NCBI GenBank assembly: GCA_009694735.1
Contig: SHUG01000006.1
Location: forward strand, 1-58,177
Direction: 5' to 3'
Length of the DNA: 58,177 bases
DNA from: Acidobacteriota bacterium
Lineage (GTDB): Bacteria > Acidobacteriota > Vicinamibacteria > Vicinamibacterales > UBA2999
Shown: positions 1-58,177 of the stretch, piece by piece
How the letters are laid out: each line of letters starts with the position of its first letter
Position numbering within the stretch: position 1 is the stretch's first letter
The notes under the pieces: model-generated
The model's input: the letters and a program-made list of their open reading frames with translations, nothing else
Told to the model about the DNA's origin: nothing
Database searches by the model: none
Translations under genes and position numbers: made by a program

Positions 1-4
1 ACCC

Positions 5-358
5 ATGCGCCTGTTCTTGCTCTTCGTCCTCGCCACCTCGGCGCCCGTCGTCGCCGCCGCGCAAGAACAGGCGCCCAACCGGCGCGAGTTCACCATCATC
101 GCGAAGGACCACACCTTCACGCCCAATAGGCTGGCAGTGTCGCAGGACGACCTGGTCAAGATCACGCTGAAGAGCGAGGACCGTTCCGCCAGCTTCGCCA
201 TCGACGCCTACCGCATCGTCAAGCGCGCGGGCGGCGGCCACTCGACGACGTTCGAGTTCCGCGCCGACCAGGCCGGCACGTTCACCTTCTACTGCAACCT
301 GACGAAGGACGCTGGTTGCAAAGACATGAAGGGCACGCTGACGGTGAAACCCAAGTAA
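5..358 (+). CDS. Secreted cupredoxin-like protein
   Basis: This encodes 117 residues with an N-terminal signal peptide (hydrophobic residues 2-18, AxA-like end near residue 19) and then a single small beta-sandwich of cupredoxin type. The C-terminal copper-loop region is recognisable as YC, seven residues, C, two residues, M, then KG. In a canonical loop a histidine would sit where the second cysteine is, so the usual C-H-M ligand set is altered. A possible N-terminal ligand is the histidine of the GGGHS segment. The protein is probably exported and may bind copper or act as an electron carrier; the redox partner is unknown. The gene starts only four bases into the window, so its upstream context cannot be seen. 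It converges on glpQ. Confidence 0.7.
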   Translation: MRLFLLFVLATSAPVVAAAQEQAPNRREFTIIAKDHTFTPNRLAVSQDDLVKITLKSEDRSASFAIDAYRIVKRAGGGHSTTFEFRADQAGTFTFYCNLTKDAGCKDMKGTLTVKPK

Positions 359-411
359 CACGAAGTCCACGAGGACTAAGTCTGCTTCGTGACCTTCGTG
401 CTCTTCGTGTT
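357..411. repeat. CACGAAG-type inverted/tandem short repeat
   Basis: The gap between the convergent cupredoxin and glpQ genes holds repeated CACGAAG / CTTCGTG units. AACACGAAG at 357-365 pairs with CTTCGTGTT at 403-411, and additional CTTCGTG copies lie between. It may act as a bidirectional terminator-like hairpin. A related CACGAA-rich stretch is at about 3762-3786. Confidence 0.5.
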
Positions 412-416
412 CGTAT

Positions 417-1364
417 TTATTTGCGCGGGAACTTGTCGGGGTTGTCGGTGAACACGGCGTCGACACCGAGCGTGTAGAGGTAATGAGACATCTCGGCCGT
501 CACGTCCTTGAACGTACCGGGATCCGACGCGCGGAAGGTGTAGGGCGTCACCGTCATGCCTTCGGCGTGCGCCCACTTCACGAAGTCGGGATTCTTCAGC
601 ACGATCTGCTTGGCTGGACCAAAGCCCTGCACCACACCCTTCCATGCCTTCACCGCGTCGGCCGTGGCGAAGCCCTCGGCGCTGCCGAGCAGCAACACGA
701 CCGGGACGCCGATCTTGATCTGCGCCAGCTTGCGCGCGCTCGGCTGACCGAAGGTCTGCAGGATCACCGGCGTCTTGACATCCGCCTTGGGCCCGCGCAG
801 GCCGTTCTTGTCGAGCGCAGCCGCCACCATCTCTTCAAACTTCACGTCGCGGCCGGCGTAGATCTCCGGCGTCTTCAGTTCCGGAAAGATGCCCGCCTTG
901 CCGCGGATCACCGCGATGGCCTCGTCGAACGTTGGCACCCTCTCGCCGGCAAACTTCTGGTCGAACCACGAGCCGGCATCGAGGGTCTTGATTTCCGCCA
1001 GCGTGAAATCGTTTGCCAGCCATGCCTTGCGCGTCTTGCCTTCGATGGTCTGAGTGCTCACGCGGCCCGGGAACAACTCCTCCACGTTGGTGGTGCGCTC
1101 GAGGCTGGCGTCGTGCAGGCAGATCAGCACGCCGTCTTTTGTGACGGCCAGGTCCTGCTCCACGAAGTCGGCACCCTGCTTGATCGCCAGCTGGTAGGCC
1201 ACCAGCGTGTGCTCGGGCGCGTAGGCCGACGCGCCGCGGTGGGCGACGAGCGTCTTCTTCGAGTACTGCGCTTCTCCCGGCATCGACATGAGCACGATCA
1301 GCACTCCCAGGGCCATGGGCCGGCTAAAGCCGGACGCTACAAGTGTAAGTGCTCTACGCGGCAT
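417..1364 (-). CDS. glpQ: Glycerophosphodiester phosphodiesterase
   Basis: This 315-residue enzyme of the GDPD family hydrolyses glycerophosphodiesters to glycerol-3-phosphate and an alcohol, probably in the periplasm. Visible motifs are HRGAS at residues 42-46, the E-x-D pair at 69/71, and HD at 84-85, which form the conserved TIM-barrel active site. A hydrophobic segment at about residues 15-28 ending in EAQ is the likely signal peptide. The ATG at 1364 has a good AAGGAG seven bases upstream. It overlaps the stop of the M48 protease gene by 11 bases, so the two are probably cotranscribed. Residues about 8-16 are encoded by a copy of the dispersed palindrome described at 1319-1340, so part of the export signal is repeat-derived. 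Confidence 0.9.
   Translation of the reverse strand: MPRRALTLVASGFSRPMALGVLIVLMSMPGEAQYSKKTLVAHRGASAYAPEHTLVAYQLAIKQGADFVEQDLAVTKDGVLICLHDASLERTTNVEELFPGRVSTQTIEGKTRKAWLANDFTLAEIKTLDAGSWFDQKFAGERVPTFDEAIAVIRGKAGIFPELKTPEIYAGRDVKFEEMVAAALDKNGLRGPKADVKTPVILQTFGQPSARKLAQIKIGVPVVLLLGSAEGFATADAVKAWKGVVQGFGPAKQIVLKNPDFVKWAHAEGMTVTPYTFRASDPGTFKDVTAEMSHYLYTLGVDAVFTDNPDKFPRK
1319..1340 (+). repeat. CT-AA-AG palindrome inside glpQ signal peptide
   Basis: This copy of the main dispersed palindrome reads CCGGCT-AA-AGCCGG, followed by ACGCTAC. It lies inside the glpQ coding region and encodes the SGFSRP part of the signal peptide. The outer arm bases on the left no longer pair. Confidence 0.7.
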
Positions 1365-2490
1365 GATGATCTCCTTTGGAAAACGCCCGCGCCGCCTCGA
1401 TGCGCTCGCGGATGGGCGGGTGGGAATAGAAGATCCATCGCACCAGCGCCGACGGATGCTCCTCTGCCAGATTTTGTTGCGACAGACGCTTCATCGCGGT
1501 GACGAACGCGTCAACATTGCGTGTCGTGTCGAGGGCGTAGCGGTCGGCCGCCCGCTCCTGCGCGCGCGACAAAGCGTTGACCAGCGGCAGCATGAGGCAT
1601 GACCAGGCGCCGGCCACCAGCATGAGCAGGGGCAGCGCCGCGGGATCCGACAGGCCGCGTCCGCCCACGGCGTCGATGGTCCGCCGGAGAACCAGGTCGG
1701 CGACGAAGAAACCGCCGAACAGCAGCAGCGTCTGCATGGCGATGCCGCACCACAGGTCGCGATGCACGTGATGGGCGAGCTCGTGGGCGAGGATCACTTC
1801 GATCTCATCCTCGGAATAGTCCGCGAGCAGCGTGTCTGACACCAGGATTCGGCGCGTTTGCCCCATGCCCGCCAGTGCGGCGTTGGCCTTCCTGGTATGG
1901 CCGCTCAGCACCCACTCGAGCACCCCGACCACGTCGGTGCGCGCCTTCTGGGCGAGCGCGAGCAGCCGCGCCACTAGCGCGGGCCGCTCGAGGGGCTTGA
2001 ACGTGTAGAACATCGGCAGCAGCACCACCGGCGCGAGCCGGGCCATCACCACCATGCCCGCCGCGAACATGCCCGCCGACACCCACCACCACTGATCGGG
2101 CCAGCTACGCAGGGCTGCGAACACGATCGAGGACCCGACGATGGCGAGCGCCAGGCCGAGGAGCACGCCCTTGCCCTGATCGGTCAGCCAGTGCCTGGTC
2201 GACTGTGTCGACAGGCCGTAGTGATGTTCGAGGAGATGCCCCTGGTAGAACGCAAACGGGAACTCGACGGCCTGCAGCAGCAGTCCGAGCATCAGGGAGA
2301 GCACGACGACCGTCATCACATCGTCCAGGCCACCGGGCAGGAAACTGGACACCGCCGCCGCCATCTCGCGCATCCGCAAGCCGGCGCCGCTCAGGACGAG
2401 GGCCAACAGCACGAGGCCGGCGACCGCCGTCCCGAGGAGGTCGGCGCGCCGGCGCAGGCGGTGATAGCGGGTGGACTTGTCTTCGTTCAC
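1354..2490 (-). CDS. M48-family integral membrane metalloprotease (Ste24-like)
   Basis: This is a 378-residue membrane protein with about four to five hydrophobic segments (about 18-38, 58-80, 108-126, 136-160, 280-300). The zinc motif HELAH is at residues 236-240 and a downstream ERAAD segment supplies the third ligand. The layout matches CAAX prenyl protease 1/Ste24-like M48 enzymes, which degrade membrane or periplasmic proteins. The frame starts at a GTG at 2490, and the bases just upstream are GGATCC-rich repeat. No clear Shine-Dalgarno sequence is visible, so the exact start is uncertain. It is upstream of, and overlaps, glpQ. Confidence 0.88.
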   Translation of the reverse strand: MNEDKSTRYHRLRRRADLLGTAVAGLVLLALVLSGAGLRMREMAAAVSSFLPGGLDDVMTVVVLSLMLGLLLQAVEFPFAFYQGHLLEHHYGLSTQSTRHWLTDQGKGVLLGLALAIVGSSIVFAALRSWPDQWWWVSAGMFAAGMVVMARLAPVVLLPMFYTFKPLERPALVARLLALAQKARTDVVGVLEWVLSGHTRKANAALAGMGQTRRILVSDTLLADYSEDEIEVILAHELAHHVHRDLWCGIAMQTLLLFGGFFVADLVLRRTIDAVGGRGLSDPAALPLLMLVAGAWSCLMLPLVNALSRAQERAADRYALDTTRNVDAFVTAMKRLSQQNLAEEHPSALVRWIFYSHPPIRERIEAARAFSKGDHHAA

Positions 2491-2494
2491 GAAG

Positions 2495-2578
2495 CCGGGA
2501 TCCGGGGCCCGGGATCCGGGACCCGGGTGCAGCGTAACACGCCATTCCCAGTCGCGGATCGCGGATCCCGGATCCCGC
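2495..2578. repeat. GGATCCGGG-type simple repeat
   Basis: Two blocks of imperfect GGGATCCGG / GGGACCCGG units (about 2495-2527 and 2553-2578) lie immediately upstream of the M48 gene. They adjoin the broken gene ends at 2582-2810. The same kind of repeat recurs at 39476-39507 and 51186-51313. Confidence 0.65.
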
Positions 2579-2581
2579 TTC

Positions 2582-2653
2582 CTACGACGTGGTGGTGCCG
2601 GTCTTTGAAATCCGCACGCCGCCGTTGGTCGTGCTGATGTTCACCTTGGCGCC
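2582..2653 (-). pseudogene. 3' remnant of a DUF4097-like putative adhesin gene
   Basis: Read on the minus strand, this short stretch encodes a tail with the sense of AKVNISTTNGGVRIS, followed by a few residues and a TAG stop at 2582-2584. NGGVRI-type endings are typical of the beta-helical DUF4097 family. Upstream of it (to the right), coding changes abruptly at about 2655 into the plus-strand hflK remnant, so the 5' part of this gene is gone. The family call rests on about 24 residues and is tentative. Confidence 0.4.
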
Positions 2654-2655
2654 GC

Positions 2656-2810
2656 CGTCTGTACCTCGAGACCATGCAGCGGGTGCTCCCGCGATTGGGC
2701 GCCAAGGGTTCATGGACCAAGGGACGGGCAGCGTCATCCCGCTGCTGCCGCTCGAGGGGCTCAAGGGGTTGCTCGGCGACACCGCGCCGAAGACGGGAAG
2801 CGAGCGATGA
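2656..2810 (+). pseudogene. hflK: hflK 3' remnant with a one-base frameshift
   Basis: The plus strand reads RLYLETMQRVLPRLGAK and, after a one-base shift near 2705, FMDQGTGSVIPLLPLEGLKG to a TGA at 2808-2810. This is the usual C-terminus of HflK, the partner of HflC in the FtsH-modulating SPFH complex. Its stop overlaps the hflC ATG as ATGA, the expected hflK-hflC arrangement. The first several hundred codons are missing and the frame is broken, so no functional HflK is made from here. Confidence 0.75.
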
Positions 2811-3742
2811 ACCAGCCCACTCTGATCGTCAAGGCCGGGATCGGCCTGCTCGCCCTGTTCCTGTGGTCGGCGTCCACCTATCTGGTGGGCGAAACCGAGC
2901 AGGTGATCATCACGCAGTTCGGCGAGCCGAAAGGCAGTCCGGTCAACACGCCCGGGCTGCACTTCAAGCTCCCGTTCATCCAGACGACGAACTTCTTCGA
3001 GAAACGATTCATCGAGTGGGCTGGCAGCCCCAACCAGATGCCGACCAAGGACAAGCGGTTTATCTGGGTCGATATGTACGCCCGGTGGCGGATCACGGAT
3101 CCGCTGAAGTTCTTCCAGCGGCTGCGCGACGAACGCGGCGCCCAGTCGCGCCTCGATGACATTCTGGACGGCGAGACCCGCAACGCCGTCGCCAGCTACG
3201 ACCTGATCGAACTGGTGCGCAGCAGCAATCGACCCGTCGATAGTGTACCGATCGAGAGCGAGGAAGATCGGATCGTCCTGGAACAAATTTCGAAGGGCCG
3301 GCGAGCGATTGCCACCAGCATCCTGGAAGCGGCGCAGGCCCGGACGGCCGATCTCGGCATCGAGATCCTCGACATCCGGCTGAAGCGGATCAACTACGTC
3401 GACGAGGTTCAGCAAGACGTGTTCGCGCGCATGATCGCCGAGCGCCAGCGCATCGCCGAGCGGTTCAGGTCCGAGGGACAGGGCGAGGCCGCGCGGATCC
3501 AGGGCGAGCGACAACGCGATCTGCAGCGGATCCAGTCGGAGGCGTACCGGTCGGCGCAGGAACTGCGCGGTCGGGCCGACGCCGAGGCGACCGCGATCTA
3601 CGCGGAGGCGTACGGCCGCGACGCGGAATTCTACGCGTTCGTGAAGTCGCTGGAAACCTACGAGCGGGTCGTTGACACCAAGACCTTCTTCGTCGTGGGA
3701 ACCGACAGCGACCTGCTGAAGTACCTGCGCGCGCCGAGGTAG
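2807..3742 (+). CDS. hflC: Protease modulator HflC (SPFH/band 7 family)
   Basis: This is a 311-residue protein with one N-terminal membrane anchor (about residues 8-26), then a band-7/SPFH domain. A long charged helical region with EAARIQGERQRDLQRIQSEA-like heptads follows (about 215-275). HflC pairs with HflK in a large periplasmic assembly that holds the FtsH protease and controls which membrane proteins it degrades. The length and the VGETEQVIITQFGEP and LHFKLPF segments are standard. The ATG overlaps the stop of the hflK remnant. The gene appears intact although its partner is truncated, so it either works alone, works with another hflK copy, or is on its way to loss. Confidence 0.9.
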   Translation: MNQPTLIVKAGIGLLALFLWSASTYLVGETEQVIITQFGEPKGSPVNTPGLHFKLPFIQTTNFFEKRFIEWAGSPNQMPTKDKRFIWVDMYARWRITDPLKFFQRLRDERGAQSRLDDILDGETRNAVASYDLIELVRSSNRPVDSVPIESEEDRIVLEQISKGRRAIATSILEAAQARTADLGIEILDIRLKRINYVDEVQQDVFARMIAERQRIAERFRSEGQGEAARIQGERQRDLQRIQSEAYRSAQELRGRADAEATAIYAEAYGRDAEFYAFVKSLETYERVVDTKTFFVVGTDSDLLKYLRAPR

Positions 3743-3788
3743 CTGGTCCTGACCCAAGACGATCCACCACGAAAGAACTACACGAATC

Positions 3789-4073
3789 GAATACGGCTCG
3801 TCGATCATCACGCTGTTTCCAGGTGACCTCGTCAACAACGGTACGTCGGGCGGCGTGGGCATGGGTTCGGCGGTTCGCGGCAAGCCGACGTTCCTGAAGG
3901 CGGGCGACGTGATCACGGCCAGCATCGAAGGCATCGGCACGCTGACCATGCCGGTGGTGGGCCGCACCGAATCCGGTTCCTGGTTCCGGATCGTTCCTGC
4001 CGGCGAACAGCAGCTACCGGAAGCCACAGCCGTAAGGACGCGCGCCGCGTTCCTGGACGACCAGCCGTATTAG
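3789..4073 (+). pseudogene. 3' remnant of a fumarylacetoacetate hydrolase-family gene
   Basis: In one frame the plus strand reads YGSSIITLFPGDLVNNGTSGGVGMG and on to FLKAGDVITASIEGIGTLTMPV, with a TAG stop at 4071. This matches the C-terminal part of FAA hydrolase/2-keto-pentadienoate hydratase-like enzymes (L.PGD....GT..GVG and L..GD.....IEGIG.L). About two thirds of a normal enzyme is absent. Coding similarity begins directly after a CACGAA-rich repeat at about 3762-3786. A GTG at 3855 could start a 72-residue peptide, but it would lack most of the fold. Confidence 0.65.
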
Positions 4074-4167
4074 CGGCCTCCCCGTTTTACGTCCGCGAGG
4101 CTCCGAGAAATGCTGTAAACGGGTCGGACCTGGTTTCGGTATTGAGGAGAGGGGGTTAGACCCCGGC

Positions 4168-6483
4168 ATGCCTTACAACACCAGCACGGAGAGTTTATTG
4201 TTTTCGCATACGCCAACGTTGCGTCTCTGGGTTTGCGTGTTTCTGTGTCTCGGTGTGATGCGTTTCGAGGCGTTCGCGCAGAATGCGCGGCCGGAAGTGC
4301 GGGCGTACCGTCTCGCTGATGGTGAATCGATCGTCGTTGACGGCTCGCCCGACGATCCGGCCTGGAAGAAGGCGGTCCCGGCCACGGACTTTCGGCAGCG
4401 CGATCCCGACAACGGTTCGCCGGCCACCGAGAGAACAGAAGTCCGGGTGATCTTCGACCAAGACCGAATCATCCTGGGCGTCATCTGCTTCGACTCGGAG
4501 CCCGACAAGCTGCTTGGCAACCAGATGCAGCGCGACGAGCCGTTCTCGGCGGACGACCGCTTCCTGTTCTCGATCGACCCGTTCATGAACGGGCGCACCG
4601 GTTACTTCTTCGAGATCAACCCGTCGGGCGCCATGGGCGACGGCCTGATCACCGGACCCACCGGCGGGGGTGGGGGCGGCGGGCGTGGCGGAGGGGGTGG
4701 CGGCGGCTTCGGCGGCGGCATGAACAAGTCGTGGGACGGCATCTGGATTGCCCGTGTCCGGCGCACGAGCAGCGGATGGAGCGCGGAAATCGAAGTCCCC
4801 TTCAAGACCCTGAACTTCGACCCGAGGACCACCGTCTGGGGCGCCAACTTCCAGCGCACGGTGAAGCGCAAGAACGAAGAGAGCCTGTGGACGGGATGGC
4901 TGCGCGACGAGGGCTTGACGCGCATGTCCAACGCGGGCCGCGTGACGGGCGTCGAGAACATCACCCAGGGCCTCGGCCTCGACCTGAAGCCGTACGTGGT
5001 CGGGACGGCGGGCAACGCGCCGGGGCGCAACCTGCCCGCCACGACCGGCGATGGTGACCTCGGCCTCGACGCCTTCTACAACGTGACGCCGGCCTTGAAG
5101 GCCAACTTCACGCTCAACACCGACTTTGCCGAGACCGAGGTCGACCAGCGGCGCACCAACCTCACGCGCTTTCCGCTGTTCTTTCCCGAGAAACGCGAGT
5201 TCTTCCTCGACGGCGCCAACTTCTTCGACTTCCCGCCCGGGGATTCGAGCCCGTTCTTCAGCCGGCGCATCGGCCTCAACCAAGGCCGGCCGCAGCCCAT
5301 CCTGTACGGCGCCAAGCTCGTCGGCCAGGTCGGCAAGCAGGACGTCGGCCTCCTGCAGATGAGCACGAGCGCGGAAGAGGTCGCCGTCGGCGGCGTGCCG
5401 ACGACGTTGAAGGGGGAGGACTTCACGGTGGCGCGCGTCAAGCGCCGCTTCGGCAGGCAGTCGAGCGCGGGCGTGCTGTACACGCGCCGCGCCGCGCGCG
5501 ATTCGATCGTCGATCCACGGCAGACCATTGGCGCCGATCTCACCCTGGCCACGCCGGCCTTCCTGGGGGACAAGTCCCTGGACTCGGGCCTCTGGTTTTT
5601 GCACACCACCAAGCCCGATTTCCTCACCGAAGACGGTGAGGCTGCTCCGGCAGGAGGCACCAACGGCTACGGCTGGCGGGTGAACGTGGCTAAAGACCCG
5701 TGGCGCACGGCGCTGTATTTCCGCGAGTTCGAGGGCGCCTACGACGCGGGGGTGGGCTTCACGCCCCGCCGCAACTTCAGGCGGTGGAGCCCACAGGCCC
5801 ACTGGAACCCCCGACTCCGCAGCCATCCGTACATCCGCGGCTTCCAGTTCCAGGCGCAGATGGACCTGAACCTCGATCTCGACAACCAGCTGATCGATCG
5901 CGACGTCCACTTCACGCCGTTCGAGGTCGAGTTCCACTCCGGCGATCGCTTCCAGGTTGACGTCTTCAGGCAGGCCGAACGTCTCGACCGGGATTTCGAG
6001 ATCAGCGACGGCGTGGTGCTGCCCGGCGGGCAGCGCTCCGAGTGGACGCGCTACCAGGTGCGCTACATGGCGGCGTCGCGACGGAGGGTCTCGGGCAGTG
6101 TCGAGTATTCAGCGGGGCCGTTCTGGGACGGCGATCGGCGCGAGCTGAACCTGGAGGTGAACGTGCGACCCCGGCCCGGCATCAACGTGCAGCTTGCGAG
6201 CGAGTATAACGACGTCGACCTTCCCGAGGGGTCGTTCACGACCCGTTTGTACCGCATCGACGCGCGCACCCAGTTCAGCCCATGGATCTCGCTGTCAAAC
6301 AACCTGCAGTACGACTCCGAAAGCGGAGGCCTCGGCTGGCAGGTGCGCTTCCGCTGGATTCAGAAGCCGGGCAACGACATCTTCGTCGTCTGGACACAGA
6401 ACTGGCGGGACGAGAGCACGATCGGGTTCAAGCCGCTCGACCGCCGCGGCGCCGCGAAGATCGTCCGGACGATCCGCTTCTGA
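4168..6483 (+). CDS. DUF5916 outer-membrane protein with CBM9-like domain
   Basis: The protein has 771 residues, with a signal peptide ending near AFAQ at residue 38. Next comes a CBM9-like sandwich (about 40-250; VVDGSPDDPAWKKA is the typical opening) and then a DUF5916 beta-barrel-like region to the C-terminus, which ends in F. Such proteins are expected in the outer membrane; their substrate is unknown. A run of about 24 residues made mostly of glycine (about 166-190) expands a loop of the first domain. The ATG at 4168 is chosen because the hydrophobic core follows it. A GGAGA lies about 16 bases upstream, too far to be a strong ribosome site. The gene converges on the TonB receptor. Confidence 0.85.
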   Translation: MPYNTSTESLLFSHTPTLRLWVCVFLCLGVMRFEAFAQNARPEVRAYRLADGESIVVDGSPDDPAWKKAVPATDFRQRDPDNGSPATERTEVRVIFDQDRIILGVICFDSEPDKLLGNQMQRDEPFSADDRFLFSIDPFMNGRTGYFFEINPSGAMGDGLITGPTGGGGGGGRGGGGGGGFGGGMNKSWDGIWIARVRRTSSGWSAEIEVPFKTLNFDPRTTVWGANFQRTVKRKNEESLWTGWLRDEGLTRMSNAGRVTGVENITQGLGLDLKPYVVGTAGNAPGRNLPATTGDGDLGLDAFYNVTPALKANFTLNTDFAETEVDQRRTNLTRFPLFFPEKREFFLDGANFFDFPPGDSSPFFSRRIGLNQGRPQPILYGAKLVGQVGKQDVGLLQMSTSAEEVAVGGVPTTLKGEDFTVARVKRRFGRQSSAGVLYTRRAARDSIVDPRQTIGADLTLATPAFLGDKSLDSGLWFLHTTKPDFLTEDGEAAPAGGTNGYGWRVNVAKDPWRTALYFREFEGAYDAGVGFTPRRNFRRWSPQAHWNPRLRSHPYIRGFQFQAQMDLNLDLDNQLIDRDVHFTPFEVEFHSGDRFQVDVFRQAERLDRDFEISDGVVLPGGQRSEWTRYQVRYMAASRRRVSGSVEYSAGPFWDGDRRELNLEVNVRPRPGINVQLASEYNDVDLPEGSFTTRLYRIDARTQFSPWISLSNNLQYDSESGGLGWQVRFRWIQKPGNDIFVVWTQNWRDESTIGFKPLDRRGAAKIVRTIRF

Positions 6484-6571
6484 TTACGGGTCGGGCCACG
6501 GCGACACCCGGCGCGTTCCCAGAAGGGGTCGAGGCCGCGCAGATGGGCCGTGCGGAGGACGGACGCGGCGG

Positions 6572-9500
6572 TCAGAAATTGAGTCGGGCCGACAGCTGAA
6601 TCACGCGAGCGCCGACGGTCACACTCGTGAGGCGTCCAAACGTCGTGCTGTTGATGTTCATGTCGCCGGTGAAGAAGCTCGGCGTGTTCGTCAGGTTGAA
6701 CGCCTCCCCCTTCAGCTCGACGTTGTAGCGGCCCGTGATCCGCGTCTTCTTCGACAGCGCCAGGTCGACCCGGAAGACCGCTGGACCGTCAAACACCAGC
6801 ACCGGCAGATTGCCGACTTCGCCGGCGCCAGCATTGAAGAACACCTGGCCGGGGAAACCGGCGGTGTTACCCGCGTTGTCGGCGCCGACGGCCCGGCCCG
6901 TCGCCGGGTCGATGACCTTCGGGTCGATGAAGTAGATCCGGCCGTCTGCCTGCTTGTACACGCCGAGCAGATTCTTGATGTCGGCAACCGACAGGGTGCT
7001 CGACGCCGTATTGCAGCCGATCGCATCCGCGCAGCCCGAGCGGCCGGCCCGGTTGAAGGTCGCCCGGCCCGAGAAGAGAGTGAAAGGCGAGCCGCCCTGC
7101 CAGTTAACGATGGTGCCCAGCTGCCAGCCGCCGACCAGGATGTCGGTCAGCCCTCCGCCGTTCAGCCAGCGCCGGTCCCTGCCAAACGGCAATTCGACAA
7201 TGGCATTCGCGTTCATCACATGGGTGACATGAAAGATCGAGCGCCCGGTATTCAACTGCGGGCGCGCATTGTCCAGGAACGCCTCGAATCGATTTTGCGC
7301 GGTGCCGGCCGAATCGGTGGTGGAGTCGGCCAGCGTATAGTTCACCTGCGCGAACAATCCGTTGCGGAACTGGCGCCGCAGCTCGACCTGCATCGAGTTG
7401 TAGTCGCTGAAGCCGCCGTTCGAGATCGCCTGGGCGGCGTAGATGCCGGGGTTCTGCAGGAACACCGCTCGCGCATTCGCACGGTCGGCGGCGGTCGCAC
7501 CGTTCGCGATGTAAAAGTCGGCGAGCCCGGCGACCTGGTTTTGCTGGATGTTGCTCACCGCGGTGGCGTTGGTGAGCAGTCCGAAGTCCGGCAACACCGT
7601 CAGCGGTTGGCTCCCCGCCACGTTGGGATTGAACACAGGGCTGAACGCAAGGCCCGAGGCCTGCGCCAGGAACCCGTTCGATCGCGCGCGGTTGAAGTCG
7701 TCGCGGAATGCCTGACTGAGTTGAATCTGGTTGTAGTCGGTGCCGCGCCAGATCTCGCGGCCGAACGTGCCGACGTACCGGACTTCGGCCGCGGTCGACC
7801 AGGGCAGCTCGCGCTGGATGCCGACGCTCACCTGGTGCACATGCGGCGCCTTGATGCCTGGATCGATCCCCCAGAGCACCGCCGTCGTGCTCAATCCCAG
7901 CTGATCGGCGAGCCCGCGTTCGGCGAGAAACGTCGGCGTCCCGGGCAGGGGCGTGCCGCCGGAGACCGTCGCGAACTGGTTGGTCAGGTTCACGGTGCTG
8001 GTCAGCCCGGCGTTGCCGCGGGCGACGGCACGACCGACGGTCACCGTTTCTTCGTTCACGAACGTCAGCGAGTAGCCGGCGCGGACCGCCGTCTTGCCAT
8101 CGCTGGTGACGTCCCAGGCAAAGCCAACGGTCGGGCCAAAGTTGTTCAGATCCTTCTTGTAGTAGTCACCGCTCGCCAGGCCCACGCGGGTGCCGGGGCC
8201 GAGCAGCGCCTGTTCGAACGACCGGTCGCCGAGAATGGGCAGGAGGCCGAGATCGTTGGCCTCGCGCAACGGGCTGTAGTACTCCCACTTCAGACCGGCG
8301 CGGACGGTGACGTTCGGCTTCCAGCGCCAGTTGTCCTGGACGTAGGCCGCAATGTTGTCGAGCGTGTAGAACTCGTTCGAGGGGATTCCCGACACAAAGC
8401 CTGACGTCTTGTCGCGCACCTGGAACGTCTGACCAACCGACGACACGATACCGCCCAGAAACGACGCCGCCGCATTGGCGCTGGCAAGGTCCGCGGCACT
8501 GATGCCGCCCGGGAACTGCGCCGACGTCAGCTGCACGCTGGTGGGCGCGGCGGAACTGAACCCGAAGGTGACCGTCGGGAACTGGCCGGCAAAGTTGTAG
8601 GGGTTCACGCGGTTCCTCTGCCAGCTGCCGCCAATCTGCATCTGGTGGCTGCCCCTCACGTACGAGGCGTTGTTGCTCAGTTGATATGTATCGGTGAAGC
8701 GCCCCTGCGACTGGAAGGTGGGCATGGGATTCGTAATGGCCAGGTTAGGGGCGTAGAGGACGCCAGCACCGAAATCCACGTCGCTCACAAACGCCACCGG
8801 CGACAAGTTCGCGCCGCCGCGCAGCTCGTTGTTGAAGTTCGCGCTCGCCGCCCAGCGCCACGCGAGCGCGAACCGCTTCGGATCGGAGCTCGTGTAGACC
8901 TGCGGACGAGTAGGCGTGACCACGTCGAGGTCCGTGCGATCGTCGGTCTCCTTGAAGTAGCTGAAGACCCCTTCGAAATTATGCGAGCTCGTCGCGCTGA
9001 AATCCAGCCGTCCTGTGTAACTGTCCCGATTGTTCAGGTCGGTCTGATTGAAGCGAAAGCCCGCCGTGTTCAGCGTGCGGGCGGCCGTCGAATTGCCGAC
9101 ATCGAAGTTGTTGACACTCGACGGAGCCGAGATTTTCGAGAGCACTTCCGACCGCAGCTTCGGGTCGACCGGGAGGCCTGACAGCTGCAGCACGTTGACG
9201 GACTGGATGTTGCCGCCCAGATCCACATACCGGAACACGCCGTTGTAGAAGTCGGCATTGGCCGGGATGGTGAGGTTCTGCGACGTCTGCGTCGTCTGGC
9301 GGAACCCTTCGTAATAGAAGAAGAAAAACAGTTTGTCGCGCTTGACTGGCCCGCCGACGCGCCCGCCGAACTGGTGCCGGCTCAGCTCCGGCTTCGGCAC
9401 GTTCGAGGCATTGTTGAAGAACGAATTTGCGGCGAATTTCGAATCGCGGTTGAACTCAAAGACGCTGCCGGTCACACGGTTCGACCCCGACGGCGTGACC

Positions 9501-10204
9501 ATGCGGACCGAGGTGGCGCCTCCAGCCGAGTCCGCGCCAGAGACCGACGTCGTGATCGAAAACTCTGCCACGTTGTCGGACGTCGGCCGGTTGGGCAGGA
9601 AATCCAGCGAATTGGTGCGAATGAAATTGTCCTGGATGTTAATGCCGTCGAGGGTCACCTGCGTCCAGGTCGGGCGGCCACCGTTGATGGTGGTGCTCGC
9701 ACGGTTCGCGATACCCACGACTCCGGCCTGGAGCCTGATCAGGTTGGTGATGTCGCGATTGGCGAGCGGAATGTCGAGCACCTGCCGCTGCAGAACCGTG
9801 CTGGTGACTTCGGGCGTGGTGGTCGACACCAGCAAGGAGCCCGCGGTCACCGTCACGACCTCCGTCATCGCACCGAGGGCCAGCCTCGCCGTCAGCGAGT
9901 ACTCCTGACCGACGGCCACCGCGACATCGGTGAAGTCCGCCGCCTTGAAGCCCTCGAGCGTCACGCTCACCTTGTAGAGGCCGACGGGCACCTGCGGGAA
10001 CAGGAACGCGCCCCGGTCCCCCGATACCGTGGTCATGACCTGGCCGGTGCCGGTACTCGTGAGCGTGACCGTCGTGCCCGGCAACACCCCGCCGGATTCA
10101 TCGAGCACCGTACCCGCGACGCGGCCCAGCGGCGTCTGCGCGGCGGCCAAGGCGGGCAGCACCAGCAGAAGAAGCACCGATGGCCAGATTGAGCTGCTTT
10201 TCAT
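6572..10204 (-). CDS. TonB-dependent receptor with carboxypeptidase-regulatory-like domain
   Basis: The protein has 1210 residues. It has a signal peptide ending in AAAQ at about 23, then a carboxypeptidase-regulatory-like/CNA-B domain (about 25-115, GTVLDESGGVLPG opening). A plug domain (about 125-240) and a very large beta-barrel ending in the outer-membrane signature ARLNF follow. This Oar-like architecture is very common in Acidobacteriota, where the cargo is mostly unassigned and may be glycans or peptides. The frame can begin at a GTG at 10207 or the adjacent ATG at 10204. GGGGGA just upstream is the likely ribosome site, so ATG is preferred. No TonB/ExbBD genes are nearby. Confidence 0.9.
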   Translation of the reverse strand: MKSSSIWPSVLLLLVLPALAAAQTPLGRVAGTVLDESGGVLPGTTVTLTSTGTGQVMTTVSGDRGAFLFPQVPVGLYKVSVTLEGFKAADFTDVAVAVGQEYSLTARLALGAMTEVVTVTAGSLLVSTTTPEVTSTVLQRQVLDIPLANRDITNLIRLQAGVVGIANRASTTINGGRPTWTQVTLDGINIQDNFIRTNSLDFLPNRPTSDNVAEFSITTSVSGADSAGGATSVRMVTPSGSNRVTGSVFEFNRDSKFAANSFFNNASNVPKPELSRHQFGGRVGGPVKRDKLFFFFYYEGFRQTTQTSQNLTIPANADFYNGVFRYVDLGGNIQSVNVLQLSGLPVDPKLRSEVLSKISAPSSVNNFDVGNSTAARTLNTAGFRFNQTDLNNRDSYTGRLDFSATSSHNFEGVFSYFKETDDRTDLDVVTPTRPQVYTSSDPKRFALAWRWAASANFNNELRGGANLSPVAFVSDVDFGAGVLYAPNLAITNPMPTFQSQGRFTDTYQLSNNASYVRGSHQMQIGGSWQRNRVNPYNFAGQFPTVTFGFSSAAPTSVQLTSAQFPGGISAADLASANAAASFLGGIVSSVGQTFQVRDKTSGFVSGIPSNEFYTLDNIAAYVQDNWRWKPNVTVRAGLKWEYYSPLREANDLGLLPILGDRSFEQALLGPGTRVGLASGDYYKKDLNNFGPTVGFAWDVTSDGKTAVRAGYSLTFVNEETVTVGRAVARGNAGLTSTVNLTNQFATVSGGTPLPGTPTFLAERGLADQLGLSTTAVLWGIDPGIKAPHVHQVSVGIQRELPWSTAAEVRYVGTFGREIWRGTDYNQIQLSQAFRDDFNRARSNGFLAQASGLAFSPVFNPNVAGSQPLTVLPDFGLLTNATAVSNIQQNQVAGLADFYIANGATAADRANARAVFLQNPGIYAAQAISNGGFSDYNSMQVELRRQFRNGLFAQVNYTLADSTTDSAGTAQNRFEAFLDNARPQLNTGRSIFHVTHVMNANAIVELPFGRDRRWLNGGGLTDILVGGWQLGTIVNWQGGSPFTLFSGRATFNRAGRSGCADAIGCNTASSTLSVADIKNLLGVYKQADGRIYFIDPKVIDPATGRAVGADNAGNTAGFPGQVFFNAGAGEVGNLPVLVFDGPAVFRVDLALSKKTRITGRYNVELKGEAFNLTNTPSFFTGDMNINSTTFGRLTSVTVGARVIQLSARLNF

Positions 10205-10207
10205 CAC

Positions 10208-10569
10208 ATTTCCCCCAAAAAGTTCCTGGTCGGGCTAGAGCAGTCGGCACCATCCAGTGTACCCATGTAGGCCTGGAGCATCGCACGGACTGCGTATCGC
10301 GCCATGGTAAGTGTTACCGGAGGCAGCATCGCCGCGCCATCAATGGTGTTACCCAGACGGGTCGGGCTTCTGGGACTGGGTGGCCATCACGTTGAAGCCC
10401 GGAAGGATTTCCTTTGTTGCCGTGCCGGAATGGCAGCGGCCGATCGTGCAGCTGGCACGATCGATCGCCATCACGATCAGAGCGCTCAGCCCGTCGATCG
10501 ATTCCAGCACCGCACGGGGTCAGCCCACGGGTCACTGGGCGCGGACTATACTACGGTCGAGAGTCCACG
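10208..10569. other. Intergenic region upstream of mntA
   Basis: These 362 bases separate the divergent TonB receptor and mntA. No convincing gene was recognised. Reading frames are open here only because of the base composition. A TATACT hexamer at 10547-10552, 17 bases before the mntA ATG, is a plausible -10 box. No matching -35 is evident. Confidence 0.4.
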
Positions 10570-11166
10570 ATGAGTGCCCAACCCGCGGGTCGTGTTCCGG
10601 CGCTGGCCGCTGCCGCTCGGGCGGTGGCTCGATGCGTCTCTCGACACCCTGGCATTCAGGCGGCCTACATTTTTGGTTCGGTGGCGCAGGGTCGCGCGCG
10701 GCCTGACAGCGACCTCGATATCGCCGTGTTACTGGACCGCCCGATACCTGACGCGCGCGCACTGCGCTACCGGTTGAAGCTGGCCGGCGAACTGGGAGCG
10801 GCACTGCACCGCAACGATGTGCAGTTGGTCATCCTCAACGACTCCCCACCGCTGCTCGCCCACCGGGTGCTCTCGCGCGGTGTTCTGGTGTTCGAACGTG
10901 CTCGGGTCGCCCGCGTCCGGTTTCACGTCGAGACCGCTCGACGCTACGAGGACATGGTGCCCACGATGGAGCGCTACGTCGATCGCCTGAAGCAGGACGT
11001 CCGGGAAGGGCGCCCGCCGACAGCAAGTCCCTCTTCGACCTGCTGGCCCGCCAGAAAGTGGTCTCCAAGGCGCTGTCGGTCAAGCTCGCGGCCATGGCCG
11101 GGTTTCGCAACATCCTGGTTCACGAGTACCTGGAGATCGACCGGCACAGGGTCTACCAGGCACTGA
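10570..11166 (+). CDS. mntA: MntA-like nucleotidyltransferase antitoxin with aberrant tail
   Basis: This encodes a minimal nucleotidyltransferase. GSVAQGRARPDSDLDIAVLL contains G36-S37 and the D48/D50 metal-binding pair. MntA enzymes add AMP to the HEPN toxin HepT and neutralise it. ATG 10570 is chosen because upstream codons look non-coding and a TATACT -10 box lies 17 bases before it. Residues 1 to about 147 look authentic, with the usual R-x-FHVETARRYEDM segment near the end. From about base 11013 the frame runs out of phase through a remnant of hepT, so residues 148-198 are junk. The antitoxin may still fold, but its partner is broken. Confidence 0.75.
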   Translation: MSAQPAGRVPALAAAARAVARCVSRHPGIQAAYIFGSVAQGRARPDSDLDIAVLLDRPIPDARALRYRLKLAGELGAALHRNDVQLVILNDSPPLLAHRVLSRGVLVFERARVARVRFHVETARRYEDMVPTMERYVDRLKQDVREGRPPTASPSSTCWPARKWSPRRCRSSSRPWPGFATSWFTSTWRSTGTGSTRH

Positions 11167-11222
11167 CCACGGATCTTCGCGACGTCGAGCGCTTCATCAG
11201 GGCGGTGGCGCGCTTGCTGTGA
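11013..11222 (+). pseudogene. hepT: hepT 3' remnant (HEPN toxin, 5' half deleted)
   Basis: In the frame ending with the TGA at 11220-11222 the sequence reads PADSKSLFDLLARQKVV, then MAGFRNILVHEYLEID, and ends VARLL. The RNxxVHxY element is the catalytic HEPN RNase motif (R-x4-6-H) of HepT/DUF86 toxins. The first half of a normal HepT, including its start codon, is absent. The remnant is joined out of frame to the end of mntA, which points to a deletion that disarmed the toxin. Confidence 0.75.
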
Positions 11223-11290
11223 CGGCCGGCCTGGCACCGCGCACCTACCGCTTAGGCACCCCAGGCACGCGAGGCACCCTGTTCGCACGG

Positions 11291-11319
11291 TAAACACCAC
11301 CGCTTGGGCCGCGTAATCT
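11291..11319 (+). promoter_or_regulatory. Candidate promoter for a leaderless transcript
   Basis: TAAACA at 11291-11296 and TAATCT at 11314-11319 are spaced by 17 bases. The ATG at 11325 follows the -10 after five bases, so transcription would begin at or next to the start codon. Confidence 0.45.
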
Positions 11320-11324
11320 TCTAG

Positions 11325-12677
11325 ATGAACTGGATGATGACGGCCCTGCGCCGACCGACGCTGCTGACGGCCCTGCTCACCACGACGATCACGGCTGTGC
11401 TAGCGGCGCAGGCCCCGCCGGCATCCCCATCCACCGCACAGCACTGGGCGCAGTGGCGCGGCCCGACGACCACCGGCGTCGCGCCAGGCGACGCTCCGAC
11501 TCGTTGGGACGACAAGACGAACGTCACGTGGGCCACGCCGATTCCCGGGCGCGGCTTCTCGTCGCCCATCGTGTGGGGCGATCGCGTGTTCGTCACGACA
11601 GCGGTGCCGACGGGAACACCGGGCGCCGGTGCCGGCGGGCTGCGTGGCGGCGGGGGCAACGCCGACGCCAACCTCGAGCATCGGTTCGACGTGCTCGCCC
11701 TCGACCGCGTGACTGGTCGCGTCGTCTGGCAGCGCACGGCGGTCGTCGCGACGCCGCACGAGGGCTACCATCGGCAATACGGCAGCTTCGCCTCGAATAC
11801 GCCGGTCACCGACGGCACGCGGGTGTGGGCGTCATTCGGCTCACGCGGGCTCTACTGCTACGACATGAACGGTACGCTCGTCTGGAAGCGGGACGCGGGC
11901 GTGCAGATGCGGATGCACATGCAGTTTGGCGAAGGCGCCCCGTTTCTGCTGCACGGCGACCGGTTGTTCCACACCTACGACCACCAGGGCGCCTCGTTCA
12001 TGGTGGCGCTCGACAAGCACACGGGCAAGGAAGCGTGGCGGGTGCCGCGCGCCGAAATCTCCAACTGGTCGATGCCGGTGGTGGTCGAGCACGAGGGCCG
12101 CCAGCAGGTCGTCGTGAGCGCCACCCGAAAGACTCGCGCGTATGACTACGACACGGGGCGGCTCATCTGGGAGATCGAGGGCCTCGGGCTGAACACCATT
12201 CCGGCCCCGGTGCAGTTCGGCGACCTCGTCTTCGTGATGAGCGGGTTCAGGAATCCCAACCTGATGGCCGTCCGCCTGGGCCGCACGGGCGAGCTCACCG
12301 GCACCGACGCCGTCGTGTGGAGCACCACGCGAGGCACGTCCTACACCCCCTCCCCGGTGCTGCACGACGGCATGCTGTACGTGCTGACCGACACCGGCAT
12401 GCTGAGCAACTTTGACGCGCGAACCGGGAAGCCGCACTATCAGCAGGTACGGCTGCCCAAGCCGTACAACTTCAAGGCCTCGCCCGTGGCGGCCGGAGGC
12501 AAGTTGTACCTCGCCACCGAGGAAGGTGACGTGGTGGTCGTCAAGCTCGGTGCCACGTTCGGGGTGGTGGCCACCAACGAACTTACCGACCAGTCGTTCG
12601 TGGCCACGCCGGCCGTGGCGGCGGGCGATCTCTTCCTTCGCAGCCGGACGACGCTCTACCGCGTCAGCGAACACTAA
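11325..12677 (+). CDS. Exported PQQ-like beta-propeller protein
   Basis: The protein has 450 residues with a hydrophobic signal peptide (about 7-28, ending in LAAQ). Repeated propeller blades follow, recognisable by W..P..G.G.SSPIVWGDRVFV and recurring ALDxxTG motifs (LDRVTGRVVW, LDKHTGKEAW, YDTGRLIW, FDARTGKP). It belongs to the PQQ-binding-like/BamB-like propeller group. The catalytic features of quinoprotein dehydrogenases are not evident, so a structural or sugar-related role is more likely than dehydrogenase activity. A GGG(G)-rich insertion lies near residues 100-112. It stands alone, with its own promoter just upstream and no Shine-Dalgarno sequence. Confidence 0.85.
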   Translation: MNWMMTALRRPTLLTALLTTTITAVLAAQAPPASPSTAQHWAQWRGPTTTGVAPGDAPTRWDDKTNVTWATPIPGRGFSSPIVWGDRVFVTTAVPTGTPGAGAGGLRGGGGNADANLEHRFDVLALDRVTGRVVWQRTAVVATPHEGYHRQYGSFASNTPVTDGTRVWASFGSRGLYCYDMNGTLVWKRDAGVQMRMHMQFGEGAPFLLHGDRLFHTYDHQGASFMVALDKHTGKEAWRVPRAEISNWSMPVVVEHEGRQQVVVSATRKTRAYDYDTGRLIWEIEGLGLNTIPAPVQFGDLVFVMSGFRNPNLMAVRLGRTGELTGTDAVVWSTTRGTSYTPSPVLHDGMLYVLTDTGMLSNFDARTGKPHYQQVRLPKPYNFKASPVAAGGKLYLATEEGDVVVVKLGATFGVVATNELTDQSFVATPAVAAGDLFLRSRTTLYRVSEH

Positions 12678-12802
12678 TCCGTCGCGAGACTTGATGGACG
12701 TGCAGGCGGTGACCGTGCCCGGCGTCGGCGTGGCCCCACGTCGAGTGCACGGGAGAACTCCGCGCTGACCGCGCCGAATCGCACGATCGCATCGCACTCC
12801 TA

Positions 12803-13210
12803 TCAAACGCCGGGCGGACAAATCAGGGGAATGGTTTCTCGTTTGTTTCGGCGATACACGCGAAAGTCTTCCCGGTCGACTGTGATGACGCTGTGGCGCG
12901 GGTAGAGTTCGCTCATCCTGATCAGGCAGAGGTCGGCCAGATCGGGTTTCCGATCCGCGAATCGCTTAGCCAGGGCGGCGAGTTGTGAAAGGTGATCGTC
13001 GCAGGCGAACGAGACCGTGACCAGGCCATTGGTCACCATCGCCAACGTCACTTCGACGCTCCGCAGATGAAACGCGGTTTCGGCAAGGACCGGTTCGCAG
13101 GTCAAGAACGGGTCAGTGGCGCGCGCCGCCAGACTCACCGCCCAGTCGTGATGAGCATCGGCGCGGGCCGCGAAGGCGACAAGGAAGCCCGTGTCGGCGA
13201 TGCCCCTCAC
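12803..13210 (-). CDS. PIN-domain toxin (VapC-like RNase)
   Basis: The protein has 135 residues. PIN acidic residues are visible: D in IADTGFLVA (residue 6), E in CEPVLAETAF, D in KPDLADL and D in ITVDREDF. PIN toxins are Mg-dependent RNases that cut tRNA or rRNA. The start is a GTG at 13210 that overlaps the stop of the antitoxin gene as GTGA, so the two are translationally coupled. All the expected acidic positions are present, so the toxin looks intact. Confidence 0.85.
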   Translation of the reverse strand: MRGIADTGFLVAFAARADAHHDWAVSLAARATDPFLTCEPVLAETAFHLRSVEVTLAMVTNGLVTVSFACDDHLSQLAALAKRFADRKPDLADLCLIRMSELYPRHSVITVDREDFRVYRRNKRETIPLICPPGV

Positions 13211-13416
13211 CGTTTCGAGAAACCCTTGCGCTTGGAAAGGTCGCGAGTGCCCTGAATCGAGCCGGCCAGCCGCATGAACGGCCGCGCCGATGCCGCCTTG
13301 GCTCTCTCGAGCTGCTCCCGAACGATCTGACCCCGCGGTACGCCCGTCTTCGCGGCTTCGTGTTCAAGCCATTTAGCCAGATCTTCCTGAAGCCGTACGG
13401 TAAGTGTATGACTCAT
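13207..13416 (-). CDS. Ribbon-helix-helix antitoxin of the PIN toxin
   Basis: The protein has 69 residues. The N-terminal SHTLTVRLQEDLAKWLEHEA has the beta-strand and helix pattern of CopG/ribbon-helix-helix DNA-binding antitoxins, and the basic C-terminus (LSKRKGFSKR) would wrap the PIN toxin. ATG 13416 is preferred over an in-frame GTG at 13434, because a -10-like TACACT lies at 13425-13430 and inside the longer version. The gene is directly upstream of, and overlaps, the toxin. Autorepression is likely at the palindrome spanning its start codon. Confidence 0.82.
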   Translation of the reverse strand: MSHTLTVRLQEDLAKWLEHEAAKTGVPRGQIVREQLERAKAASARPFMRLAGSIQGTRDLSKRKGFSKR

Positions 13417-13430
13417 ACGCCAAAAGTGTA
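13406..13430 (-). promoter_or_regulatory. Toxin-antitoxin promoter and candidate operator
   Basis: GTATGA-N-TCATAC (13406-13418) is a perfect 6-base inverted repeat that covers the antitoxin ATG. On the minus strand a TGT-TACACT extended -10 (hexamer 13425-13430) lies eight bases before that ATG. A repressor bound here would block both transcription and a short or absent leader. Confidence 0.45.
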
Positions 13431-13521
13431 ACACAACTGGAATTCACACGAGCGCGGCGAGACGAAGTAGAGGTTGTTCGCACCCCGGCCTCGCGGACGG
13501 GTGTCCGGTATCGGCGGGAAC

Positions 13522-13546
13522 GGCAACCCTGAAGGGTTGCCTCCAC
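13522..13546 (+). repeat. Palindrome with GA apex, 9-base arms
   Basis: Arms GGCAACCCT and AGGGTTGCC enclose GA, followed by TCCAC. It lies in the 116-base gap between the antitoxin promoter and the 3' end of smc. It has the same CT-RA-AG apex as the main palindrome family but different arm sequences. Confidence 0.65.
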
Positions 13547-13550
13547 GCGG

Positions 13551-16500
13551 CTAATTCAGTTGAATTGAGATGAGCTTCGACACGCCCGGCTCTTCCATCG
13601 TCACGCCGTACAGCCGATCGGCGATCTCCATGGTCTTACGGCTGTGCGTGATGATGATGAACTGGGTCTTGTCCATCATCGACTTCAGCATGTCGATGAA
13701 CCGCCCGATGTTGGCATCGTCCAGCGGCGCGTCGATTTCGTCCAGTAGGCAGAACGGGCTCGGCTTGTAGCGGAAGATGGCGAACATCAGCGCGATCGCC
13801 GTCAGCGCCTTCTCACCACCGGACAGCAGCATGACGCTCTGCAGGCGCTTGCCGGGTGGCGAAGCGATGATGTCAATGCCGCTCTCGAGCGGGTCGTTGT
13901 CATCGAGCAGCGTGATGCCGGCCTTACCGCCGCCGAACAGGGTGGCGAAGGTGCCTTGGAAATTCTCGTTGATGGCGCTGAACGCCTCGCGGAAGCGCGC
14001 GTGGGTCGTCTCGTCGATCTTGCTGATCGCCTCGTTGGTCTGCGCGATCGAATCGATCAGGTCCTGGCGCTGGGTCGAGAGAAACAGGTGGCGTGCTTCG
14101 AGCTCGGTCGACTGCTCGATGGCCATCATGTTGACGGGCCCCATGCGGTCGATCTTCTCGCGCAGTTCGCTGATCGCTTCCTCCGCGGTCATGCGGACAG
14201 CGGGCCCGCCTTCGCTGCCGAAGGCAGCTTCCGCCTTCGCTGAAGCTCCGGCGGACAGGTCGGCGAGGTCTCGCCGTGGCTCCCCTGAATCCTGGGGAGC
14301 GTCGGCGGATGCGTCATCCTCTTCGTCCGGTTCGGCGGCTTCCGCCGCGCGAATGGCGCGCAGGTCGGGTTCGATCTGACCCGCGGCTTCCATTTCGGCG
14401 ACCTGGTCGCGGATCTCATCAAGCGTGGCGTTGACCGAATCCATCGACTGTTGCGCGAGATGCGTCAGGTCGGATTCAGCTGTGGCGCGCTGCACGTCCA
14501 CTTCAGCGGCCAGCGCGCGCAGGGCATCCACGGCGCGGCGGGCGTCGCGGATCACTTCTTCCTGCTTCTCGGTCGACTGCTTGATCGTCAAGGCGAGCTC
14601 GTCGGCGACGAGCATTTCCTCGCGCAAGCCTTGGAGCTTGCCGACGTCTTCGTCCATCAGGCGCTGGCCGTCGGCGATCGCGTTGATCAAGCGCTCCCGC
14701 TGCTCGCGCATCAGCGCCACGTCGCGGGTGCACGCCTGCACGCGGCGTTCGAGCTCAGCGGCGGCGTCTTCCATCCGGGCCACTTCGGCCAGGGCGGCGG
14801 CGCTGCGTTCCACGAGTCCGGCGTGGGCGGCGCGCGCTTCGCCGGCCTTCAGGCTCAGGCCCTCGGCCGTTTCGCGCGCTTCGTAAAGCCGGCGCTGCGC
14901 CTCAGCCAGTGCCTGGTCGGCTTCGACGCGTTGCTCGTTCAGCCGCGCGATCGACTCGCGGGCTTCGGCCTGCCGCGCATCAAGACCGGTTACTTCTTCG
15001 CGGACGCGGCTCACCTCGGTCCGCACCAGTTCGGTGCGCTGCTGCACACGGAACTCGTCTTCGGCCGCGCGCTGGCTCTGGCCTTCGACGCCGACAATTG
15101 CTTTTTCCTGGCGGTGGAATTCCGCGGACAGCCCGGCGATGGCGGCCGTCGCGTGAGCGATGGTCTGTTCGAAACCGGCGGTCTCGGCCAGCAGCTGTTC
15201 GAGCGCGATCTTCGAGGCGGCGAGCTTCTCGCGCAGTTCCTTGATCTCGCGCTTGGTCGCGAGAATGCCGCGCGACTCGGCCTTGTCGCCACCGGTCACC
15301 ACGTGGCGGCCGCGGAACACGTCGCCTTCGATCGTCGCGACGGGATAAGGCACCGTCGGCGCAATGCGCGCCGCCGCTTCGAACGATTCAGCGATGATCG
15401 CGCCACCCATCACGGCCATCACGGCCTGCGGGAACGGACCGCCGATGCGGACCACGGACGTGAGCGTCACGGAGCCAGCGGGCGCACTTTCACCTTCGCC
15501 GAGGCTGGGGTGGACGGGAAAGTGCGCCCGTGCGTTCTCGCCAGACGGCGAGTACACGTCGACACCGTCGGGACGACCGACGATGAAACCGCAGCGGCCG
15601 GCGTTTTCCTGGCGGATCAACTTCAGCCCCGCGGACACGTGATCGAGGCGTGCGACGACCACGTGCTGCAGCAGGTCGCCGAGGCAGGCTTCAACGGCCC
15701 GCTCGTACTTTGGTTCCACGTCGAGGAAGTCGGCGAGCGCGCCCATCTGGCCAACCTTACCGTTGGCGTTAACCAGTACCATGCGCGCCGCGTCGGCAAA
15801 GCCGGATCGGTGCGTGTCGATCTCTTCGAGCGAGTGCAGGCGGGCCGTCATCGCGGCCACCTCGTGTTCGCGGGAGCGCACGTCGCGGGCGCGCCATTCG
15901 TGCTCGATGCGGGCGCTCGCCAACTCCGATTCGCGGGCGGCACGCGCGACCTTGGCGGCGTCGAGGCCGTCTTGCGCGCGGCGCAACGCCTCGGCCGCCA
16001 TCTGCCGCTGCGCGCGGGCCTTCTCGAGCTCGGCGGCCAGCTCGCTCGCTTCCAGTTCCAGGCGACCCGACGTGGCCATGGCCCGTTCGCGCTGGGCGGC
16101 GGCGTTGTCGTGCGCGGCGTTGAGGGCGGTAATGGTGTTGAGCACGGCGTAGACGTCGCCACGCGCGCGCTCCACGTCTTGATCGAGTGCTTCGATGGCC
16201 TGCTGGGCCCGGGCGTACTCGTCGCCGGCGTCGGTCGCCGTCGCCGACGCTTCGTCGCGCGCGGCGGCGGCTTCGGCGGCAGCCAGGCGGCGGCCCTCGA
16301 GCGCCAGCTGTTCGGGCTCGCGGCGCGCCTCGAGCTGTTGCCGCTCGGCCTCGAGCTCATCGGCGCGCGCCCGCAGCATCTCGGCCTGCTGCGTATCGAG
16401 CGCGATCTGCTGCTGCCGGCGATTGATCTCGAGTTCGTGTACGTGCACGGTCTCGCGCGCGTTGGTGGCGGTCGCATCGGCAGAGGCCAGCTCGATGCGG

Positions 16501-17426
16501 ATGCGGGCCAGGTCGTTCTCGACTTCCGCCAACCGGGCGGCGGCGGCGGTCTCGTTGGTGCGGGCGTCCTGCAGGCGCGTGCGCGCGGTCTCGATGGCGT
16601 CCGACAGCGTGCGATAGCGCCGCGCGAACAGCACCTTTTCCCACCGGCGCATCTCGTCACGCAGACGGCTATACCGGCGGGCCTTGGCGGCCTGCCGCTT
16701 CAGCGATCCGCGCTGCTTGTCGATTTCATAGACGATGTCGTCGAGGCGCGTGAGGTTCTGCTGCGCGGCTTCGAGCTTCAATTCGGCCGAGCGGCGGCGC
16801 GACTTGTACTTCGTGATCCCGGCCGCCTCTTCGATCAGCTGTCGCCGATCGGTGGAGCGCGAACTCAGGATCATCCCGATCTTGCCCTGCTCGATGATGG
16901 CGTAGGCCTTCTGGCCCAGGCCGGTATCCATCAGCAGTTCGTGGATGTCTTTCAGCCGGCACGACCGGCCGTCGATCAGGTATTCGCTTTCTCCCGATCG
17001 ATACAGCCGGCGCGTCACTTCCACTTCGCGCGTGGTCTCGATGAGCTCGGCCAGCCCGGCATGATGGCCGTTGCCATTGCCCCTCGACTCGCTGTCGCTC
17101 GCTCGGGGCAAGCCGTTGACCGGAGCGTCCCCGCCCATCTCCTTCAAGAGGGACGGCGGGACGATGACGTTACCGAAACGGAGACGGACTTCGGCGGCGC
17201 CGGTGGGCTTTCGGGCATCGGAACCGTTGAAGATGACGTCTTCCATCTTGTCGCCGCGCAGGCTCTTGGCGCTTTGCTCGCCGAGTACCCACGTGAGCGC
17301 GTCGGCGACGTTGGACTTACCGCAGCCGTTGGGGCCGACAATGGCGGTGACGCCACGGTCGAATGCCAGCTCGGACCGGTCCGAGAAGGACTTAAAACCT
17401 GAGATTTCTAGGCGTTCGAGATGCAT
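13551..17426 (-). CDS. smc: Chromosome segregation protein SMC
   Basis: This is the 1291-residue SMC ATPase that loops and organises chromosomal DNA with ScpA/ScpB. The Walker A GPNGCGKS is at residues 31-38. Two long coiled coils surround a hinge (about 500-680), and the C-terminal head has the LLSGGEKALTA signature and the LLDEIDAPLDD Walker B. ATG 17426 is chosen because MHLERLEISGFKSF is the standard SMC opening; the frame extends 24 codons further upstream without similarity. It is longer than the usual 1150-1200 residues. Three extra segments (about 106-117, 633-649, 1055-1075) are encoded by palindromic repeats that keep the frame. scpA/scpB are not in the window. Confidence 0.96.
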   Translation of the reverse strand: MHLERLEISGFKSFSDRSELAFDRGVTAIVGPNGCGKSNVADALTWVLGEQSAKSLRGDKMEDVIFNGSDARKPTGAAEVRLRFGNVIVPPSLLKEMGGDAPVNGLPRASDSESRGNGNGHHAGLAELIETTREVEVTRRLYRSGESEYLIDGRSCRLKDIHELLMDTGLGQKAYAIIEQGKIGMILSSRSTDRRQLIEEAAGITKYKSRRRSAELKLEAAQQNLTRLDDIVYEIDKQRGSLKRQAAKARRYSRLRDEMRRWEKVLFARRYRTLSDAIETARTRLQDARTNETAAAARLAEVENDLARIRIELASADATATNARETVHVHELEINRRQQQIALDTQQAEMLRARADELEAERQQLEARREPEQLALEGRRLAAAEAAAARDEASATATDAGDEYARAQQAIEALDQDVERARGDVYAVLNTITALNAAHDNAAAQRERAMATSGRLELEASELAAELEKARAQRQMAAEALRRAQDGLDAAKVARAARESELASARIEHEWRARDVRSREHEVAAMTARLHSLEEIDTHRSGFADAARMVLVNANGKVGQMGALADFLDVEPKYERAVEACLGDLLQHVVVARLDHVSAGLKLIRQENAGRCGFIVGRPDGVDVYSPSGENARAHFPVHPSLGEGESAPAGSVTLTSVVRIGGPFPQAVMAVMGGAIIAESFEAAARIAPTVPYPVATIEGDVFRGRHVVTGGDKAESRGILATKREIKELREKLAASKIALEQLLAETAGFEQTIAHATAAIAGLSAEFHRQEKAIVGVEGQSQRAAEDEFRVQQRTELVRTEVSRVREEVTGLDARQAEARESIARLNEQRVEADQALAEAQRRLYEARETAEGLSLKAGEARAAHAGLVERSAAALAEVARMEDAAAELERRVQACTRDVALMREQRERLINAIADGQRLMDEDVGKLQGLREEMLVADELALTIKQSTEKQEEVIRDARRAVDALRALAAEVDVQRATAESDLTHLAQQSMDSVNATLDEIRDQVAEMEAAGQIEPDLRAIRAAEAAEPDEEDDASADAPQDSGEPRRDLADLSAGASAKAEAAFGSEGGPAVRMTAEEAISELREKIDRMGPVNMMAIEQSTELEARHLFLSTQRQDLIDSIAQTNEAISKIDETTHARFREAFSAINENFQGTFATLFGGGKAGITLLDDNDPLESGIDIIASPPGKRLQSVMLLSGGEKALTAIALMFAIFRYKPSPFCLLDEIDAPLDDANIGRFIDMLKSMMDKTQFIIITHSRKTMEIADRLYGVTMEEPGVSKLISIQLN
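14203..14262. repeat. CCGCCTTCGC-type repeat inside smc
   Basis: A GC-rich segment with two CCGCCTTCGCT units and a CCGGCGGACAGG end lies in frame in the C-terminal coiled coil of smc. It encodes AGASAKAEAAFGSEGGP. Its parts resemble the repeats at 25722-25764, 30461-30520 and 54747-54790. A further 7-base inverted repeat (GCTCCCC/GGGGAGC) follows at 14279-14300. Confidence 0.5.
15480..15529. repeat. 50-bp element with perfect 12-base terminal inverted repeats inside smc
   Basis: GGGCGCACTTTC at 15480-15491 is the exact reverse complement of GAAAGTGCGCCC at 15518-15529. The element sits in frame in the hinge-coding part of smc and encodes a Pro/Gly/Glu-rich loop (HFPVHPSLGEGESAP) at about residues 633-649. 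Confidence 0.7.
17077..17111. repeat. 35-bp inverted-repeat element inside smc N-terminal head
   Basis: TTGCCCC at 17077-17083 pairs with GGGGCAA at 17105-17111, and the interior repeats CTCGACTCGCT / TCGCTCGCTC. It encodes LPRASDSESRGN at about residues 106-117, a loop not expected in SMC heads. Confidence 0.6.
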
Positions 17427-17524
17427 TACAGGATGTCTTGGAGGAAACGAGCGCAAGTCTAACAAGCCCTGCCGGTTGTGGCAAGGAGGAACGTACACCC
17501 CAATATTTAGGGGGGGTGCCCCTG

Positions 17525-17547
17525 GTCCGGCTAAAGCCGGACGCTAC
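17525..17547 (+). repeat. Main palindrome family, perfect copy
   Basis: This copy reads GTCCGGCT-AA-AGCCGGAC and then GCTAC. It sits in the 130-base gap between the end of the S41 peptidase gene and the start of smc, so it could also act as a hairpin between the two cotranscribed genes. Confidence 0.75.
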
Positions 17548-17556
17548 GCCGATGTG

Positions 17557-19167
17557 TCAGGGCTTGGCGGTGCGGTTGCGCGACAGCTCCTGAAGCTTTT
17601 CGGCTTCCGGGAACTTGGAGATGGCAAAACGGGCCTGCGGATCGACTGTGACCAGGCGCTGGCGGGCGGTGGCGATGTCGAACACCGACTCGTCGATGTT
17701 GTAGCGGATTATGGCGCGGATGAAGTCGATGTCTTTCGTCCAGCCGGCCTCTTCAATCTTCACGTTGCGGCCGGTCACAAACGCCCTAAAGTCGGCGACC
17801 ATCGCTTCGTCGACCTCAAAGCCCTTGCGGACAATCTTGCGCGAGGGACCGGAGTGGCCGACGCGCGCGTCGCCTTCGGCGCTGAACTGTTCGGCGTAGC
17901 CGGCAAACAAGCCGCGTCCCTGCAACGCGCGGCCGAAGCGCGTGGGCGAGAAACCCTCGACCGGGCCGTCGAAGCGCAGGTCCGGCTCGATGCCGCCGCC
18001 CGAGAACACCTTGCGGCCTCCCGTCGTGTACTTCAACTGGTCTGGTGTCTTCGCGCGCTCGCTCTGATCCTTGAGCGTGTAAGTGAGGTACTCGTCGAAG
18101 GTGCCGTCCCACGGACGCTGAATCAGCCGGCCGCTCGGCGTGTAGTAGCGCGCGGTGGTGAGCGCGAGTCCGGCGCCGCCGCTGATCTTGTAGACCGACT
18201 GCACCAGCGCCTTGCCGAAGGTGGTCTCGCCGACCACCAGGGAGCGGTCGTAATCCTGCAGCGCGCCCGAGACGATCTCCGAGGCGCTGGCGCTGTTGCG
18301 GTTCACCAGCGTGATCATCGGGATGGTGGTGTACTTCGGCGTGTCGGTGGCGCGGTAATCAGAGTCGGAGTTGGCGACGCGGCCGCGCGTGTAGACCACC
18401 ATCGAACCCTTGGGCACGAAACGGTTGGTGATGCGAATGGCCTGGTCGAGCTGTCCGCCCGGGTTGCTGCGCAGGTCGAAGACCAGCCGCTTCATGCCCT
18501 TCTTGGTGAGCGCCTCAAGCGCCAGGCCGAGGTCTTCGTCGGTGTGCTCCGCGAAATCAGTGACCCCCACGTAGCCGGTGGTCGCATCGATCATGAACGA
18601 CGCCGAGAGGCTCGGGATGCTGACCTGGTCGCGCATCACGTTCATTTCGAGCAGGCGCTCGAAGCCCTTGCGGCGCACACCGATCTTGACGAACGTGCCC
18701 TTTGGCCCCTTCAGCTTGTTGACGGTCGCCTCGGTGGTCCAGCCCTTCGTGTTGGTGCCTTCGACGTCGGCAATCACGTCGCCGCGGCGAATGCCGTTGC
18801 TGAACGCCGGTGAGCCCTCAAATACGCGCACCGCGGTGATGTCGCCGTCGACCGACTGAATGGTGAGGCCGAGGCCGTAGTAGCGTCCCTCTTGCCGCTC
18901 GCGCATCTGCGCGTAGCTGCGTGGATCCATGAAACTCGAATGCGGATCCAGCGTTTGCAGCATGCCGTTGATGGCGCCGTAGACCATCCGGTCCGACTCC
19001 ACCGGCTGGGCATACTGGGTTTGGATGGCACTGAGCGCCGCCGTAAAGGTGCGGTAATGCTCTGGCACCGTGTTGGCGGTGGCCTGCGCACCCTTCCCGT
19101 AGACGCCGCCAACGACCGCGGAGACCACGATGGCGAGAAGAGCGGCAACGACGGCGCGGTAACGCAT
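17557..19167 (-). CDS. S41-family C-terminal processing peptidase
   Basis: The protein has 536 residues: one N-terminal membrane segment (about 4-23), a PDZ domain (about 95-175) and an S41 protease domain. The catalytic serine lies in NSASASE (about 291-297) and the lysine in FGKAL (K319). The SNPGG substrate-binding element is at about 234-238. Such Ctp/Prc proteases trim or degrade proteins outside the inner membrane. The C-terminal extension (about 400-536) is longer than in short CtpA forms. A TAGCAT hexamer six bases before the ATG, with no Shine-Dalgarno sequence, suggests a leaderless start. It lies upstream of smc on the same strand. Confidence 0.92.
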   Translation of the reverse strand: MRYRAVVAALLAIVVSAVVGGVYGKGAQATANTVPEHYRTFTAALSAIQTQYAQPVESDRMVYGAINGMLQTLDPHSSFMDPRSYAQMRERQEGRYYGLGLTIQSVDGDITAVRVFEGSPAFSNGIRRGDVIADVEGTNTKGWTTEATVNKLKGPKGTFVKIGVRRKGFERLLEMNVMRDQVSIPSLSASFMIDATTGYVGVTDFAEHTDEDLGLALEALTKKGMKRLVFDLRSNPGGQLDQAIRITNRFVPKGSMVVYTRGRVANSDSDYRATDTPKYTTIPMITLVNRNSASASEIVSGALQDYDRSLVVGETTFGKALVQSVYKISGGAGLALTTARYYTPSGRLIQRPWDGTFDEYLTYTLKDQSERAKTPDQLKYTTGGRKVFSGGGIEPDLRFDGPVEGFSPTRFGRALQGRGLFAGYAEQFSAEGDARVGHSGPSRKIVRKGFEVDEAMVADFRAFVTGRNVKIEEAGWTKDIDFIRAIIRYNIDESVFDIATARQRLVTVDPQARFAISKFPEAEKLQELSRNRTAKP

Positions 19168-19173
19168 AGGGCG

Positions 19174-19179
19174 ATGCTA
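19174..19179 (-). promoter_or_regulatory. Candidate -10 box, leaderless start of S41 peptidase
   Basis: TAGCAT on the minus strand is followed by six bases and the ATG at 19167. No consensus -35 is visible. Confidence 0.35.
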
Positions 19180-19285
19180 GCTGACTACCCGGGTGTCCGC
19201 AAGGATTCCCGGTGGGGGTATACTCCTGATTGGACGTTTGGGCCCCGGAAAGGGCCGTCCCAAGTCTTAGCAAGGGAGTTCTTCT

Positions 19286-19564
19286 ATGTTTGGTTCTATC
19301 GGAATGCCCGAGCTCATCATCATCCTGGTGATCGCGCTCATTATTTTTGGTCCCAGAAAGCTCCCGGAACTGGGCAAGTCACTCGGCCGCAGCTTGAACG
19401 AGTTCAAGAAGGCGTCCACCGACCTCCAGAACACGCTGGAACAGGAAATCAAGATCGAGGAGCAGAAAGAGGCGGCCGCCAAGGCGCCGGCGCCCGGCGC
19501 CGAGGTGATGCCGAACCACGACGAGGACAACGCACCGCCTCGCGAAACGGTTTCTCGCAGCTAG
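19286..19564 (+). CDS. tatA: Twin-arginine translocase subunit TatA
   Basis: This 92-residue TatA/E-type protein has one N-terminal membrane helix (about 7-21). The conserved FGPRKLPELGKSLG hinge and amphipathic helix come next, then a charged, Ala/Pro-rich tail. TatA forms the pore for export of folded proteins with RR signal peptides. An AAGGGAG lies about nine bases before the ATG. A TATACT at about 19218-19223 is a possible -10 box for the tatA-tatC unit. No separate tatB is present, as in minimal TatAC systems. Confidence 0.93.
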   Translation: MFGSIGMPELIIILVIALIIFGPRKLPELGKSLGRSLNEFKKASTDLQNTLEQEIKIEEQKEAAAKAPAPGAEVMPNHDEDNAPPRETVSRS

Positions 19565-19614
19565 GGCCGCAGATTAGGCACCGATTAGACACAGACTGCC
19601 TCTTGGACTAAGCC

Positions 19615-20454
19615 GTGGCGCTCGTTCCCTTTCCTAGCCAACGTCAAGACGACGACCCGCGACACCTGTCGGCTCAGGCGGCGAGCACCTCGCCGTTCGA
19701 CGAGCCCGAGGAGCCGGCCGAGGGCCGCATGACGTTCCTCGAGCACCTCGACGAACTGCGCAAGCGCATCACGCACGCCGTCGGCGCGCTGTTCATTGGC
19801 TTCATCGTCGCGCTCGCCTTCATCAATCAGGTCGTCGCCTTTGTTTATCAACGGCTGACTACCGATATTCCCGGCGGGCATCTGATTTACACCGAGCCCG
19901 GTGAAGCGTTTGTGCTGATGCTGAAGATCGCCGCGCTCTGCGGCGTGCTCGTTGCATCGCCCTACATCATGTGGCAGGTGTGGCTCTTCATCGCGCCAGG
20001 CCTGTACTCGAAGGAGAAAAAGCTCGCCATTCCCTTCGTGGTGGCCTCGTCGTCGCTATTCATCGGCGGTGCCGCGTTCGCCCACTACGTGGTCTTTCCC
20101 GCCGCCTGGAAATTCTTCGCCTCGTTCTCGAATGACTTCATCACGTTCACGCCGCGCATGGAGCCCGTCTTCGGGTTGTACGTCAAGCTGTTGCTTGGGC
20201 TGGGCCTCGTGTTCCAGATGCCCATGTTGATGTTCGTGCTGGCGCGACTGGGCATCGTGTCGGCGGGGTTCCTCGCGAAGAACTTCAAGTACGCCGTGTT
20301 GTTGATCTTAGTCGTTGCCGCCGTGATTACGCCCGACAGCAGCCCGGTCAGCCAGGTGCTGGTCGCCGGCCCAATGGTCGGGCTCTACATAATCGGCATC
20401 GGCGTCGCGTGGGCCTTCGGAAAATCCAAAAAACCAGATCAAGATAGCGAATAG
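19615..20454 (+). CDS. tatC: Sec-independent protein translocase TatC
   Basis: This is the 279-residue TatC, the receptor for twin-arginine signal peptides, with six membrane helices. TFLEHLDELRKRI and the ALCGVLVASPYIMWQVWLF region are standard. The frame opens at a GTG (19615), but the family core begins at an ATG at 19729. That ATG is preceded by a GAGGG, so a 241-residue protein is equally possible. It follows tatA after a 50-base gap that holds two similar GATTAGGCAC / GATTAGACAC units. Confidence 0.93.
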   Translation: MALVPFPSQRQDDDPRHLSAQAASTSPFDEPEEPAEGRMTFLEHLDELRKRITHAVGALFIGFIVALAFINQVVAFVYQRLTTDIPGGHLIYTEPGEAFVLMLKIAALCGVLVASPYIMWQVWLFIAPGLYSKEKKLAIPFVVASSSLFIGGAAFAHYVVFPAAWKFFASFSNDFITFTPRMEPVFGLYVKLLLGLGLVFQMPMLMFVLARLGIVSAGFLAKNFKYAVLLILVVAAVITPDSSPVSQVLVAGPMVGLYIIGIGVAWAFGKSKKPDQDSE

Positions 20455-20475
20455 ACCCTAAAGCCTAAGGTACGT

Positions 20476-20504
20476 TTGACTTCCGGGTTTTTCGGCTCTA
20501 GACT
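20476..20504 (+). promoter_or_regulatory. Sigma-70-type promoter of the OmpA-family gene
   Basis: TTGACT (20476-20481) and TAGACT (20499-20504) are spaced by exactly 17 bases. Six bases then separate the -10 from the ATG at 20511, so the predicted first transcribed base is the start codon itself. Confidence 0.65.
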
Positions 20505-20510
20505 GTGCGT

Positions 20511-22136
20511 ATGAAAATCATTCGCCATTTGGCGTTTGGCTTAATGCTGTCTGTCATGGCTGCGAGCGGAGCTTGGGCGCAGGATACCCGGCCCGGCAGT
20601 AGCACGATCTTTGGCGACACCGGACTCTGGTTCGTGCCCACCGGCGAAACGTTGACCAAGGGGCAATGGAGCGGCAGCATTGGCCGGGTCAACTTCGACC
20701 GGAGCGAGGGCTTCAGCGACATCAGCGACATCGGTGGCATGTTCGGCTTCGGTGTCACCAACCGCGTAGAGCTGTTCGGCACGATGGGCTTCCGCCGCAT
20801 CGATGCGGACCTTGTGCCGGTGGCCCGCAACGGTCAATCCCAGGATTACCTGATTAACAAGGGCTGGAGCACGGGCATCGGCGACCTCACGGTGGGTGCC
20901 AAGTTCAACCTGATGTCGCAGGCGGCCAACAACGGCTACGCCGCCGCGCTACGCGTCTCGGTGAAGGTGCCGACCGCCAGCGCGGACGATGGCCTCGGCA
21001 CCGGCAAGCCCGACTTCCAGTTCGACCTGATCGGGTCGCGTGAATACAACCAGCGCGTCGAACTCACCGCGGCCGCCGGCATCAAGGTACGCGGCCAGCC
21101 CGAAGGCTACAACCTCACACAGGGCTTCAAGTGGGGCATCGGCGCAGGCTTCCCCAGCCGCTCGAAGTTCAAGGCCATTGCTGAAATGCACGGCGAGGCA
21201 TTGTTCAACCAGAAGCAGAAGTACACCGGGCCGTCGCTCGCCTCGATCGGCATGCCGTCGGAATGGGATCCGGATGCCACGCGCGACCTGTTCGGCGGGT
21301 TCCAATACAGCGCCAACGGCTTCTATTTCGGGACCGGCGTGAGCTACGCGGCATCGTATGGCCGGCACCGCCGCGACTTCGTCGTTTCGGAAGACAGCGA
21401 CTTCGATCGCCTCGGCCTCCAGGTTCGCCTTGGCTACTACCCGGGCGTCCGTAACTTCGCACCACCGGCCGCGACCGTGCAGCCTTCCGCGCCGACCGCG
21501 CCGCCGATGCCGGCCAATCGCCCTCCCACGGTGAAGGCGCGCTGCGAACCGTGCACCGTGGAAGTGGGCCGCCAGCTCACCGCCTCCGCCGACGCGCAGG
21601 ACCCGGATGGCGACACCCTGCGTTACCGCTGGTCGAGCCCCACCGGCTCGTTCGGCAACGCCGCCGACCGCCAGACGCCCTGGACCGCTCCCGGCCAGGT
21701 TGGCGCCGTGCCGATCACCGTGACCGTGGATGATGGCAAGGGCATGACGGCCACCGACACCATTACGGTGCAGGTCATCGCGCCGGCCGCCAAGAAGCAG
21801 TTCGTCTTCGAAGACGTGCACTTCGACTTCGACCGCTACACCCTGCGCGCCGAAGCGACGCGGCTTCTGGATGAAGCCGTCAAGGCGATGAGCGAAGACC
21901 CGAACCTGCGCATCACCGTCGAAGGCCACACCTGCAACATCGGTACGACCGAATACAACCTGGCCCTCGGCGAACGCCGTTCCAACGCGGTGCGCGAGTA
22001 TCTCGCCAGCCGCGGTGTGGCAGCGGCCCGGCTCCAGAACGTGAGCTACGGCGAAGAGCGTCCGAAGCACGACAACAGCCGCGAAGAGACCCGGCGCCTC
22101 AACCGCCGCGCGGCTCTGACGATTCGAATGCAGTAA
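20511..22136 (+). CDS. OmpA-family outer-membrane protein with Ig/PKD-like insert
   Basis: The protein has 541 residues. A signal peptide ends in AWAQ (about residue 24). An outer-membrane barrel-like region follows (about 30-310), then a PKD/cadherin-like domain (RPPTVKARCEPC to TITVQVI, about 330-425). The C-terminal OmpA peptidoglycan-binding domain has FEDVHFDFDRYTL, VEGHTCNIGTTEYN and ALGERRSNAVREYL. It probably tethers the outer membrane to the cell wall. ATG 20511 is chosen over a GTG at 20505 because the promoter places the transcript start at 20511. A strong terminator follows. Confidence 0.9.
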   Translation: MKIIRHLAFGLMLSVMAASGAWAQDTRPGSSTIFGDTGLWFVPTGETLTKGQWSGSIGRVNFDRSEGFSDISDIGGMFGFGVTNRVELFGTMGFRRIDADLVPVARNGQSQDYLINKGWSTGIGDLTVGAKFNLMSQAANNGYAAALRVSVKVPTASADDGLGTGKPDFQFDLIGSREYNQRVELTAAAGIKVRGQPEGYNLTQGFKWGIGAGFPSRSKFKAIAEMHGEALFNQKQKYTGPSLASIGMPSEWDPDATRDLFGGFQYSANGFYFGTGVSYAASYGRHRRDFVVSEDSDFDRLGLQVRLGYYPGVRNFAPPAATVQPSAPTAPPMPANRPPTVKARCEPCTVEVGRQLTASADAQDPDGDTLRYRWSSPTGSFGNAADRQTPWTAPGQVGAVPITVTVDDGKGMTATDTITVQVIAPAAKKQFVFEDVHFDFDRYTLRAEATRLLDEAVKAMSEDPNLRITVEGHTCNIGTTEYNLALGERRSNAVREYLASRGVAAARLQNVSYGEERPKHDNSREETRRLNRRAALTIRMQ

Positions 22137-22156
22137 CAGAATTACTAAGACAACAG

Positions 22157-22197
22157 AAAAGGGCGGGATGCCTCGATGGCCTCCCGCCCTTTTTTTT
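22157..22197 (+). terminator. Strong intrinsic terminator
   Basis: GGGCGGGATGCC (22161-22172) pairs with GGCCTCCCGCCC (22178-22189) with one bulged base, and is followed by eight T. On the other strand the hairpin is followed by CTTTTC, so it can also end the convergent DUF1428 gene. Confidence 0.9.
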
Positions 22198-22220
22198 GCT
22201 CGAGAGAAGCGGCTGGGTGT

Positions 22221-22583
22221 CTACGCGTCGATGAGGACGCTGAAGCCGCCCATGCTCATGCGCTGGTCGTCGAACGGCATCGCCCCCGGCGCCATCATGG
22301 CCTGCAGACGGGGATCCTTCATCACCTTCTTGTTCACGGCGTCACGGTGGGCCCGAGACTTATAGATGATCCACGAGAACACCACCACCTCCCCAGCCTT
22401 CAGCTTGGTGAGCTTGGGAAATGGCAGCCCGAACTTCTGGTTGAGATCGTCGCCGACGCACTCGACGTAGTCCAGTGCGCCGTGCTCCTTCCAGACCCTG
22501 GCTGCTTTGCGCGACAGGGTGCGGTACTCGCCGAGCCGCTTCTTCGGGACAACGAGCAGAAAACCGTCAACGTATCGGGGCAT
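22221..22583 (-). CDS. DUF1428 family protein
   Basis: This 120-residue protein is of the DUF1428/YbaA type, with the typical opening YVDGFLLVVPKKRLGEYR, a VFSWIIYKSRAHRD segment and the C-terminal MSMGGFSVLIDA. The fold is a dimeric alpha+beta barrel; no activity is known. A GGAGTGAG lies just before the ATG. A palindrome copy (22604-22627) separates it from proS upstream. Confidence 0.85.
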   Translation of the reverse strand: MPRYVDGFLLVVPKKRLGEYRTLSRKAARVWKEHGALDYVECVGDDLNQKFGLPFPKLTKLKAGEVVVFSWIIYKSRAHRDAVNKKVMKDPRLQAMMAPGAMPFDDQRMSMGGFSVLIDA

Positions 22584-22603
22584 CTCTCACTCCACTGTGG
22601 CCT

Positions 22604-22627
22604 GTGGCGTCCGCCTTCAGGCGGACC
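22604..22627 (-). repeat. Main palindrome family, GTCCGCCT variant
   Basis: On the minus strand it reads GTCCGCCT-GA-AGGCGGAC followed by GCCAC. Both arms carry the matching C/G change relative to the commonest form. It fills the gap between proS and the DUF1428 gene. Confidence 0.75.
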
Positions 22628-22633
22628 TCGTTC

Positions 22634-24097
22634 CTAGTACGCCTTCGCGAACCAGGCACTGACCTTCCCGGGCTTGCCGCACTTGATGCAGGGCTTGCCT
22701 GGCGCCTGATCGTCGCCAAGTGGAATGTTGCGAATGGTCGCCTGCGTCTCGGCCTTGATGCCGGCTTCGCACTGCGCCTCTTCGCACCAGGGCGCGATCA
22801 CGAAACCGGGGCGGCCTGCCATGGCAGCCTTCAGTTCGTCGTAACTGTCGACCCTGGTGGTGTGGTCCTCGCGGAACGCGCGCGCCCGATCGAGCAGGTT
22901 CTTCTGGATCTCGGCCAGGAGCGCCGTGATCGCATCGGCCAGACCGTCCATCGGAATCGACGCCTTCACGCGCGTGTCGCGGCGCGCCGCAAAGACCGAC
23001 GACTTCTCGATGTCCTTGGGGCCGATCTCGAGGCGCAGCGGCACGCCACGCATCTCGTACTCCGAGAACTTCCAACCTGGCGTCTGGCTTTCGTCAGCAT
23101 CCAGCTTCACGCGAATGCCGGCCGCTCGCAACGTGGCGGCAATCTCTTCGCACTTGGGCAGCACCGTCTCTTTCCAGGTGCCACGGGGAATCGGCACGAT
23201 CACCACCTGAACCGGCGCCACGGCCGGCGGCAGGATCAGGCCGCTGTCGTCGCCGTGCGTCATGATCACGCCGCCGATCAGCCGCGTCGAGACGCCCCAG
23301 GACGTGGTCCACGCATGCTGCAAGGTCTTGTCGCGGCCCTGGAACTGAATCTCGAACGCCTTGGCGAAGTTCTGGCCGAGGTTGTGCGACGTGCCGGCTT
23401 GCAGCGCGCGGCCATCGCCCATCAGGGCCTCGATCGAATAGGTCTTCGACGCGCCGGCGAACTTCTCGCTGTCGCTCTTCTGGCCGTCGACCACCGGCAT
23501 CGCCAGGACGTTCTCCGCGAACTCCTTGTAGAGGCCGAGAATCTTCATGGTCTCTTCCTGCGCCTCGTCCGCGGTCTCGTGAGCCGTGTGCCCTTCCTGC
23601 CACAGGAATTCGGTCGTGCGCAGGAACGGACGGGTGACTTTTTCCCAGCGCACGACGTTCGCCCACTGGTTGATCAGCACCGGCAGGTCGCGCCACGACT
23701 GGATCCACTTCTGGTACATCACGCCGACGATGGTCTCGGAGGTCGGACGGATGACGAGCTTCTCTTCCAGTTCCTCACCGCCGCCATGGGTCACGTAGGC
23801 GACCTGCGGCGCGAAGCCCTCGACGTGCTGCGCTTCCTTCAGCAGCAGGCTCTCGGGAATCAGCAGCGGGAAGTACGCGTTGACGTGGCCGGTCGCCTTG
23901 AAGCGCTGGTCGAGTTGCTGCTGGATCAATTCCCAGATGGCATAGCCGTACGGCCGGATCACCATGAAGCCCTTGACCGGCGAGTAGTCGGCCAGTTCGG
24001 CTTTGCGAACGACATCGAGGTACCACTTCGAGAAATCGACCGACTGCTTGGTAATTTCCGTCACGAAGGCTTCGTCTTGATTAGGTTTCGCGGCCAT
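22634..24097 (-). CDS. proS: Prolyl-tRNA synthetase, archaeal/eukaryotic type
   Basis: This 487-residue class II synthetase charges tRNA-Pro. It is the short form without the editing insertion of typical bacterial ProRS. Motif 2 is seen at VVRWEKVTRPFLRTTEFLWQEGHTAH. The C-terminal zinc-like domain has CEEAQC and CIKCGKPG and ends in AKAY, as in archaeal-type enzymes. The ATG lies within the last bases of nadB (17-base overlap), so the two genes are coupled. A palindrome copy lies just 14 bases upstream of the start and no clear Shine-Dalgarno sequence is visible. Confidence 0.95.
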   Translation of the reverse strand: MAAKPNQDEAFVTEITKQSVDFSKWYLDVVRKAELADYSPVKGFMVIRPYGYAIWELIQQQLDQRFKATGHVNAYFPLLIPESLLLKEAQHVEGFAPQVAYVTHGGGEELEEKLVIRPTSETIVGVMYQKWIQSWRDLPVLINQWANVVRWEKVTRPFLRTTEFLWQEGHTAHETADEAQEETMKILGLYKEFAENVLAMPVVDGQKSDSEKFAGASKTYSIEALMGDGRALQAGTSHNLGQNFAKAFEIQFQGRDKTLQHAWTTSWGVSTRLIGGVIMTHGDDSGLILPPAVAPVQVVIVPIPRGTWKETVLPKCEEIAATLRAAGIRVKLDADESQTPGWKFSEYEMRGVPLRLEIGPKDIEKSSVFAARRDTRVKASIPMDGLADAITALLAEIQKNLLDRARAFREDHTTRVDSYDELKAAMAGRPGFVIAPWCEEAQCEAGIKAETQATIRNIPLGDDQAPGKPCIKCGKPGKVSAWFAKAY

Positions 24098-25688
24098 GGC
24101 CTACATCTATGTGGTGTCCGGCTTCAGCCGGACCGCTCGGGTTTCTGTCGCCGATATGAACCTTAAAGTTTACGTCATCTCGGGCCGGGAAGTCGGCGCG
24201 GGCATGACCGCCCCTGGTTTCTTCCCGTCGCAAGGCGGCGCGCGCCATCAGCCTGCCGACCGTCACGATCGACGCGAGGCGCCAGTCGGCAGCGGACAAG
24301 CCGCCCGCCTCGATGCCCGGCGCCACCGCGGCGTACCACGCATCGAGCTGCTGGTTCGCGGCTTCCAGTGAGGCGCGCTCGCGCGTCAGCCCGACAGCGT
24401 TCCACATCAACGCTCGCACCGAGTCTCCGGTTGGCCCGCCTTCGCCCGCCCGACCTTGCGCGGGCTTCGGCGCGGGCGCCTCGACCACGGTTTCGGCGAG
24501 CTGTCCTGGCTCGGGTGGCAACAACATGGCCTGCGCCGCACGGGCACCAAACACGAGTCCTTCGAGCAGCGAGTTGCTCGCCAGCCGATTCGCGCCATGC
24601 ACGCCCGTACACGCCACCTCCCCCGCCGCCAGCAGCCCCGCCATCGTCGTGCGGCCCCAGAGGTCTGTTTCGACGCCGCCCATCACGTAATGCGCGGCAG
24701 GACCCACCGGAACGCGGTCGGTCGCGAGGTCGAAGCCAGCTTCGCGGCACGCCGCGGCAATGGTCGGAAAGCGGCTGCGAACCCACGCCGGATCGAGGTG
24801 TTGCATCGACAGGAACACCGGCTCGCCGGTACGCTGTTGTTCGCGCACGATCGCGCGCGACACCAGGTCGCGCGACGCCAGTTCCCCGGCCGCCTCGTAG
24901 CGAGTCATGAACCGTTCACCGGCAGCGTTCAACAGAAAGGCCCCCTCGCCACGCATGGCTTCCGAGAGCAGGAACCGGGGCGCGCCTGGCGCGCTGAGCG
25001 CCGTCGGGTGGAACTGAACAAACTCGAGGTCAGCGACCCGGGCGCCGCAGTGCCAGGCCAGGGTGACGCCATCACCGGTGGCGATCGACGGGTTGGTGGT
25101 CTCCCCGAACACCTGCCCGGCGCCGCCGGTGGCAATCAGCACGGCGGCGGCTTCCACGGTGTGGGTGCCGCGTTCATCCTCATACGCGGCGCCGGCGCAC
25201 TTGCCCTGCCGAACCAGCAGGCGGGTGACGCGGGCGTTGCGCTCCACGCGCACGCGCGACTGCTCGGCCGCCTGGTTCCACAGGGCGCGGCCAATTTCAC
25301 GGCCGGTCGCGTCGGCCGCGTGCATCACGCGGCGCAGGCCATGCGCGCCTTCCCGGCCGAACGAAAGCTCGCCGGACGGTTCGCGATCGAAGCGCGCGCC
25401 AGTCGCAACCAGCTCGCGGGTGTACTTCACGCCGTCTTCAACCAGCACGCGAACCGCCGGCTCCACGCACAGCCCATCACCGGCCGCGATGGTGTCGGCC
25501 GCAGGCAGATCCGGCGAGTCGCCGGGACCAAGCGCGGCGGCGATGCCGCCCTGCGCGTAGCCGGTGTTGCTCTCGGTGGGATCGGCCTTGGTGAGAATGA
25601 GGACGTCACCGGCCAACGCCAGATCGGCGGCCGCGCGCAGTCCCGCGATGCCGCTGCCAATCACCAGAAAGTCCGAACGCCGCTGCAC
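24081..25688 (-). CDS. nadB: L-aspartate oxidase
   Basis: This 535-residue flavoenzyme oxidises L-aspartate to iminoaspartate, the first step of de novo NAD synthesis. The N-terminal GSGIAGLRAAADLA binds FAD; GGIAAALGPGDSPDL, the HPTAL segment and GEVACTGVHGANRLASNSLLEGL are standard NadB motifs. The start is a GTG with a TGA-TACGAT extended -10 six bases upstream, suggesting a leaderless transcript. Two parts look repeat-derived: PKPAQGRAGEGGP at about residues 409-421, and the tail RNPSGPAEAGHH, which is encoded by a palindrome copy. nadA and nadC are not nearby. Confidence 0.93.
   Translation of the reverse strand: MQRRSDFLVIGSGIAGLRAAADLALAGDVLILTKADPTESNTGYAQGGIAAALGPGDSPDLPAADTIAAGDGLCVEPAVRVLVEDGVKYTRELVATGARFDREPSGELSFGREGAHGLRRVMHAADATGREIGRALWNQAAEQSRVRVERNARVTRLLVRQGKCAGAAYEDERGTHTVEAAAVLIATGGAGQVFGETTNPSIATGDGVTLAWHCGARVADLEFVQFHPTALSAPGAPRFLLSEAMRGEGAFLLNAAGERFMTRYEAAGELASRDLVSRAIVREQQRTGEPVFLSMQHLDPAWVRSRFPTIAAACREAGFDLATDRVPVGPAAHYVMGGVETDLWGRTTMAGLLAAGEVACTGVHGANRLASNSLLEGLVFGARAAQAMLLPPEPGQLAETVVEAPAPKPAQGRAGEGGPTGDSVRALMWNAVGLTRERASLEAANQQLDAWYAAVAPGIEAGGLSAADWRLASIVTVGRLMARAALRREETRGGHARADFPARDDVNFKVHIGDRNPSGPAEAGHHIDVGHGRET
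24111..24135 (-). repeat. Main palindrome family, within nadB 3' end
   Basis: On the minus strand it reads GTCCGGCT-GA-AGCCGGAC followed by ACCAC. It encodes the SGPAEAGHH tail of NadB and lies immediately upstream of the proS start codon. Confidence 0.75.
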
Positions 25689-25694
25689 CGGGCG

Positions 25695-25700
25695 ATCGTA
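25695..25700 (-). promoter_or_regulatory. Candidate extended -10 of nadB
   Basis: TGA-TACGAT on the minus strand is followed by six bases and the GTG start at 25688. No -35 consensus is visible. Confidence 0.4.
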
Positions 25701-25721
25701 TCAGTGGATGGCACGGCGTGG

Positions 25722-25764
25722 CTTGCTTGCCCGCCGTAGCCTTCGGCGAAGGCGGGGGGCTTGG
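25722..25764 (+). repeat. 43-bp GCCGTAGCCTTCGGCG repeat between nadB and aroB
   Basis: This GC-rich palindromic stretch (GCCCGCCG..., CTTCGGCGAAGG, ...GGCGGGG) is nearly identical to the one at 54747-54790. It occupies the divergent promoter region, so the -35 area of aroB is made of repeat sequence. Confidence 0.65.
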
Positions 25765-25773
25765 TGCTATTCT
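25765..25773 (+). promoter_or_regulatory. Candidate extended -10 of aroB
   Basis: TGC-TATTCT ends ten bases before the aroB ATG at 25784. It adjoins the repeat on its left. There is no Shine-Dalgarno sequence. Confidence 0.35.
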
Positions 25774-25783
25774 AGCCACCGAC

Positions 25784-26869
25784 ATGCCGCCCACCCGCAT
25801 AGGAGTGACCGCCGCCGCGGGCGCTTATTCCGTTCTGGTCGGCGAACGCACGATCGACACATTGGCCCGCGAGTTGGACGATGCCCGCCTGGGTCCTCGC
25901 CGGATCATCGTGTCGAGTCCTCGCGTGTGGGATTTTCATGGACCGCGCTTCCGCAAGGCCGGCGCCGAGCGCACGCCCGTGCTGGTGGAAGACGGCGAGC
26001 GCCACAAGAATCTCACCACCGTGTCGCGTGTGCACGACGCGCTGGTCAAGGCCAAGGCCGATCGTTCGACGGTGGTGATTGCCGTTGGCGGTGGCGTCAT
26101 CGGCGACCTGGTGGGATTTGCGGCCGCCACTTACCTTCGCGGCATTCGTGTGGTTCACGTGCCGACCACGCTGCTGGCGCAGGTCGACAGCGCCATCGGC
26201 GGCAAGACTGGCGTCAACCATGCGCTGGGCAAGAACTTGATTGGCTCGTTCCACGCCCCAAGCCTGGTGGTGGCCGACCCCACGGTGCTCGACACCCTGC
26301 CGCGCCGCGAGTTCCGCGCCGGTCTCTATGAAGTGATCAAGTACGGCGTGATCACAGAGCCGGCATTGCTCGATCGCGTGCGGTCGACGCTGCCGGCGAT
26401 CTTTGCGCGAGACCCCGTGGCCGTGGCTCCCCTGGTGGCGGCGTCCTGCCGCATCAAGGCCCACGTGGTGTCGGCCGACGAGCGGGAATCAGGGCTGCGG
26501 CGCATCCTGAACTTCGGCCACACGGTGGGCCACGCACTTGAAGCGGCGACCAACTACAAACGCTTCCGGCACGGCGAAGCGGTCGGCTACGGCATGCTGG
26601 CGGCGCTCTCGATCGGAGTCGCACGCGGGGTCACACCGGCATCGCTCTACGATGAGGTGCTTGACCTGATTACTCACCTGGGACCGCTGCCGCCGGTCTC
26701 GGACATCTCGTCGAAAGAGGCGCTGGCCGCCATCGGCCGCGACAAGAAGGTGGTGGCCGGAACGCTGCACTTCGTGGCCGCAACCAAGCGCGGCGAAACG
26801 ACGACGCTGACGGACGTGAGTGCAAAAGAGATCAGGACCGTACTTAAACAGCTCGGGCTACGCGCGTGA
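25784..26869 (+). CDS. aroB: 3-dehydroquinate synthase
   Basis: This 361-residue NAD- and metal-dependent enzyme makes 3-dehydroquinate from DAHP, step two of the shikimate pathway. Motifs are EDGERHKN, VGGGVIGDLVGFAAATYLRG, PTTLLAQVDSAIGGKTGVNH, EVIKYGVI and the metal histidines in NFGHTVGHALE and RHGEAVGYGM. ATG 25784 is preferred because the 22 codons upstream in the same frame are repeat and promoter sequence. The gene is divergent from nadB and ends two bases before a palindrome shared with the convergent ntrC-type gene. Confidence 0.95.
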   Translation: MPPTRIGVTAAAGAYSVLVGERTIDTLARELDDARLGPRRIIVSSPRVWDFHGPRFRKAGAERTPVLVEDGERHKNLTTVSRVHDALVKAKADRSTVVIAVGGGVIGDLVGFAAATYLRGIRVVHVPTTLLAQVDSAIGGKTGVNHALGKNLIGSFHAPSLVVADPTVLDTLPRREFRAGLYEVIKYGVITEPALLDRVRSTLPAIFARDPVAVAPLVAASCRIKAHVVSADERESGLRRILNFGHTVGHALEAATNYKRFRHGEAVGYGMLAALSIGVARGVTPASLYDEVLDLITHLGPLPPVSDISSKEALAAIGRDKKVVAGTLHFVAATKRGETTTLTDVSAKEIRTVLKQLGLRA

Positions 26870-26870
26870 A

Positions 26871-26894
26871 GGTCGGGCTAAAGCCCGACGCTAC
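26871..26894 (+). repeat. Main palindrome family, GTCGGGCT variant
   Basis: Arms GTCGGGCT and AGCCCGAC enclose AA, followed by GCTAC. It fills the gap between convergent aroB and the NtrC-type gene, and its CTA provides the TAG stop of the latter. It may serve as a two-way hairpin terminator. Confidence 0.75.
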
Positions 26895-28285
26895 AGGTGA
26901 TACTGGCGCAGCTTCACTTCGAGCGACTTGAAGTTGATCTGAAGCAGATCGGCGGCGCGGCCGCGGTCGCCGCCGGCGTCGTGCAACGCCTGCTGAATCT
27001 TCCGCCGCTCGGTTTCAGCCACGGTTCGCGCGGTCGCTTCGGCGAGGCTGCCACTGAGGTCGATGCGCTCCCACGGATCGATCGACGAACCACTCTTTGG
27101 CACTGGCGACAAACTGAGGTGTCGCGGCAACAGCGTGTCGCCGTCGGCCAGGATCACGGCGCGCTCGATCGCGTTCTGCAGCTCGCGGATGTTGCCGGGC
27201 CACGAGTGCGCCATCAATTCAGCGACGGCCTCTGGCGACAGCGTCATCTTCTTGCCCACATCCCGGCACACCCGCTCGACGAAGTGGTGCGCCAGCTTCG
27301 GGATGTCCTCGCGCCGGTCGCGTAGCGCCGGCACCTCCACCGGGAACACCGACAGGCGGAAGTAGAGATCCTCGCGAAACTGCCGGGCCGCCACCGCCTG
27401 CCGCAACCCACGGTTGGTGGCGGCGACAATGCGCACGTCGAGCTGGATCGAAGCGCCGCCGCCCAGCCGTTCGATCTTGTGTGTTTCAATCGCGCGCAGC
27501 ATCTTGCCCTGCACGGTCATCGGCATCTCGCCGATTTCGTCGAGAAAGAGGGTGCCGCGCTGCGCCAGTTCAAAGCGCCCGAGCTTGCGCTGGTTCGCGC
27601 CGGTAAAGGCGCCCCGCTCGTAGCCAAACAGCTCGGCCTCGAGCAATGTGTCGGGGATGGCCGCGCAGTTAATGGCGACAAACGGGCCCGCCGATCGCGG
27701 ACTGCGATCGTGCAGCGCCCGCGCGCAGAGCTCCTTGCCGGTGCCGCTCTCCCCCTCCAGCAGCACCGTGGTGTCACTGTTGGCGGCGCGGCCGATGGCG
27801 GTCATCGCCAGGCGCAGGGCCGGCGAGTCGCCGATGATGTGCGGCCCGCCGCGCCGGGCCGCGGCCTCTTCCTTGAGCAGCCGGTACTCATTCAGCAGGC
27901 GGCGCTGCGCAAGCGCGCGTTCCACCAGCAACAGCAGATGATCGGGATCGACGGGCTTGGCCAGAAAGTCCAGCGCCCCCTGCTTCATGGCGGACACGGC
28001 GTCCTGGATGCTGCCGTGGGCGGTCATGACGATGACCGGCAGCTCGGGGTCGGCCTCTTTCGCCGCGCGCAGCACCCCAAGGCCGTCGCCAATCGGCAGG
28101 CGCAGGTCCGACAGCACGACCGCCGGCTGGGAATCGCGGAGGGCGGCGACGGCTTCGGGCTCGTCGCGCGCCTCGATCACGGCGTGGCCCTGCGCTTCGA
28201 GCGCCAGGCGCAGCATGGCGCGCAGCGAGTCTTTGTCCTCAACGAGCAGGATCGACGCCGCCGTCTCGGCGGCACGCGCGCTCAC
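26891..28285 (-). CDS. NtrC-family sigma-54 response regulator
   Basis: The protein has 464 residues. A receiver domain (about 10-125, phospho-acceptor D in LSDLRLP) is followed by an AAA+ domain (about 150-380) with GESGTGKE Walker A and an intact GAFTGA loop for sigma-54 contact. A C-terminal Fis-type helix-turn-helix (GDRGRAADLLQINFKSLEVKL) binds DNA. The GTG start overlaps the stop of the upstream unknown gene as GTGA. The nearest unpaired kinase is at 31186-32433, across the minor pilin genes, making those genes likely targets. Its stop codon comes from a palindrome copy. Confidence 0.92.
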   Translation of the reverse strand: MSARAAETAASILLVEDKDSLRAMLRLALEAQGHAVIEARDEPEAVAALRDSQPAVVLSDLRLPIGDGLGVLRAAKEADPELPVIVMTAHGSIQDAVSAMKQGALDFLAKPVDPDHLLLLVERALAQRRLLNEYRLLKEEAAARRGGPHIIGDSPALRLAMTAIGRAANSDTTVLLEGESGTGKELCARALHDRSPRSAGPFVAINCAAIPDTLLEAELFGYERGAFTGANQRKLGRFELAQRGTLFLDEIGEMPMTVQGKMLRAIETHKIERLGGGASIQLDVRIVAATNRGLRQAVAARQFREDLYFRLSVFPVEVPALRDRREDIPKLAHHFVERVCRDVGKKMTLSPEAVAELMAHSWPGNIRELQNAIERAVILADGDTLLPRHLSLSPVPKSGSSIDPWERIDLSGSLAEATARTVAETERRKIQQALHDAGGDRGRAADLLQINFKSLEVKLRQYHL

Positions 28286-28869
28286 GCGCCCGGTCGCAGC
28301 CAGCCCGAGGGTACCCCGGCACGGCGCGCCTCATCCTCGATGGCCGCAATCTCCTTTTGCTGCGTCTCCATCTCCTTCTTGACTCGGTCGAGTTCAGCGA
28401 GCGCCGCCTTGCGGTCGGTCTCGATCTTCGCACGCTGGGCCGGGTCGTCGCGGTTCACGAAGTCCGTCGTCAGTGCGTTGATGCGGCTCTGCAGCGACTC
28501 GGCAAACAGCCGCGACCGTTCGATCGCGGTTTGCGCGGCGATCATCCTGCCGCTCCAGTAGGCCTGATCCCGCGCGGCCGGCTTGGCCACCGGAACAGTG
28601 CCGCCCGGCAGGTCGACGGCGGGTACCGTGGTGGAGGGCGGCGCGGGCGTGGCAGGCGTGGCCGGCGCTGGGGGTGCGGCTGACCGGTTGTCGCCTTTCA
28701 AATTGCCGTTGGTGTAGACCTTGGCGGGCTTGCGAACGCCCTTGCGCCGCGCTTCCTCAGCCTTCGCCACGTCGACCAGCGTGGGCGCTGCCGGGGTCTG
28801 CCCCCGGACCGCCGTCACCGCCGGTCCGATCAGGATGCTGGCGAGCAGGATCGCGATTGCGCGTGTCAT
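28282..28869 (-). CDS. Conserved exported protein of unknown function with C-terminal coiled coil
   Basis: The protein has 195 residues. A signal peptide (about 1-24, ending VRGQ) is followed by a LVDVAKAEEARRKGVRKPAKVYTN segment, a Pro/Ala-rich linker (about 62-95) and a helical, heptad-like region (about 100-190; KAALAELDRVKKEMETQQKEI). I recognise no catalytic motif. The VDVAKAEEARRK/VYTN pattern is, as far as I recall, recurrent in Acidobacteriota, but I cannot verify this here. It overlaps the sigma-54 regulator gene by four bases. A GATACT hexamer six bases before the ATG suggests a leaderless start. Confidence 0.7.
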   Translation of the reverse strand: MTRAIAILLASILIGPAVTAVRGQTPAAPTLVDVAKAEEARRKGVRKPAKVYTNGNLKGDNRSAAPPAPATPATPAPPSTTVPAVDLPGGTVPVAKPAARDQAYWSGRMIAAQTAIERSRLFAESLQSRINALTTDFVNRDDPAQRAKIETDRKAALAELDRVKKEMETQQKEIAAIEDEARRAGVPSGWLRPGA

Positions 28870-28875
28870 GTTCTT

Positions 28876-28881
28876 AGTATC
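28876..28881 (-). promoter_or_regulatory. Candidate -10 box, leaderless start
   Basis: GATACT on the minus strand is followed by exactly six bases and the ATG at 28869. Confidence 0.35.
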
Positions 28882-28935
28882 GGTCGGATGGCCGACTTCC
28901 CCCTGCCGCGATCGTACGACTCGCGTCGCGGCGGG

Positions 28936-29634
28936 TCAAGGAACCAGCTGACGCGCTTCCTGCCACGATTGCACACGAATACCGGGCTGGCACAGTTCCT
29001 CGCCGTTGGCGTCGAAGCACACCCGGGCCAGCTCAGCCTCAATCGCGTGGCGCGACCCGAGCGGACCAAATGCCGCGGCCCGCACGCGCAGCACGCCTCG
29101 CCCCGCCTCTTCGCCATCAGCCAGCGGATCGCCATCCCGCTCGCGCGTGTCGTCGGCGATCCAGACCGCGACATAACACGGCGTTGGCCGCGCCACCTCC
29201 GTGACGTTCTCGAACGGGCTGTAGGCATACAACCGCCACCTCGGGTTATTCACGCCCCAGGGACGCTCATCAGTGTTGGCCTCCATTTGTGCCACCGTGC
29301 ACGGCGTCTGCTTGCCGCAGTTGAGCGCGTTGGTTTCGGCGGTGAGATTCACGGTGCCGCCGCCGGGAATGCCGCGGACGCCGATCGGCACGCCGTCTGA
29401 GAAGCTGGCTTGCTCCAGGCCTGCGAGCGCGGCGTTCCAGTCGGCGCGCGACAACTCATGCGCGGCCAGCTCGATGCCGGCATCCGCCGCGTAGAGCATG
29501 GCCACCGATCCCCTGGTGTTGCCCGTCGCCAGGCGATCCATGAACACCATCACCGCCAGGCCGAGGCCGATGGCCGACAGGAAGCTGGTGACGAGCAGGG
29601 CGAGAATGAGCGCGATGCCGCGTTGGCTGGTCAT
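28936..29634 (-). CDS. PilX-like minor pilus assembly protein
   Basis: The protein has 232 residues. QRGIALILALLVTSFLSAIGLGLAVMVFMDRLA is a PilX/GspK-type N-terminal helix, followed by YAADAGIELAAHEL. It probably primes type IV pilus assembly with the two prepilin-like proteins upstream. ATG 29634 is chosen because it overlaps the stop of the pilW-like gene as ATGA; the longer in-frame version has no similarity. Several cysteines (NCGKQTPC, RPTPC, RVCFD, ELCQPG) could form disulfides, and a VKOR-DsbA protein is encoded nearby. Confidence 0.78.
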   Translation of the reverse strand: MTSQRGIALILALLVTSFLSAIGLGLAVMVFMDRLATGNTRGSVAMLYAADAGIELAAHELSRADWNAALAGLEQASFSDGVPIGVRGIPGGGTVNLTAETNALNCGKQTPCTVAQMEANTDERPWGVNNPRWRLYAYSPFENVTEVARPTPCYVAVWIADDTRERDGDPLADGEEAGRGVLRVRAAAFGPLGSRHAIEAELARVCFDANGEELCQPGIRVQSWQEARQLVP

Positions 29635-30545
29635 GACGGGTTCCTCAGGGAGATGGACAGGTGACGGATCCGATCGGGAATGCGGCGCCCAGGGTTGGCC
29701 GACCGCGCACCCAGCCGCACGGCAATGTCCAGGCGCTTGATCACGCCGGCCGGCCGCCACGGCTCGATGCTCAGCTCCGGGACGTTGTCGACAATGGGCT
29801 GAACCGCGCCGGCGGCGGTTTCACGGGCGAGGGTCAACGAGCCATCGGCCTGTTCGTCCAGGTAGTAGCGGTCGGCCGAGACCGCGAACATCGCCGACTC
29901 GCGCGGGTACGCGCGGCTCAACGGACGAGACGGAGACAAGGAATTCGCGCCCTTGCTGGTCGACGCGATCGTGAACACGTCGACGCGGCCATCGGCATCC
30001 ACGAGTGCCGCCACCACTCCCTTCGAGAAGCCGCACACCTCGCCGGACGAAGGGCAGTTCACGCCGGGCTGCAGGCGCAGCGAACCAAACGGCCCGGCCT
30101 GATCGGCGTCGAGCACGCCACGGCCCAATCCCACCACCGCCAGCACGCGAAACGCGTGAAACCGCGCGCCGTCTTCATCCGGCTCGAGTAACTTGATTGC
30201 CGGCACGGCCTCCCCCGCCGTCCCATCGTCGCGGGTCGCCGTGAGCCGCGCCGCTGAGCGAAGCGCCCGCGTGAGCACGTCGACGACGGTGCGTTCGCGC
30301 TGCAGCAGGTCCAAGACCTCCGGTGTGGAATCGAATGCTGCCCGCGCTTGTGGCGCAACCGCGGCGATGGCGCCGGAGAGCAACGCGCAGACGGTCAGCG
30401 CCACCAGCAACTCGACCAGCGAAAACCCCGCGGTGGATGAGCAGAATATGGCGTCCGGCTTCTTGACCGCCGACCTGTCCGCCGTAGCCTTGGCGCAGGC
30501 CGAAGCCCTGGCGGAGGTGGTCAGCCGGACTTTTCCCGTCGTCAT
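29631..30545 (-). CDS. PilW-like minor prepilin with repeat-derived leader
   Basis: The protein has 304 residues. The type III prepilin signal AGFSLVELLVALTVCALLSG begins at about residue 39, and a globular domain of the PilW/GspJ type follows. The ATG at 30545 overlaps the stop of the pilV-like gene. The leader before the cleavage site is about 39 residues, far longer and less simple than usual. Most of it (about residues 6-32) is encoded by a composite repeat at 30450-30530. Whether PilD still cleaves such a leader is unknown. A GTG/TTG start after the repeat is not apparent. Confidence 0.78.
   Translation of the reverse strand: MTTGKVRLTTSARASACAKATADRSAVKKPDAIFCSSTAGFSLVELLVALTVCALLSGAIAAVAPQARAAFDSTPEVLDLLQRERTVVDVLTRALRSAARLTATRDDGTAGEAVPAIKLLEPDEDGARFHAFRVLAVVGLGRGVLDADQAGPFGSLRLQPGVNCPSSGEVCGFSKGVVAALVDADGRVDVFTIASTSKGANSLSPSRPLSRAYPRESAMFAVSADRYYLDEQADGSLTLARETAAGAVQPIVDNVPELSIEPWRPAGVIKRLDIAVRLGARSANPGRRIPDRIRHLSISLRNPS
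30450..30530 (-). repeat. Composite repeat: main palindrome split by a second repeat
   Basis: The outer ends match the two halves of the main palindrome (minus strand GTCCGGCTGA at 30521-30530 side and AAGCCGGACGCCA at 30450-30462 side). Between them lies about 60 bases of the CCGTAGCCTTGGCG-type repeat also seen at 25722 and 54747. The whole stays in frame inside the pilW-like gene. Confidence 0.6.
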
Positions 30546-31042
30546 GGCTGCCTCGCCCGCACTGTGGCCAGGCAGGCATCGGCGGTCTGTGGCGTGAGGT
30601 CGTCAGCGGGCCAACGAAACACGCACACTTCGATCGCGATTGCTTCCGGCACGAAAGAGTCAATCGGCGTCACGCGCCAACGCCTGGTGAACGCAGCGCC
30701 GTGCGCGGCGACGTTGATATCGACAACTGCGCCGGCGGCGTTGACGAAGTCGACAAAGCCAGGCGTGTCGTCGTTGAGGCTCTGCGCCGCCGTGGAAGCA
30801 AGCCCCGGATCGGTTACGGGCCCGCCGACCGGGCCATAGCCGAACGGGAGAGACCGAAGCACTTCGATCTGGTCTTGCGCCGCGATCAGCGCCGCACCGT
30901 GCGAGCCAGTGTCTCGCGTGGAGCGTACGCCGAGCGCGAACAGTTGCGCGATGCCGGCGAGCGCGGTGACGAGGACGCCAGTGGCGACCACGGTTTCGAT
31001 CAACGTAAAACCATCGTTTGGGGAGTTGGGGATGCGCTGCAT
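30542..31042 (-). CDS. PilV/GspI-like minor prepilin
   Basis: The protein has 166 residues. A short leader is followed by DGFTLIETVVATGVLVTALAGIAQLFALGV, a classic prepilin cleavage site and hydrophobic helix with E at +5. A region of the PilV/GspI kind (SHGAALIAAQDQIEVLRSLPFGY) follows. It is the first gene of a three-gene minor pilin operon in which each start overlaps the previous stop. A sigma-54-like site ends 12 bases before the ATG. Confidence 0.82.
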   Translation of the reverse strand: MQRIPNSPNDGFTLIETVVATGVLVTALAGIAQLFALGVRSTRDTGSHGAALIAAQDQIEVLRSLPFGYGPVGGPVTDPGLASTAAQSLNDDTPGFVDFVNAAGAVVDINVAAHGAAFTRRWRVTPIDSFVPEAIAIEVCVFRWPADDLTPQTADACLATVRARQP

Positions 31043-31053
31043 GCCCCGGAAGG

Positions 31054-31069
31054 TGCAATCGGCCTGCCC
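31054..31069 (-). promoter_or_regulatory. Possible sigma-54 promoter of the minor pilin genes
   Basis: On the minus strand GGGCAG-N5-TTGCA has GG and GC separated by ten bases, as in -24/-12 promoters. The predicted start would be at about the pilV-like ATG, leaving no leader, which lowers confidence. Confidence 0.35.
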
Positions 31070-31185
31070 CGTCTTGAATCGCGGGCATTGCGCGATTACT
31101 CGCGTAATTCGCTGTGGGTGCGGATGGCACGAAGTGTGTGGCGATCAGTTTCTGATCGCCGTGCGGCGCGCCGCCGACGCAATTT

Positions 31186-32433
31186 CTAGGATACCGGGCG
31201 AATCGGCAAGCGGACTTGAAACCGCGCGCCACCAGCGGGACTGCTCGCCGCGACCACCACGCCGTTGTGAGACACGATTACTTTCTGGACGATCGCGAGC
31301 CCCAGTCCCGTGCCCGCCGCCTTGGTGGTGGCAAACGGCTGGAACAGGCGGCTGACCGCGGCCGGCGAGAGGCCCGGGCCATTGTCGTCCACTGTCACAT
31401 AGACATCGCCGCCCTTGACATCGCCGCTCACCACGATTGCCGGCGCGGTGTGGCCACCCGCGCATGCTTCCAGGCTGTTGCGCAGCAAGTTGCTGAACGC
31501 TTGCCGCAGCAGCACATCGTCTCCGTTCACGGTGCCGAACGTGCCCTCGAACGTCGTCACCGCGGCCGCGCCGGGCAGGTCGTGAATAGCTCGCAAGACG
31601 ATGGCGCGCAGGTCGACGGGGGCCATGACGAACTGCTCGGGCTTGGCGAAGCGCAGGAAGTTGGTGACTACCTCCCCAAGCGCGGTGGTCTCGGCGCGAA
31701 TCCCGTTCACGTAGGTGCGGGCCGGCTCGGGCAACGCTGCCGGGTCGAGCAGGCGGCCGTAGCCGTGGATGGTGGCCAGGCCGTTGCGGAACTCGTGTGC
31801 GAGACCCGCGGTCAGCTCGCCGAGCCGCGCGAGGGCCTCCTTCAAGCGAAGCCGCTCCTCGAGCTCAACGACCGCCGTCAGATCGGTGAACAGGCAGACG
31901 ACGGCCTGCATGGCGCCATCGGCAGCGGTGATGTGCGACACGGTCACGCCCAGGTGAGACGGCTTGCCTCCGCCCTCGAGCGTCACGGTGCGACGAACGA
32001 TCGGCGCGCTCGTTTGCAGTGCCTCGCCAATGACCTCGGCAAGCGCCGGCACGCTGCGCAGTATGTCGGCCACCGGTCCGGTGCCAGCCTCGGCGTCGAG
32101 ACCGAGAATGCGCCGGGCCGCGGGATTCATCGTCCGCACCTCGCCCGTGCGATCGACGACGACCATGCCTGAAGTGAGGCCGGCGACGATTTGACCGGCC
32201 AGCCGTTCCGAGGCCTCGGCCCGCGCCGCCATCTGGCGCTCTTGCGCCTTCAGCTTGGCGACCGCTTCCTGCAGCGCCATCGACAGCATGGCGCTGTCGC
32301 CGCGGTCGCCCTTGCTCGCGCGCTTGCGGCCGCTGGCCGCCCGCACCACCATCACCACCACCACGATCAGCAGGAAGCCGATCGTGAGGGCGAGGATGAG
32401 CAACGCCGGTCCGGCGAAAGTCAAATCGCTCAC
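31186..32433 (-). CDS. Membrane-anchored PAS histidine kinase
   Basis: The protein has 415 residues. It has one N-terminal membrane helix (about 6-28), a coiled linker, a PAS domain (about 75-185) and HisKA with the phospho-acceptor His in GLAHEFRNGLATIHGYG. HATPase_c follows, with LLRNSLEAC (N box), DNGPGLS (G1) and GTGLGLAIV (G2). The GTG at 32433 is chosen because it overlaps the pilD stop as GTGA and puts the membrane helix at the N-terminus. It is an NtrB-like kinase without its own adjacent regulator; the NtrC-type protein at 26891-28285 is the likely partner. Confidence 0.88.
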   Translation of the reverse strand: MSDLTFAGPALLILALTIGFLLIVVVVMVVRAASGRKRASKGDRGDSAMLSMALQEAVAKLKAQERQMAARAEASERLAGQIVAGLTSGMVVVDRTGEVRTMNPAARRILGLDAEAGTGPVADILRSVPALAEVIGEALQTSAPIVRRTVTLEGGGKPSHLGVTVSHITAADGAMQAVVCLFTDLTAVVELEERLRLKEALARLGELTAGLAHEFRNGLATIHGYGRLLDPAALPEPARTYVNGIRAETTALGEVVTNFLRFAKPEQFVMAPVDLRAIVLRAIHDLPGAAAVTTFEGTFGTVNGDDVLLRQAFSNLLRNSLEACAGGHTAPAIVVSGDVKGGDVYVTVDDNGPGLSPAAVSRLFQPFATTKAAGTGLGLAIVQKVIVSHNGVVVAASSPAGGARFQVRLPIRPVS

Positions 32434-33203
32434 AGCGAGAAGAACCCCGCGTACCAGGCCATCAACGGATCGCCCACCAGCATGGCCGCGAGGGCGCAGA
32501 CGGCGAGAAACGTGCCGAACGGCAACGCCAGCTTCATGCCGCCGCGCTGCGCCGCGATCAGCGCCAGCCCGATGGCGGCTCCTGAGAACGACGACAGCAC
32601 CAGCGTGACCAACACGGCCTTCCACCCAAGGAACGCGCCGATCATGGCCAGCATCTTCACGTCGCCCATGCCAAGGCCCTCTTCACGACGCACCAGGTAA
32701 TACGCCCCGGCAATGCCGTAGAGCACGCCGGCGCCGAGCGCCGCGCCGATCAACGCATCCTGCCAGCCGGGCGGCGCGATGAAACTGAACATCAGTCCGA
32801 TCACGATGCCAGGCAACGTGATCGCGTTGGGCAGGATCTGATGCTCGAGGTCAATGCCAAACAGCGCGACGAGAATGGCGACCAGGATCAGGCGGCTGAC
32901 GAGGAGCGGCCCCGCCGGCGTCAGCCACACCACAAGCACGAACAACAAGGCCGTGATGATCTCGACGATCGGGTATTGGGCGGAGATTGGGGCGCGACAT
33001 TGGCGACAGCGTCCGCCGAGGAACGCCCAGCTGAGCACCGGCACGTTGTCGTACCAGCGCAGCTGGTAGCCGCATTTGGTGCAGCGCGATCCTGGTGACA
33101 CGAGCGACTGCCCCAGAGGCAGGCGGTAGATCACCACGTTCAGGAAGCTGCCGACGCACAGCCCCATCACCAGCGCATAGAACATCACCACGGCATCGAT
33201 CAT
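32430..33203 (-). CDS. pilD: Prepilin peptidase / N-methyltransferase
   Basis: This 257-residue polytopic aspartic protease cleaves the leader of type IV prepilins and methylates the new N-terminus. GSFLNVVIYRLP and the zinc tetracysteine CTKC/CRQC (C41, C44, C66, C69) mark the methylase part. The catalytic aspartates are in FGIDLEHQILPN and GMGDVKML. ATG 33203 is chosen since it overlaps the stop of the preceding gene as ATGA; the frame extends ten codons upstream without similarity. Substrates should include PilA and the PilV/PilW-like proteins in this window. Confidence 0.94.
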   Translation of the reverse strand: MIDAVVMFYALVMGLCVGSFLNVVIYRLPLGQSLVSPGSRCTKCGYQLRWYDNVPVLSWAFLGGRCRQCRAPISAQYPIVEIITALLFVLVVWLTPAGPLLVSRLILVAILVALFGIDLEHQILPNAITLPGIVIGLMFSFIAPPGWQDALIGAALGAGVLYGIAGAYYLVRREEGLGMGDVKMLAMIGAFLGWKAVLVTLVLSSFSGAAIGLALIAAQRGGMKLALPFGTFLAVCALAAMLVGDPLMAWYAGFFSL

Positions 33204-34138
33204 GGCGCCGGCGGGCCGCCGCGCCCGGGCCACGGCAGCGGAAAGAGTGCCGAGCCGCGGGAGACATCCACGCGCCCGGTGGCCGGGTCAAGCTCGAACG
33301 GCACGCCGGTCGAGTCCACGGGTGTGCCGCGCAGCCGCTCACCCACGATCAGATCTCGCCAGTCGCGTGCCGGGCGCCCTTCGCGGGTGGTGAAGCGCTG
33401 CGATAACCGGTTGAGCTCGTCGACCACGTCCATGGCATGAAGTTGCTGCAGGCGGTGCTGCGCGTTGCGCCGGATCCACTCGATCTCGCTCTCACCGAGT
33501 TGGCTCCACAACAACCGCGACGACTGCCGGTCACCACCCTGGGCCAGGGTGGTCGCGGCGAGCGGGGCGAGCCAGGACGGCGCACCCGGCAGCTGGCCGC
33601 CCTTCGCGAACCAGTGAGCGGCAGCCTTGTAGTCCTCCAGCCACCAGTAATACACGAAGCCGATATCGTGCGCGTACTCCCACGCCGTGGGCGTTGCGGC
33701 GAGACCGCGCTGCAACAGGGCGACCGCGAGATCAGGCCGGCCCGGCCCATTCGGATACGCCTCGGTCAGGAAGATGGCGCCAAAGCGGTACGCCACCTTG
33801 AACTTGGGGTCGAGGGTGGTCACGAAGGTCAGCAGCGGATCGAGCAGGCTGAAATCACGGCCGTTGAGGGCCGAGCGCCGCTTGCCGCCGTAATAGACCA
33901 CCGCGCGAATCCAGTAGGTATCGGCCACCACGTTCTGAAAGCCAAGCGACAGGCGCTGCAGCAGACTGCCCGACTGAAACCACAGCACCGGCGTCGCCGG
34001 CTCGTAGGGTTGCCAACCGCGATCTCTCACCACCTGCACGCCGATCGAGATCACCAGCAGGGCCGCCACCGCGACGACCAGCCGCCGGCTCGAAGGCCTC
34101 GGGCTCGACGCGCTGGCAAGGGCACCTGACATGGCCAC
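33200..34138 (-). CDS. Membrane-anchored TPR-like protein of unknown function
   Basis: The protein has 312 residues. A signal-anchor (about 20-38) is followed by an all-helical region with TPR-like pairs (FKVAYRFGAIFLTEA, AWEYAHDIGFVYYWWLEDYKAAAHWFAKG). A C-terminal proline-rich tail follows a VPFELDPATGRV segment. No enzyme motif is visible. It starts at GTG 34138 or ATG 34132. It lies between an ABC transporter and pilD, separated by two bases upstream and overlapping by four bases downstream, so it belongs to the same operon. Confidence 0.65.
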   Translation of the reverse strand: MAMSGALASASSPRPSSRRLVVAVAALLVISIGVQVVRDRGWQPYEPATPVLWFQSGSLLQRLSLGFQNVVADTYWIRAVVYYGGKRRSALNGRDFSLLDPLLTFVTTLDPKFKVAYRFGAIFLTEAYPNGPGRPDLAVALLQRGLAATPTAWEYAHDIGFVYYWWLEDYKAAAHWFAKGGQLPGAPSWLAPLAATTLAQGGDRQSSRLLWSQLGESEIEWIRRNAQHRLQQLHAMDVVDELNRLSQRFTTREGRPARDWRDLIVGERLRGTPVDSTGVPFELDPATGRVDVSRGSALFPLPWPGRGGPPAP

Positions 34139-34140
34139 GA

Positions 34141-34947
34141 CTACTTGAAATCGCGGCGGCGGAAAATCGCCACGGCCGCGACGAGCAGCGCGGCAATGTA
34201 GACCGCCGCGTAGAGCAGGGTGAAGCCGAGATGCGAAGCCAACACCGGCATGCCGTAGACCACTTCGGCCCTCACGTTGAACGGCGCCAGGTTGGGTAGC
34301 AGGTAGTACAGGGTCCGTGCGATCCAGGCCACGGCCGGCTGATCTACCACCTGTTCAAACTGGCGGAGGTCACCATTGAAGTGACCGGCCACCCACAGGC
34401 CGAGCGTGAGCATGGCCGACAGCAGCGGGCTGGAGAAGCTGGAGAAGAACAGCGCGACCGCGGTCACCAGCGCCAGTTCGCCCATGATCAACACAATCGC
34501 GGCCAGCTGCCGCGGATCGAGCGCCGGCGCCGCCCAACTGGCGCGCACGGCGGCCGTCGCCGTGCTGTCCATGTAGAGCAGCACGGCGTAATAGGCCAGC
34601 GTCATCACCGACAGGTTCACGACCAGCGTCGTCAATAACCCAAGGTACTTGCCGAGGATGAACTGCGCGCGCGTCACCGGCTTGGTGAGCAGGCCATGGA
34701 CACTCTTGCGCTCGACCTCTTTTGACACCAGGCCGATGCCGATGAACACGGCAATGCCGAGGCCGAAGATCGACATCGCGGCGAGGCCCAGGTCCTTGAT
34801 GATCTTGAGGTCCTGGCCCGCGGTCAGTTCGCCGATCAAGAACGACGCCGCGATCATCAGGACCGCGAACACCACCATGGTGTAGGGCACGCGGTCGCGC
34901 ACCGATTCCTTGAAGGCGGCGCCGGCGACAATCCAGATCGTCCTCAC
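34141..34947 (-). CDS. ABC-2 type transporter permease
   Basis: The protein has 268 residues with six predicted membrane helices and the layout of ABC-2/NosY-like permeases. KEVERKSVHGLLTKPVTRAQFILGKYLGLL is the typical cytoplasmic coupling segment after the first two helices. The GTG start overlaps the stop of the ATPase gene as GTGA. With that ATPase it forms an exporter or membrane-remodelling ABC complex. The substrate is not evident, though a role connected to pilus or gliding machinery is conceivable from context only. Confidence 0.85.
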   Translation of the reverse strand: MRTIWIVAGAAFKESVRDRVPYTMVVFAVLMIAASFLIGELTAGQDLKIIKDLGLAAMSIFGLGIAVFIGIGLVSKEVERKSVHGLLTKPVTRAQFILGKYLGLLTTLVVNLSVMTLAYYAVLLYMDSTATAAVRASWAAPALDPRQLAAIVLIMGELALVTAVALFFSSFSSPLLSAMLTLGLWVAGHFNGDLRQFEQVVDQPAVAWIARTLYYLLPNLAPFNVRAEVVYGMPVLASHLGFTLLYAAVYIAALLVAAVAIFRRRDFK

Positions 34948-35906
34948 GCGCCAACCCCACGGGCATCGCGGGCCGCGGTTGAGGCGACCACCTGCACAAA
35001 ATAGTCTTCGAGAGTTTCGCGCACCGGATTGAGCGACACGATGTGCGCGCCGCGGCGGGTCAGCTCGCCCAGCAAACGATCGGGCTCAGCGTCGGGGGCC
35101 AGGTGCAGCATGACGTGCCCATCACTCAAGGGCGTCACCGATCGCGCCAGTTGAGCCAGCTCCGGCGACAGGGCCGCGCCGACACCCGCCACCACCAGTT
35201 CCCACCCCTTCAACTCGAACGCCAGGATCTCCGACAGCGGCCCCGACGCCACCAGCCGCCCCTGCACCAGCACGCCGACGCGGCTGCACAAGGTCTCGGC
35301 ATCCGACAGGATGTGCGAGCTGAAAAATACGGTGCAGCCACGGGCCCGCAGCCCGAGGATGAGATCGCGAACATGGCGGCGGCCCAGGGGGTCGAGACCC
35401 GACATCGGCTCGTCCAGGAACACCACCTCGGGATCGTTGAGCAACGCCTGCGCCAGGCCGACGCGTTGAATCATGCCCTTCGAAAACCGGCGCAGCCGCA
35501 GCCGGCGCTCCTTGCCAATCCCGACCTCGTCCAACACGCGCGACACGCGCGTGGTGACGTCGGCGCCACGGTAGCCGAACAGCCGCGCGAAGTACGCCAG
35601 CAGTTCTTCCGCGGTCAGGTAGTCGTAGTAGTACGGATTTTCGGCGAGAAAGCCGATGCGTTGGCGCACCGCCACATCACCGACCGGCCGCCCCAGGATG
35701 CGGGCAGTGCCGGAGGTGGGATAGAGCAGTTGCATCAGCAACTTGAGCGCGGTGCTCTTACCGGCGCCATTCGGACCGAGGAAGCCGAAGACCTCCCCGG
35801 CTGCCACGTTCAGCGTGAGCCGATCGAGCGCGCGGTAGGGACGAGGGCGCCAGAATCCGACGGCAAAGTCCTTGCTCAGCCCCTCGGTCTCGATCGCAGC
35901 GGCCAT
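34944..35906 (-). CDS. ABC transporter ATP-binding protein
   Basis: The protein has 320 residues. Walker A is GPNGAGKST (about residues 40-48), the signature appears as RFSKGMIQRVGLAQ and Walker B as VVFLDEP. A C-terminal extension of about 80 residues (DGHVMLHLAPDAEPDRLL) is typical of ABC-2 exporter ATPases. It pairs with the permease directly downstream. Its ATG shares one base with the stop of the VKOR-DsbA gene (TAATG). Confidence 0.92.
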   Translation of the reverse strand: MAAAIETEGLSKDFAVGFWRPRPYRALDRLTLNVAAGEVFGFLGPNGAGKSTALKLLMQLLYPTSGTARILGRPVGDVAVRQRIGFLAENPYYYDYLTAEELLAYFARLFGYRGADVTTRVSRVLDEVGIGKERRLRLRRFSKGMIQRVGLAQALLNDPEVVFLDEPMSGLDPLGRRHVRDLILGLRARGCTVFFSSHILSDAETLCSRVGVLVQGRLVASGPLSEILAFELKGWELVVAGVGAALSPELAQLARSVTPLSDGHVMLHLAPDAEPDRLLGELTRRGAHIVSLNPVRETLEDYFVQVVASTAARDARGVGA

Positions 35907-37156
35907 TACTTACCGCTGGCGACCCGTCGCAGCTCCCAGGCAATCGCCACATCGAAATACTCGGCCCGCAGGCCAGGCAGGCGCATGCCGTTCATGAAGA
36001 ACGTCGGGGTGCCCGTCACCTTCAGCGCCGAACCTTGGGCGATATCGGTCTTGACCAGCTCAAGGGTCGAGGCGAAACGCGCGTCAAAATCGGTGACCCC
36101 GGCGACGGTCGCGACCGCCGACTTCACGCTCGCCGGCGTTAGCGACGGCTGGTTGGCGAACAACCATTCCTCCATCGCCTCGGCCTTGCCCTTCTCGCGC
36201 GCCAGGCGCACGGCCACCGCGGCCTCGCACGCCGACGCGTGCATGTCCTGGTTCACGAACGAGTTGCACTGCCGCTCGAGCGGATAGTCGCGGGTCACGT
36301 ACTTGACCTTGCCGGGCTGCTGCTTCGCCCACTTGGCGAACACCGGCTTGTATTCCATGAACGTCTGCCGGCAGGGCGGGCACTGGTAGTCGTTGAACTT
36401 GACCACCACCACCGCGGCGCCCTCGGCCGGAACAAGAAGTGGCACGCGGGGCTGTTGCGCGAGGTACTCCTCGAACTGCGTGATTTGCTCCGCCGTCAGC
36501 GCGGCCACGGGCGGCGACTGTTGGCCTTCAGCGGCAGCATTAGCGGATACCGTGGCGACCGACTGGCCGGGGAACCACGCCACGGTGGCGCCCGCCATCG
36601 CCACAAAGGCTAACGCCGCCGCCAACGCCGACGGGGTGCGGAACAGCAGTCGTAGATCACCAAGAGCACGAACGGGGAGACTGGTCATGGGATACCTGGT
36701 GGCCGATCCCGACAGCAGGAACAGCCCGATAACAGCAACGTAGGTGCCGACGCACAACACACACACCGCCTGAAGGATGACGAACGAGGCATACGCAAGA
36801 TACAACACCGCCGCAAGAGCCACCGTGGACACAGCAAACAAATAACCGGACAGGTTTGATGCAGCCACTGACGAGCGCGAACACAAGGCGATTAGACCCA
36901 GCAAGAAGGCGAAGAAGATCACGCCCAATAGCGCGACCGGGACCCCGCCGAACGATCCGAATCGGCTTGAGTACGCTTCAGTGCAGCTGACGGTCGCGTT
37001 CACGTCACAGAAGCTGGTGTAGGTGGGGTCGTTCAGTAGCCGGTAGTGCACCACCGTGGATGCCGAGGAGGCAATCAGGCCAACCAGGGCGAAGATCAGA
37101 TACCACGGGGTGATGGCCGGCGGCACGGTCGCGGCGGCGGCGGACGTTCTGGCCAT
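35906..37156 (-). CDS. VKOR-DsbA fusion (disulfide-forming enzyme)
   Basis: The protein has 416 residues. A vitamin K epoxide reductase-like membrane domain (four to five helices, about 17-150) has C50/C58 and the quinone-side C132-x2-C135. A soluble thioredoxin/DsbA-like domain follows, with CPPC at 259-262 and a later cis-Pro segment VTGTPTFFMNG. Such fusions introduce disulfides into exported proteins and pass electrons to quinones. PilA and the PilX-like protein nearby contain paired cysteines and are plausible clients. TAAAAT exactly six bases before the ATG suggests a leaderless transcript starting after the pilA hairpin. Confidence 0.9.
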   Translation of the reverse strand: MARTSAAAATVPPAITPWYLIFALVGLIASSASTVVHYRLLNDPTYTSFCDVNATVSCTEAYSSRFGSFGGVPVALLGVIFFAFLLGLIALCSRSSVAASNLSGYLFAVSTVALAAVLYLAYASFVILQAVCVLCVGTYVAVIGLFLLSGSATRYPMTSLPVRALGDLRLLFRTPSALAAALAFVAMAGATVAWFPGQSVATVSANAAAEGQQSPPVAALTAEQITQFEEYLAQQPRVPLLVPAEGAAVVVVKFNDYQCPPCRQTFMEYKPVFAKWAKQQPGKVKYVTRDYPLERQCNSFVNQDMHASACEAAVAVRLAREKGKAEAMEEWLFANQPSLTPASVKSAVATVAGVTDFDARFASTLELVKTDIAQGSALKVTGTPTFFMNGMRLPGLRAEYFDVAIAWELRRVASGK

Positions 37157-37162
37157 GACGAG

Positions 37163-37168
37163 ATTTTA
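37163..37168 (-). promoter_or_regulatory. Candidate -10 box of the VKOR-DsbA operon
   Basis: TAAAAT on the minus strand is followed by six bases and the ATG at 37156, lying between the pilA hairpin and the gene. Confidence 0.4.
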
Positions 37169-37181
37169 CTCCGTACACGAT

Positions 37182-37211
37182 GAGAGGGTGCGGCCTTCGC
37201 CGCACCCTCTC
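37182..37211 (-). terminator. Hairpin downstream of pilA
   Basis: A perfect 13-base stem (GAGAGGGTGCGGC / GCCGCACCCTCTC) with a 4-base loop lies 28 bases past the pilA stop. There is no U-tract, so it may be a partial terminator or an mRNA 3' stabiliser that raises pilA mRNA over the downstream operon. Confidence 0.65.
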
Positions 37212-37238
37212 AAGAATCAGGTCAGAATCAGCCGGATG

Positions 37239-37793
37239 CTACTGGAGCACCGCGGCCGAGCCGGTGACGGGCGCCGCGTTGCCAAGAGCGTCGGTAATAT
37301 CCGCCGTCGAGCTCGCGTAGATCGTGCCGAGCGTGTTGGTCCAGAAGCGGCGCGTACCGGTGGAGCCCACCGTGACCGGGATCGCGTTCGCGTAGTAGGA
37401 GCCGTTCAGGTCCGCCGCAACGACCGCGTTGCAGGCATCCAGGGTCGCGGCCGCGAGAGGCGTCCCGGCCGCCATCAGCACCGTGTAGCCGCTCTTCACG
37501 ACGCCAACCGCGGTGCCCGCGCCCAGATCCGGGCTGATGAACGGCGCGCCGCCGCCAGCAGGAACAAGGGCGAGGTCCGACAGAATGGTTGCATAGAAGC
37601 CATTCGCGCAACTGGACGAATATGCCTGCTGCGAACTGCTGATGGCCCGGAGCGAGCCGATGGCCGACGCCTCGTTGCCCGACATCCGTGCGCGCAGAAG
37701 ACCAGGAACCGCGATGGCCGCGATGATGCCGATGATCGCGACGACGATCAGCAGTTCGATGAGTGTGAAGCCCTTGTTGCTACGAATACGCAT
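37239..37793 (-). CDS. pilA: Major type IV pilin PilA
   Basis: This is a 184-residue prepilin with a short leader MRIRSNKG, then FTLIELLIVVAIIGIIAAIAVPGLLRAR (cleavage after G8, E at +5). The globular part has two cysteines (SSSCANGF and LDACNAV) that could form the usual disulfide. PilD would process it and PilB/PilC assemble it. AGGAG lies nine bases before the ATG. The gene has its own sigma-54 promoter about 100 bases upstream and a hairpin downstream, so it is expressed as a separate unit, probably under PilR. Confidence 0.95.
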   Translation of the reverse strand: MRIRSNKGFTLIELLIVVAIIGIIAAIAVPGLLRARMSGNEASAIGSLRAISSSQQAYSSSCANGFYATILSDLALVPAGGGAPFISPDLGAGTAVGVVKSGYTVLMAAGTPLAAATLDACNAVVAADLNGSYYANAIPVTVGSTGTRRFWTNTLGTIYASSTADITDALGNAAPVTGSAAVLQ

Positions 37794-37891
37794 GATGGTG
37801 CTCTCCTGAAAATTACGAAGGTTGCCGGGTTAGTTATTTGTCTTGTGTCAACGCCGTCGCACAGCAGCGGCGTCGTCTCGGCACTCCCTAA

Positions 37892-37907
37892 AGCAACAGG
37901 CGTACCA
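37892..37907 (-). promoter_or_regulatory. Sigma-54 promoter of pilA
   Basis: On the minus strand TGGTAC-N5-TTGCT has GG and GC with exactly ten bases between them, one mismatch from the consensus TGGCAC-N5-TTGCW. The predicted start is near 37881, giving a leader of about 88 bases before the pilA ATG. Two NtrC-family activators are encoded nearby. Confidence 0.7.
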
Positions 37908-38067
37908 CATCCAAGGCCGGGGCTTACGAAGTGAAACAAGTCGTTGTTGCAGATGGGTTTAGCTGATTTTTTCCCGGCGGAGAAACTGTTCTGCCAGAGG
38001 CCTTGCACGCCGGTAAAAGTGACAGGAAATGTCAGGCGTCGCTGTCAGTAATTGTCAAAGCCGAAAT

Positions 38068-39512
<1,445 letters not shown>

Positions 39513-39516
<4 letters not shown>

Positions 39517-41195
39517 GACGCCCGGCCCTGCCGCGCGGCCGCCGCCGGGCGAGCGGCCGGGAACGTCACCCGAAACGCCGTGCCCCGGCCGGGGCGTGAG
39601 CGAACATCGATGTGGCCGCCGTAGTCGGTGACAATCCGATGGACGATCGCCAGGCCGAGGCCGGTGCCCTTGCCGAAGGAGCCGCGAAACGGCTGGAAGA
39701 TGGCGTCAACGTCTTCAGCCGCAATGCCAACACCTTCGTCCTCGATCAGCAGCACGGAGGAGCGCTGCTCGCCCGACAGTTGTTCGAGCGCGCTCAATGT
39801 CAGCGTGCCGCTCTCGGGCATCGCGCGCAGGCCGTTGGTGGCGAGGTTCCAGGCGATCTGCCGGATCTGCCCTTCGTCGGCGTCCACCATGACCTCGTGT
39901 CCGGGCAGGCGGACGTCAATCGTGTGACGCTCCTCCACCTCGGGGCTGTTGCGCAACAGCATGGCGATCTCCTGGATCGTGGTGCGCAAGTCGATCTGCT
40001 GCACCTGGAATCGCTGGGGCCGCGCATAGGCGAGGAACGACTTGATGGTCTGGTTCAGCCGCTCCGACTCGCGCAGCACGATGTCCATCAGCTGCGCCTG
40101 GTCGGTCGAGAGCGGCAGCTCCTCCTTCAGCATCTGCATGGAGCCCGACATCGAGGCGAGCGGGTTGCGGATCTCGTGGGCGATACCGGCCGCCATTTCG
40201 CCGACCGCGGCCAGGTGCTGCTGCAACCGCGCGCTCTGTTCGAAGCGCTTGACGTCGGTGACGTCCTGGAAGGTGTAGAGGTGCCCGCGCGTGCCGTCGG
40301 GCAGCGGCAGCGCCGCCACGCTCACCCCGAGGTCGATCAGCTGGCCGTCGGGCCGGCGGAACTGGTAATCGGTGCGCCGGCTGCGCACGCGCGCGAGATC
40401 TTGCGAGATGGTCGCTGCGAACGCCGACGGCAACTGCAGCACGTCGCCGGCCGCTTCGCCAATCGGCAGCGCGCCGGCGCGCCCGGTGATGATCATCGCT
40501 GACCGGTTGAACGTCACCAGGCGGTTGCCGGCGTCGGCGGTGGCCAGCCCGCTCAGCAAGTTGTCCAGCACGTACTGGTTGAAGGCCTGCAGGTCGGCGA
40601 TCTCTTCGGTCGCCTGCACCAACTGCGCCTCGCCGGTGCGCGCCCGCTCCGCCAGCGACCCGCTCAGCAGCGCCACCGCGAAGAACCCGAACGTGTTCAG
40701 CGCCACGGTGTACTCGGCGACGCTGACCGTCGGGAGCGCGGCCGGCGGCAGGCTGAAGGGCATCGCGAGCTGATCGGCGGCGTAGAGGTACTGCAGCAGC
40801 ACCACGCCGATGAACAGGACCGTGCTGAGTGTGGCCAACTGCATCCCGCCACGGCGGAACTGCACCGACGCTGCCGAGACGATCGGCAGCATGTAGAGGA
40901 TGGTGAACAGGCTCTCGACGCCGCCGCTCAGCATGATCGCGACCGAGATGATGACGGCGTCGATCGCGAAGTGCACGTCGGTCAGCCAAGGCGAGCGGTC
41001 GACGAGTGGCAGCGAGGCGATAAAGCCGAGGCTCACCGCGTAGGTGAGGCCGATCAGGAAGAAGAACGGGTTGATGGCCCAGGCTCCGGGGGCGCGCAGT
41101 TCCACCACCAGGGCCAAGCCGAGCAGCACGGTCGCCACCACCAGGCGGACGGCAATATGCACCGCCAGCCGCTGCCTGAGGGTCCGCACCTTCAT
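39513..41195 (-). CDS. pilS: Type IV pilus sensor histidine kinase PilS
   Basis: The protein has 560 residues. Six membrane helices (about 12-190) are followed by a PAS domain (about 215-320) and HisKA with H in GIAHEIRNPLASMSGSMQM. HATPase_c has NLATNGLRAMP, DEGVGIAAED and GTGLGLAIVH motifs. This matches PilS, which senses pilin in the membrane and phosphorylates PilR. It overlaps pilR by four bases and shares one base with the pilC stop (TGATG), so pilB-pilT-pilC-pilS-pilR run as one operon. Confidence 0.93.
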
Positions 41196-42412
41196 CAGGT
41201 CAGCTTGCTGATCAGGTCGAAGATCGGCATATACATGGCGATCACGATGCCGCCGACGGCGCCGCCGAGCAGCGCAATCATCAGCGGCTCGAGCAGCGTC
41301 AGCAGGCCTTCGACCGCGACGTCCACTTCTTCCTCGTAGAAGTCGGCGATCTTGCTGAGCATGGTGTCGAGGGCGCCGGTCGCCTCGCCGACGCTGATCA
41401 TCTGGCAGACCATGCTGGGGAACACGCCGGTCTCCTTGAGTGGCGCCGAGATCGTCTCGCCCCGCTCGATGCTCTTGCGCGTGACCTGGATGGCGTCTTC
41501 GATAATCGCGTTGCCCGAGGTCCGGGCGGTGATGTCGAGGCCGTCGAGAATCGGCACGCCCGATGACATCAGCGTCGACAGCGTGCGGCAGAACCGGGCC
41601 ACCGCGATCTTTCGCAGGATCGACCCGAGGATCGGCACCTTGAGCGAGATCCCGTCAATCACCCGCCGCCCTTTTTCGGTGGCGTAGTAGGTGCGCAGCG
41701 CCCACCCGCCCGCGAAAAAGACCACGAAAAATATCGGCATGAAGCGGATCAGGTTTTCGCTGAGCGCAATGACCACGCGGGTCGGCAGCGGCAGCGTGGC
41801 GCCGAGGCCGGCGAACAGCGAGGCGAAGGTCGGGATGACCTTCCACAGGATGACGCCGATCACGACCGCCGCGATCACGATCACGGCAATCGGATAAATC
41901 ATCGCCGACTGCACCTGGCTCTTCAACTTGACGGCCTTTTCGATGTAGACCGCCAGGCGCTTCAGGATGGTGTCGAGAATACCGCCCGCTTCACCGGCGG
42001 CAATCATGTTGCAAAACAGCGCGTCGAACACCTTCGGGTACCGTTTCATGGCATCGGCGAGCGACATGCCGCCCTCAACGTCGGTGCGGGTGGCCAGGAT
42101 CACCTGGGAGAAATACTTGTGCTCCTCCTGGTTGCCCAGGATGTCGAGGCACTGCACCAGCGGCAGGCCGGCGTCGATCATCACCGAGAACTGGCGGGTG
42201 AACACCGCCAGGTTCTTGGCCGGCACGCCGCGTGGCTTCAGCGTCTTGAGCGCCGCCTTGGTCGCCGATTTGGCTTTGGCCGGCTGGATCCGCGTAACCT
42301 GGATCTGCTCGCGGCGCAGCGCCGCCACCACGGCATCCATCGTGTCGCCGATGCGTTCACCCGACACCGCTTCGCCGGTGCGGGTGCGTCCTGAGAATGT
42401 AAAAGTCGCCAT
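41195..42412 (-). CDS. pilC: Type IV pilus inner-membrane platform protein PilC
   Basis: The protein has 405 residues with two T2SF domains (about 70-195 and 275-400) and three membrane helices. FTRQFSVMIDAGLPLVQCLDILG and its second-half counterpart FCRTLSTLMSSGVPILDGLDI are diagnostic. PilC couples the PilB and PilT motors to the growing pilus. It follows pilT after 15 bases. Confidence 0.95.
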   Translation of the reverse strand: MATFTFSGRTRTGEAVSGERIGDTMDAVVAALRREQIQVTRIQPAKAKSATKAALKTLKPRGVPAKNLAVFTRQFSVMIDAGLPLVQCLDILGNQEEHKYFSQVILATRTDVEGGMSLADAMKRYPKVFDALFCNMIAAGEAGGILDTILKRLAVYIEKAVKLKSQVQSAMIYPIAVIVIAAVVIGVILWKVIPTFASLFAGLGATLPLPTRVVIALSENLIRFMPIFFVVFFAGGWALRTYYATEKGRRVIDGISLKVPILGSILRKIAVARFCRTLSTLMSSGVPILDGLDITARTSGNAIIEDAIQVTRKSIERGETISAPLKETGVFPSMVCQMISVGEATGALDTMLSKIADFYEEEVDVAVEGLLTLLEPLMIALLGGAVGGIVIAMYMPIFDLISKLT

Positions 42413-42427
42413 ATTGGTTCCTACCCG

Positions 42428-43573
42428 TTACGAGCCCGGCCGCATCGGCGGCCGCGGTCCAGCGCCCGGCCCGCCCGGCCGGCCCATGCCAGCCCCGGCG
42501 ACCACGCCGGCGCCGCGACTAATCATTTCCACAAGTTCTTCCCGGTTGGACGAAGCATTAACCGCGGTGTCCTGCGTGATGAGCCGCCGGAAGACCAGCG
42601 TGGCCAGCGACTGGTTCATCGTCTGCATGCCCAGTTTTTCCTGGCCGGTCTGCATCGCCGAGTAGATCTGGTGAACCTTGTCTTCGCGGATCAGGTTGCG
42701 GATGCCCGGCGTCGGCACCAGAATCTCGAGCGACACCACGCGGCCCTTGCCGTCAGCCCGCGGCAGCAGCGACTGACAGACGATGCCCTCGACCACCAGC
42801 GAGAGCTGGGTGCGGATCTGCGATTGCTGGTGCGACGGGAACACGTCGATGATGCGGTTGATGGTCGACGAGGCCGAGTTGGTGTGCAGTGTGCCGAACG
42901 TCAAGTGGCCGGTTTCGGCAATCCGCAAGGCCGACTCCACGGTCTCGAGGTCGCGCATTTCGCCGATCAGCACGACGTCGGGATCTTCACGCAGGGCGGC
43001 GCGCAAGGCCATGCTGAAACTGTGCGTGTCGCTGTGCAGCTCGCGCTGGTTGATCAGGCAGTTCTTGTGCTGATGCAGGTACTCGATTGGATCCTCGACG
43101 GTCAGGATGTGCCCGTGGCGCTCGGTATTGATCTTGTCGATCATCGCCGCCAGCGTGGTCGACTTGCCGCTGCCGGTGGGGCCCGTGACCAGCACGAGGC
43201 CGCGTGGCCGGTCGGCCATCTTGGCCAGCACCGCCGGCAGGCCGAGGTCTTCGAAGGTCCGGATCTTTTCCGGAATCTGCCGGTAGACGGCACCGACCGC
43301 GCCCTTCTGGTTGAACATGTTGCAGCGAAAGCGCGCCACGCCGCGGATGCCGAACGAGAAGTCCAGTTCCAGCGTCTCTTCGAACCGCTTCTTCTGCGCG
43401 TCGGTGAGCACCGCGTACGACAGCGACTTGGTGTCGGACGGCGTCAGGTCCGGGTGTTCGAGCTTCTGCAACTCGCCGTGCACCCGCACCTGGGGCGGCG
43501 AGCCGATCGAGAGGTGCAGGTCCGAACCCGATAGTTCAACGGTCTGCTTGAGCAAATCCGGTAACGTGGCCAT
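42428..43573 (-). CDS. pilT: Pilus retraction ATPase PilT
   Basis: The protein has 381 residues. An N-terminal PAS-like domain is followed by a RecA-like core with Walker A GPTGSGKSTT, the Asp box, the LIGEMRDLET Walker B and His-box GHLTFGTLHTNSA. The C-terminal GIRNLIRE motif is the retraction signature. The last about 20 residues are Gly/Pro-rich. PilT depolymerises the pilus, powering twitching. A palindrome copy separates it from pilB upstream. Confidence 0.95.
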   Translation of the reverse strand: MATLPDLLKQTVELSGSDLHLSIGSPPQVRVHGELQKLEHPDLTPSDTKSLSYAVLTDAQKKRFEETLELDFSFGIRGVARFRCNMFNQKGAVGAVYRQIPEKIRTFEDLGLPAVLAKMADRPRGLVLVTGPTGSGKSTTLAAMIDKINTERHGHILTVEDPIEYLHQHKNCLINQRELHSDTHSFSMALRAALREDPDVVLIGEMRDLETVESALRIAETGHLTFGTLHTNSASSTINRIIDVFPSHQQSQIRTQLSLVVEGIVCQSLLPRADGKGRVVSLEILVPTPGIRNLIREDKVHQIYSAMQTGQEKLGMQTMNQSLATLVFRRLITQDTAVNASSNREELVEMISRGAGVVAGAGMGRPGGPGAGPRPPMRPGS

Positions 43574-43588
43574 ATGGTTTCTCAGAAG

Positions 43589-43611
43589 GTCCGGCTAAAG
43601 CCGGACGCTAC
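43589..43611 (+). repeat. Main palindrome family, between pilB and pilT
   Basis: GTCCGGCT-AA-AGCCGGAC followed by GCTAC, a perfect copy, fills most of the 47-base pilB-pilT gap. Confidence 0.75.
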
Positions 43612-43620
43612 TTAACTGCT

Positions 43621-45408
43621 TTACTTCACGGTCTCGCGTAACACTTCTTCGATCGTGGTCACGCCGTCCTTGATTTTCCGCAGCCCGCTGCCGCGCAGCG
43701 TAATCATGCCTTCTTCGATGGCCTTGCGCCGAATTTCGAGCGCCGAGGCGCCGACCAGGATCAGCTCGCGCAATTCGTCGGTGACTTCCATCACTTCGTA
43801 AAGGCCGACGCGGCCCTGATACCCCGTCTTGAGGCACTTGTCGCAGCCGGTCCCCTTCTTGGGCTTCACCGAGGCGGCGTCGGCCGCCGAAAAGCCGACC
43901 TGCTCCATCGCCCCGGGCGGCAGCTCGTCTTCGACCTTGCAATTCACGCACACGCGCCGCACCAGGCGCTGCGCGCACACCAGGTTCAGCGAGCTGGCAA
44001 CCAGGAACGGTTCGATGCCCATGTTCATCAGTCGGCTGATGGTACTCGGCGCGTCATTGGTGTGCAGGGTGGAGAGCACGAGGTGTCCGGTGAGCGCGGC
44101 CTTGACGGCGATTTCCGCGGTCTCGAAATCGCGGATCTCGCCGACCAGGATGATGTTCGGGTCCTGACGCAGGAAGCTGCGCAGCGCGGCGGCGAAATTG
44201 AGGCCGATGCTCTCGCGCACCTGCACCTGGTTGACGCCGAGCAGGTTGAACTCGACCGGGTCCTCCGCCGTCATGATGTTGGTTTCGGAGGTGTTCAGCT
44301 TTGAGATCGACGAGTACAGCGTGTTGGTCTTGCCGCTGCCGGTTGGGCCGGTGACCAGCACCATGCCCCACGGTTTGGCGATCTGCGCCTCGAGCTTGGT
44401 AAGCGATTCCTGCTCGAAACCGAGCTTGGTCATGTCGAGCATCAGCTTGCCCTTGTCGAGCAGGCGCATGACGATCTTTTCGCCGAACAGCGTCGGCAGG
44501 CACGAGACGCGAAAGTCAATGTCCCTGGCCTGGCCGTTGTCGCTGAAGCGGATCTTGATGCGGCCGTCCTGCGGCAGCCGCTTCTCGGCGATGTCGAGCT
44601 TCGCCATGATCTTGACGCGCGAGGTGATGGCATCGCGCATCTTCAGCGGCGGCGCCATGATGTTGTAGAGGATGCCGTCCATGCGGTAACGGACGCGGTA
44701 TTCCTTCTCGTACGGCTCGATGTGGATGTCGCTGGCGCCCTTCGAGATCGCCGACATCAGGATGACGTTCACCAGCTTGATCACCGGGGCCTCTTCGCCC
44801 TGGCGGGTGAGCATCTCGGCGCTGATCTCTTCGAGATCGTCGAGCACCTCGACGTCGGAGCCGGCGGCCAGCATCGTCGGCATCTCGGTGAGCGAGCGGG
44901 TCGCCATTTCGAGCGCGCTCTCGCCGGTCGCCTCGGGCGCCGTGGTCGTGGTCTGGCCGCCGCGGCCGGCCACCGCCGGCCCGCCCGCGCCGTAGTACTT
45001 GTCGATCGAGTCGAGCACCGCCGTTTCCGACGCGACCACCGGCTCGACGTTGTAGCCGGTCATGAACTTCACGTCGTCCATCGCGAAGACGTTGGTGGGA
45101 TCGGTCATCGCGATCGTCAGCGTCGCGCCGGCGCGGCTGAGCGGGACGATCTGGTACTTGCGGGCGGTTTCGGCGGGCACCAGCTTGATCACCGCCGGAT
45201 CGATCTCGAACTGGTTCAGGGCAATCGAGGGCACGCCGTACTGCTTCGACAGCAGCGCGGTGATTTCCTCATCCTTCACGAAGCCCATCTTCACGAGGTT
45301 GGCGCCGAGCTTCCCCCCGTTCTGCTTCTGGTAACCCAGGGCTTCCTGAAGTTGGACCGCCGTGATGCGCTTCTCTTTCAGAAGCAGTTCACCAATCCTG
45401 ACCGCCAT
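43621..45408 (-). CDS. pilB: Pilus extension ATPase PilB
   Basis: The protein has 595 residues. An N-terminal MshEN/GspE_N domain (about 1-140, LLLKEKRITAVQLQEALGYQ...GKLGANLVKMG) is of the type that binds c-di-GMP in homologues. A RecA-like ATPase follows, with GPTGSGKTNT, VGEIRDFETAE and GHLVLSTLHTNDA. A zinc tetracysteine (CVNC and CDKC) lies between core and C-terminus. It drives pilus assembly. It is the first gene of pilB-pilT-pilC-pilS-pilR. The ATG at 45408 lacks a close Shine-Dalgarno; GGAGGGGAGAG lies about 15 bases upstream. Confidence 0.95.
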   Translation of the reverse strand: MAVRIGELLLKEKRITAVQLQEALGYQKQNGGKLGANLVKMGFVKDEEITALLSKQYGVPSIALNQFEIDPAVIKLVPAETARKYQIVPLSRAGATLTIAMTDPTNVFAMDDVKFMTGYNVEPVVASETAVLDSIDKYYGAGGPAVAGRGGQTTTTAPEATGESALEMATRSLTEMPTMLAAGSDVEVLDDLEEISAEMLTRQGEEAPVIKLVNVILMSAISKGASDIHIEPYEKEYRVRYRMDGILYNIMAPPLKMRDAITSRVKIMAKLDIAEKRLPQDGRIKIRFSDNGQARDIDFRVSCLPTLFGEKIVMRLLDKGKLMLDMTKLGFEQESLTKLEAQIAKPWGMVLVTGPTGSGKTNTLYSSISKLNTSETNIMTAEDPVEFNLLGVNQVQVRESIGLNFAAALRSFLRQDPNIILVGEIRDFETAEIAVKAALTGHLVLSTLHTNDAPSTISRLMNMGIEPFLVASSLNLVCAQRLVRRVCVNCKVEDELPPGAMEQVGFSAADAASVKPKKGTGCDKCLKTGYQGRVGLYEVMEVTDELRELILVGASALEIRRKAIEEGMITLRGSGLRKIKDGVTTIEEVLRETVK

Positions 45409-45436
45409 GACTAGCTAGCTTGCTCTCCCCTCCGAA

Positions 45437-45508
45437 GGTCCGCCTAAAGGCAGACACTACATCGAATATGGCACCATCGCCCATGTGGCGTCCGGCTTTA
45501 GCCGGACC
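45437..45508. repeat. Head-to-head pair of main-family palindromes
   Basis: A plus-strand copy (45438-45460, GTCCGCCT-AA-AGGCAGAC then ACTAC, one arm mismatch) faces a minus-strand copy (45485-45508, GTCCGGCT-AA-AGCCGGAC then GCCAC). They are separated by 24 bases. The pair fills the gap between pilB and the outer-membrane barrel gene and resembles REP doublets. Confidence 0.7.
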
Positions 45509-45512
45509 GTGC

Positions 45513-46442
45513 CTAGAACGAATATCGCAAGCCGAGGCTCCACGACCGTTCGTCGGCCTGGCCTCCGGCAAAGGACCCGTCCACGTAGAAACCGGCTACC
45601 AACGCTGACGCGCCCGCCGATACCACGGCACGCGAATCACCCACCGTGCTGCCTCGCACGCCGCCGCGGACGCCCAGGCGCCGCACGAGCCACCATGTTT
45701 CCACACCGGCCGCCACGTCGCGACGCTCACCGCTCGGCGTCGCGCGTTTGGTCACGTCGCCGTCCACGGCGACCACCACGCGCGAGTAACCCGGCCATCC
45801 CGATCCCCATCCGCCACCGAGCCGCACGTGCGGCTCCAGTTCGACCTCGCCGTCCCCCGTGTCGCCGAGGTCGAACGACGGGCTCGCCAGGTGCCGCGCC
45901 ACCAGCCCCACTCGAAAGCGATCGGCAGCCACCATCGCACTGGCGTCCACGTCGGGCCTCACCGAGTCGCCGCCCCACACCACTTTCGGCGTGGCAGACA
46001 CCACAATGTGCTCGGTCAGGGATTGCAGCAAGCTGATCGCAACCGTCGAGGTCGTGAACGTGTGCACACTGCTCCGCACTTCTTCTCGGCTCTGGGCGTC
46101 CGTCACTACAGCCTCTGGGGCGCCGACGCCGAAGCTCCCCTGCCCGTAGTAGGCCAGGCCCAGCGGCGGCAGGGAAAATGCGATGAGGGCGTGTTTCAGC
46201 ATCCGTTCGCTTCCCCCGGCCGGCTCCAGCCCACCTGGTTCCAGGTTCAGGCTGACGACCGACCCGGTAGCCAGCCCGGCCGGGTTCCAATAAACTGCCG
46301 TAGCGTCGTCTGCCACCCCGACAAACGCGCCGCCCATCCCGTTCGCCCGAACCCCTAGAGAGGATTGAGCTTCGGCCTGCGCGGCGCATGCCAGGGACAC
46401 AAGCACCGCGAACAGCGACTGGTTGAAACTGTTTGGCGACAT
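45513..46442 (-). CDS. Outer-membrane beta-barrel protein (PorV/FadL-like)
   Basis: The protein has 309 residues with a signal peptide ending in AEAQ (about 26). It then has GVRANGMGGAFVGVADDATAVYWNPAGLA, the conserved opening of FadL/OmpP1- and PorV-type barrels, and it ends in LRYSF, a barrel-insertion C-terminus. The substrate is unknown. The ATG has A/T-rich bases rather than a Shine-Dalgarno upstream. A TTGACA promoter lies 60-90 bases before it. It is followed by pilB on the same strand after a repeat pair. Confidence 0.78.
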   Translation of the reverse strand: MSPNSFNQSLFAVLVSLACAAQAEAQSSLGVRANGMGGAFVGVADDATAVYWNPAGLATGSVVSLNLEPGGLEPAGGSERMLKHALIAFSLPPLGLAYYGQGSFGVGAPEAVVTDAQSREEVRSSVHTFTTSTVAISLLQSLTEHIVVSATPKVVWGGDSVRPDVDASAMVAADRFRVGLVARHLASPSFDLGDTGDGEVELEPHVRLGGGWGSGWPGYSRVVVAVDGDVTKRATPSGERRDVAAGVETWWLVRRLGVRGGVRGSTVGDSRAVVSAGASALVAGFYVDGSFAGGQADERSWSLGLRYSF

Positions 46443-46504
46443 GAAATATTATTTTTGAATCTACAAAACCGCGCTGCTTACGGAGGGCGTCGCTGCGAAA
46501 GTCC

Positions 46505-46534
46505 ATCGTATTCAGCGGTTTGGAAGCCTGTCAA
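46505..46534 (-). promoter_or_regulatory. Sigma-70-type promoter of the barrel gene
   Basis: On the minus strand TTGACA (46529-46534) and TACGAT (46505-46510) are 18 bases apart. The predicted leader is about 55 bases and A/T-rich. An AAACCGC/GCGGTTT pairing brackets the start region. Confidence 0.5.
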
Positions 46535-46584
46535 GGAAACCAATGGCCATCGAGATTCGTATCAAGCACCAAAGGAACGGGTAG

Positions 46585-47265
46585 ATGCGGCGCGTGATCG
46601 GTGTGCTTTGGCACCCTCGGAGAACCATGACCAAGGTGGTAGGCCACCCCACCTTCGCAACCGCATGGGTCGTGATACTCGCGGTGCTGGCGGTGTGCGC
46701 GTTCGCACTGCTATCGACCGCGGTGGGCCGGCAGGCTCTTGTGGACGAGCGGGTCCGCGTCATCGAAGCGCTCGGCGGCCGCGTCGATGATGTCGCCTAC
46801 GCCGCGCTGCAGGCGAACCCGCCCTGGCTGGTGTATTTGACGAGCGGCGGGCGATTACTGTTGACGCCCGAAATCACGCTACTGGTGGCGGCGGGCTTGC
46901 TGGCACTCGCGGCGCTCGACGGGGTCAAAGTCCGGTACGGGGTCACCCTCGCCGTGACGGTGCACGCGAGCGCGGTGCTGGCGTTGCAGCAAGTGGTGGC
47001 GACGCCGCTGCACTTCGTGCGCGAGTCGCTCACCAGTCCCACGACCATCGCGGGCCGGCTGCCGATGTTCGAGGAAGGCAGCCTGGCTGCAGGGATACTG
47101 GGGTCGATCGATATCTTTGGCCTGTGGTGGGTCTGGCTGCTGGCACTGGGCCTGTCCGCCGCCACCGGGAAGCCGGCCCGCCGGTATGTGGGGCGGTTGC
47201 TATTGGCGTATGTAGGGGTTGCGGCGCTGGTCGCCGCGGTGTTCGCGGTGCTCGGGGCTCAATAA
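46585..47265 (+). CDS. Yip1-family membrane protein
   Basis: The protein has 226 residues with about five membrane helices. The cytoplasmic N-terminus VLWHPRRTMTKVVGHPTFATAW is the usual start of bacterial Yip1-domain proteins, which have no firm function. AAGGAA lies nine bases before the ATG. It ends ten bases before the adaptor gene, so it is probably the first gene of a four-gene operon with the adaptor and two permeases. Confidence 0.8.
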   Translation: MRRVIGVLWHPRRTMTKVVGHPTFATAWVVILAVLAVCAFALLSTAVGRQALVDERVRVIEALGGRVDDVAYAALQANPPWLVYLTSGGRLLLTPEITLLVAAGLLALAALDGVKVRYGVTLAVTVHASAVLALQQVVATPLHFVRESLTSPTTIAGRLPMFEEGSLAAGILGSIDIFGLWWVWLLALGLSAATGKPARRYVGRLLLAYVGVAALVAAVFAVLGAQ

Positions 47266-47275
47266 GGGGGATCAC

Positions 47276-48625
47276 GTGTTTCGCAGGAAGTGGCTTCTCG
47301 TCGTAATCGCACTGTTGATCGTCGGCGGTGGCGCCAGCGCATACTTCGCCCGTCGCGGCGATCCCGGCGTCCTGGTGACGGCCGAAGGTATTCAGAAGCG
47401 GGATCTCGAGGCGCTCGTGTCGGCCTCCGGCAAGATCGAACCCAAGAAGACGGTGAACATCAGCGCCCAGTCGATGGGCCGCGTCACCCGCCTGGGCGTG
47501 AAGGAAGGCGATCACGTGAAGCAGGGCCAATTCCTGCTGCAGATCGATCCGGTCAACGCCGAGGCCTCAGTGCGCCGCGACGAAGCGGCGGTGATGGGTG
47601 CGCAGACGGGGCTCGAGCAGTCCAAGGCCTCGCTGCAAAGCTCACGCGCCGCACTCGACAGTTCACGACAGTCGCTCAAGCGCCAGCAGGAACTGTCGGC
47701 GGCCGGCCTGACGACGCGGGAGTCGCTGGAGAAGGCGCAGACCGACGTCGAAATGCGTGAAAGCGACCTCAAGGCGCGCGAGCAGGAAATCAAGAACCGT
47801 GACACGCAGCTCAACCAGCAGCGGGCCGGTCTCGCCAGCAGCCGCCACACGCTGACGCAAGTGCGCTTCGAAGCGCCCTTCGACGGCATCGTCACGCGCC
47901 GCAACATCGAAGAAGGCGAGAACGTCATGGTCGGCACCATGAACAACGCCGGCACGGTGCTGCTGACGGTGGCTGACATGTCGGTGATCGAGGCGGAAGT
48001 GGAAGTGGACGAAACCGACATCCCGCTCGTGCAGATGGGCCAGAAGGCCAAGGTCACCATCGACGCGATTCCCGACAAGGAATTCACCGGCACGGTCACC
48101 GAGATCGGCAACAGTCCGATCCAGGCTGCCGGTGCCGGCACGACCCGCACGGCCACCAACTTCAAGGTGGTCATCACCATCGACGGCCAGATCCCGGACG
48201 TGCGCCCAGGATTCACTTGCACTGCCGAGATTACGACCGCCACCCGCCAGCAGGCGGTGTCGGTCCCGATCCAGTCGCTCACCGTCCGCGAGCTGGTCTA
48301 CGACGCGCAGGGCAACGTCGTGACCGAGCCGCGGCCGCCGAAGGCTCGCTTCCAGTTCGGCCCGGCAGCGGCACCGGCGGCGGCGGCGGCGAGTCGCGAG
48401 CTGAAGCCCGGCCAGAAGCGCGAAGAAGTTGAAGGCGTGTTCCTGATCCGCGACAAGAAGGCGACCTTCGTGAAGGTGAAGCTGGGGATTGCCGGCGAAC
48501 GCTACCTCGAGGTCCTGGGGGGACTGAAGGAGGGCGACCAGGTGATTACCGGGCCGTTCGACTCGGTGCGCACGCTCTACGAGGGTGACCTGGTCCGCAC
48601 CAGCCCTGCGCCCGGCACGCGCTAG
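47276..48625 (+). CDS. MacA-like periplasmic adaptor (HlyD family)
   Basis: The protein has 449 residues. An N-terminal membrane anchor (about 5-22) is followed by a biotinyl-lipoyl-like part (VNISAQSMGRVTRLGVKEGDHVKQGQFLLQID). A long coiled-coil hairpin (about 100-200) and beta-barrel and membrane-proximal domains complete the layout of MacA/efflux adaptors. The GTG at 47276 is preferred because AAGGGGG lies five bases upstream and the anchor follows at once. It would link the downstream permeases to the outer membrane. An Ala-rich linker interrupts the last domain at about 365-375. Confidence 0.88.
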   Translation: MFRRKWLLVVIALLIVGGGASAYFARRGDPGVLVTAEGIQKRDLEALVSASGKIEPKKTVNISAQSMGRVTRLGVKEGDHVKQGQFLLQIDPVNAEASVRRDEAAVMGAQTGLEQSKASLQSSRAALDSSRQSLKRQQELSAAGLTTRESLEKAQTDVEMRESDLKAREQEIKNRDTQLNQQRAGLASSRHTLTQVRFEAPFDGIVTRRNIEEGENVMVGTMNNAGTVLLTVADMSVIEAEVEVDETDIPLVQMGQKAKVTIDAIPDKEFTGTVTEIGNSPIQAAGAGTTRTATNFKVVITIDGQIPDVRPGFTCTAEITTATRQQAVSVPIQSLTVRELVYDAQGNVVTEPRPPKARFQFGPAAAPAAAAASRELKPGQKREEVEGVFLIRDKKATFVKVKLGIAGERYLEVLGGLKEGDQVITGPFDSVRTLYEGDLVRTSPAPGTR

Positions 48626-48657
48626 GCACAAGACCAAGACCTGGAGAAACGTTACCC

Positions 48658-49881
48658 GTGTCGCAGCTGTTCGAATCGGTCCTGCTGGCGCTCGATTCGA
48701 TCTGGGCCAACAAGCTCCGGTCGCTCCTGACGCTGCTCGGCAACATCGTCGCCGTGTCGTCGATCATCACCGTGGTCGCGCTGCTCACCGGTGTCAACGA
48801 AGCGGTGACCGATGCGATCGTCTCGGACCTCGGCGCCGATTCCTTCACGGTCACGCGGATGGGGATCACGCAGAACGAGGACGACTTCGAGCGGATGCGC
48901 AACAACCCGGTGGTCACCCTGAAAGACGCGACGGCGATCAAGCGCTTCGGACAGTCGGTGGAATCGGTGATGGCGCAGGCGCAGACCTCGACCCGCGTGG
49001 CCTACCGCAATGAGGAGCTGGAATCGATCCAGGTGCAGGGTGTCAGCGAGGAGTACCTCGACTTCACCACCTTCGACGCCGAGCGCGGCCGCATGGTCAC
49101 GCCGACCGAGGTGTCGCGCAAGCGGCTGGTGGCCTTGATCGGCTGGGGCGTGGCCGACCGGCTGTTCGGCGCGGCCGAGCCGTTGGAGAAAGCGATCCGT
49201 ATTGCCGGTGTCCCGTTCACCGTCGTCGGCATCAGCAAGAAAAAGGGCGCGGCCTTCGGCCAGTCGCTTGACGAATTCGTCGTCATCCCGCTCGGGTCGT
49301 TTCAGAAACTGTTCGGCGCGCGGCCATCGCTGTCGGTGATGGTGAAGCCGCGCGACGCCACACTCGTCGCCCTGGCGAAAGACGAAACGCGCGTCGCCCT
49401 GCGGATCGAGCGCGGCCTGAAGCCGGCTGAACCTGACAACTTCGGGATTGTCGCCTCGGATTCGGTGCTGGACATCTTTCAGCAGGCGACCGCCGGTATT
49501 GCGGTGCTGCTGGTCGGTATCGTCGCGCTCTCGCTGCTGGTGGGCGGCATCGTGATCATGAACATCATGTTGATGGTAGTGAGCGAGCGGACGCGCGAGA
49601 TCGGCCTGCGCAAGGCGCTCGGCGCCAAGCGGCGCGACATCATGTCGCAGGTGCTGACCGAGTCGATCACGCTGTCAATCGTCGGCGGCATCGTCGGCAT
49701 TGCGCTCGGCGCGCTGTTCTCGACGATCATCTCGTCGCTGACGCCGGTGCCCTCGAATGTGGAGGCCTGGTCGGTGGTGCTTGGCGTCACCATTACCGCG
49801 CTGGTCGGCGTCGTGTTCGGCTACTACCCCGCCCGCCGCGCCGCCTCCCTGGACCCGATTGAAGCGCTGAGGCGCGAATAA
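48658..49881 (+). CDS. MacB/FtsX-type ABC permease
   Basis: The protein has 407 residues. One N-terminal helix (about 20-42) is followed by a periplasmic MacB_PCD domain (about 45-250) and three C-terminal helices with SERTREIGLRKALGAKRRDI between the first two, ending RRAASLDPIEALRRE. It lacks the N-terminal ATPase domain of MacB. A GGAGA lies about 11 bases before the GTG start. The next gene encodes a second permease two bases on. Confidence 0.9.
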   Translation: MSQLFESVLLALDSIWANKLRSLLTLLGNIVAVSSIITVVALLTGVNEAVTDAIVSDLGADSFTVTRMGITQNEDDFERMRNNPVVTLKDATAIKRFGQSVESVMAQAQTSTRVAYRNEELESIQVQGVSEEYLDFTTFDAERGRMVTPTEVSRKRLVALIGWGVADRLFGAAEPLEKAIRIAGVPFTVVGISKKKGAAFGQSLDEFVVIPLGSFQKLFGARPSLSVMVKPRDATLVALAKDETRVALRIERGLKPAEPDNFGIVASDSVLDIFQQATAGIAVLLVGIVALSLLVGGIVIMNIMLMVVSERTREIGLRKALGAKRRDIMSQVLTESITLSIVGGIVGIALGALFSTIISSLTPVPSNVEAWSVVLGVTITALVGVVFGYYPARRAASLDPIEALRRE

Positions 49882-49883
49882 CC

Positions 49884-51182
49884 ATGTCGGCGCTCACCAA
49901 ACAGTTCGCGCTCCTCAAAGAAACCGCCGAGATGGCGATAGGGACGCTGCGCGGCAACAAGATGCGATCGGCGCTCACGGTGCTTGGCGTGGTGATCGGT
50001 GTCACCTCGATCGTCGGCATGACGTCGCTGATTCGCGGCTTCGATGCGTCGTTGCGCGATTCGATCAACTCGCTCGGCCCGAACACGATCTTCGTGCAGA
50101 AGTTCGGCGGCCTCAGTTTTTCGTCCGGCGCGTCGTTCCTGGAGCTGATGCGTCGCCCGAACCTGATGCTGGGCGACAAGGAGGCGATCGAGCGCCTCGG
50201 CACCACGGTCGGCATGACCGACATCTGGCTGGGCGCCGGGGCGGGCCAGCAGCCGAGAGAACGGGTGTTCTATCGCGGCGACCGGACGCGCCCCCTCGGG
50301 ATCCTGGGCACGACCGAACAGTACGTCAACATCAACTTCGCCAAGATGCGCGCCGGGCGCTCGTTCACCGAGCAGGAAGTCCAGCGCGGCAGACCGGTCG
50401 CGGTGATCGGCTACGGCCCATACGAGGCCTTGTTCGAGAAACCCGGTATCGACCCGATCGGCAAGCCGGTGCGCATCGGCAACGTCGAATACACCGTTCT
50501 CGGGGTGGTCGGCAAACGGCCGTCGCCTGGCGGCTTTGCGGGCGCCGACGACTTCGTGATCATGCCGTACACGGCGTTTCGCAAGCAGTTCGGCCACGAA
50601 CGCATCCAGCGCGGCCGCTTCGGGATGCCGATCATGATCGCGGTCCTGCCCCGCGACGGCGTTTCGCGCGACGAGACGATGCGCGAGGTCGAGGCGATCA
50701 TGCGCATCCGCCACGGCCTGACACTCGACAAGCCCAACGACTTCGACCTGGTCACCTCCGACGCGATTCTCGCGGTGTGGGATCAGATCTCCGCCGCCAT
50801 CCTGCTGTCGTTGGTGGTGATTTCGTCGATTGCTTTGATGGTCGGCGGCATTGGCGTGATGGCGATCATGACCATCTCGGTCACCGAGCGGACCCGCGAG
50901 ATTGGCGTGCGCAAGGCGATTGGTGCCCGCAAGTTCGAGATTCTTGTTCAGTTCCTGATCGAAGCGGTGGTGCTGACCAGCATTGGCGGGATCCTCGGCG
51001 TGATCATGGGCAGCGCGATCGGCCTGACCGTCAACCTGATCTCGGGCTTTCCCGTCTCGCTGCCGTGGTGGAGTTTCGCGCTCGGACTGGGGTTTTCGGC
51101 CTCAGTCGGGATCATCTCCGGCATGATTCCGGCGTGGCGGGCCTCGCGCATGGACCCGATCGAAGCTCTTCGATACGAATAA
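49884..51182 (+). CDS. MacB/FtsX-type ABC permease (second copy)
   Basis: The protein has 432 residues with the same architecture as its neighbour: helix 1 at about 25-50, a periplasmic domain (about 55-290) and three C-terminal helices with TERTREIGVRKAIGARKFEI, ending RASRMDPIEALRYE. The two permeases are distinct in sequence and probably form a heterodimer. No ATPase gene follows; a GGATC-repeat spacer and an EF-G-like gene come next. Confidence 0.9.
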   Translation: MSALTKQFALLKETAEMAIGTLRGNKMRSALTVLGVVIGVTSIVGMTSLIRGFDASLRDSINSLGPNTIFVQKFGGLSFSSGASFLELMRRPNLMLGDKEAIERLGTTVGMTDIWLGAGAGQQPRERVFYRGDRTRPLGILGTTEQYVNINFAKMRAGRSFTEQEVQRGRPVAVIGYGPYEALFEKPGIDPIGKPVRIGNVEYTVLGVVGKRPSPGGFAGADDFVIMPYTAFRKQFGHERIQRGRFGMPIMIAVLPRDGVSRDETMREVEAIMRIRHGLTLDKPNDFDLVTSDAILAVWDQISAAILLSLVVISSIALMVGGIGVMAIMTISVTERTREIGVRKAIGARKFEILVQFLIEAVVLTSIGGILGVIMGSAIGLTVNLISGFPVSLPWWSFALGLGFSASVGIISGMIPAWRASRMDPIEALRYE

Positions 51183-51185
51183 AGG

Positions 51186-51313
51186 CCGGGATCCGTGGCC
51201 CGGGGTCCGGGATCCGGGATCCGGGGTCCGGGGTCCGGGATCCGGTCACTCAATCTGTCCAGCTGACGGCGCTCTGAGGTCCGAATCCCGGAGCCCGGAG
51301 CCCGGATCCCGAT
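51186..51313. repeat. GGGATCCGG-type repeat array
   Basis: About ten degenerate units of GGGATCCGG / GGGGTCCGG / GGAGCCCGG (main block 51186-51245, second 51285-51313) occupy the gap after the second permease gene. A TAATAT at 51315-51320 just past them is a possible -10 box for the EF-G-like gene. Confidence 0.65.
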
Positions 51314-51359
51314 CTAATATCCCTCAGTCGGGCGCCGGTCGCCCGGGAGGGTACCGGCC

Positions 51360-53453
51360 ATGAAGGTCTACGACGCTGCCAGCATTCGCAACGTCGCCGT
51401 GGTGGGGCACGGCGGGTCTGGCAAGACACAGTTGGTCTCGGCGCTGTTATTCGACGCGGGGATGGTCAACCGCCTCGGCCAGGTGGACAAGGGGACCACC
51501 GTCACCGATTACGACGAAGAAGAGATCGCCCGCAAGCACACGCTCTCGGCCAGTCTCGCCTACGCCGAGTGGAACAACATCAAGATCAACCTGATCGACA
51601 CGCCCGGCTTCGGTAACTTCTTCACCGATACCCGCGCGGCTCTGCGCGTGGCTGACGCCGCACTGGTCGTAGTCGATGGCGTGGCTGGCGTCGAAGTGCA
51701 GACCGAGAAGGCCTGGGCGGCCGCCGACGAACTGGGCCTGCCGCGGCTGATTGTCGTCAATCGCCTCGACCGCGACCGCGCGTCGCTCGACCGCACGTTG
51801 GACTCGGTGCGCCAGGCGCTGGGCCGCGCCATCATCCCCATCCAGTTGCCGATCGGCGAAGGCAACGCGTTCAGCGGCGTCATCGATCTCGTGGCGATGA
51901 CGGCCTACACGTTTGCCGCCGACGGCTCCGGCAAGATGAGCACAAGCGCGGTCCCAGCCGAGCTCGCCGAGGCGGCCTCGTCCGCGCGCGACGCGCTGAT
52001 CGAGATGGTGGCCGAGGCCGACGAGTCGCTGATGGAGCAATTCTTCGACGCCGGCACCCTGACGCAAGAACAGTTACTGAAAGGCCTGGCCACTGCCACC
52101 CGTGCAGCACGACTGTTCCCGCTGATCTGCACGTCCGGGCTGCGGAACATCGGCGTGCAGCCGCTGCTCGACGCGGTGCTCACCTACCTGCCGTCTCCAG
52201 CGGAACGGCCCTTTACGGCGCTGGCCAACAACGAGAGCGTGTCGCGACCCGCCGACGAGAAGGCGCCCTACGCCGCGTTCGTGTGGAAGACCGTCGCCGA
52301 TCAGTTCGCCGGACGCACCACCATGTTCCGCGTCTACCAGGGCGTACTGAAGGCCGACTCCACGGTGCACAATGCCTCGCAAGACAAGCCGGAGCGGCTC
52401 GGCCACCTGATCGTCATGCAAGGCAAAACGGCCACCCACGTGCCCGAGCTCAAGGCCGGCGACCTGGGCGCGGTGGCCAAGCTGAAGGACACGCGCACCA
52501 ACGACACGCTGGCCGACAAGGCCGCCGGCATCATATTCGCGCCGATCGCGTTCCCTGAGCCGGGGCTGGCGTATGCGATCGAACCAAAAAGCCGCGGCGA
52601 CGAGGACAAGATCAGCACGGCGATGCACCGGCTGGAGGAGGAAGACGGCGGCATCCGCTACCGGCGCGACGCGCAGACGCACGAACTGCTGCTCGCCGGG
52701 CAGGGGCAGCTGCACATCGAAGTGACGGTGGCGAAACTGAAGCGGCGCTTCAGCGTGGAGGTGGTCCTGAAGCCGCCACGCATTCCCTACCGCGAGACCA
52801 TCACCGCCAGGGTCGAAGCCCACGGTCGCCACAAAAAGCAGACCGGCGGCCACGGCCAGTTTGGCGACTGCAAGATTCGCATGGAGCCGCTGCCGCGCGG
52901 CAGCGAGTTCGAGTTCGTGAACGAAACCTTCGGCGGCTCCATTCCGCGGCAGTTCATTCCCGCCGTGGAGAAGGGCATCCAGGAGTCACGGCTGCGCGGC
53001 TACCTGGCCGGTTATCCGGTGGTCGACTTCCGCGTGGTGCTCTACGACGGGTCGTACCACGACGTCGATTCAAACGAGCTGTCGTTCAAGACCGCCGGCT
53101 GGCTGGCGTTCAAGGACGGCATGGCGAAGGCGCACCCGACCTTGCTCGAGCCGGTGATGAACGTCGAGATCTATGCGCCGGGCGATCACGCCGGCGACTT
53201 GATGGGCGATCTCAACGGCCGGCGCGGCCGCATCTCGGGTATGGAGGCCAAGGGGCTGATCACGGTGATCAAGGCGCAGGTGCCGATGTCGGAGATGCTG
53301 ACCTACGAGCAGCACCTGACGTCGGTGACCGGCGGTCGCGGGTCGTACCACATGGAGTACTCGCACTATGACGAGGTGCCGGCCCACATGCAGCAGAAGA
53401 TCGTGGCGACCGCCAAGGCGGCCGGCCACCACACCGCGGAGGAACCGGCCTAG
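51360..53453 (+). CDS. EF-G-like translational GTPase
   Basis: The protein has 697 residues with the five-domain layout of elongation factor G. The G1 motif is GHGGSGKT rather than the AHIDAGKT of canonical EF-G. DTPG is at G3 and the G4 position reads NRLD instead of NKMD. Domain IV (GGHGQFGDCKIRMEPL, GGSIPRQFIPAVEKGI) and domain V (GRRGRISGMEAKG) are complete. These changes mark the EF-G-like paralogue group, whose function (recycling, stress or a back-up translocase) is unsettled. GGGAGGG lies nine bases before the ATG. No str operon neighbours are present, so the main fusA is probably elsewhere. Confidence 0.88.
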   Translation: MKVYDAASIRNVAVVGHGGSGKTQLVSALLFDAGMVNRLGQVDKGTTVTDYDEEEIARKHTLSASLAYAEWNNIKINLIDTPGFGNFFTDTRAALRVADAALVVVDGVAGVEVQTEKAWAAADELGLPRLIVVNRLDRDRASLDRTLDSVRQALGRAIIPIQLPIGEGNAFSGVIDLVAMTAYTFAADGSGKMSTSAVPAELAEAASSARDALIEMVAEADESLMEQFFDAGTLTQEQLLKGLATATRAARLFPLICTSGLRNIGVQPLLDAVLTYLPSPAERPFTALANNESVSRPADEKAPYAAFVWKTVADQFAGRTTMFRVYQGVLKADSTVHNASQDKPERLGHLIVMQGKTATHVPELKAGDLGAVAKLKDTRTNDTLADKAAGIIFAPIAFPEPGLAYAIEPKSRGDEDKISTAMHRLEEEDGGIRYRRDAQTHELLLAGQGQLHIEVTVAKLKRRFSVEVVLKPPRIPYRETITARVEAHGRHKKQTGGHGQFGDCKIRMEPLPRGSEFEFVNETFGGSIPRQFIPAVEKGIQESRLRGYLAGYPVVDFRVVLYDGSYHDVDSNELSFKTAGWLAFKDGMAKAHPTLLEPVMNVEIYAPGDHAGDLMGDLNGRRGRISGMEAKGLITVIKAQVPMSEMLTYEQHLTSVTGGRGSYHMEYSHYDEVPAHMQQKIVATAKAAGHHTAEEPA

Positions 53454-53490
53454 CGCTGGCCCAGCGCCCCGCGCGCGGCAGCCGCGCGGT

Positions 53491-54087
53491 TCAGCCCCTG
53501 AGCGAGACGCCCAGATCGTGGATCAAGCCGTCCTTGAGGCCGTAGATCCACCCGTGCAGCTCGAGCGGCTGGTCGCGGCGCCACGCGTCCTGCACGATCG
53601 TGGTGCGGGCGATGTTGCGCACCTGCTCCATCACGTTGAGCTCCGCCAGACGGTCGATGCGGGCTTCGACGTCGGCCAGCTGCAGGAGTTCGGCCTGGTG
53701 GGTCTGCCGCACGTCCTGCACATGCTGCAACCAGTTGTCGATCAGACCGTGCGCGGTGCCGTCGAGCGCGGCGCGTATGCCACCGCACCCATAGTGACCG
53801 CAAACGATGACGTGACGGACCTTGAGCACGTCGACCGCGTACTGCAACACCGACAGGCAGTTGACGTCGGTGTGGACGACGATGTTGGCGACGTTGCGAT
53901 GCACGAAGAGCTCGCCCGGATCGAGCCCGACGATGTCGTTGGCGGGCACGCGGCTATCCGAGCAGCCGATCCAGAGAAATGACGGCGCCTGCTGGCCGGC
54001 CAGCCGCAAGAAGAACGTCGGGTCGTGCTGGACCCGTTCGGCGGCCCAGGCGCGGTTATTGTCGAGGAGCTTGGTCAGCGAATCCAT
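53491..54087 (-). CDS. Beta-class carbonic anhydrase
   Basis: This 198-residue zinc enzyme interconverts CO2 and bicarbonate. Zinc ligands are C42, H98 and C101, with D44 in CSDSR; HYGCGG is intact and the length is normal. ATG 54087 is preferred over an upstream GTG (54120) that would overlap the methyltransferase gene. A TAAACT hexamer (54096-54101) lies eight bases before it, so a short or absent leader is possible. It converges on the EF-G-like gene. Confidence 0.93.
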   Translation of the reverse strand: MDSLTKLLDNNRAWAAERVQHDPTFFLRLAGQQAPSFLWIGCSDSRVPANDIVGLDPGELFVHRNVANIVVHTDVNCLSVLQYAVDVLKVRHVIVCGHYGCGGIRAALDGTAHGLIDNWLQHVQDVRQTHQAELLQLADVEARIDRLAELNVMEQVRNIARTTIVQDAWRRDQPLELHGWIYGLKDGLIHDLGVSLRG

Positions 54088-54098
54088 CGGCCCACAGT

Positions 54099-54731
54099 TT
54101 ACCGTCGTCTGGCGACCCACGTGGTCATCGCCCGCTGCTCGTGCACCACCGTGGTCTTGAGGGGGTCGACCAACTCCCCGCCCAGGCGGCCGGTCCAGTC
54201 GAGGAGGGTCACGGCATCTACCAGGTAACGATCGGAGCCGTCGGGCAGCCGAAAGCGCCCGCCTTCGCTCGCGCGGGCGGCGGGCGCGAGCTTCGGCACG
54301 GCAAGCCCGGTGTCGAGGGCCCGCACCTGGTTCTCAATGCCAATGGTGGAGGCCAGCCTGGCGAAGAACAGGCCACCGGGTTTCAGCACGCGCCACAGTG
54401 ACCGCACCATGGCCTCGAAGTGCGCGGCGTCGCGGGCAAAGTGCAGCACCGCGCTGGCCATGACTACGTCAGCATGGGCGTCGGGAAACGAGGTGTCTTC
54501 GATGGCCTCCACGCGGAAGTCCGCGGAGGCGGCCAGCGCCCGCACCTGGGCAATCGCCGCCGGATTGGCGTCGTTGCCGCAGACGTCAAACCCCTGGCGC
54601 AGGAGGTAGACCAGGTTGCGCCCGCCGCCGCAGCCGGCGTCGAACACCCGCATGCCGGGAGCGATGCGCCCTCGCAGCAGCTGATCGAAGACGTAGATGT
54701 CGAGGTCGCCGAATTCTTCACGGAGGTTCAT
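54099..54731 (-). CDS. Class I SAM-dependent methyltransferase
   Basis: The protein has 210 residues. Motif I VFDAGCGGGRNLVYLL, the acidic post-I residue in VCGNDANP, ASAVLHFARD and LKPGGLFFARL are typical of small Rossmann methyltransferases of the UbiE/TehB-like type. The substrate is unknown. An ARASEGGRFRLPDGS stretch near residue 160 looks like it may come from a CCGCCTTCGC-type repeat. It lies between the rplQ terminator and the carbonic anhydrase gene on the same strand. Confidence 0.82.
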   Translation of the reverse strand: MNLREEFGDLDIYVFDQLLRGRIAPGMRVFDAGCGGGRNLVYLLRQGFDVCGNDANPAAIAQVRALAASADFRVEAIEDTSFPDAHADVVMASAVLHFARDAAHFEAMVRSLWRVLKPGGLFFARLASTIGIENQVRALDTGLAVPKLAPAARASEGGRFRLPDGSDRYLVDAVTLLDWTGRLGGELVDPLKTTVVHEQRAMTTWVARRR

Positions 54732-54746
54732 AGGCTGGGACCTGAG

Positions 54747-54790
54747 GCTTGCCTGCCCGCCGTAGCCTTGGCGAAGGCGGGGGGCTTGGG
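54747..54790 (+). repeat. 44-bp GCCGTAGCCTTGGCG repeat
   Basis: It is nearly identical to 25722-25764, differing by two or three bases, and lies between the rplQ terminator and the methyltransferase start. Confidence 0.65.
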
Positions 54791-54792
54791 GC

Positions 54793-54835
54793 TTGAAAAG
54801 AGAATGGCCCCGGTGAGGTCAATCACCGAGGCCAT
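54793..54835 (-). terminator. Intrinsic terminator after rplQ
   Basis: On the minus strand ATGGCCTCGGTGA pairs with TCACCGGGGCCAT (one mismatch) around a 6-base loop and is followed by TCTCTTTTC. It ends the ribosomal operon. Confidence 0.8.
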
Positions 54836-54865
54836 CGATTGTTCTCAGGCGCGTGCCTGGATGAC

Positions 54866-55486
54866 TTAGGCGCCGCCGGCCTTGCGGGGCGTCGAGGTTT
54901 GCTTCGACGCGCCACGCGCGGGCTTGCTCGCCTTGGTCTTCAGTCCGCCGTCGCCCTTGTTTTTCTGGCCACCGCCGCCGCGGATGCTCTTGGCGGCCGC
55001 CTTGAGGCGCTCGCCGACGCTCTTCTGCGACTTCGGCTGATCGCCGGCTGCCGCGGCTTCTTCGGCCGCCTTCTTCTCGGCTTCGGCCTTCTTCGGGTCG
55101 AACTCGCTGCCAAGCAGCTCGATCTGCGCCATCTCGGCGGCGTCGCCGCGACGGTGACCGAGCTTGAGGACGCGGGTGTAGCCACCCGCCCGCTCCATGA
55201 AGCGGGGCGCCAGCACGTCGAACAGCTTGGTGACGACGGTCTCGTTGAGGACGTCGCGCATCACCAGGCGACGAGCCGAGAGCGAGGCGCCCTTGGGGTC
55301 GTTGGCCTTCACGCCGCGCTTGGCGATCGTGATCAGACGCTCGACATAAGGCCGCAGCTCCTTCGCCTTCGGGACGGTGGTTTCGATCCGCTCGTGGCGA
55401 AGCAGGGCCTCGGCCTGGTTACGAAGCAGCGCCGTACGGTGCGACGACGTCCGGCCTAGCTTGCGATGTGCATTTCGATGACGCAT
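54866..55486 (-). CDS. rplQ: 50S ribosomal protein L17 with long C-terminal extension
   Basis: Residues 1 to about 130 are a normal L17 ([23 protein letters not shown] opening, [22 protein letters not shown]). The protein continues for about 75 further residues rich in Ala, Lys and Gly, a flexible basic tail that could touch rRNA. Typical L17 is 115-130 residues. It follows rpoA after six bases and ends the operon. Confidence 0.95.
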
Positions 55487-55492
55487 GACTGT

Positions 55493-56473
55493 TTATTCCG
55501 CCGTCGAAGGCGAGTCGAGCTTCATGCCGAGGCTCAGCCCCATCGACGTCAGGATCTCCTTGATCTCGTTGAGCGACTTGCGCCCAAAATTCTTGGTCTT
55601 CAGCATCTCGGTTTCGGTCTTGCCCACCAGCTCGCGGATGGTCCGGATGTTGGCGTTCTTCAGGCAGTTGTACGACCGCACCGACAGTTCGAGCTCTTCG
55701 ACGCTCTTGTCGAGGTGCTCGTTGGTGACGCCGACGCGCGGCGCTTCCGCGCCCGCTTCCGACGTTTCATCGTCCGCCTCGTCCAGGCTGACGAAGATGT
55801 TCAGGTGGTCGCGGATCAGCTTGGCCGACAGCGACACGGCGTCGCGCGGGGTGACCGAGCCGTTGGTCCACACTTCAATGGTGAGCTTGTCGTAGTCGGT
55901 GGTCTGGCCGATGCGCGCGCCTTCCACCAGGTAGTTCACCTTCTTGACCGGCGAGTGCACCGAGTCGATCGGGATCCAGCCAATGCCGAGATCCTCGTCG
56001 AAGTTACGGTCGGCCGAGACGTAGCCGCGGCCGCGCTTCACTCGCAACTGCATGTGGAGCTTGCCGCCCTCGGCGATGGTCGCGATGATGGCATCCGGTT
56101 CCAGGATCTCGACGTCGGCATCGGCTTCGATGTCGGCGGCGCGCACCGGGCCCGGCTTGTCCTTCCGCAGCGTCAACGTCTTGGTGTAGTCGACGTGGCA
56201 GGTCAGCGGCAGCTGCTTGAGGTTGAGGATGATATCGGTGGCATCCTCGACGACGCCCTTGATGGGCGAGAATTCGTGGAGCACGCCGTCAATCTGGACG
56301 GCCGTGATGGCGGCGCCCTCGATCGACGACAGCAGCACGCGACGCAGGGCGTTGCCGACGGTGGTGCCGAAGCCGCGCTCGAAGGGCTGCGCGTAGAACC
56401 GGCCGAACCGATCGGTCAGGGTCTCGCGCTCGAACTCAAGCCGCTTGGGCCGTTGAAAACCTTTCCACAACAT
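55493..56473 (-). CDS. rpoA: RNA polymerase alpha subunit
   Basis: This 326-residue alpha subunit has the N-terminal assembly domain ([24 protein letters not shown]) and the C-terminal DNA-binding domain ([36 protein letters not shown]). It dimerises to nucleate RNA polymerase and contacts UP elements and activators. It lies between rpsD, with a 171-base repeat-bearing spacer, and rplQ. Confidence 0.98.
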
Positions 56474-56583
56474 GGGATCTCTTCCTTTCGCTACGGGCCG
56501 GGTAACCGGCCTCCAGACCTGCGGGTAATGACCACGTTCGCTCGCTGCAGGCCTGAAAAGCTGCTGGAGCGTGGCTTGCGAAA

Positions 56584-56636
56584 GGCCGGCACGATGCCGG
56601 CCTCAGCCACATAGGGCCGGGACTGAAGTCCCGGCC
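56584..56636. repeat. Two palindromes in the rpsD-rpoA spacer
   Basis: GGCCGGCA-CGA-TGCCGGCC (56584-56602) is followed by arms GGCCGGGACT and AGTCCCGGCC around GA (56615-56636). The second has the same CT-GA-AG apex as the main family. They lie between two essential genes of one operon. Apart from these palindromes, nothing recognisable fills the 171-base spacer. Confidence 0.65.
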
Positions 56637-56644
56637 TTCTGGCA

Positions 56645-57274
56645 CTACTTGCTGTACAACTCGACGATCAGCTGTTCCTGCACCGGCAGGTTGATCTGTT
56701 CGCGGGTCGGCATGCTGACGATCTTGCCGCCCATCTCGCCTTCGAGCGTGAGCCATCCGGGAATCCCGCGGCCCTTCACTTCTTCGGTGGCGTGGATGAT
56801 GGTCGTGTTCGCGCGGCTGCCCTCGCGGACCGCCACGGTGTCGCCAGCCTTGAGCGAGTACGACGGAATGTCGACCTTCTTGCCGTTGACCAGGAAGTGG
56901 CCGTGGCGAACCAGCTGGCGCGCCTGGGCGCGCGAGGTGCCGAGACCCATGCGGTAGACCACGTTATCGAGACGGCGCTCCAGCAATTGCAGCAGCGTTT
57001 CGCCGGTGATGCCGCCGCGGGTGCGGTCGGCCTGGGCGAAGTAGCCTCGGAACTGGTCTTCGAGCACGCCGTAGATGCGCTTGACCTTCTGCTTCTCGCG
57101 CAACTGGACGGCATAGCCGACCATCTTCGCCTTGCGCAGGCGGCCGTGCTGGCCGGGTGGCATGTTGCGCTTTTCGATGGCGCATTTCTCGGTGTAGCAG
57201 CGCTCGCCCTTGAGGAACAGCTTCATGCCCTCACGGCGGCACAGGCGGCAAACGGGTCCGGTATATCGAGCCAT
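56645..57274 (-). CDS. rpsD: 30S ribosomal protein S4, zinc-binding form
   Basis: The protein has 209 residues with the S4 RNA-binding domain ([42 protein letters not shown]). The N-terminal CxxC...CxxxxC set (C9, C12, C26, C31) marks the zinc-containing S4 form. S4 nucleates 30S assembly and often represses its own operon. It lies between rpsK and rpoA. Confidence 0.97.
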
Positions 57275-57277
57275 AAA

Positions 57278-57305
57278 TCAGTATCCAGTATCCAGTATCC
57301 AGTAA
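57278..57305 (-). repeat. Tandem CAGTATC repeat in the rpsK-rpsD spacer
   Basis: Three to four units of CAGTATC (TATCCAGTATCCAG pattern) fill the 31-base gap between rpsK and rpsD and abut the rpsK stop codon. Confidence 0.75.
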
Positions 57306-57734
57306 TCAGACGCGACGGCGCTTCGGCGGCCGGCAGCCGTTGTGCGGGATCGGCGTGACGTCGCGGATCGATCGCACCTCAAGGCCCGCCGTCTGCAGCG
57401 CGCGAATCGCCGACTCGCGGCCGGAGCCGGGGCCCTTGACCAGCACGTCGCACGAGCGCATGCCGAACGTCTTGGCGGCGTTGGTGGCGCTGAGCGCGGC
57501 CTGGGTGGCCGCGAACGGCGTGCCCTTGCGCGAGCCCTTGAAGCCAATCGCGCCGGCGCTCGACCACGACACCACCGCACCCTCGGCGTCGGTGATCGTG
57601 ATCAGCGTGTTGTTGAACGACGCCTGCACGTGCACGAAGCCGTGGTGGACAATGCGCTTCTCGCCGCGCTTCTTGAACGCCTTCTTCTTCTTGGTCGGTG
57701 CTTCCGCGCCGCCGGGAGTCTCTGCTTTGGCCAT
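57306..57734 (-). CDS. rpsK: 30S ribosomal protein S11
   Basis: The protein has 142 residues. [42 protein letters not shown] is the S11 core, and the C-terminal [13 protein letters not shown] is standard. The N-terminal about 25 residues form a Lys/Ala-rich extension. It starts three bases after the rpsM stop. Confidence 0.97.
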
Positions 57735-57736
57735 GA

Positions 57737-58111
57737 TTAAACCGTCTTCTTCTTCGCCACGGCGCCCTTACGCGGGCCCTTCCGCGTGCGCGCGTTGGTC
57801 TTGGTCCGCTGTCCGCGCAGCGGCAGGTTCCGGCGGTGGCGGCCACCGCGGTAGCTGCCGATTTCGATTAGCCGCTTGATGTTCAAGGAGATCTCCTTGC
57901 GGAGGTCGCCTTCCACGCCGCCCTGCTCTTCAAGGACGCGGGTGATCTTGCGGACGTCGTCTTCGGTGAGATCCTTCACCCGGACGTTCGGATCGACACC
58001 GGCGGCCGTCAGCACGGCGTTCGAGCGGTGACGCCCGATGCCGAAGATATACGTGAGACCAATCTCAATGCGCTTCGTGCGCGGGAGATCGACACCTGAA
58101 ATACGCGCCAT
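57737..58111 (-). CDS. rpsM: 30S ribosomal protein S13
   Basis: The protein has 124 residues. [25 protein letters not shown] and [29 protein letters not shown] are diagnostic. It contacts the P-site tRNA and the inter-subunit bridge. It follows rpmJ after three bases. Confidence 0.98.
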
Positions 58112-58114
58112 GTC

Positions 58115-58177
58115 TTATCCTTGCCGCTGCTTGTGCTTCTGGTTACTGCAGATCACCCGGACCACCCCACGGCGGCG
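58115..58177 (-). CDS. rpmJ: 50S ribosomal protein L36 (C-terminal part, cut by window edge)
   Basis: Reading leftwards from the window end, the frame gives RRGVVRVICSNQKHKQRQG and a TAA stop at 58115-58117. This is the conserved end of L36, including the cysteine and histidine of its zinc site. About half the gene lies outside the window. The order rpmJ-rpsM-rpsK-rpsD-rpoA-rplQ is the usual alpha operon. Confidence 0.93.
   Translation of the reverse strand, partial: RRRGVVRVICSNQKHKQRQG

What the first reader, a model, noticed from the sequence alone, without database searches (positions are those of the whole stretch)
17525..45508. Palindrome family whose arms covary around a fixed CT-RA-AG apex
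At least seven copies share one design: an 8-base arm, the apex CT-(A/G)A-AG, the complementary arm and an RCYAC tail. Arm variants are compensated: GTCCGGCT/AGCCGGAC (17525, 24111, 43589, 45485), GTCCGCCT/AGGCGGAC (22604) and GTCGGGCT/AGCCCGAC (26871). Single-mismatch or reduced copies occur at 1319 and 45438. Two further palindromes (13522, 56615) have unrelated arms but the same apex. Paired changes argue that the hairpin, not the sequence, is maintained, as for REP elements or small RNA-like hairpins. The direct observation is the list; selection or RAYT-driven spread is inference.
Basis: partly seen in the sequence, partly recalled or inferred. Interest (0 to 1): 0.7.

Follow-up and report, generated by a model that had tools for sequence, protein, structure and literature searches.

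The report
Transposase-linked hairpin repeats in acidobacterial genome
The window carries eight copies of a small DNA hairpin lying mostly between genes, part of a family of more than a hundred in this acidobacterial genome, almost certainly spread by a single-strand DNA enzyme whose gene sits elsewhere in the genome between two copies of the same hairpin.

Summary
Eight copies (within 3 mismatches) of GTRGY-GTCCGSCT-TN-AGSCGGAC lie in the window. The window's draft genome has 123 exact matches to that pattern and 0 to the reversed control. In a 0.77 Mb sample, arm changes are compensated beyond permutation (24 double changes; permuted mean 2.8, maximum 8). The predicted RAYT gene exists (G000:C66, about 3741-4247). 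It passes NCBI's REP-transposase model and sits between two inverted copies of this repeat; its best-matching solved structure is E. coli TnpA-REP. At the same junctions congeners lack the copies or hold different numbers. So this is a GTRG-tagged REP family with its cognate REPtron: a known kind.

Read on the tag strand it is T-TN-A, the loop (T, T, any, A) that SELEX selected for a Marinomonas RAYT (PMC8266576). At 27 of 107 RAYT loci inverted two-base-loop hairpins have this apex. Other apices appear only in opposite-strand readings, two mixed cases and one 6-bp pair. Arms differ freely, and the tag is not GTRG at 5 of the 27. Palindromes 13522 and 56615 are sibling families with that apex.

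The parts
1318..1340 (-). REP copy GTAGC-GTCCGGCT-TT-AGCCGGCC, one unpaired position; its site could not be compared with congeners
17525..17547 (-). REP copy, exact consensus, GTAG head; no copy of this family at the aligned junction in 8 of 8 congeners (G001 and G006 have hairpins with the same apex but other arms there)
22604..22626 (+). REP copy, GTGG head, compensated arm GTCCGCCT/AGGCGGAC; no REP in 3 of 3 congeners that could be aligned (5 could not)
24111..24133 (+). REP copy, GTGG head; present in G005, absent from the other 6 of 7 aligned congeners (9-12 nt in its place in 4 of them); overlaps the 3' end of the minus-strand ORF 24081-25688
26872..26894 (-). REP copy with compensated arm GTCGGGCT/AGCCCGAC at the end of ORF 26891-28285; no copy of this family in 7 of 7 aligned congeners (read by eye; the script's pattern does not cover this arm)
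43589..43611 (-). REP copy; the ortholog in G003 has a paired arm change (GTTC/GAAC) and an altered apex; none in the other 5 of 6 aligned congeners
45438..45460 (-). REP copy with a T-G wobble; left half of a tags-inside doublet
45485..45507 (+). REP copy, GTGG head; right half of the doublet; G005 has three copies here, 5 of 6 aligned congeners have none (G003 and G008 only 19-20 nt)
13522..13546 (-). REP of a second family: GTGGA-GGCAACCCT-TC-AGGGTTGCC, same T-TN-A apex; GGCAACCCT-armed, GTAG-tagged hairpins flank a RAYT in G052 (L085)
56615..56642 (-). palindrome of a third family: CCAGAA-GGCCGGGACT-TC-AGTCCCGGCC between convergent ORFs, same apex, no GTRG at its foot; cognate RAYT not identified

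Best explanation
These are REP sequences (GTRG-tagged palindromes), non-autonomous elements spread by the RAYT/TnpA-REP encoded at G000:C66, about 3741-4247. Proposed mechanism: when the tag strand is single-stranded, for example during replication, GTRGY-hairpin folds. The RAYT binds the hairpin through its T-TN-A apex and the tag, cuts next to the element with its HUH/Tyr centre, and inserts the piece at another single-stranded site, often as doublets. Paired arm changes persist because copies with unpaired arms are processed poorly. Shown here: the repeats, the covariation, a RAYT with its catalytic residues flanked by inverted cognate REPs, occupied and unoccupied junctions, loop type clustered on the RAYT tree. 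Inferred: cleavage, strand state, present-day activity.
For: 123 exact matches against 0 control. Compensation: 24 double changes, permuted mean 2.8, maximum 8 of 1000. RAYT between inverted REPs; NF047646 83.9 bits against a cut-off of 80; profile match to 4er8 at 4.8e-12; H67, H69 and Y126 invariant in 11 aligned relatives. GTRG-tagged inverted hairpin pairs flank 38 of 110 RAYT loci (two of the 38 are repeat fetches) against 1-4 with seven control tags. At least 20 exact copies in 9 of 10 genomes with a RAYT of 44% identity or more, against 7 of 69 others. Arm variants seen beside the RAYTs of G020 and G022 are abundant there: 194 and 37 matches. Presence/absence at syntenic junctions. The loop T-T-N-A equals the loop selected for Marinomonas TnpA-REP; 80 of 87 copies keep T, T and A while the third base varies.
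Against: Ten of 69 genomes without a close RAYT hold 30 or more copies at up to 2 mismatches; in eight of them the exact fraction (0.36-0.64) is like that of RAYT-bearing genomes. So a close RAYT is not always detected; MAG gaps or a helper enzyme are possible. G014, G021, G043, G059 and G063 hold 16-34 matches of the second arm pattern without having been predicted. GTGG-headed copies are not followed by CC, as a simple guide rule from PMC8266576 would suggest. One of the two REPs at the own RAYT has GCGG, not GTRG. No biochemical test. The two other Y1_Tnp genes (77.1 and 72.7 bits, below the cut-off) have no family REP in the fetched flanks, one flank being only about 200 nt.
Confidence: 0.92

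Rival explanations
1. RNA hairpins: terminators or mRNA 3'-end stabilisers kept by selection at the transcript level, which would explain covariation without transposition.
For: Copies are mostly outside genes: 18 of 93 well inside ORFs against 79% of random positions (crude ORF calls). Wobble pairs occur in a few copies.
Against: No sense/antisense preference (16 against 14 among 30 copies between codirectional genes). No T run after the hairpin (87 copies), no terminator call at the REPs of 40000-58177, the only part scanned, no Rfam match in the window. RNA function does not explain the GTRG tag, the inverted copies around the RAYT or the unoccupied junctions.
Confidence: 0.05
2. Host protein binding sites kept in place by selection; the RAYT is incidental.
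For: Binding of REPs/BIMEs by several proteins is reported (PMC2817692 abstract; gyrase and IHF as examples are recalled). Not tested here.
Against: Turnover between congeners at the same junctions with neighbouring genes kept; arm and loop types go with the RAYT. It could hold as a secondary role.
Confidence: 0.05
3. Chance palindromes in GC-rich DNA.
For: The window is 65.6% GC.
Against: 0 reversed-control matches against 123 exact; 0 against 87 at up to 3 mismatches; apex and head conserved as sequence.
Confidence: 0.001

Closest known systems
GTAG-tagged REP superfamily (24 families, Di Nocera et al. 2013, PMC3733652)
   Same: 20-40 bp palindrome, GTAG/GTGG tag at one end, stem 6-13 bp, short loop often TY, sub-families with complementary stem variants, doublets, RAYT genes flanked by such repeats (abstract and Results part 1)
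   Different: Reported there in Proteobacteria, Cyanobacteria, Chloroflexi and PVC. The one mention of Acidobacteria concerns a group of transposases in the TIRYT discussion (passage only). I could not compare with their Figure 1 consensus (figures not held).
Group 3 REPtrons, e.g. Marinomonas sp. MWYL1 (PMC8266576)
   Same: Tag set off from the stem, perfect short stem, loop T-T-N-A whose T, T and A were selected while the third base was free, stem mismatch lowers cleavage (section 20)
   Different: Stem 7-8 bp rather than 5, offset 1 nt rather than 2. Protein motifs here (DHVH, WQ, YILENP) read more like subclass 2.7 ([ND]HVH, WQ, YI[LR][NQ]NP) than 2.5, the counterpart of group 3 (DH[LF]H, WQ, YI[VI]ANP), in Table 1 of PMC6006769.
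E. coli TnpA-REP/REP (4er8)
   Same: Best-matching solved structure to the RAYT profile; HUH and Tyr conserved; GTAG tag
   Different: E. [quoted passage not shown] the repeats here are mostly perfect and their loop is conserved.

Membership tests
REP element (GTRG-tagged) | High copy number, dispersed, mainly intergenic | tested here: met
   123 exact matches; 18 of 93 well inside ORFs against 79% expected, 14 more near an ORF end, 15 at stretch edges (crude ORF calls)
REP element (GTRG-tagged) | GTRG tetranucleotide at the 5' foot of a hairpin | tested here: met
   79 of 87 copies have GTRG
REP element (GTRG-tagged) | Palindrome with pairing maintained | tested here: met
   75 of 87 have perfect 8-bp stems; compensation above permutation
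REP element (GTRG-tagged) | Doublets/BIMEs in alternating orientation | tested here: met
   27 neighbour pairs under 150 bp in the sample: 13 tags inside, 10 tandem, 4 tags outside
RAYT / TnpA-REP | Y1 HUH transposase with the RAYT-specific model match | tested here: met
   NF047646 83.9 bits, cut-off 80; PF01797 37.4 bits, cut-off 23
RAYT / TnpA-REP | HUH motif, catalytic Tyr, N-terminal Thr, NP(L/V)(R/K)xG | tested here: met
   H67, H69, T24, Y126 invariant in A1 (motif list from PMC2817692). Own protein has NPIRAG, Ile where the paper gives L/V; the final G holds in 9 of 11 rows
RAYT / TnpA-REP | Gene flanked by two cognate REPs in inverted orientation | tested here: met
   L033 1303-1325(+) and 1916-1938(-) around 1378-1884(-); the first has GCGG instead of GTRG
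RAYT / TnpA-REP | Strand-specific cleavage of the REP | not testable with these tools
   needs biochemistry
RAYT group 3 / subclass 2.5 | Motifs DH[LF]H, WQ, YI[VI]ANP | tested here: not met
   own protein DHVH, WQ, YILENP; not filed under this subclass
RAYT subclass 2.7 | Motifs [ND]HVH, WQ, YI[LR][NQ]NP and long canonical REPs | tested here: inconclusive
   YILENP has E where N/Q is listed; REP stem is 7-8 bp; no tree with reference members was built

The most novel reading that the evidence does not exclude
The T-TN-A apex is an old, cross-phylum recognition code of one RAYT clade, more constant than either the arms or the GTRG tag. In the window's own genus, RAYTs of G001 and G008 are flanked by GGAG-tagged hairpins (GTTCGGAG-AGCGACGGCT-TY) and that of G007 by TGAG-tagged hairpins with family-like arms, all with the same apex. 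RAYTs would thus switch tag and arms while holding the loop, giving a natural series for reading the protein-to-hairpin code.
Probability: 0.4. Interest if true: 0.6.

Novelty: new member of a known kind. Interest (0 to 1): 0.4.

Why it matters
It places an abundant REP/RAYT system that turns over between congeners in Acidobacteriota. The same loop occurs beside RAYTs of this clade in loci labelled as several phyla, with arms and sometimes the tag replaced. Together with published SELEX on one member, this makes the question of what a RAYT reads in its hairpin testable on natural variants, and the congeners supply matched occupied and unoccupied junctions.

Tried and rejected
Chance palindromes: rejected by controls.

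Intrinsic terminators or known RNA families: no T tract, no call at REPs of 40000-58177, 0 Rfam matches in the window.

GTGG heads followed by CC: looked for in 39 GTGG-headed copies and not seen (CT 14, CG 10, CA 7, other 8, CC 0). Instead C is enriched at +1 (61 of 87) and A, T at the two bases before the head (65 and 64 of 87); whether these are cut sites is unknown.

Orphan REPs decaying without a RAYT: not supported; eight of ten such genomes have exact fractions of 0.36-0.64, two have 0.

The two other Y1_Tnp genes as sources: no family REP in the fetched flanks, below the RAYT cut-off.

A claim that I first meant to make, that every two-base-loop pair at RAYTs has the T-TN-A apex, did not survive a recount: L183 has a 6-bp C-TT-G pair with a GTGG tag, and L097 and L113 give mixed T-GN-A readings.

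Literature searches: 'REP-associated tyrosine transposase' + 'repetitive extragenic palindromic', Acidobacteria + 'repetitive extragenic palindromic', RAYT + REPIN, RAYT + acidobacteri (15 of 48 listed), Vicinamibacter + transposase + palindrom (0 papers). I saw no title on acidobacterial GTRG REPs in these listings; subscription journals are not held and papers were not all opened, so this does not prove absence.
Full report
What is there. On the strand that carries the tag the repeat reads GTRGY-GTCCGSCT-TN-AGSCGGAC. The window holds eight copies within 3 mismatches. Folded as single-stranded DNA, the four single copies tested (45485, 17525, 26872, 45438) give a 7-bp stem with the loop TTTA, and the 13522 palindrome an 8-bp stem with the loop TTCA; 0-1 of 200 shuffles fold as well.

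More than chance. In 41 stretches (40 fetched plus the window, 769,539 bases) there are 128 perfect 8-2-8 palindromes of any sequence against 33, 33 and 30 in Markov resamples; 80 of the 128 have the apex CTAAAG, CTTTAG, CTTCAG or CTGAAG. Scoring 19 fixed positions of the consensus gave 87 copies with at most 3 mismatches and 6 more at 4. The reversed consensus gave 0 and 22 (strands not merged). I therefore rely on the 87, though some counts below use the 93. Genome-wide there are 123 exact pattern matches and 0 reversed. The 276 matches at up to 3 mismatches and 207 at up to 2 include some hairpins counted on both strands.

Covariation. Selection of copies did not ask for pairing. Among 87 copies, 24 pair positions carry a change on both sides that keeps the pair and 16 carry a change on one side. 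Permuting right arms gives a mean of 2.8 and a maximum of 8 in 1000. Fourteen of the 24 are one subfamily. Without it, 10 double changes of 6 kinds remain against a mean of 0.5 and a maximum of 5. Copies are related by descent, so the permutation is not a strict probability. The loop is among the most constant parts: first loop base T in 82, closing T-A in 83, both in 80 of 87, while the second loop base is T 52, C 26, G 7, A 2.

The enzyme. The genome has three Y1_Tnp genes. One, G000:C66 about 3741-4247(-), scores 83.9 bits on NCBIfam's REP-associated tyrosine transposase (cut-off 80); the other two score 77.1 and 72.7, below it. The stretch I translated begins one codon before an ATG; an open frame continues upstream through the REP, so the start is inferred. 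Only this gene is flanked by family copies: a GCGGC-headed one at L033 1303-1325(+) and a GTGGC-headed one at 1916-1938(-), inverted around the gene. In an alignment of 11 relatives H67, H69, T24 and Y126 are invariant. Among solved structures the best match to that profile is E. coli TnpA-REP 4er8, E 4.8e-12.

Taxon. The eight best named hits are Acidobacteria, one of them labelled Vicinamibacterales. That the window is Acidobacteriota follows; the order name is my inference.

RAYT and REP go together. Of 79 genomes, 10 (the own genome included) have a RAYT of at least 44% identity. Nine of these 10 have 20 or more exact copies against 7 of 69 others (Fisher 5e-7); with up to 2 mismatches and a threshold of 30 it is 10 of 10 against 10 of 69 (1.3e-7). 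The genomes are related and the thresholds were mine, so these probabilities are indicative. Against the simple picture, ten genomes without a close RAYT hold 33-302 copies, eight of them largely intact. A prediction was tested: arms seen beside the RAYTs of G020 (GCCCGGCT on one side) and G022 (GGCCGGCT) should be amplified there. The combined pattern gave 194 matches in G020 and 37 in G022, 1 in the own genome and none in 65 of 79; but G043 (34), G059 (26), G063 (22), G021 (17) and G014 (16) also had it, and six more genomes 1-8.

Apex against arms and tag. On a tree of 37 the T-TN-A loop (19 rows) needs 5 changes, against a shuffled mean of 12.6, 0 of 500 as low; only 7 of 34 inner branches are well supported. 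Without asking for a tag, inverted pairs of two-base-loop hairpins with stems of 7 or more show the apex T-TN-A at 27 of 107 distinct loci. TA (12) and TG (8) appear too, and are the same hairpins read on the other strand except for mixed pairs at L097 and L113; the other 13 apices gave 0. Allowing 6-bp stems adds two T-TN-A loci, one C-TT-G pair (L183, GTGG-tagged; also read as CA) and one mixed TC pair (first count). The 27 include loci whose records are labelled Eremiobacterota, Deltaproteobacteria, Chloroflexi/Dehalococcoidia, Desulfobacteraceae, Zixiibacteriota and Thiotrichaceae (titles; mostly MAGs, so contamination is possible). GTRG is at the foot in 22 of the 27; L082, L090, L096, L113 and L166 have other tags. 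Three of these are from the window's own genus: GGAG in G008 and G001, TGAG in G007. The loci were gathered with a profile of T-TN-A-type RAYTs, so they favour this clade. PMC8266576 (section 20 and section 23 part 1 read; passages elsewhere) reports for Marinomonas that loop positions T12, T13 and A15 were selected, position 14 was free, and a stem mismatch lowered cleavage. The natural variation here is the same pattern.

Movement. Neighbouring genes are kept in the genus and the junctions differ. At 45409-45512 the own genome has a doublet, G005 three copies, and the other five of six aligned congeners none, G003 and G008 having only 19-20 nt. At 43589 G003 has a REP with a paired arm change and altered apex, the other five of six none. 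At 24111 G005 has one, the other six of seven none. At 17525 0 of 8, at 26872 0 of 7 and at 22604 0 of 3 congeners have a family copy; 1318 could not be compared. At 17525 the G006 junction instead holds a GGCGGGACT-armed and the G001 junction an ACAAACCT-armed hairpin with the same apex, so one junction can carry different families. Losses cannot be told from gains at single sites; the sum shows turnover.

Context. Crude ORF calls put 18 of 93 copies well inside ORFs against 79% of random positions, 14 near an ORF end, 30 between codirectional genes (16 sense, 14 antisense), 12 between convergent and 4 between divergent ones, 15 at stretch edges. Neighbours within 150 bp: 13 tags inside, 10 tandem, 4 tags outside.

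The other two palindromes. 13522 belongs to a GTGGA-GGCAACCCT family (6 distinct sites in this genome at up to 1 mismatch), whose arms match GTAG-tagged hairpins beside a RAYT in G052. 56615 belongs to a CCAGA(A)G-headed family (5 in the sample, itself included). Its slot between convergent genes holds a GGGACT-armed hairpin in G003, a GCGACGGCT-armed one with GGAG before it in G005, and other, often A+T-rich repeats in most others, so a terminator-like role there cannot be excluded.

Known kind. The features match GTAG REPs and REPtrons (PMC3733652: abstract, outline, Results part 1 of 4 and passages; PMC2817692: abstract, outline and section 7; PMC6006769: passages and sections 13 and 17). 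In the passages that I saw, these surveys name Acidobacteria for a group of transposases in the TIRYT discussion and for class 3 with atypical structures; I did not read them whole. I call the window's repeats a new member of a known kind; the RAYT subclass is not settled.

Noticed in passing
54767(-), 30489(-), 25741(-) in the window; more in the 0.77 Mb sample: A second repeat with the core CTTCGCCNAGGCTACGGCGGRC: 33 and 25 matches to its two half patterns in the sample against 0 and 1 in a shuffle. It also lies in open frames of L032 and L033 (LRQGYGGQ, SFAKATEGK peptides).
   Followed up: partly
L096 959-1440 and 2040-2280; L090 1377-2086; L082 1308-2007: RAYTs of the same genus flanked by hairpins with GGAG or TGAG instead of GTRG at the foot, same T-TN-A apex.
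   Followed up: partly
flanks of 87 family copies in the sample: A and T at the two bases before the head (65 and 64 of 87) and C right after the hairpin (61 of 87) are enriched; possible cleavage or target sites.
   Followed up: partly
L187, L188, L190, L225, L226, L229 at the aligned junctions: Congeners fill some of the same intergenic gaps with short tandem units of about 7 nt (ACTTTCA, TTAACTC, TTTTGCC, CGAATAA, read by eye) where the window has REPs or the 56615 palindrome.
   Followed up: no
L063 2483-2632 (C96) and L062 9301-9405 (C95): Tandem REP arrays with repeated spacers (21, 21, 16 nt and 18, 18 nt), i.e. unit amplification.
   Followed up: no
G003, G005, G009, G037, G058, G063: Genomes with 43-302 family matches but no RAYT of 44% identity or more; four of the six are 97-100% complete. 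Exact fractions are 0.36-0.60 in five, 0 in G063.
   Followed up: partly
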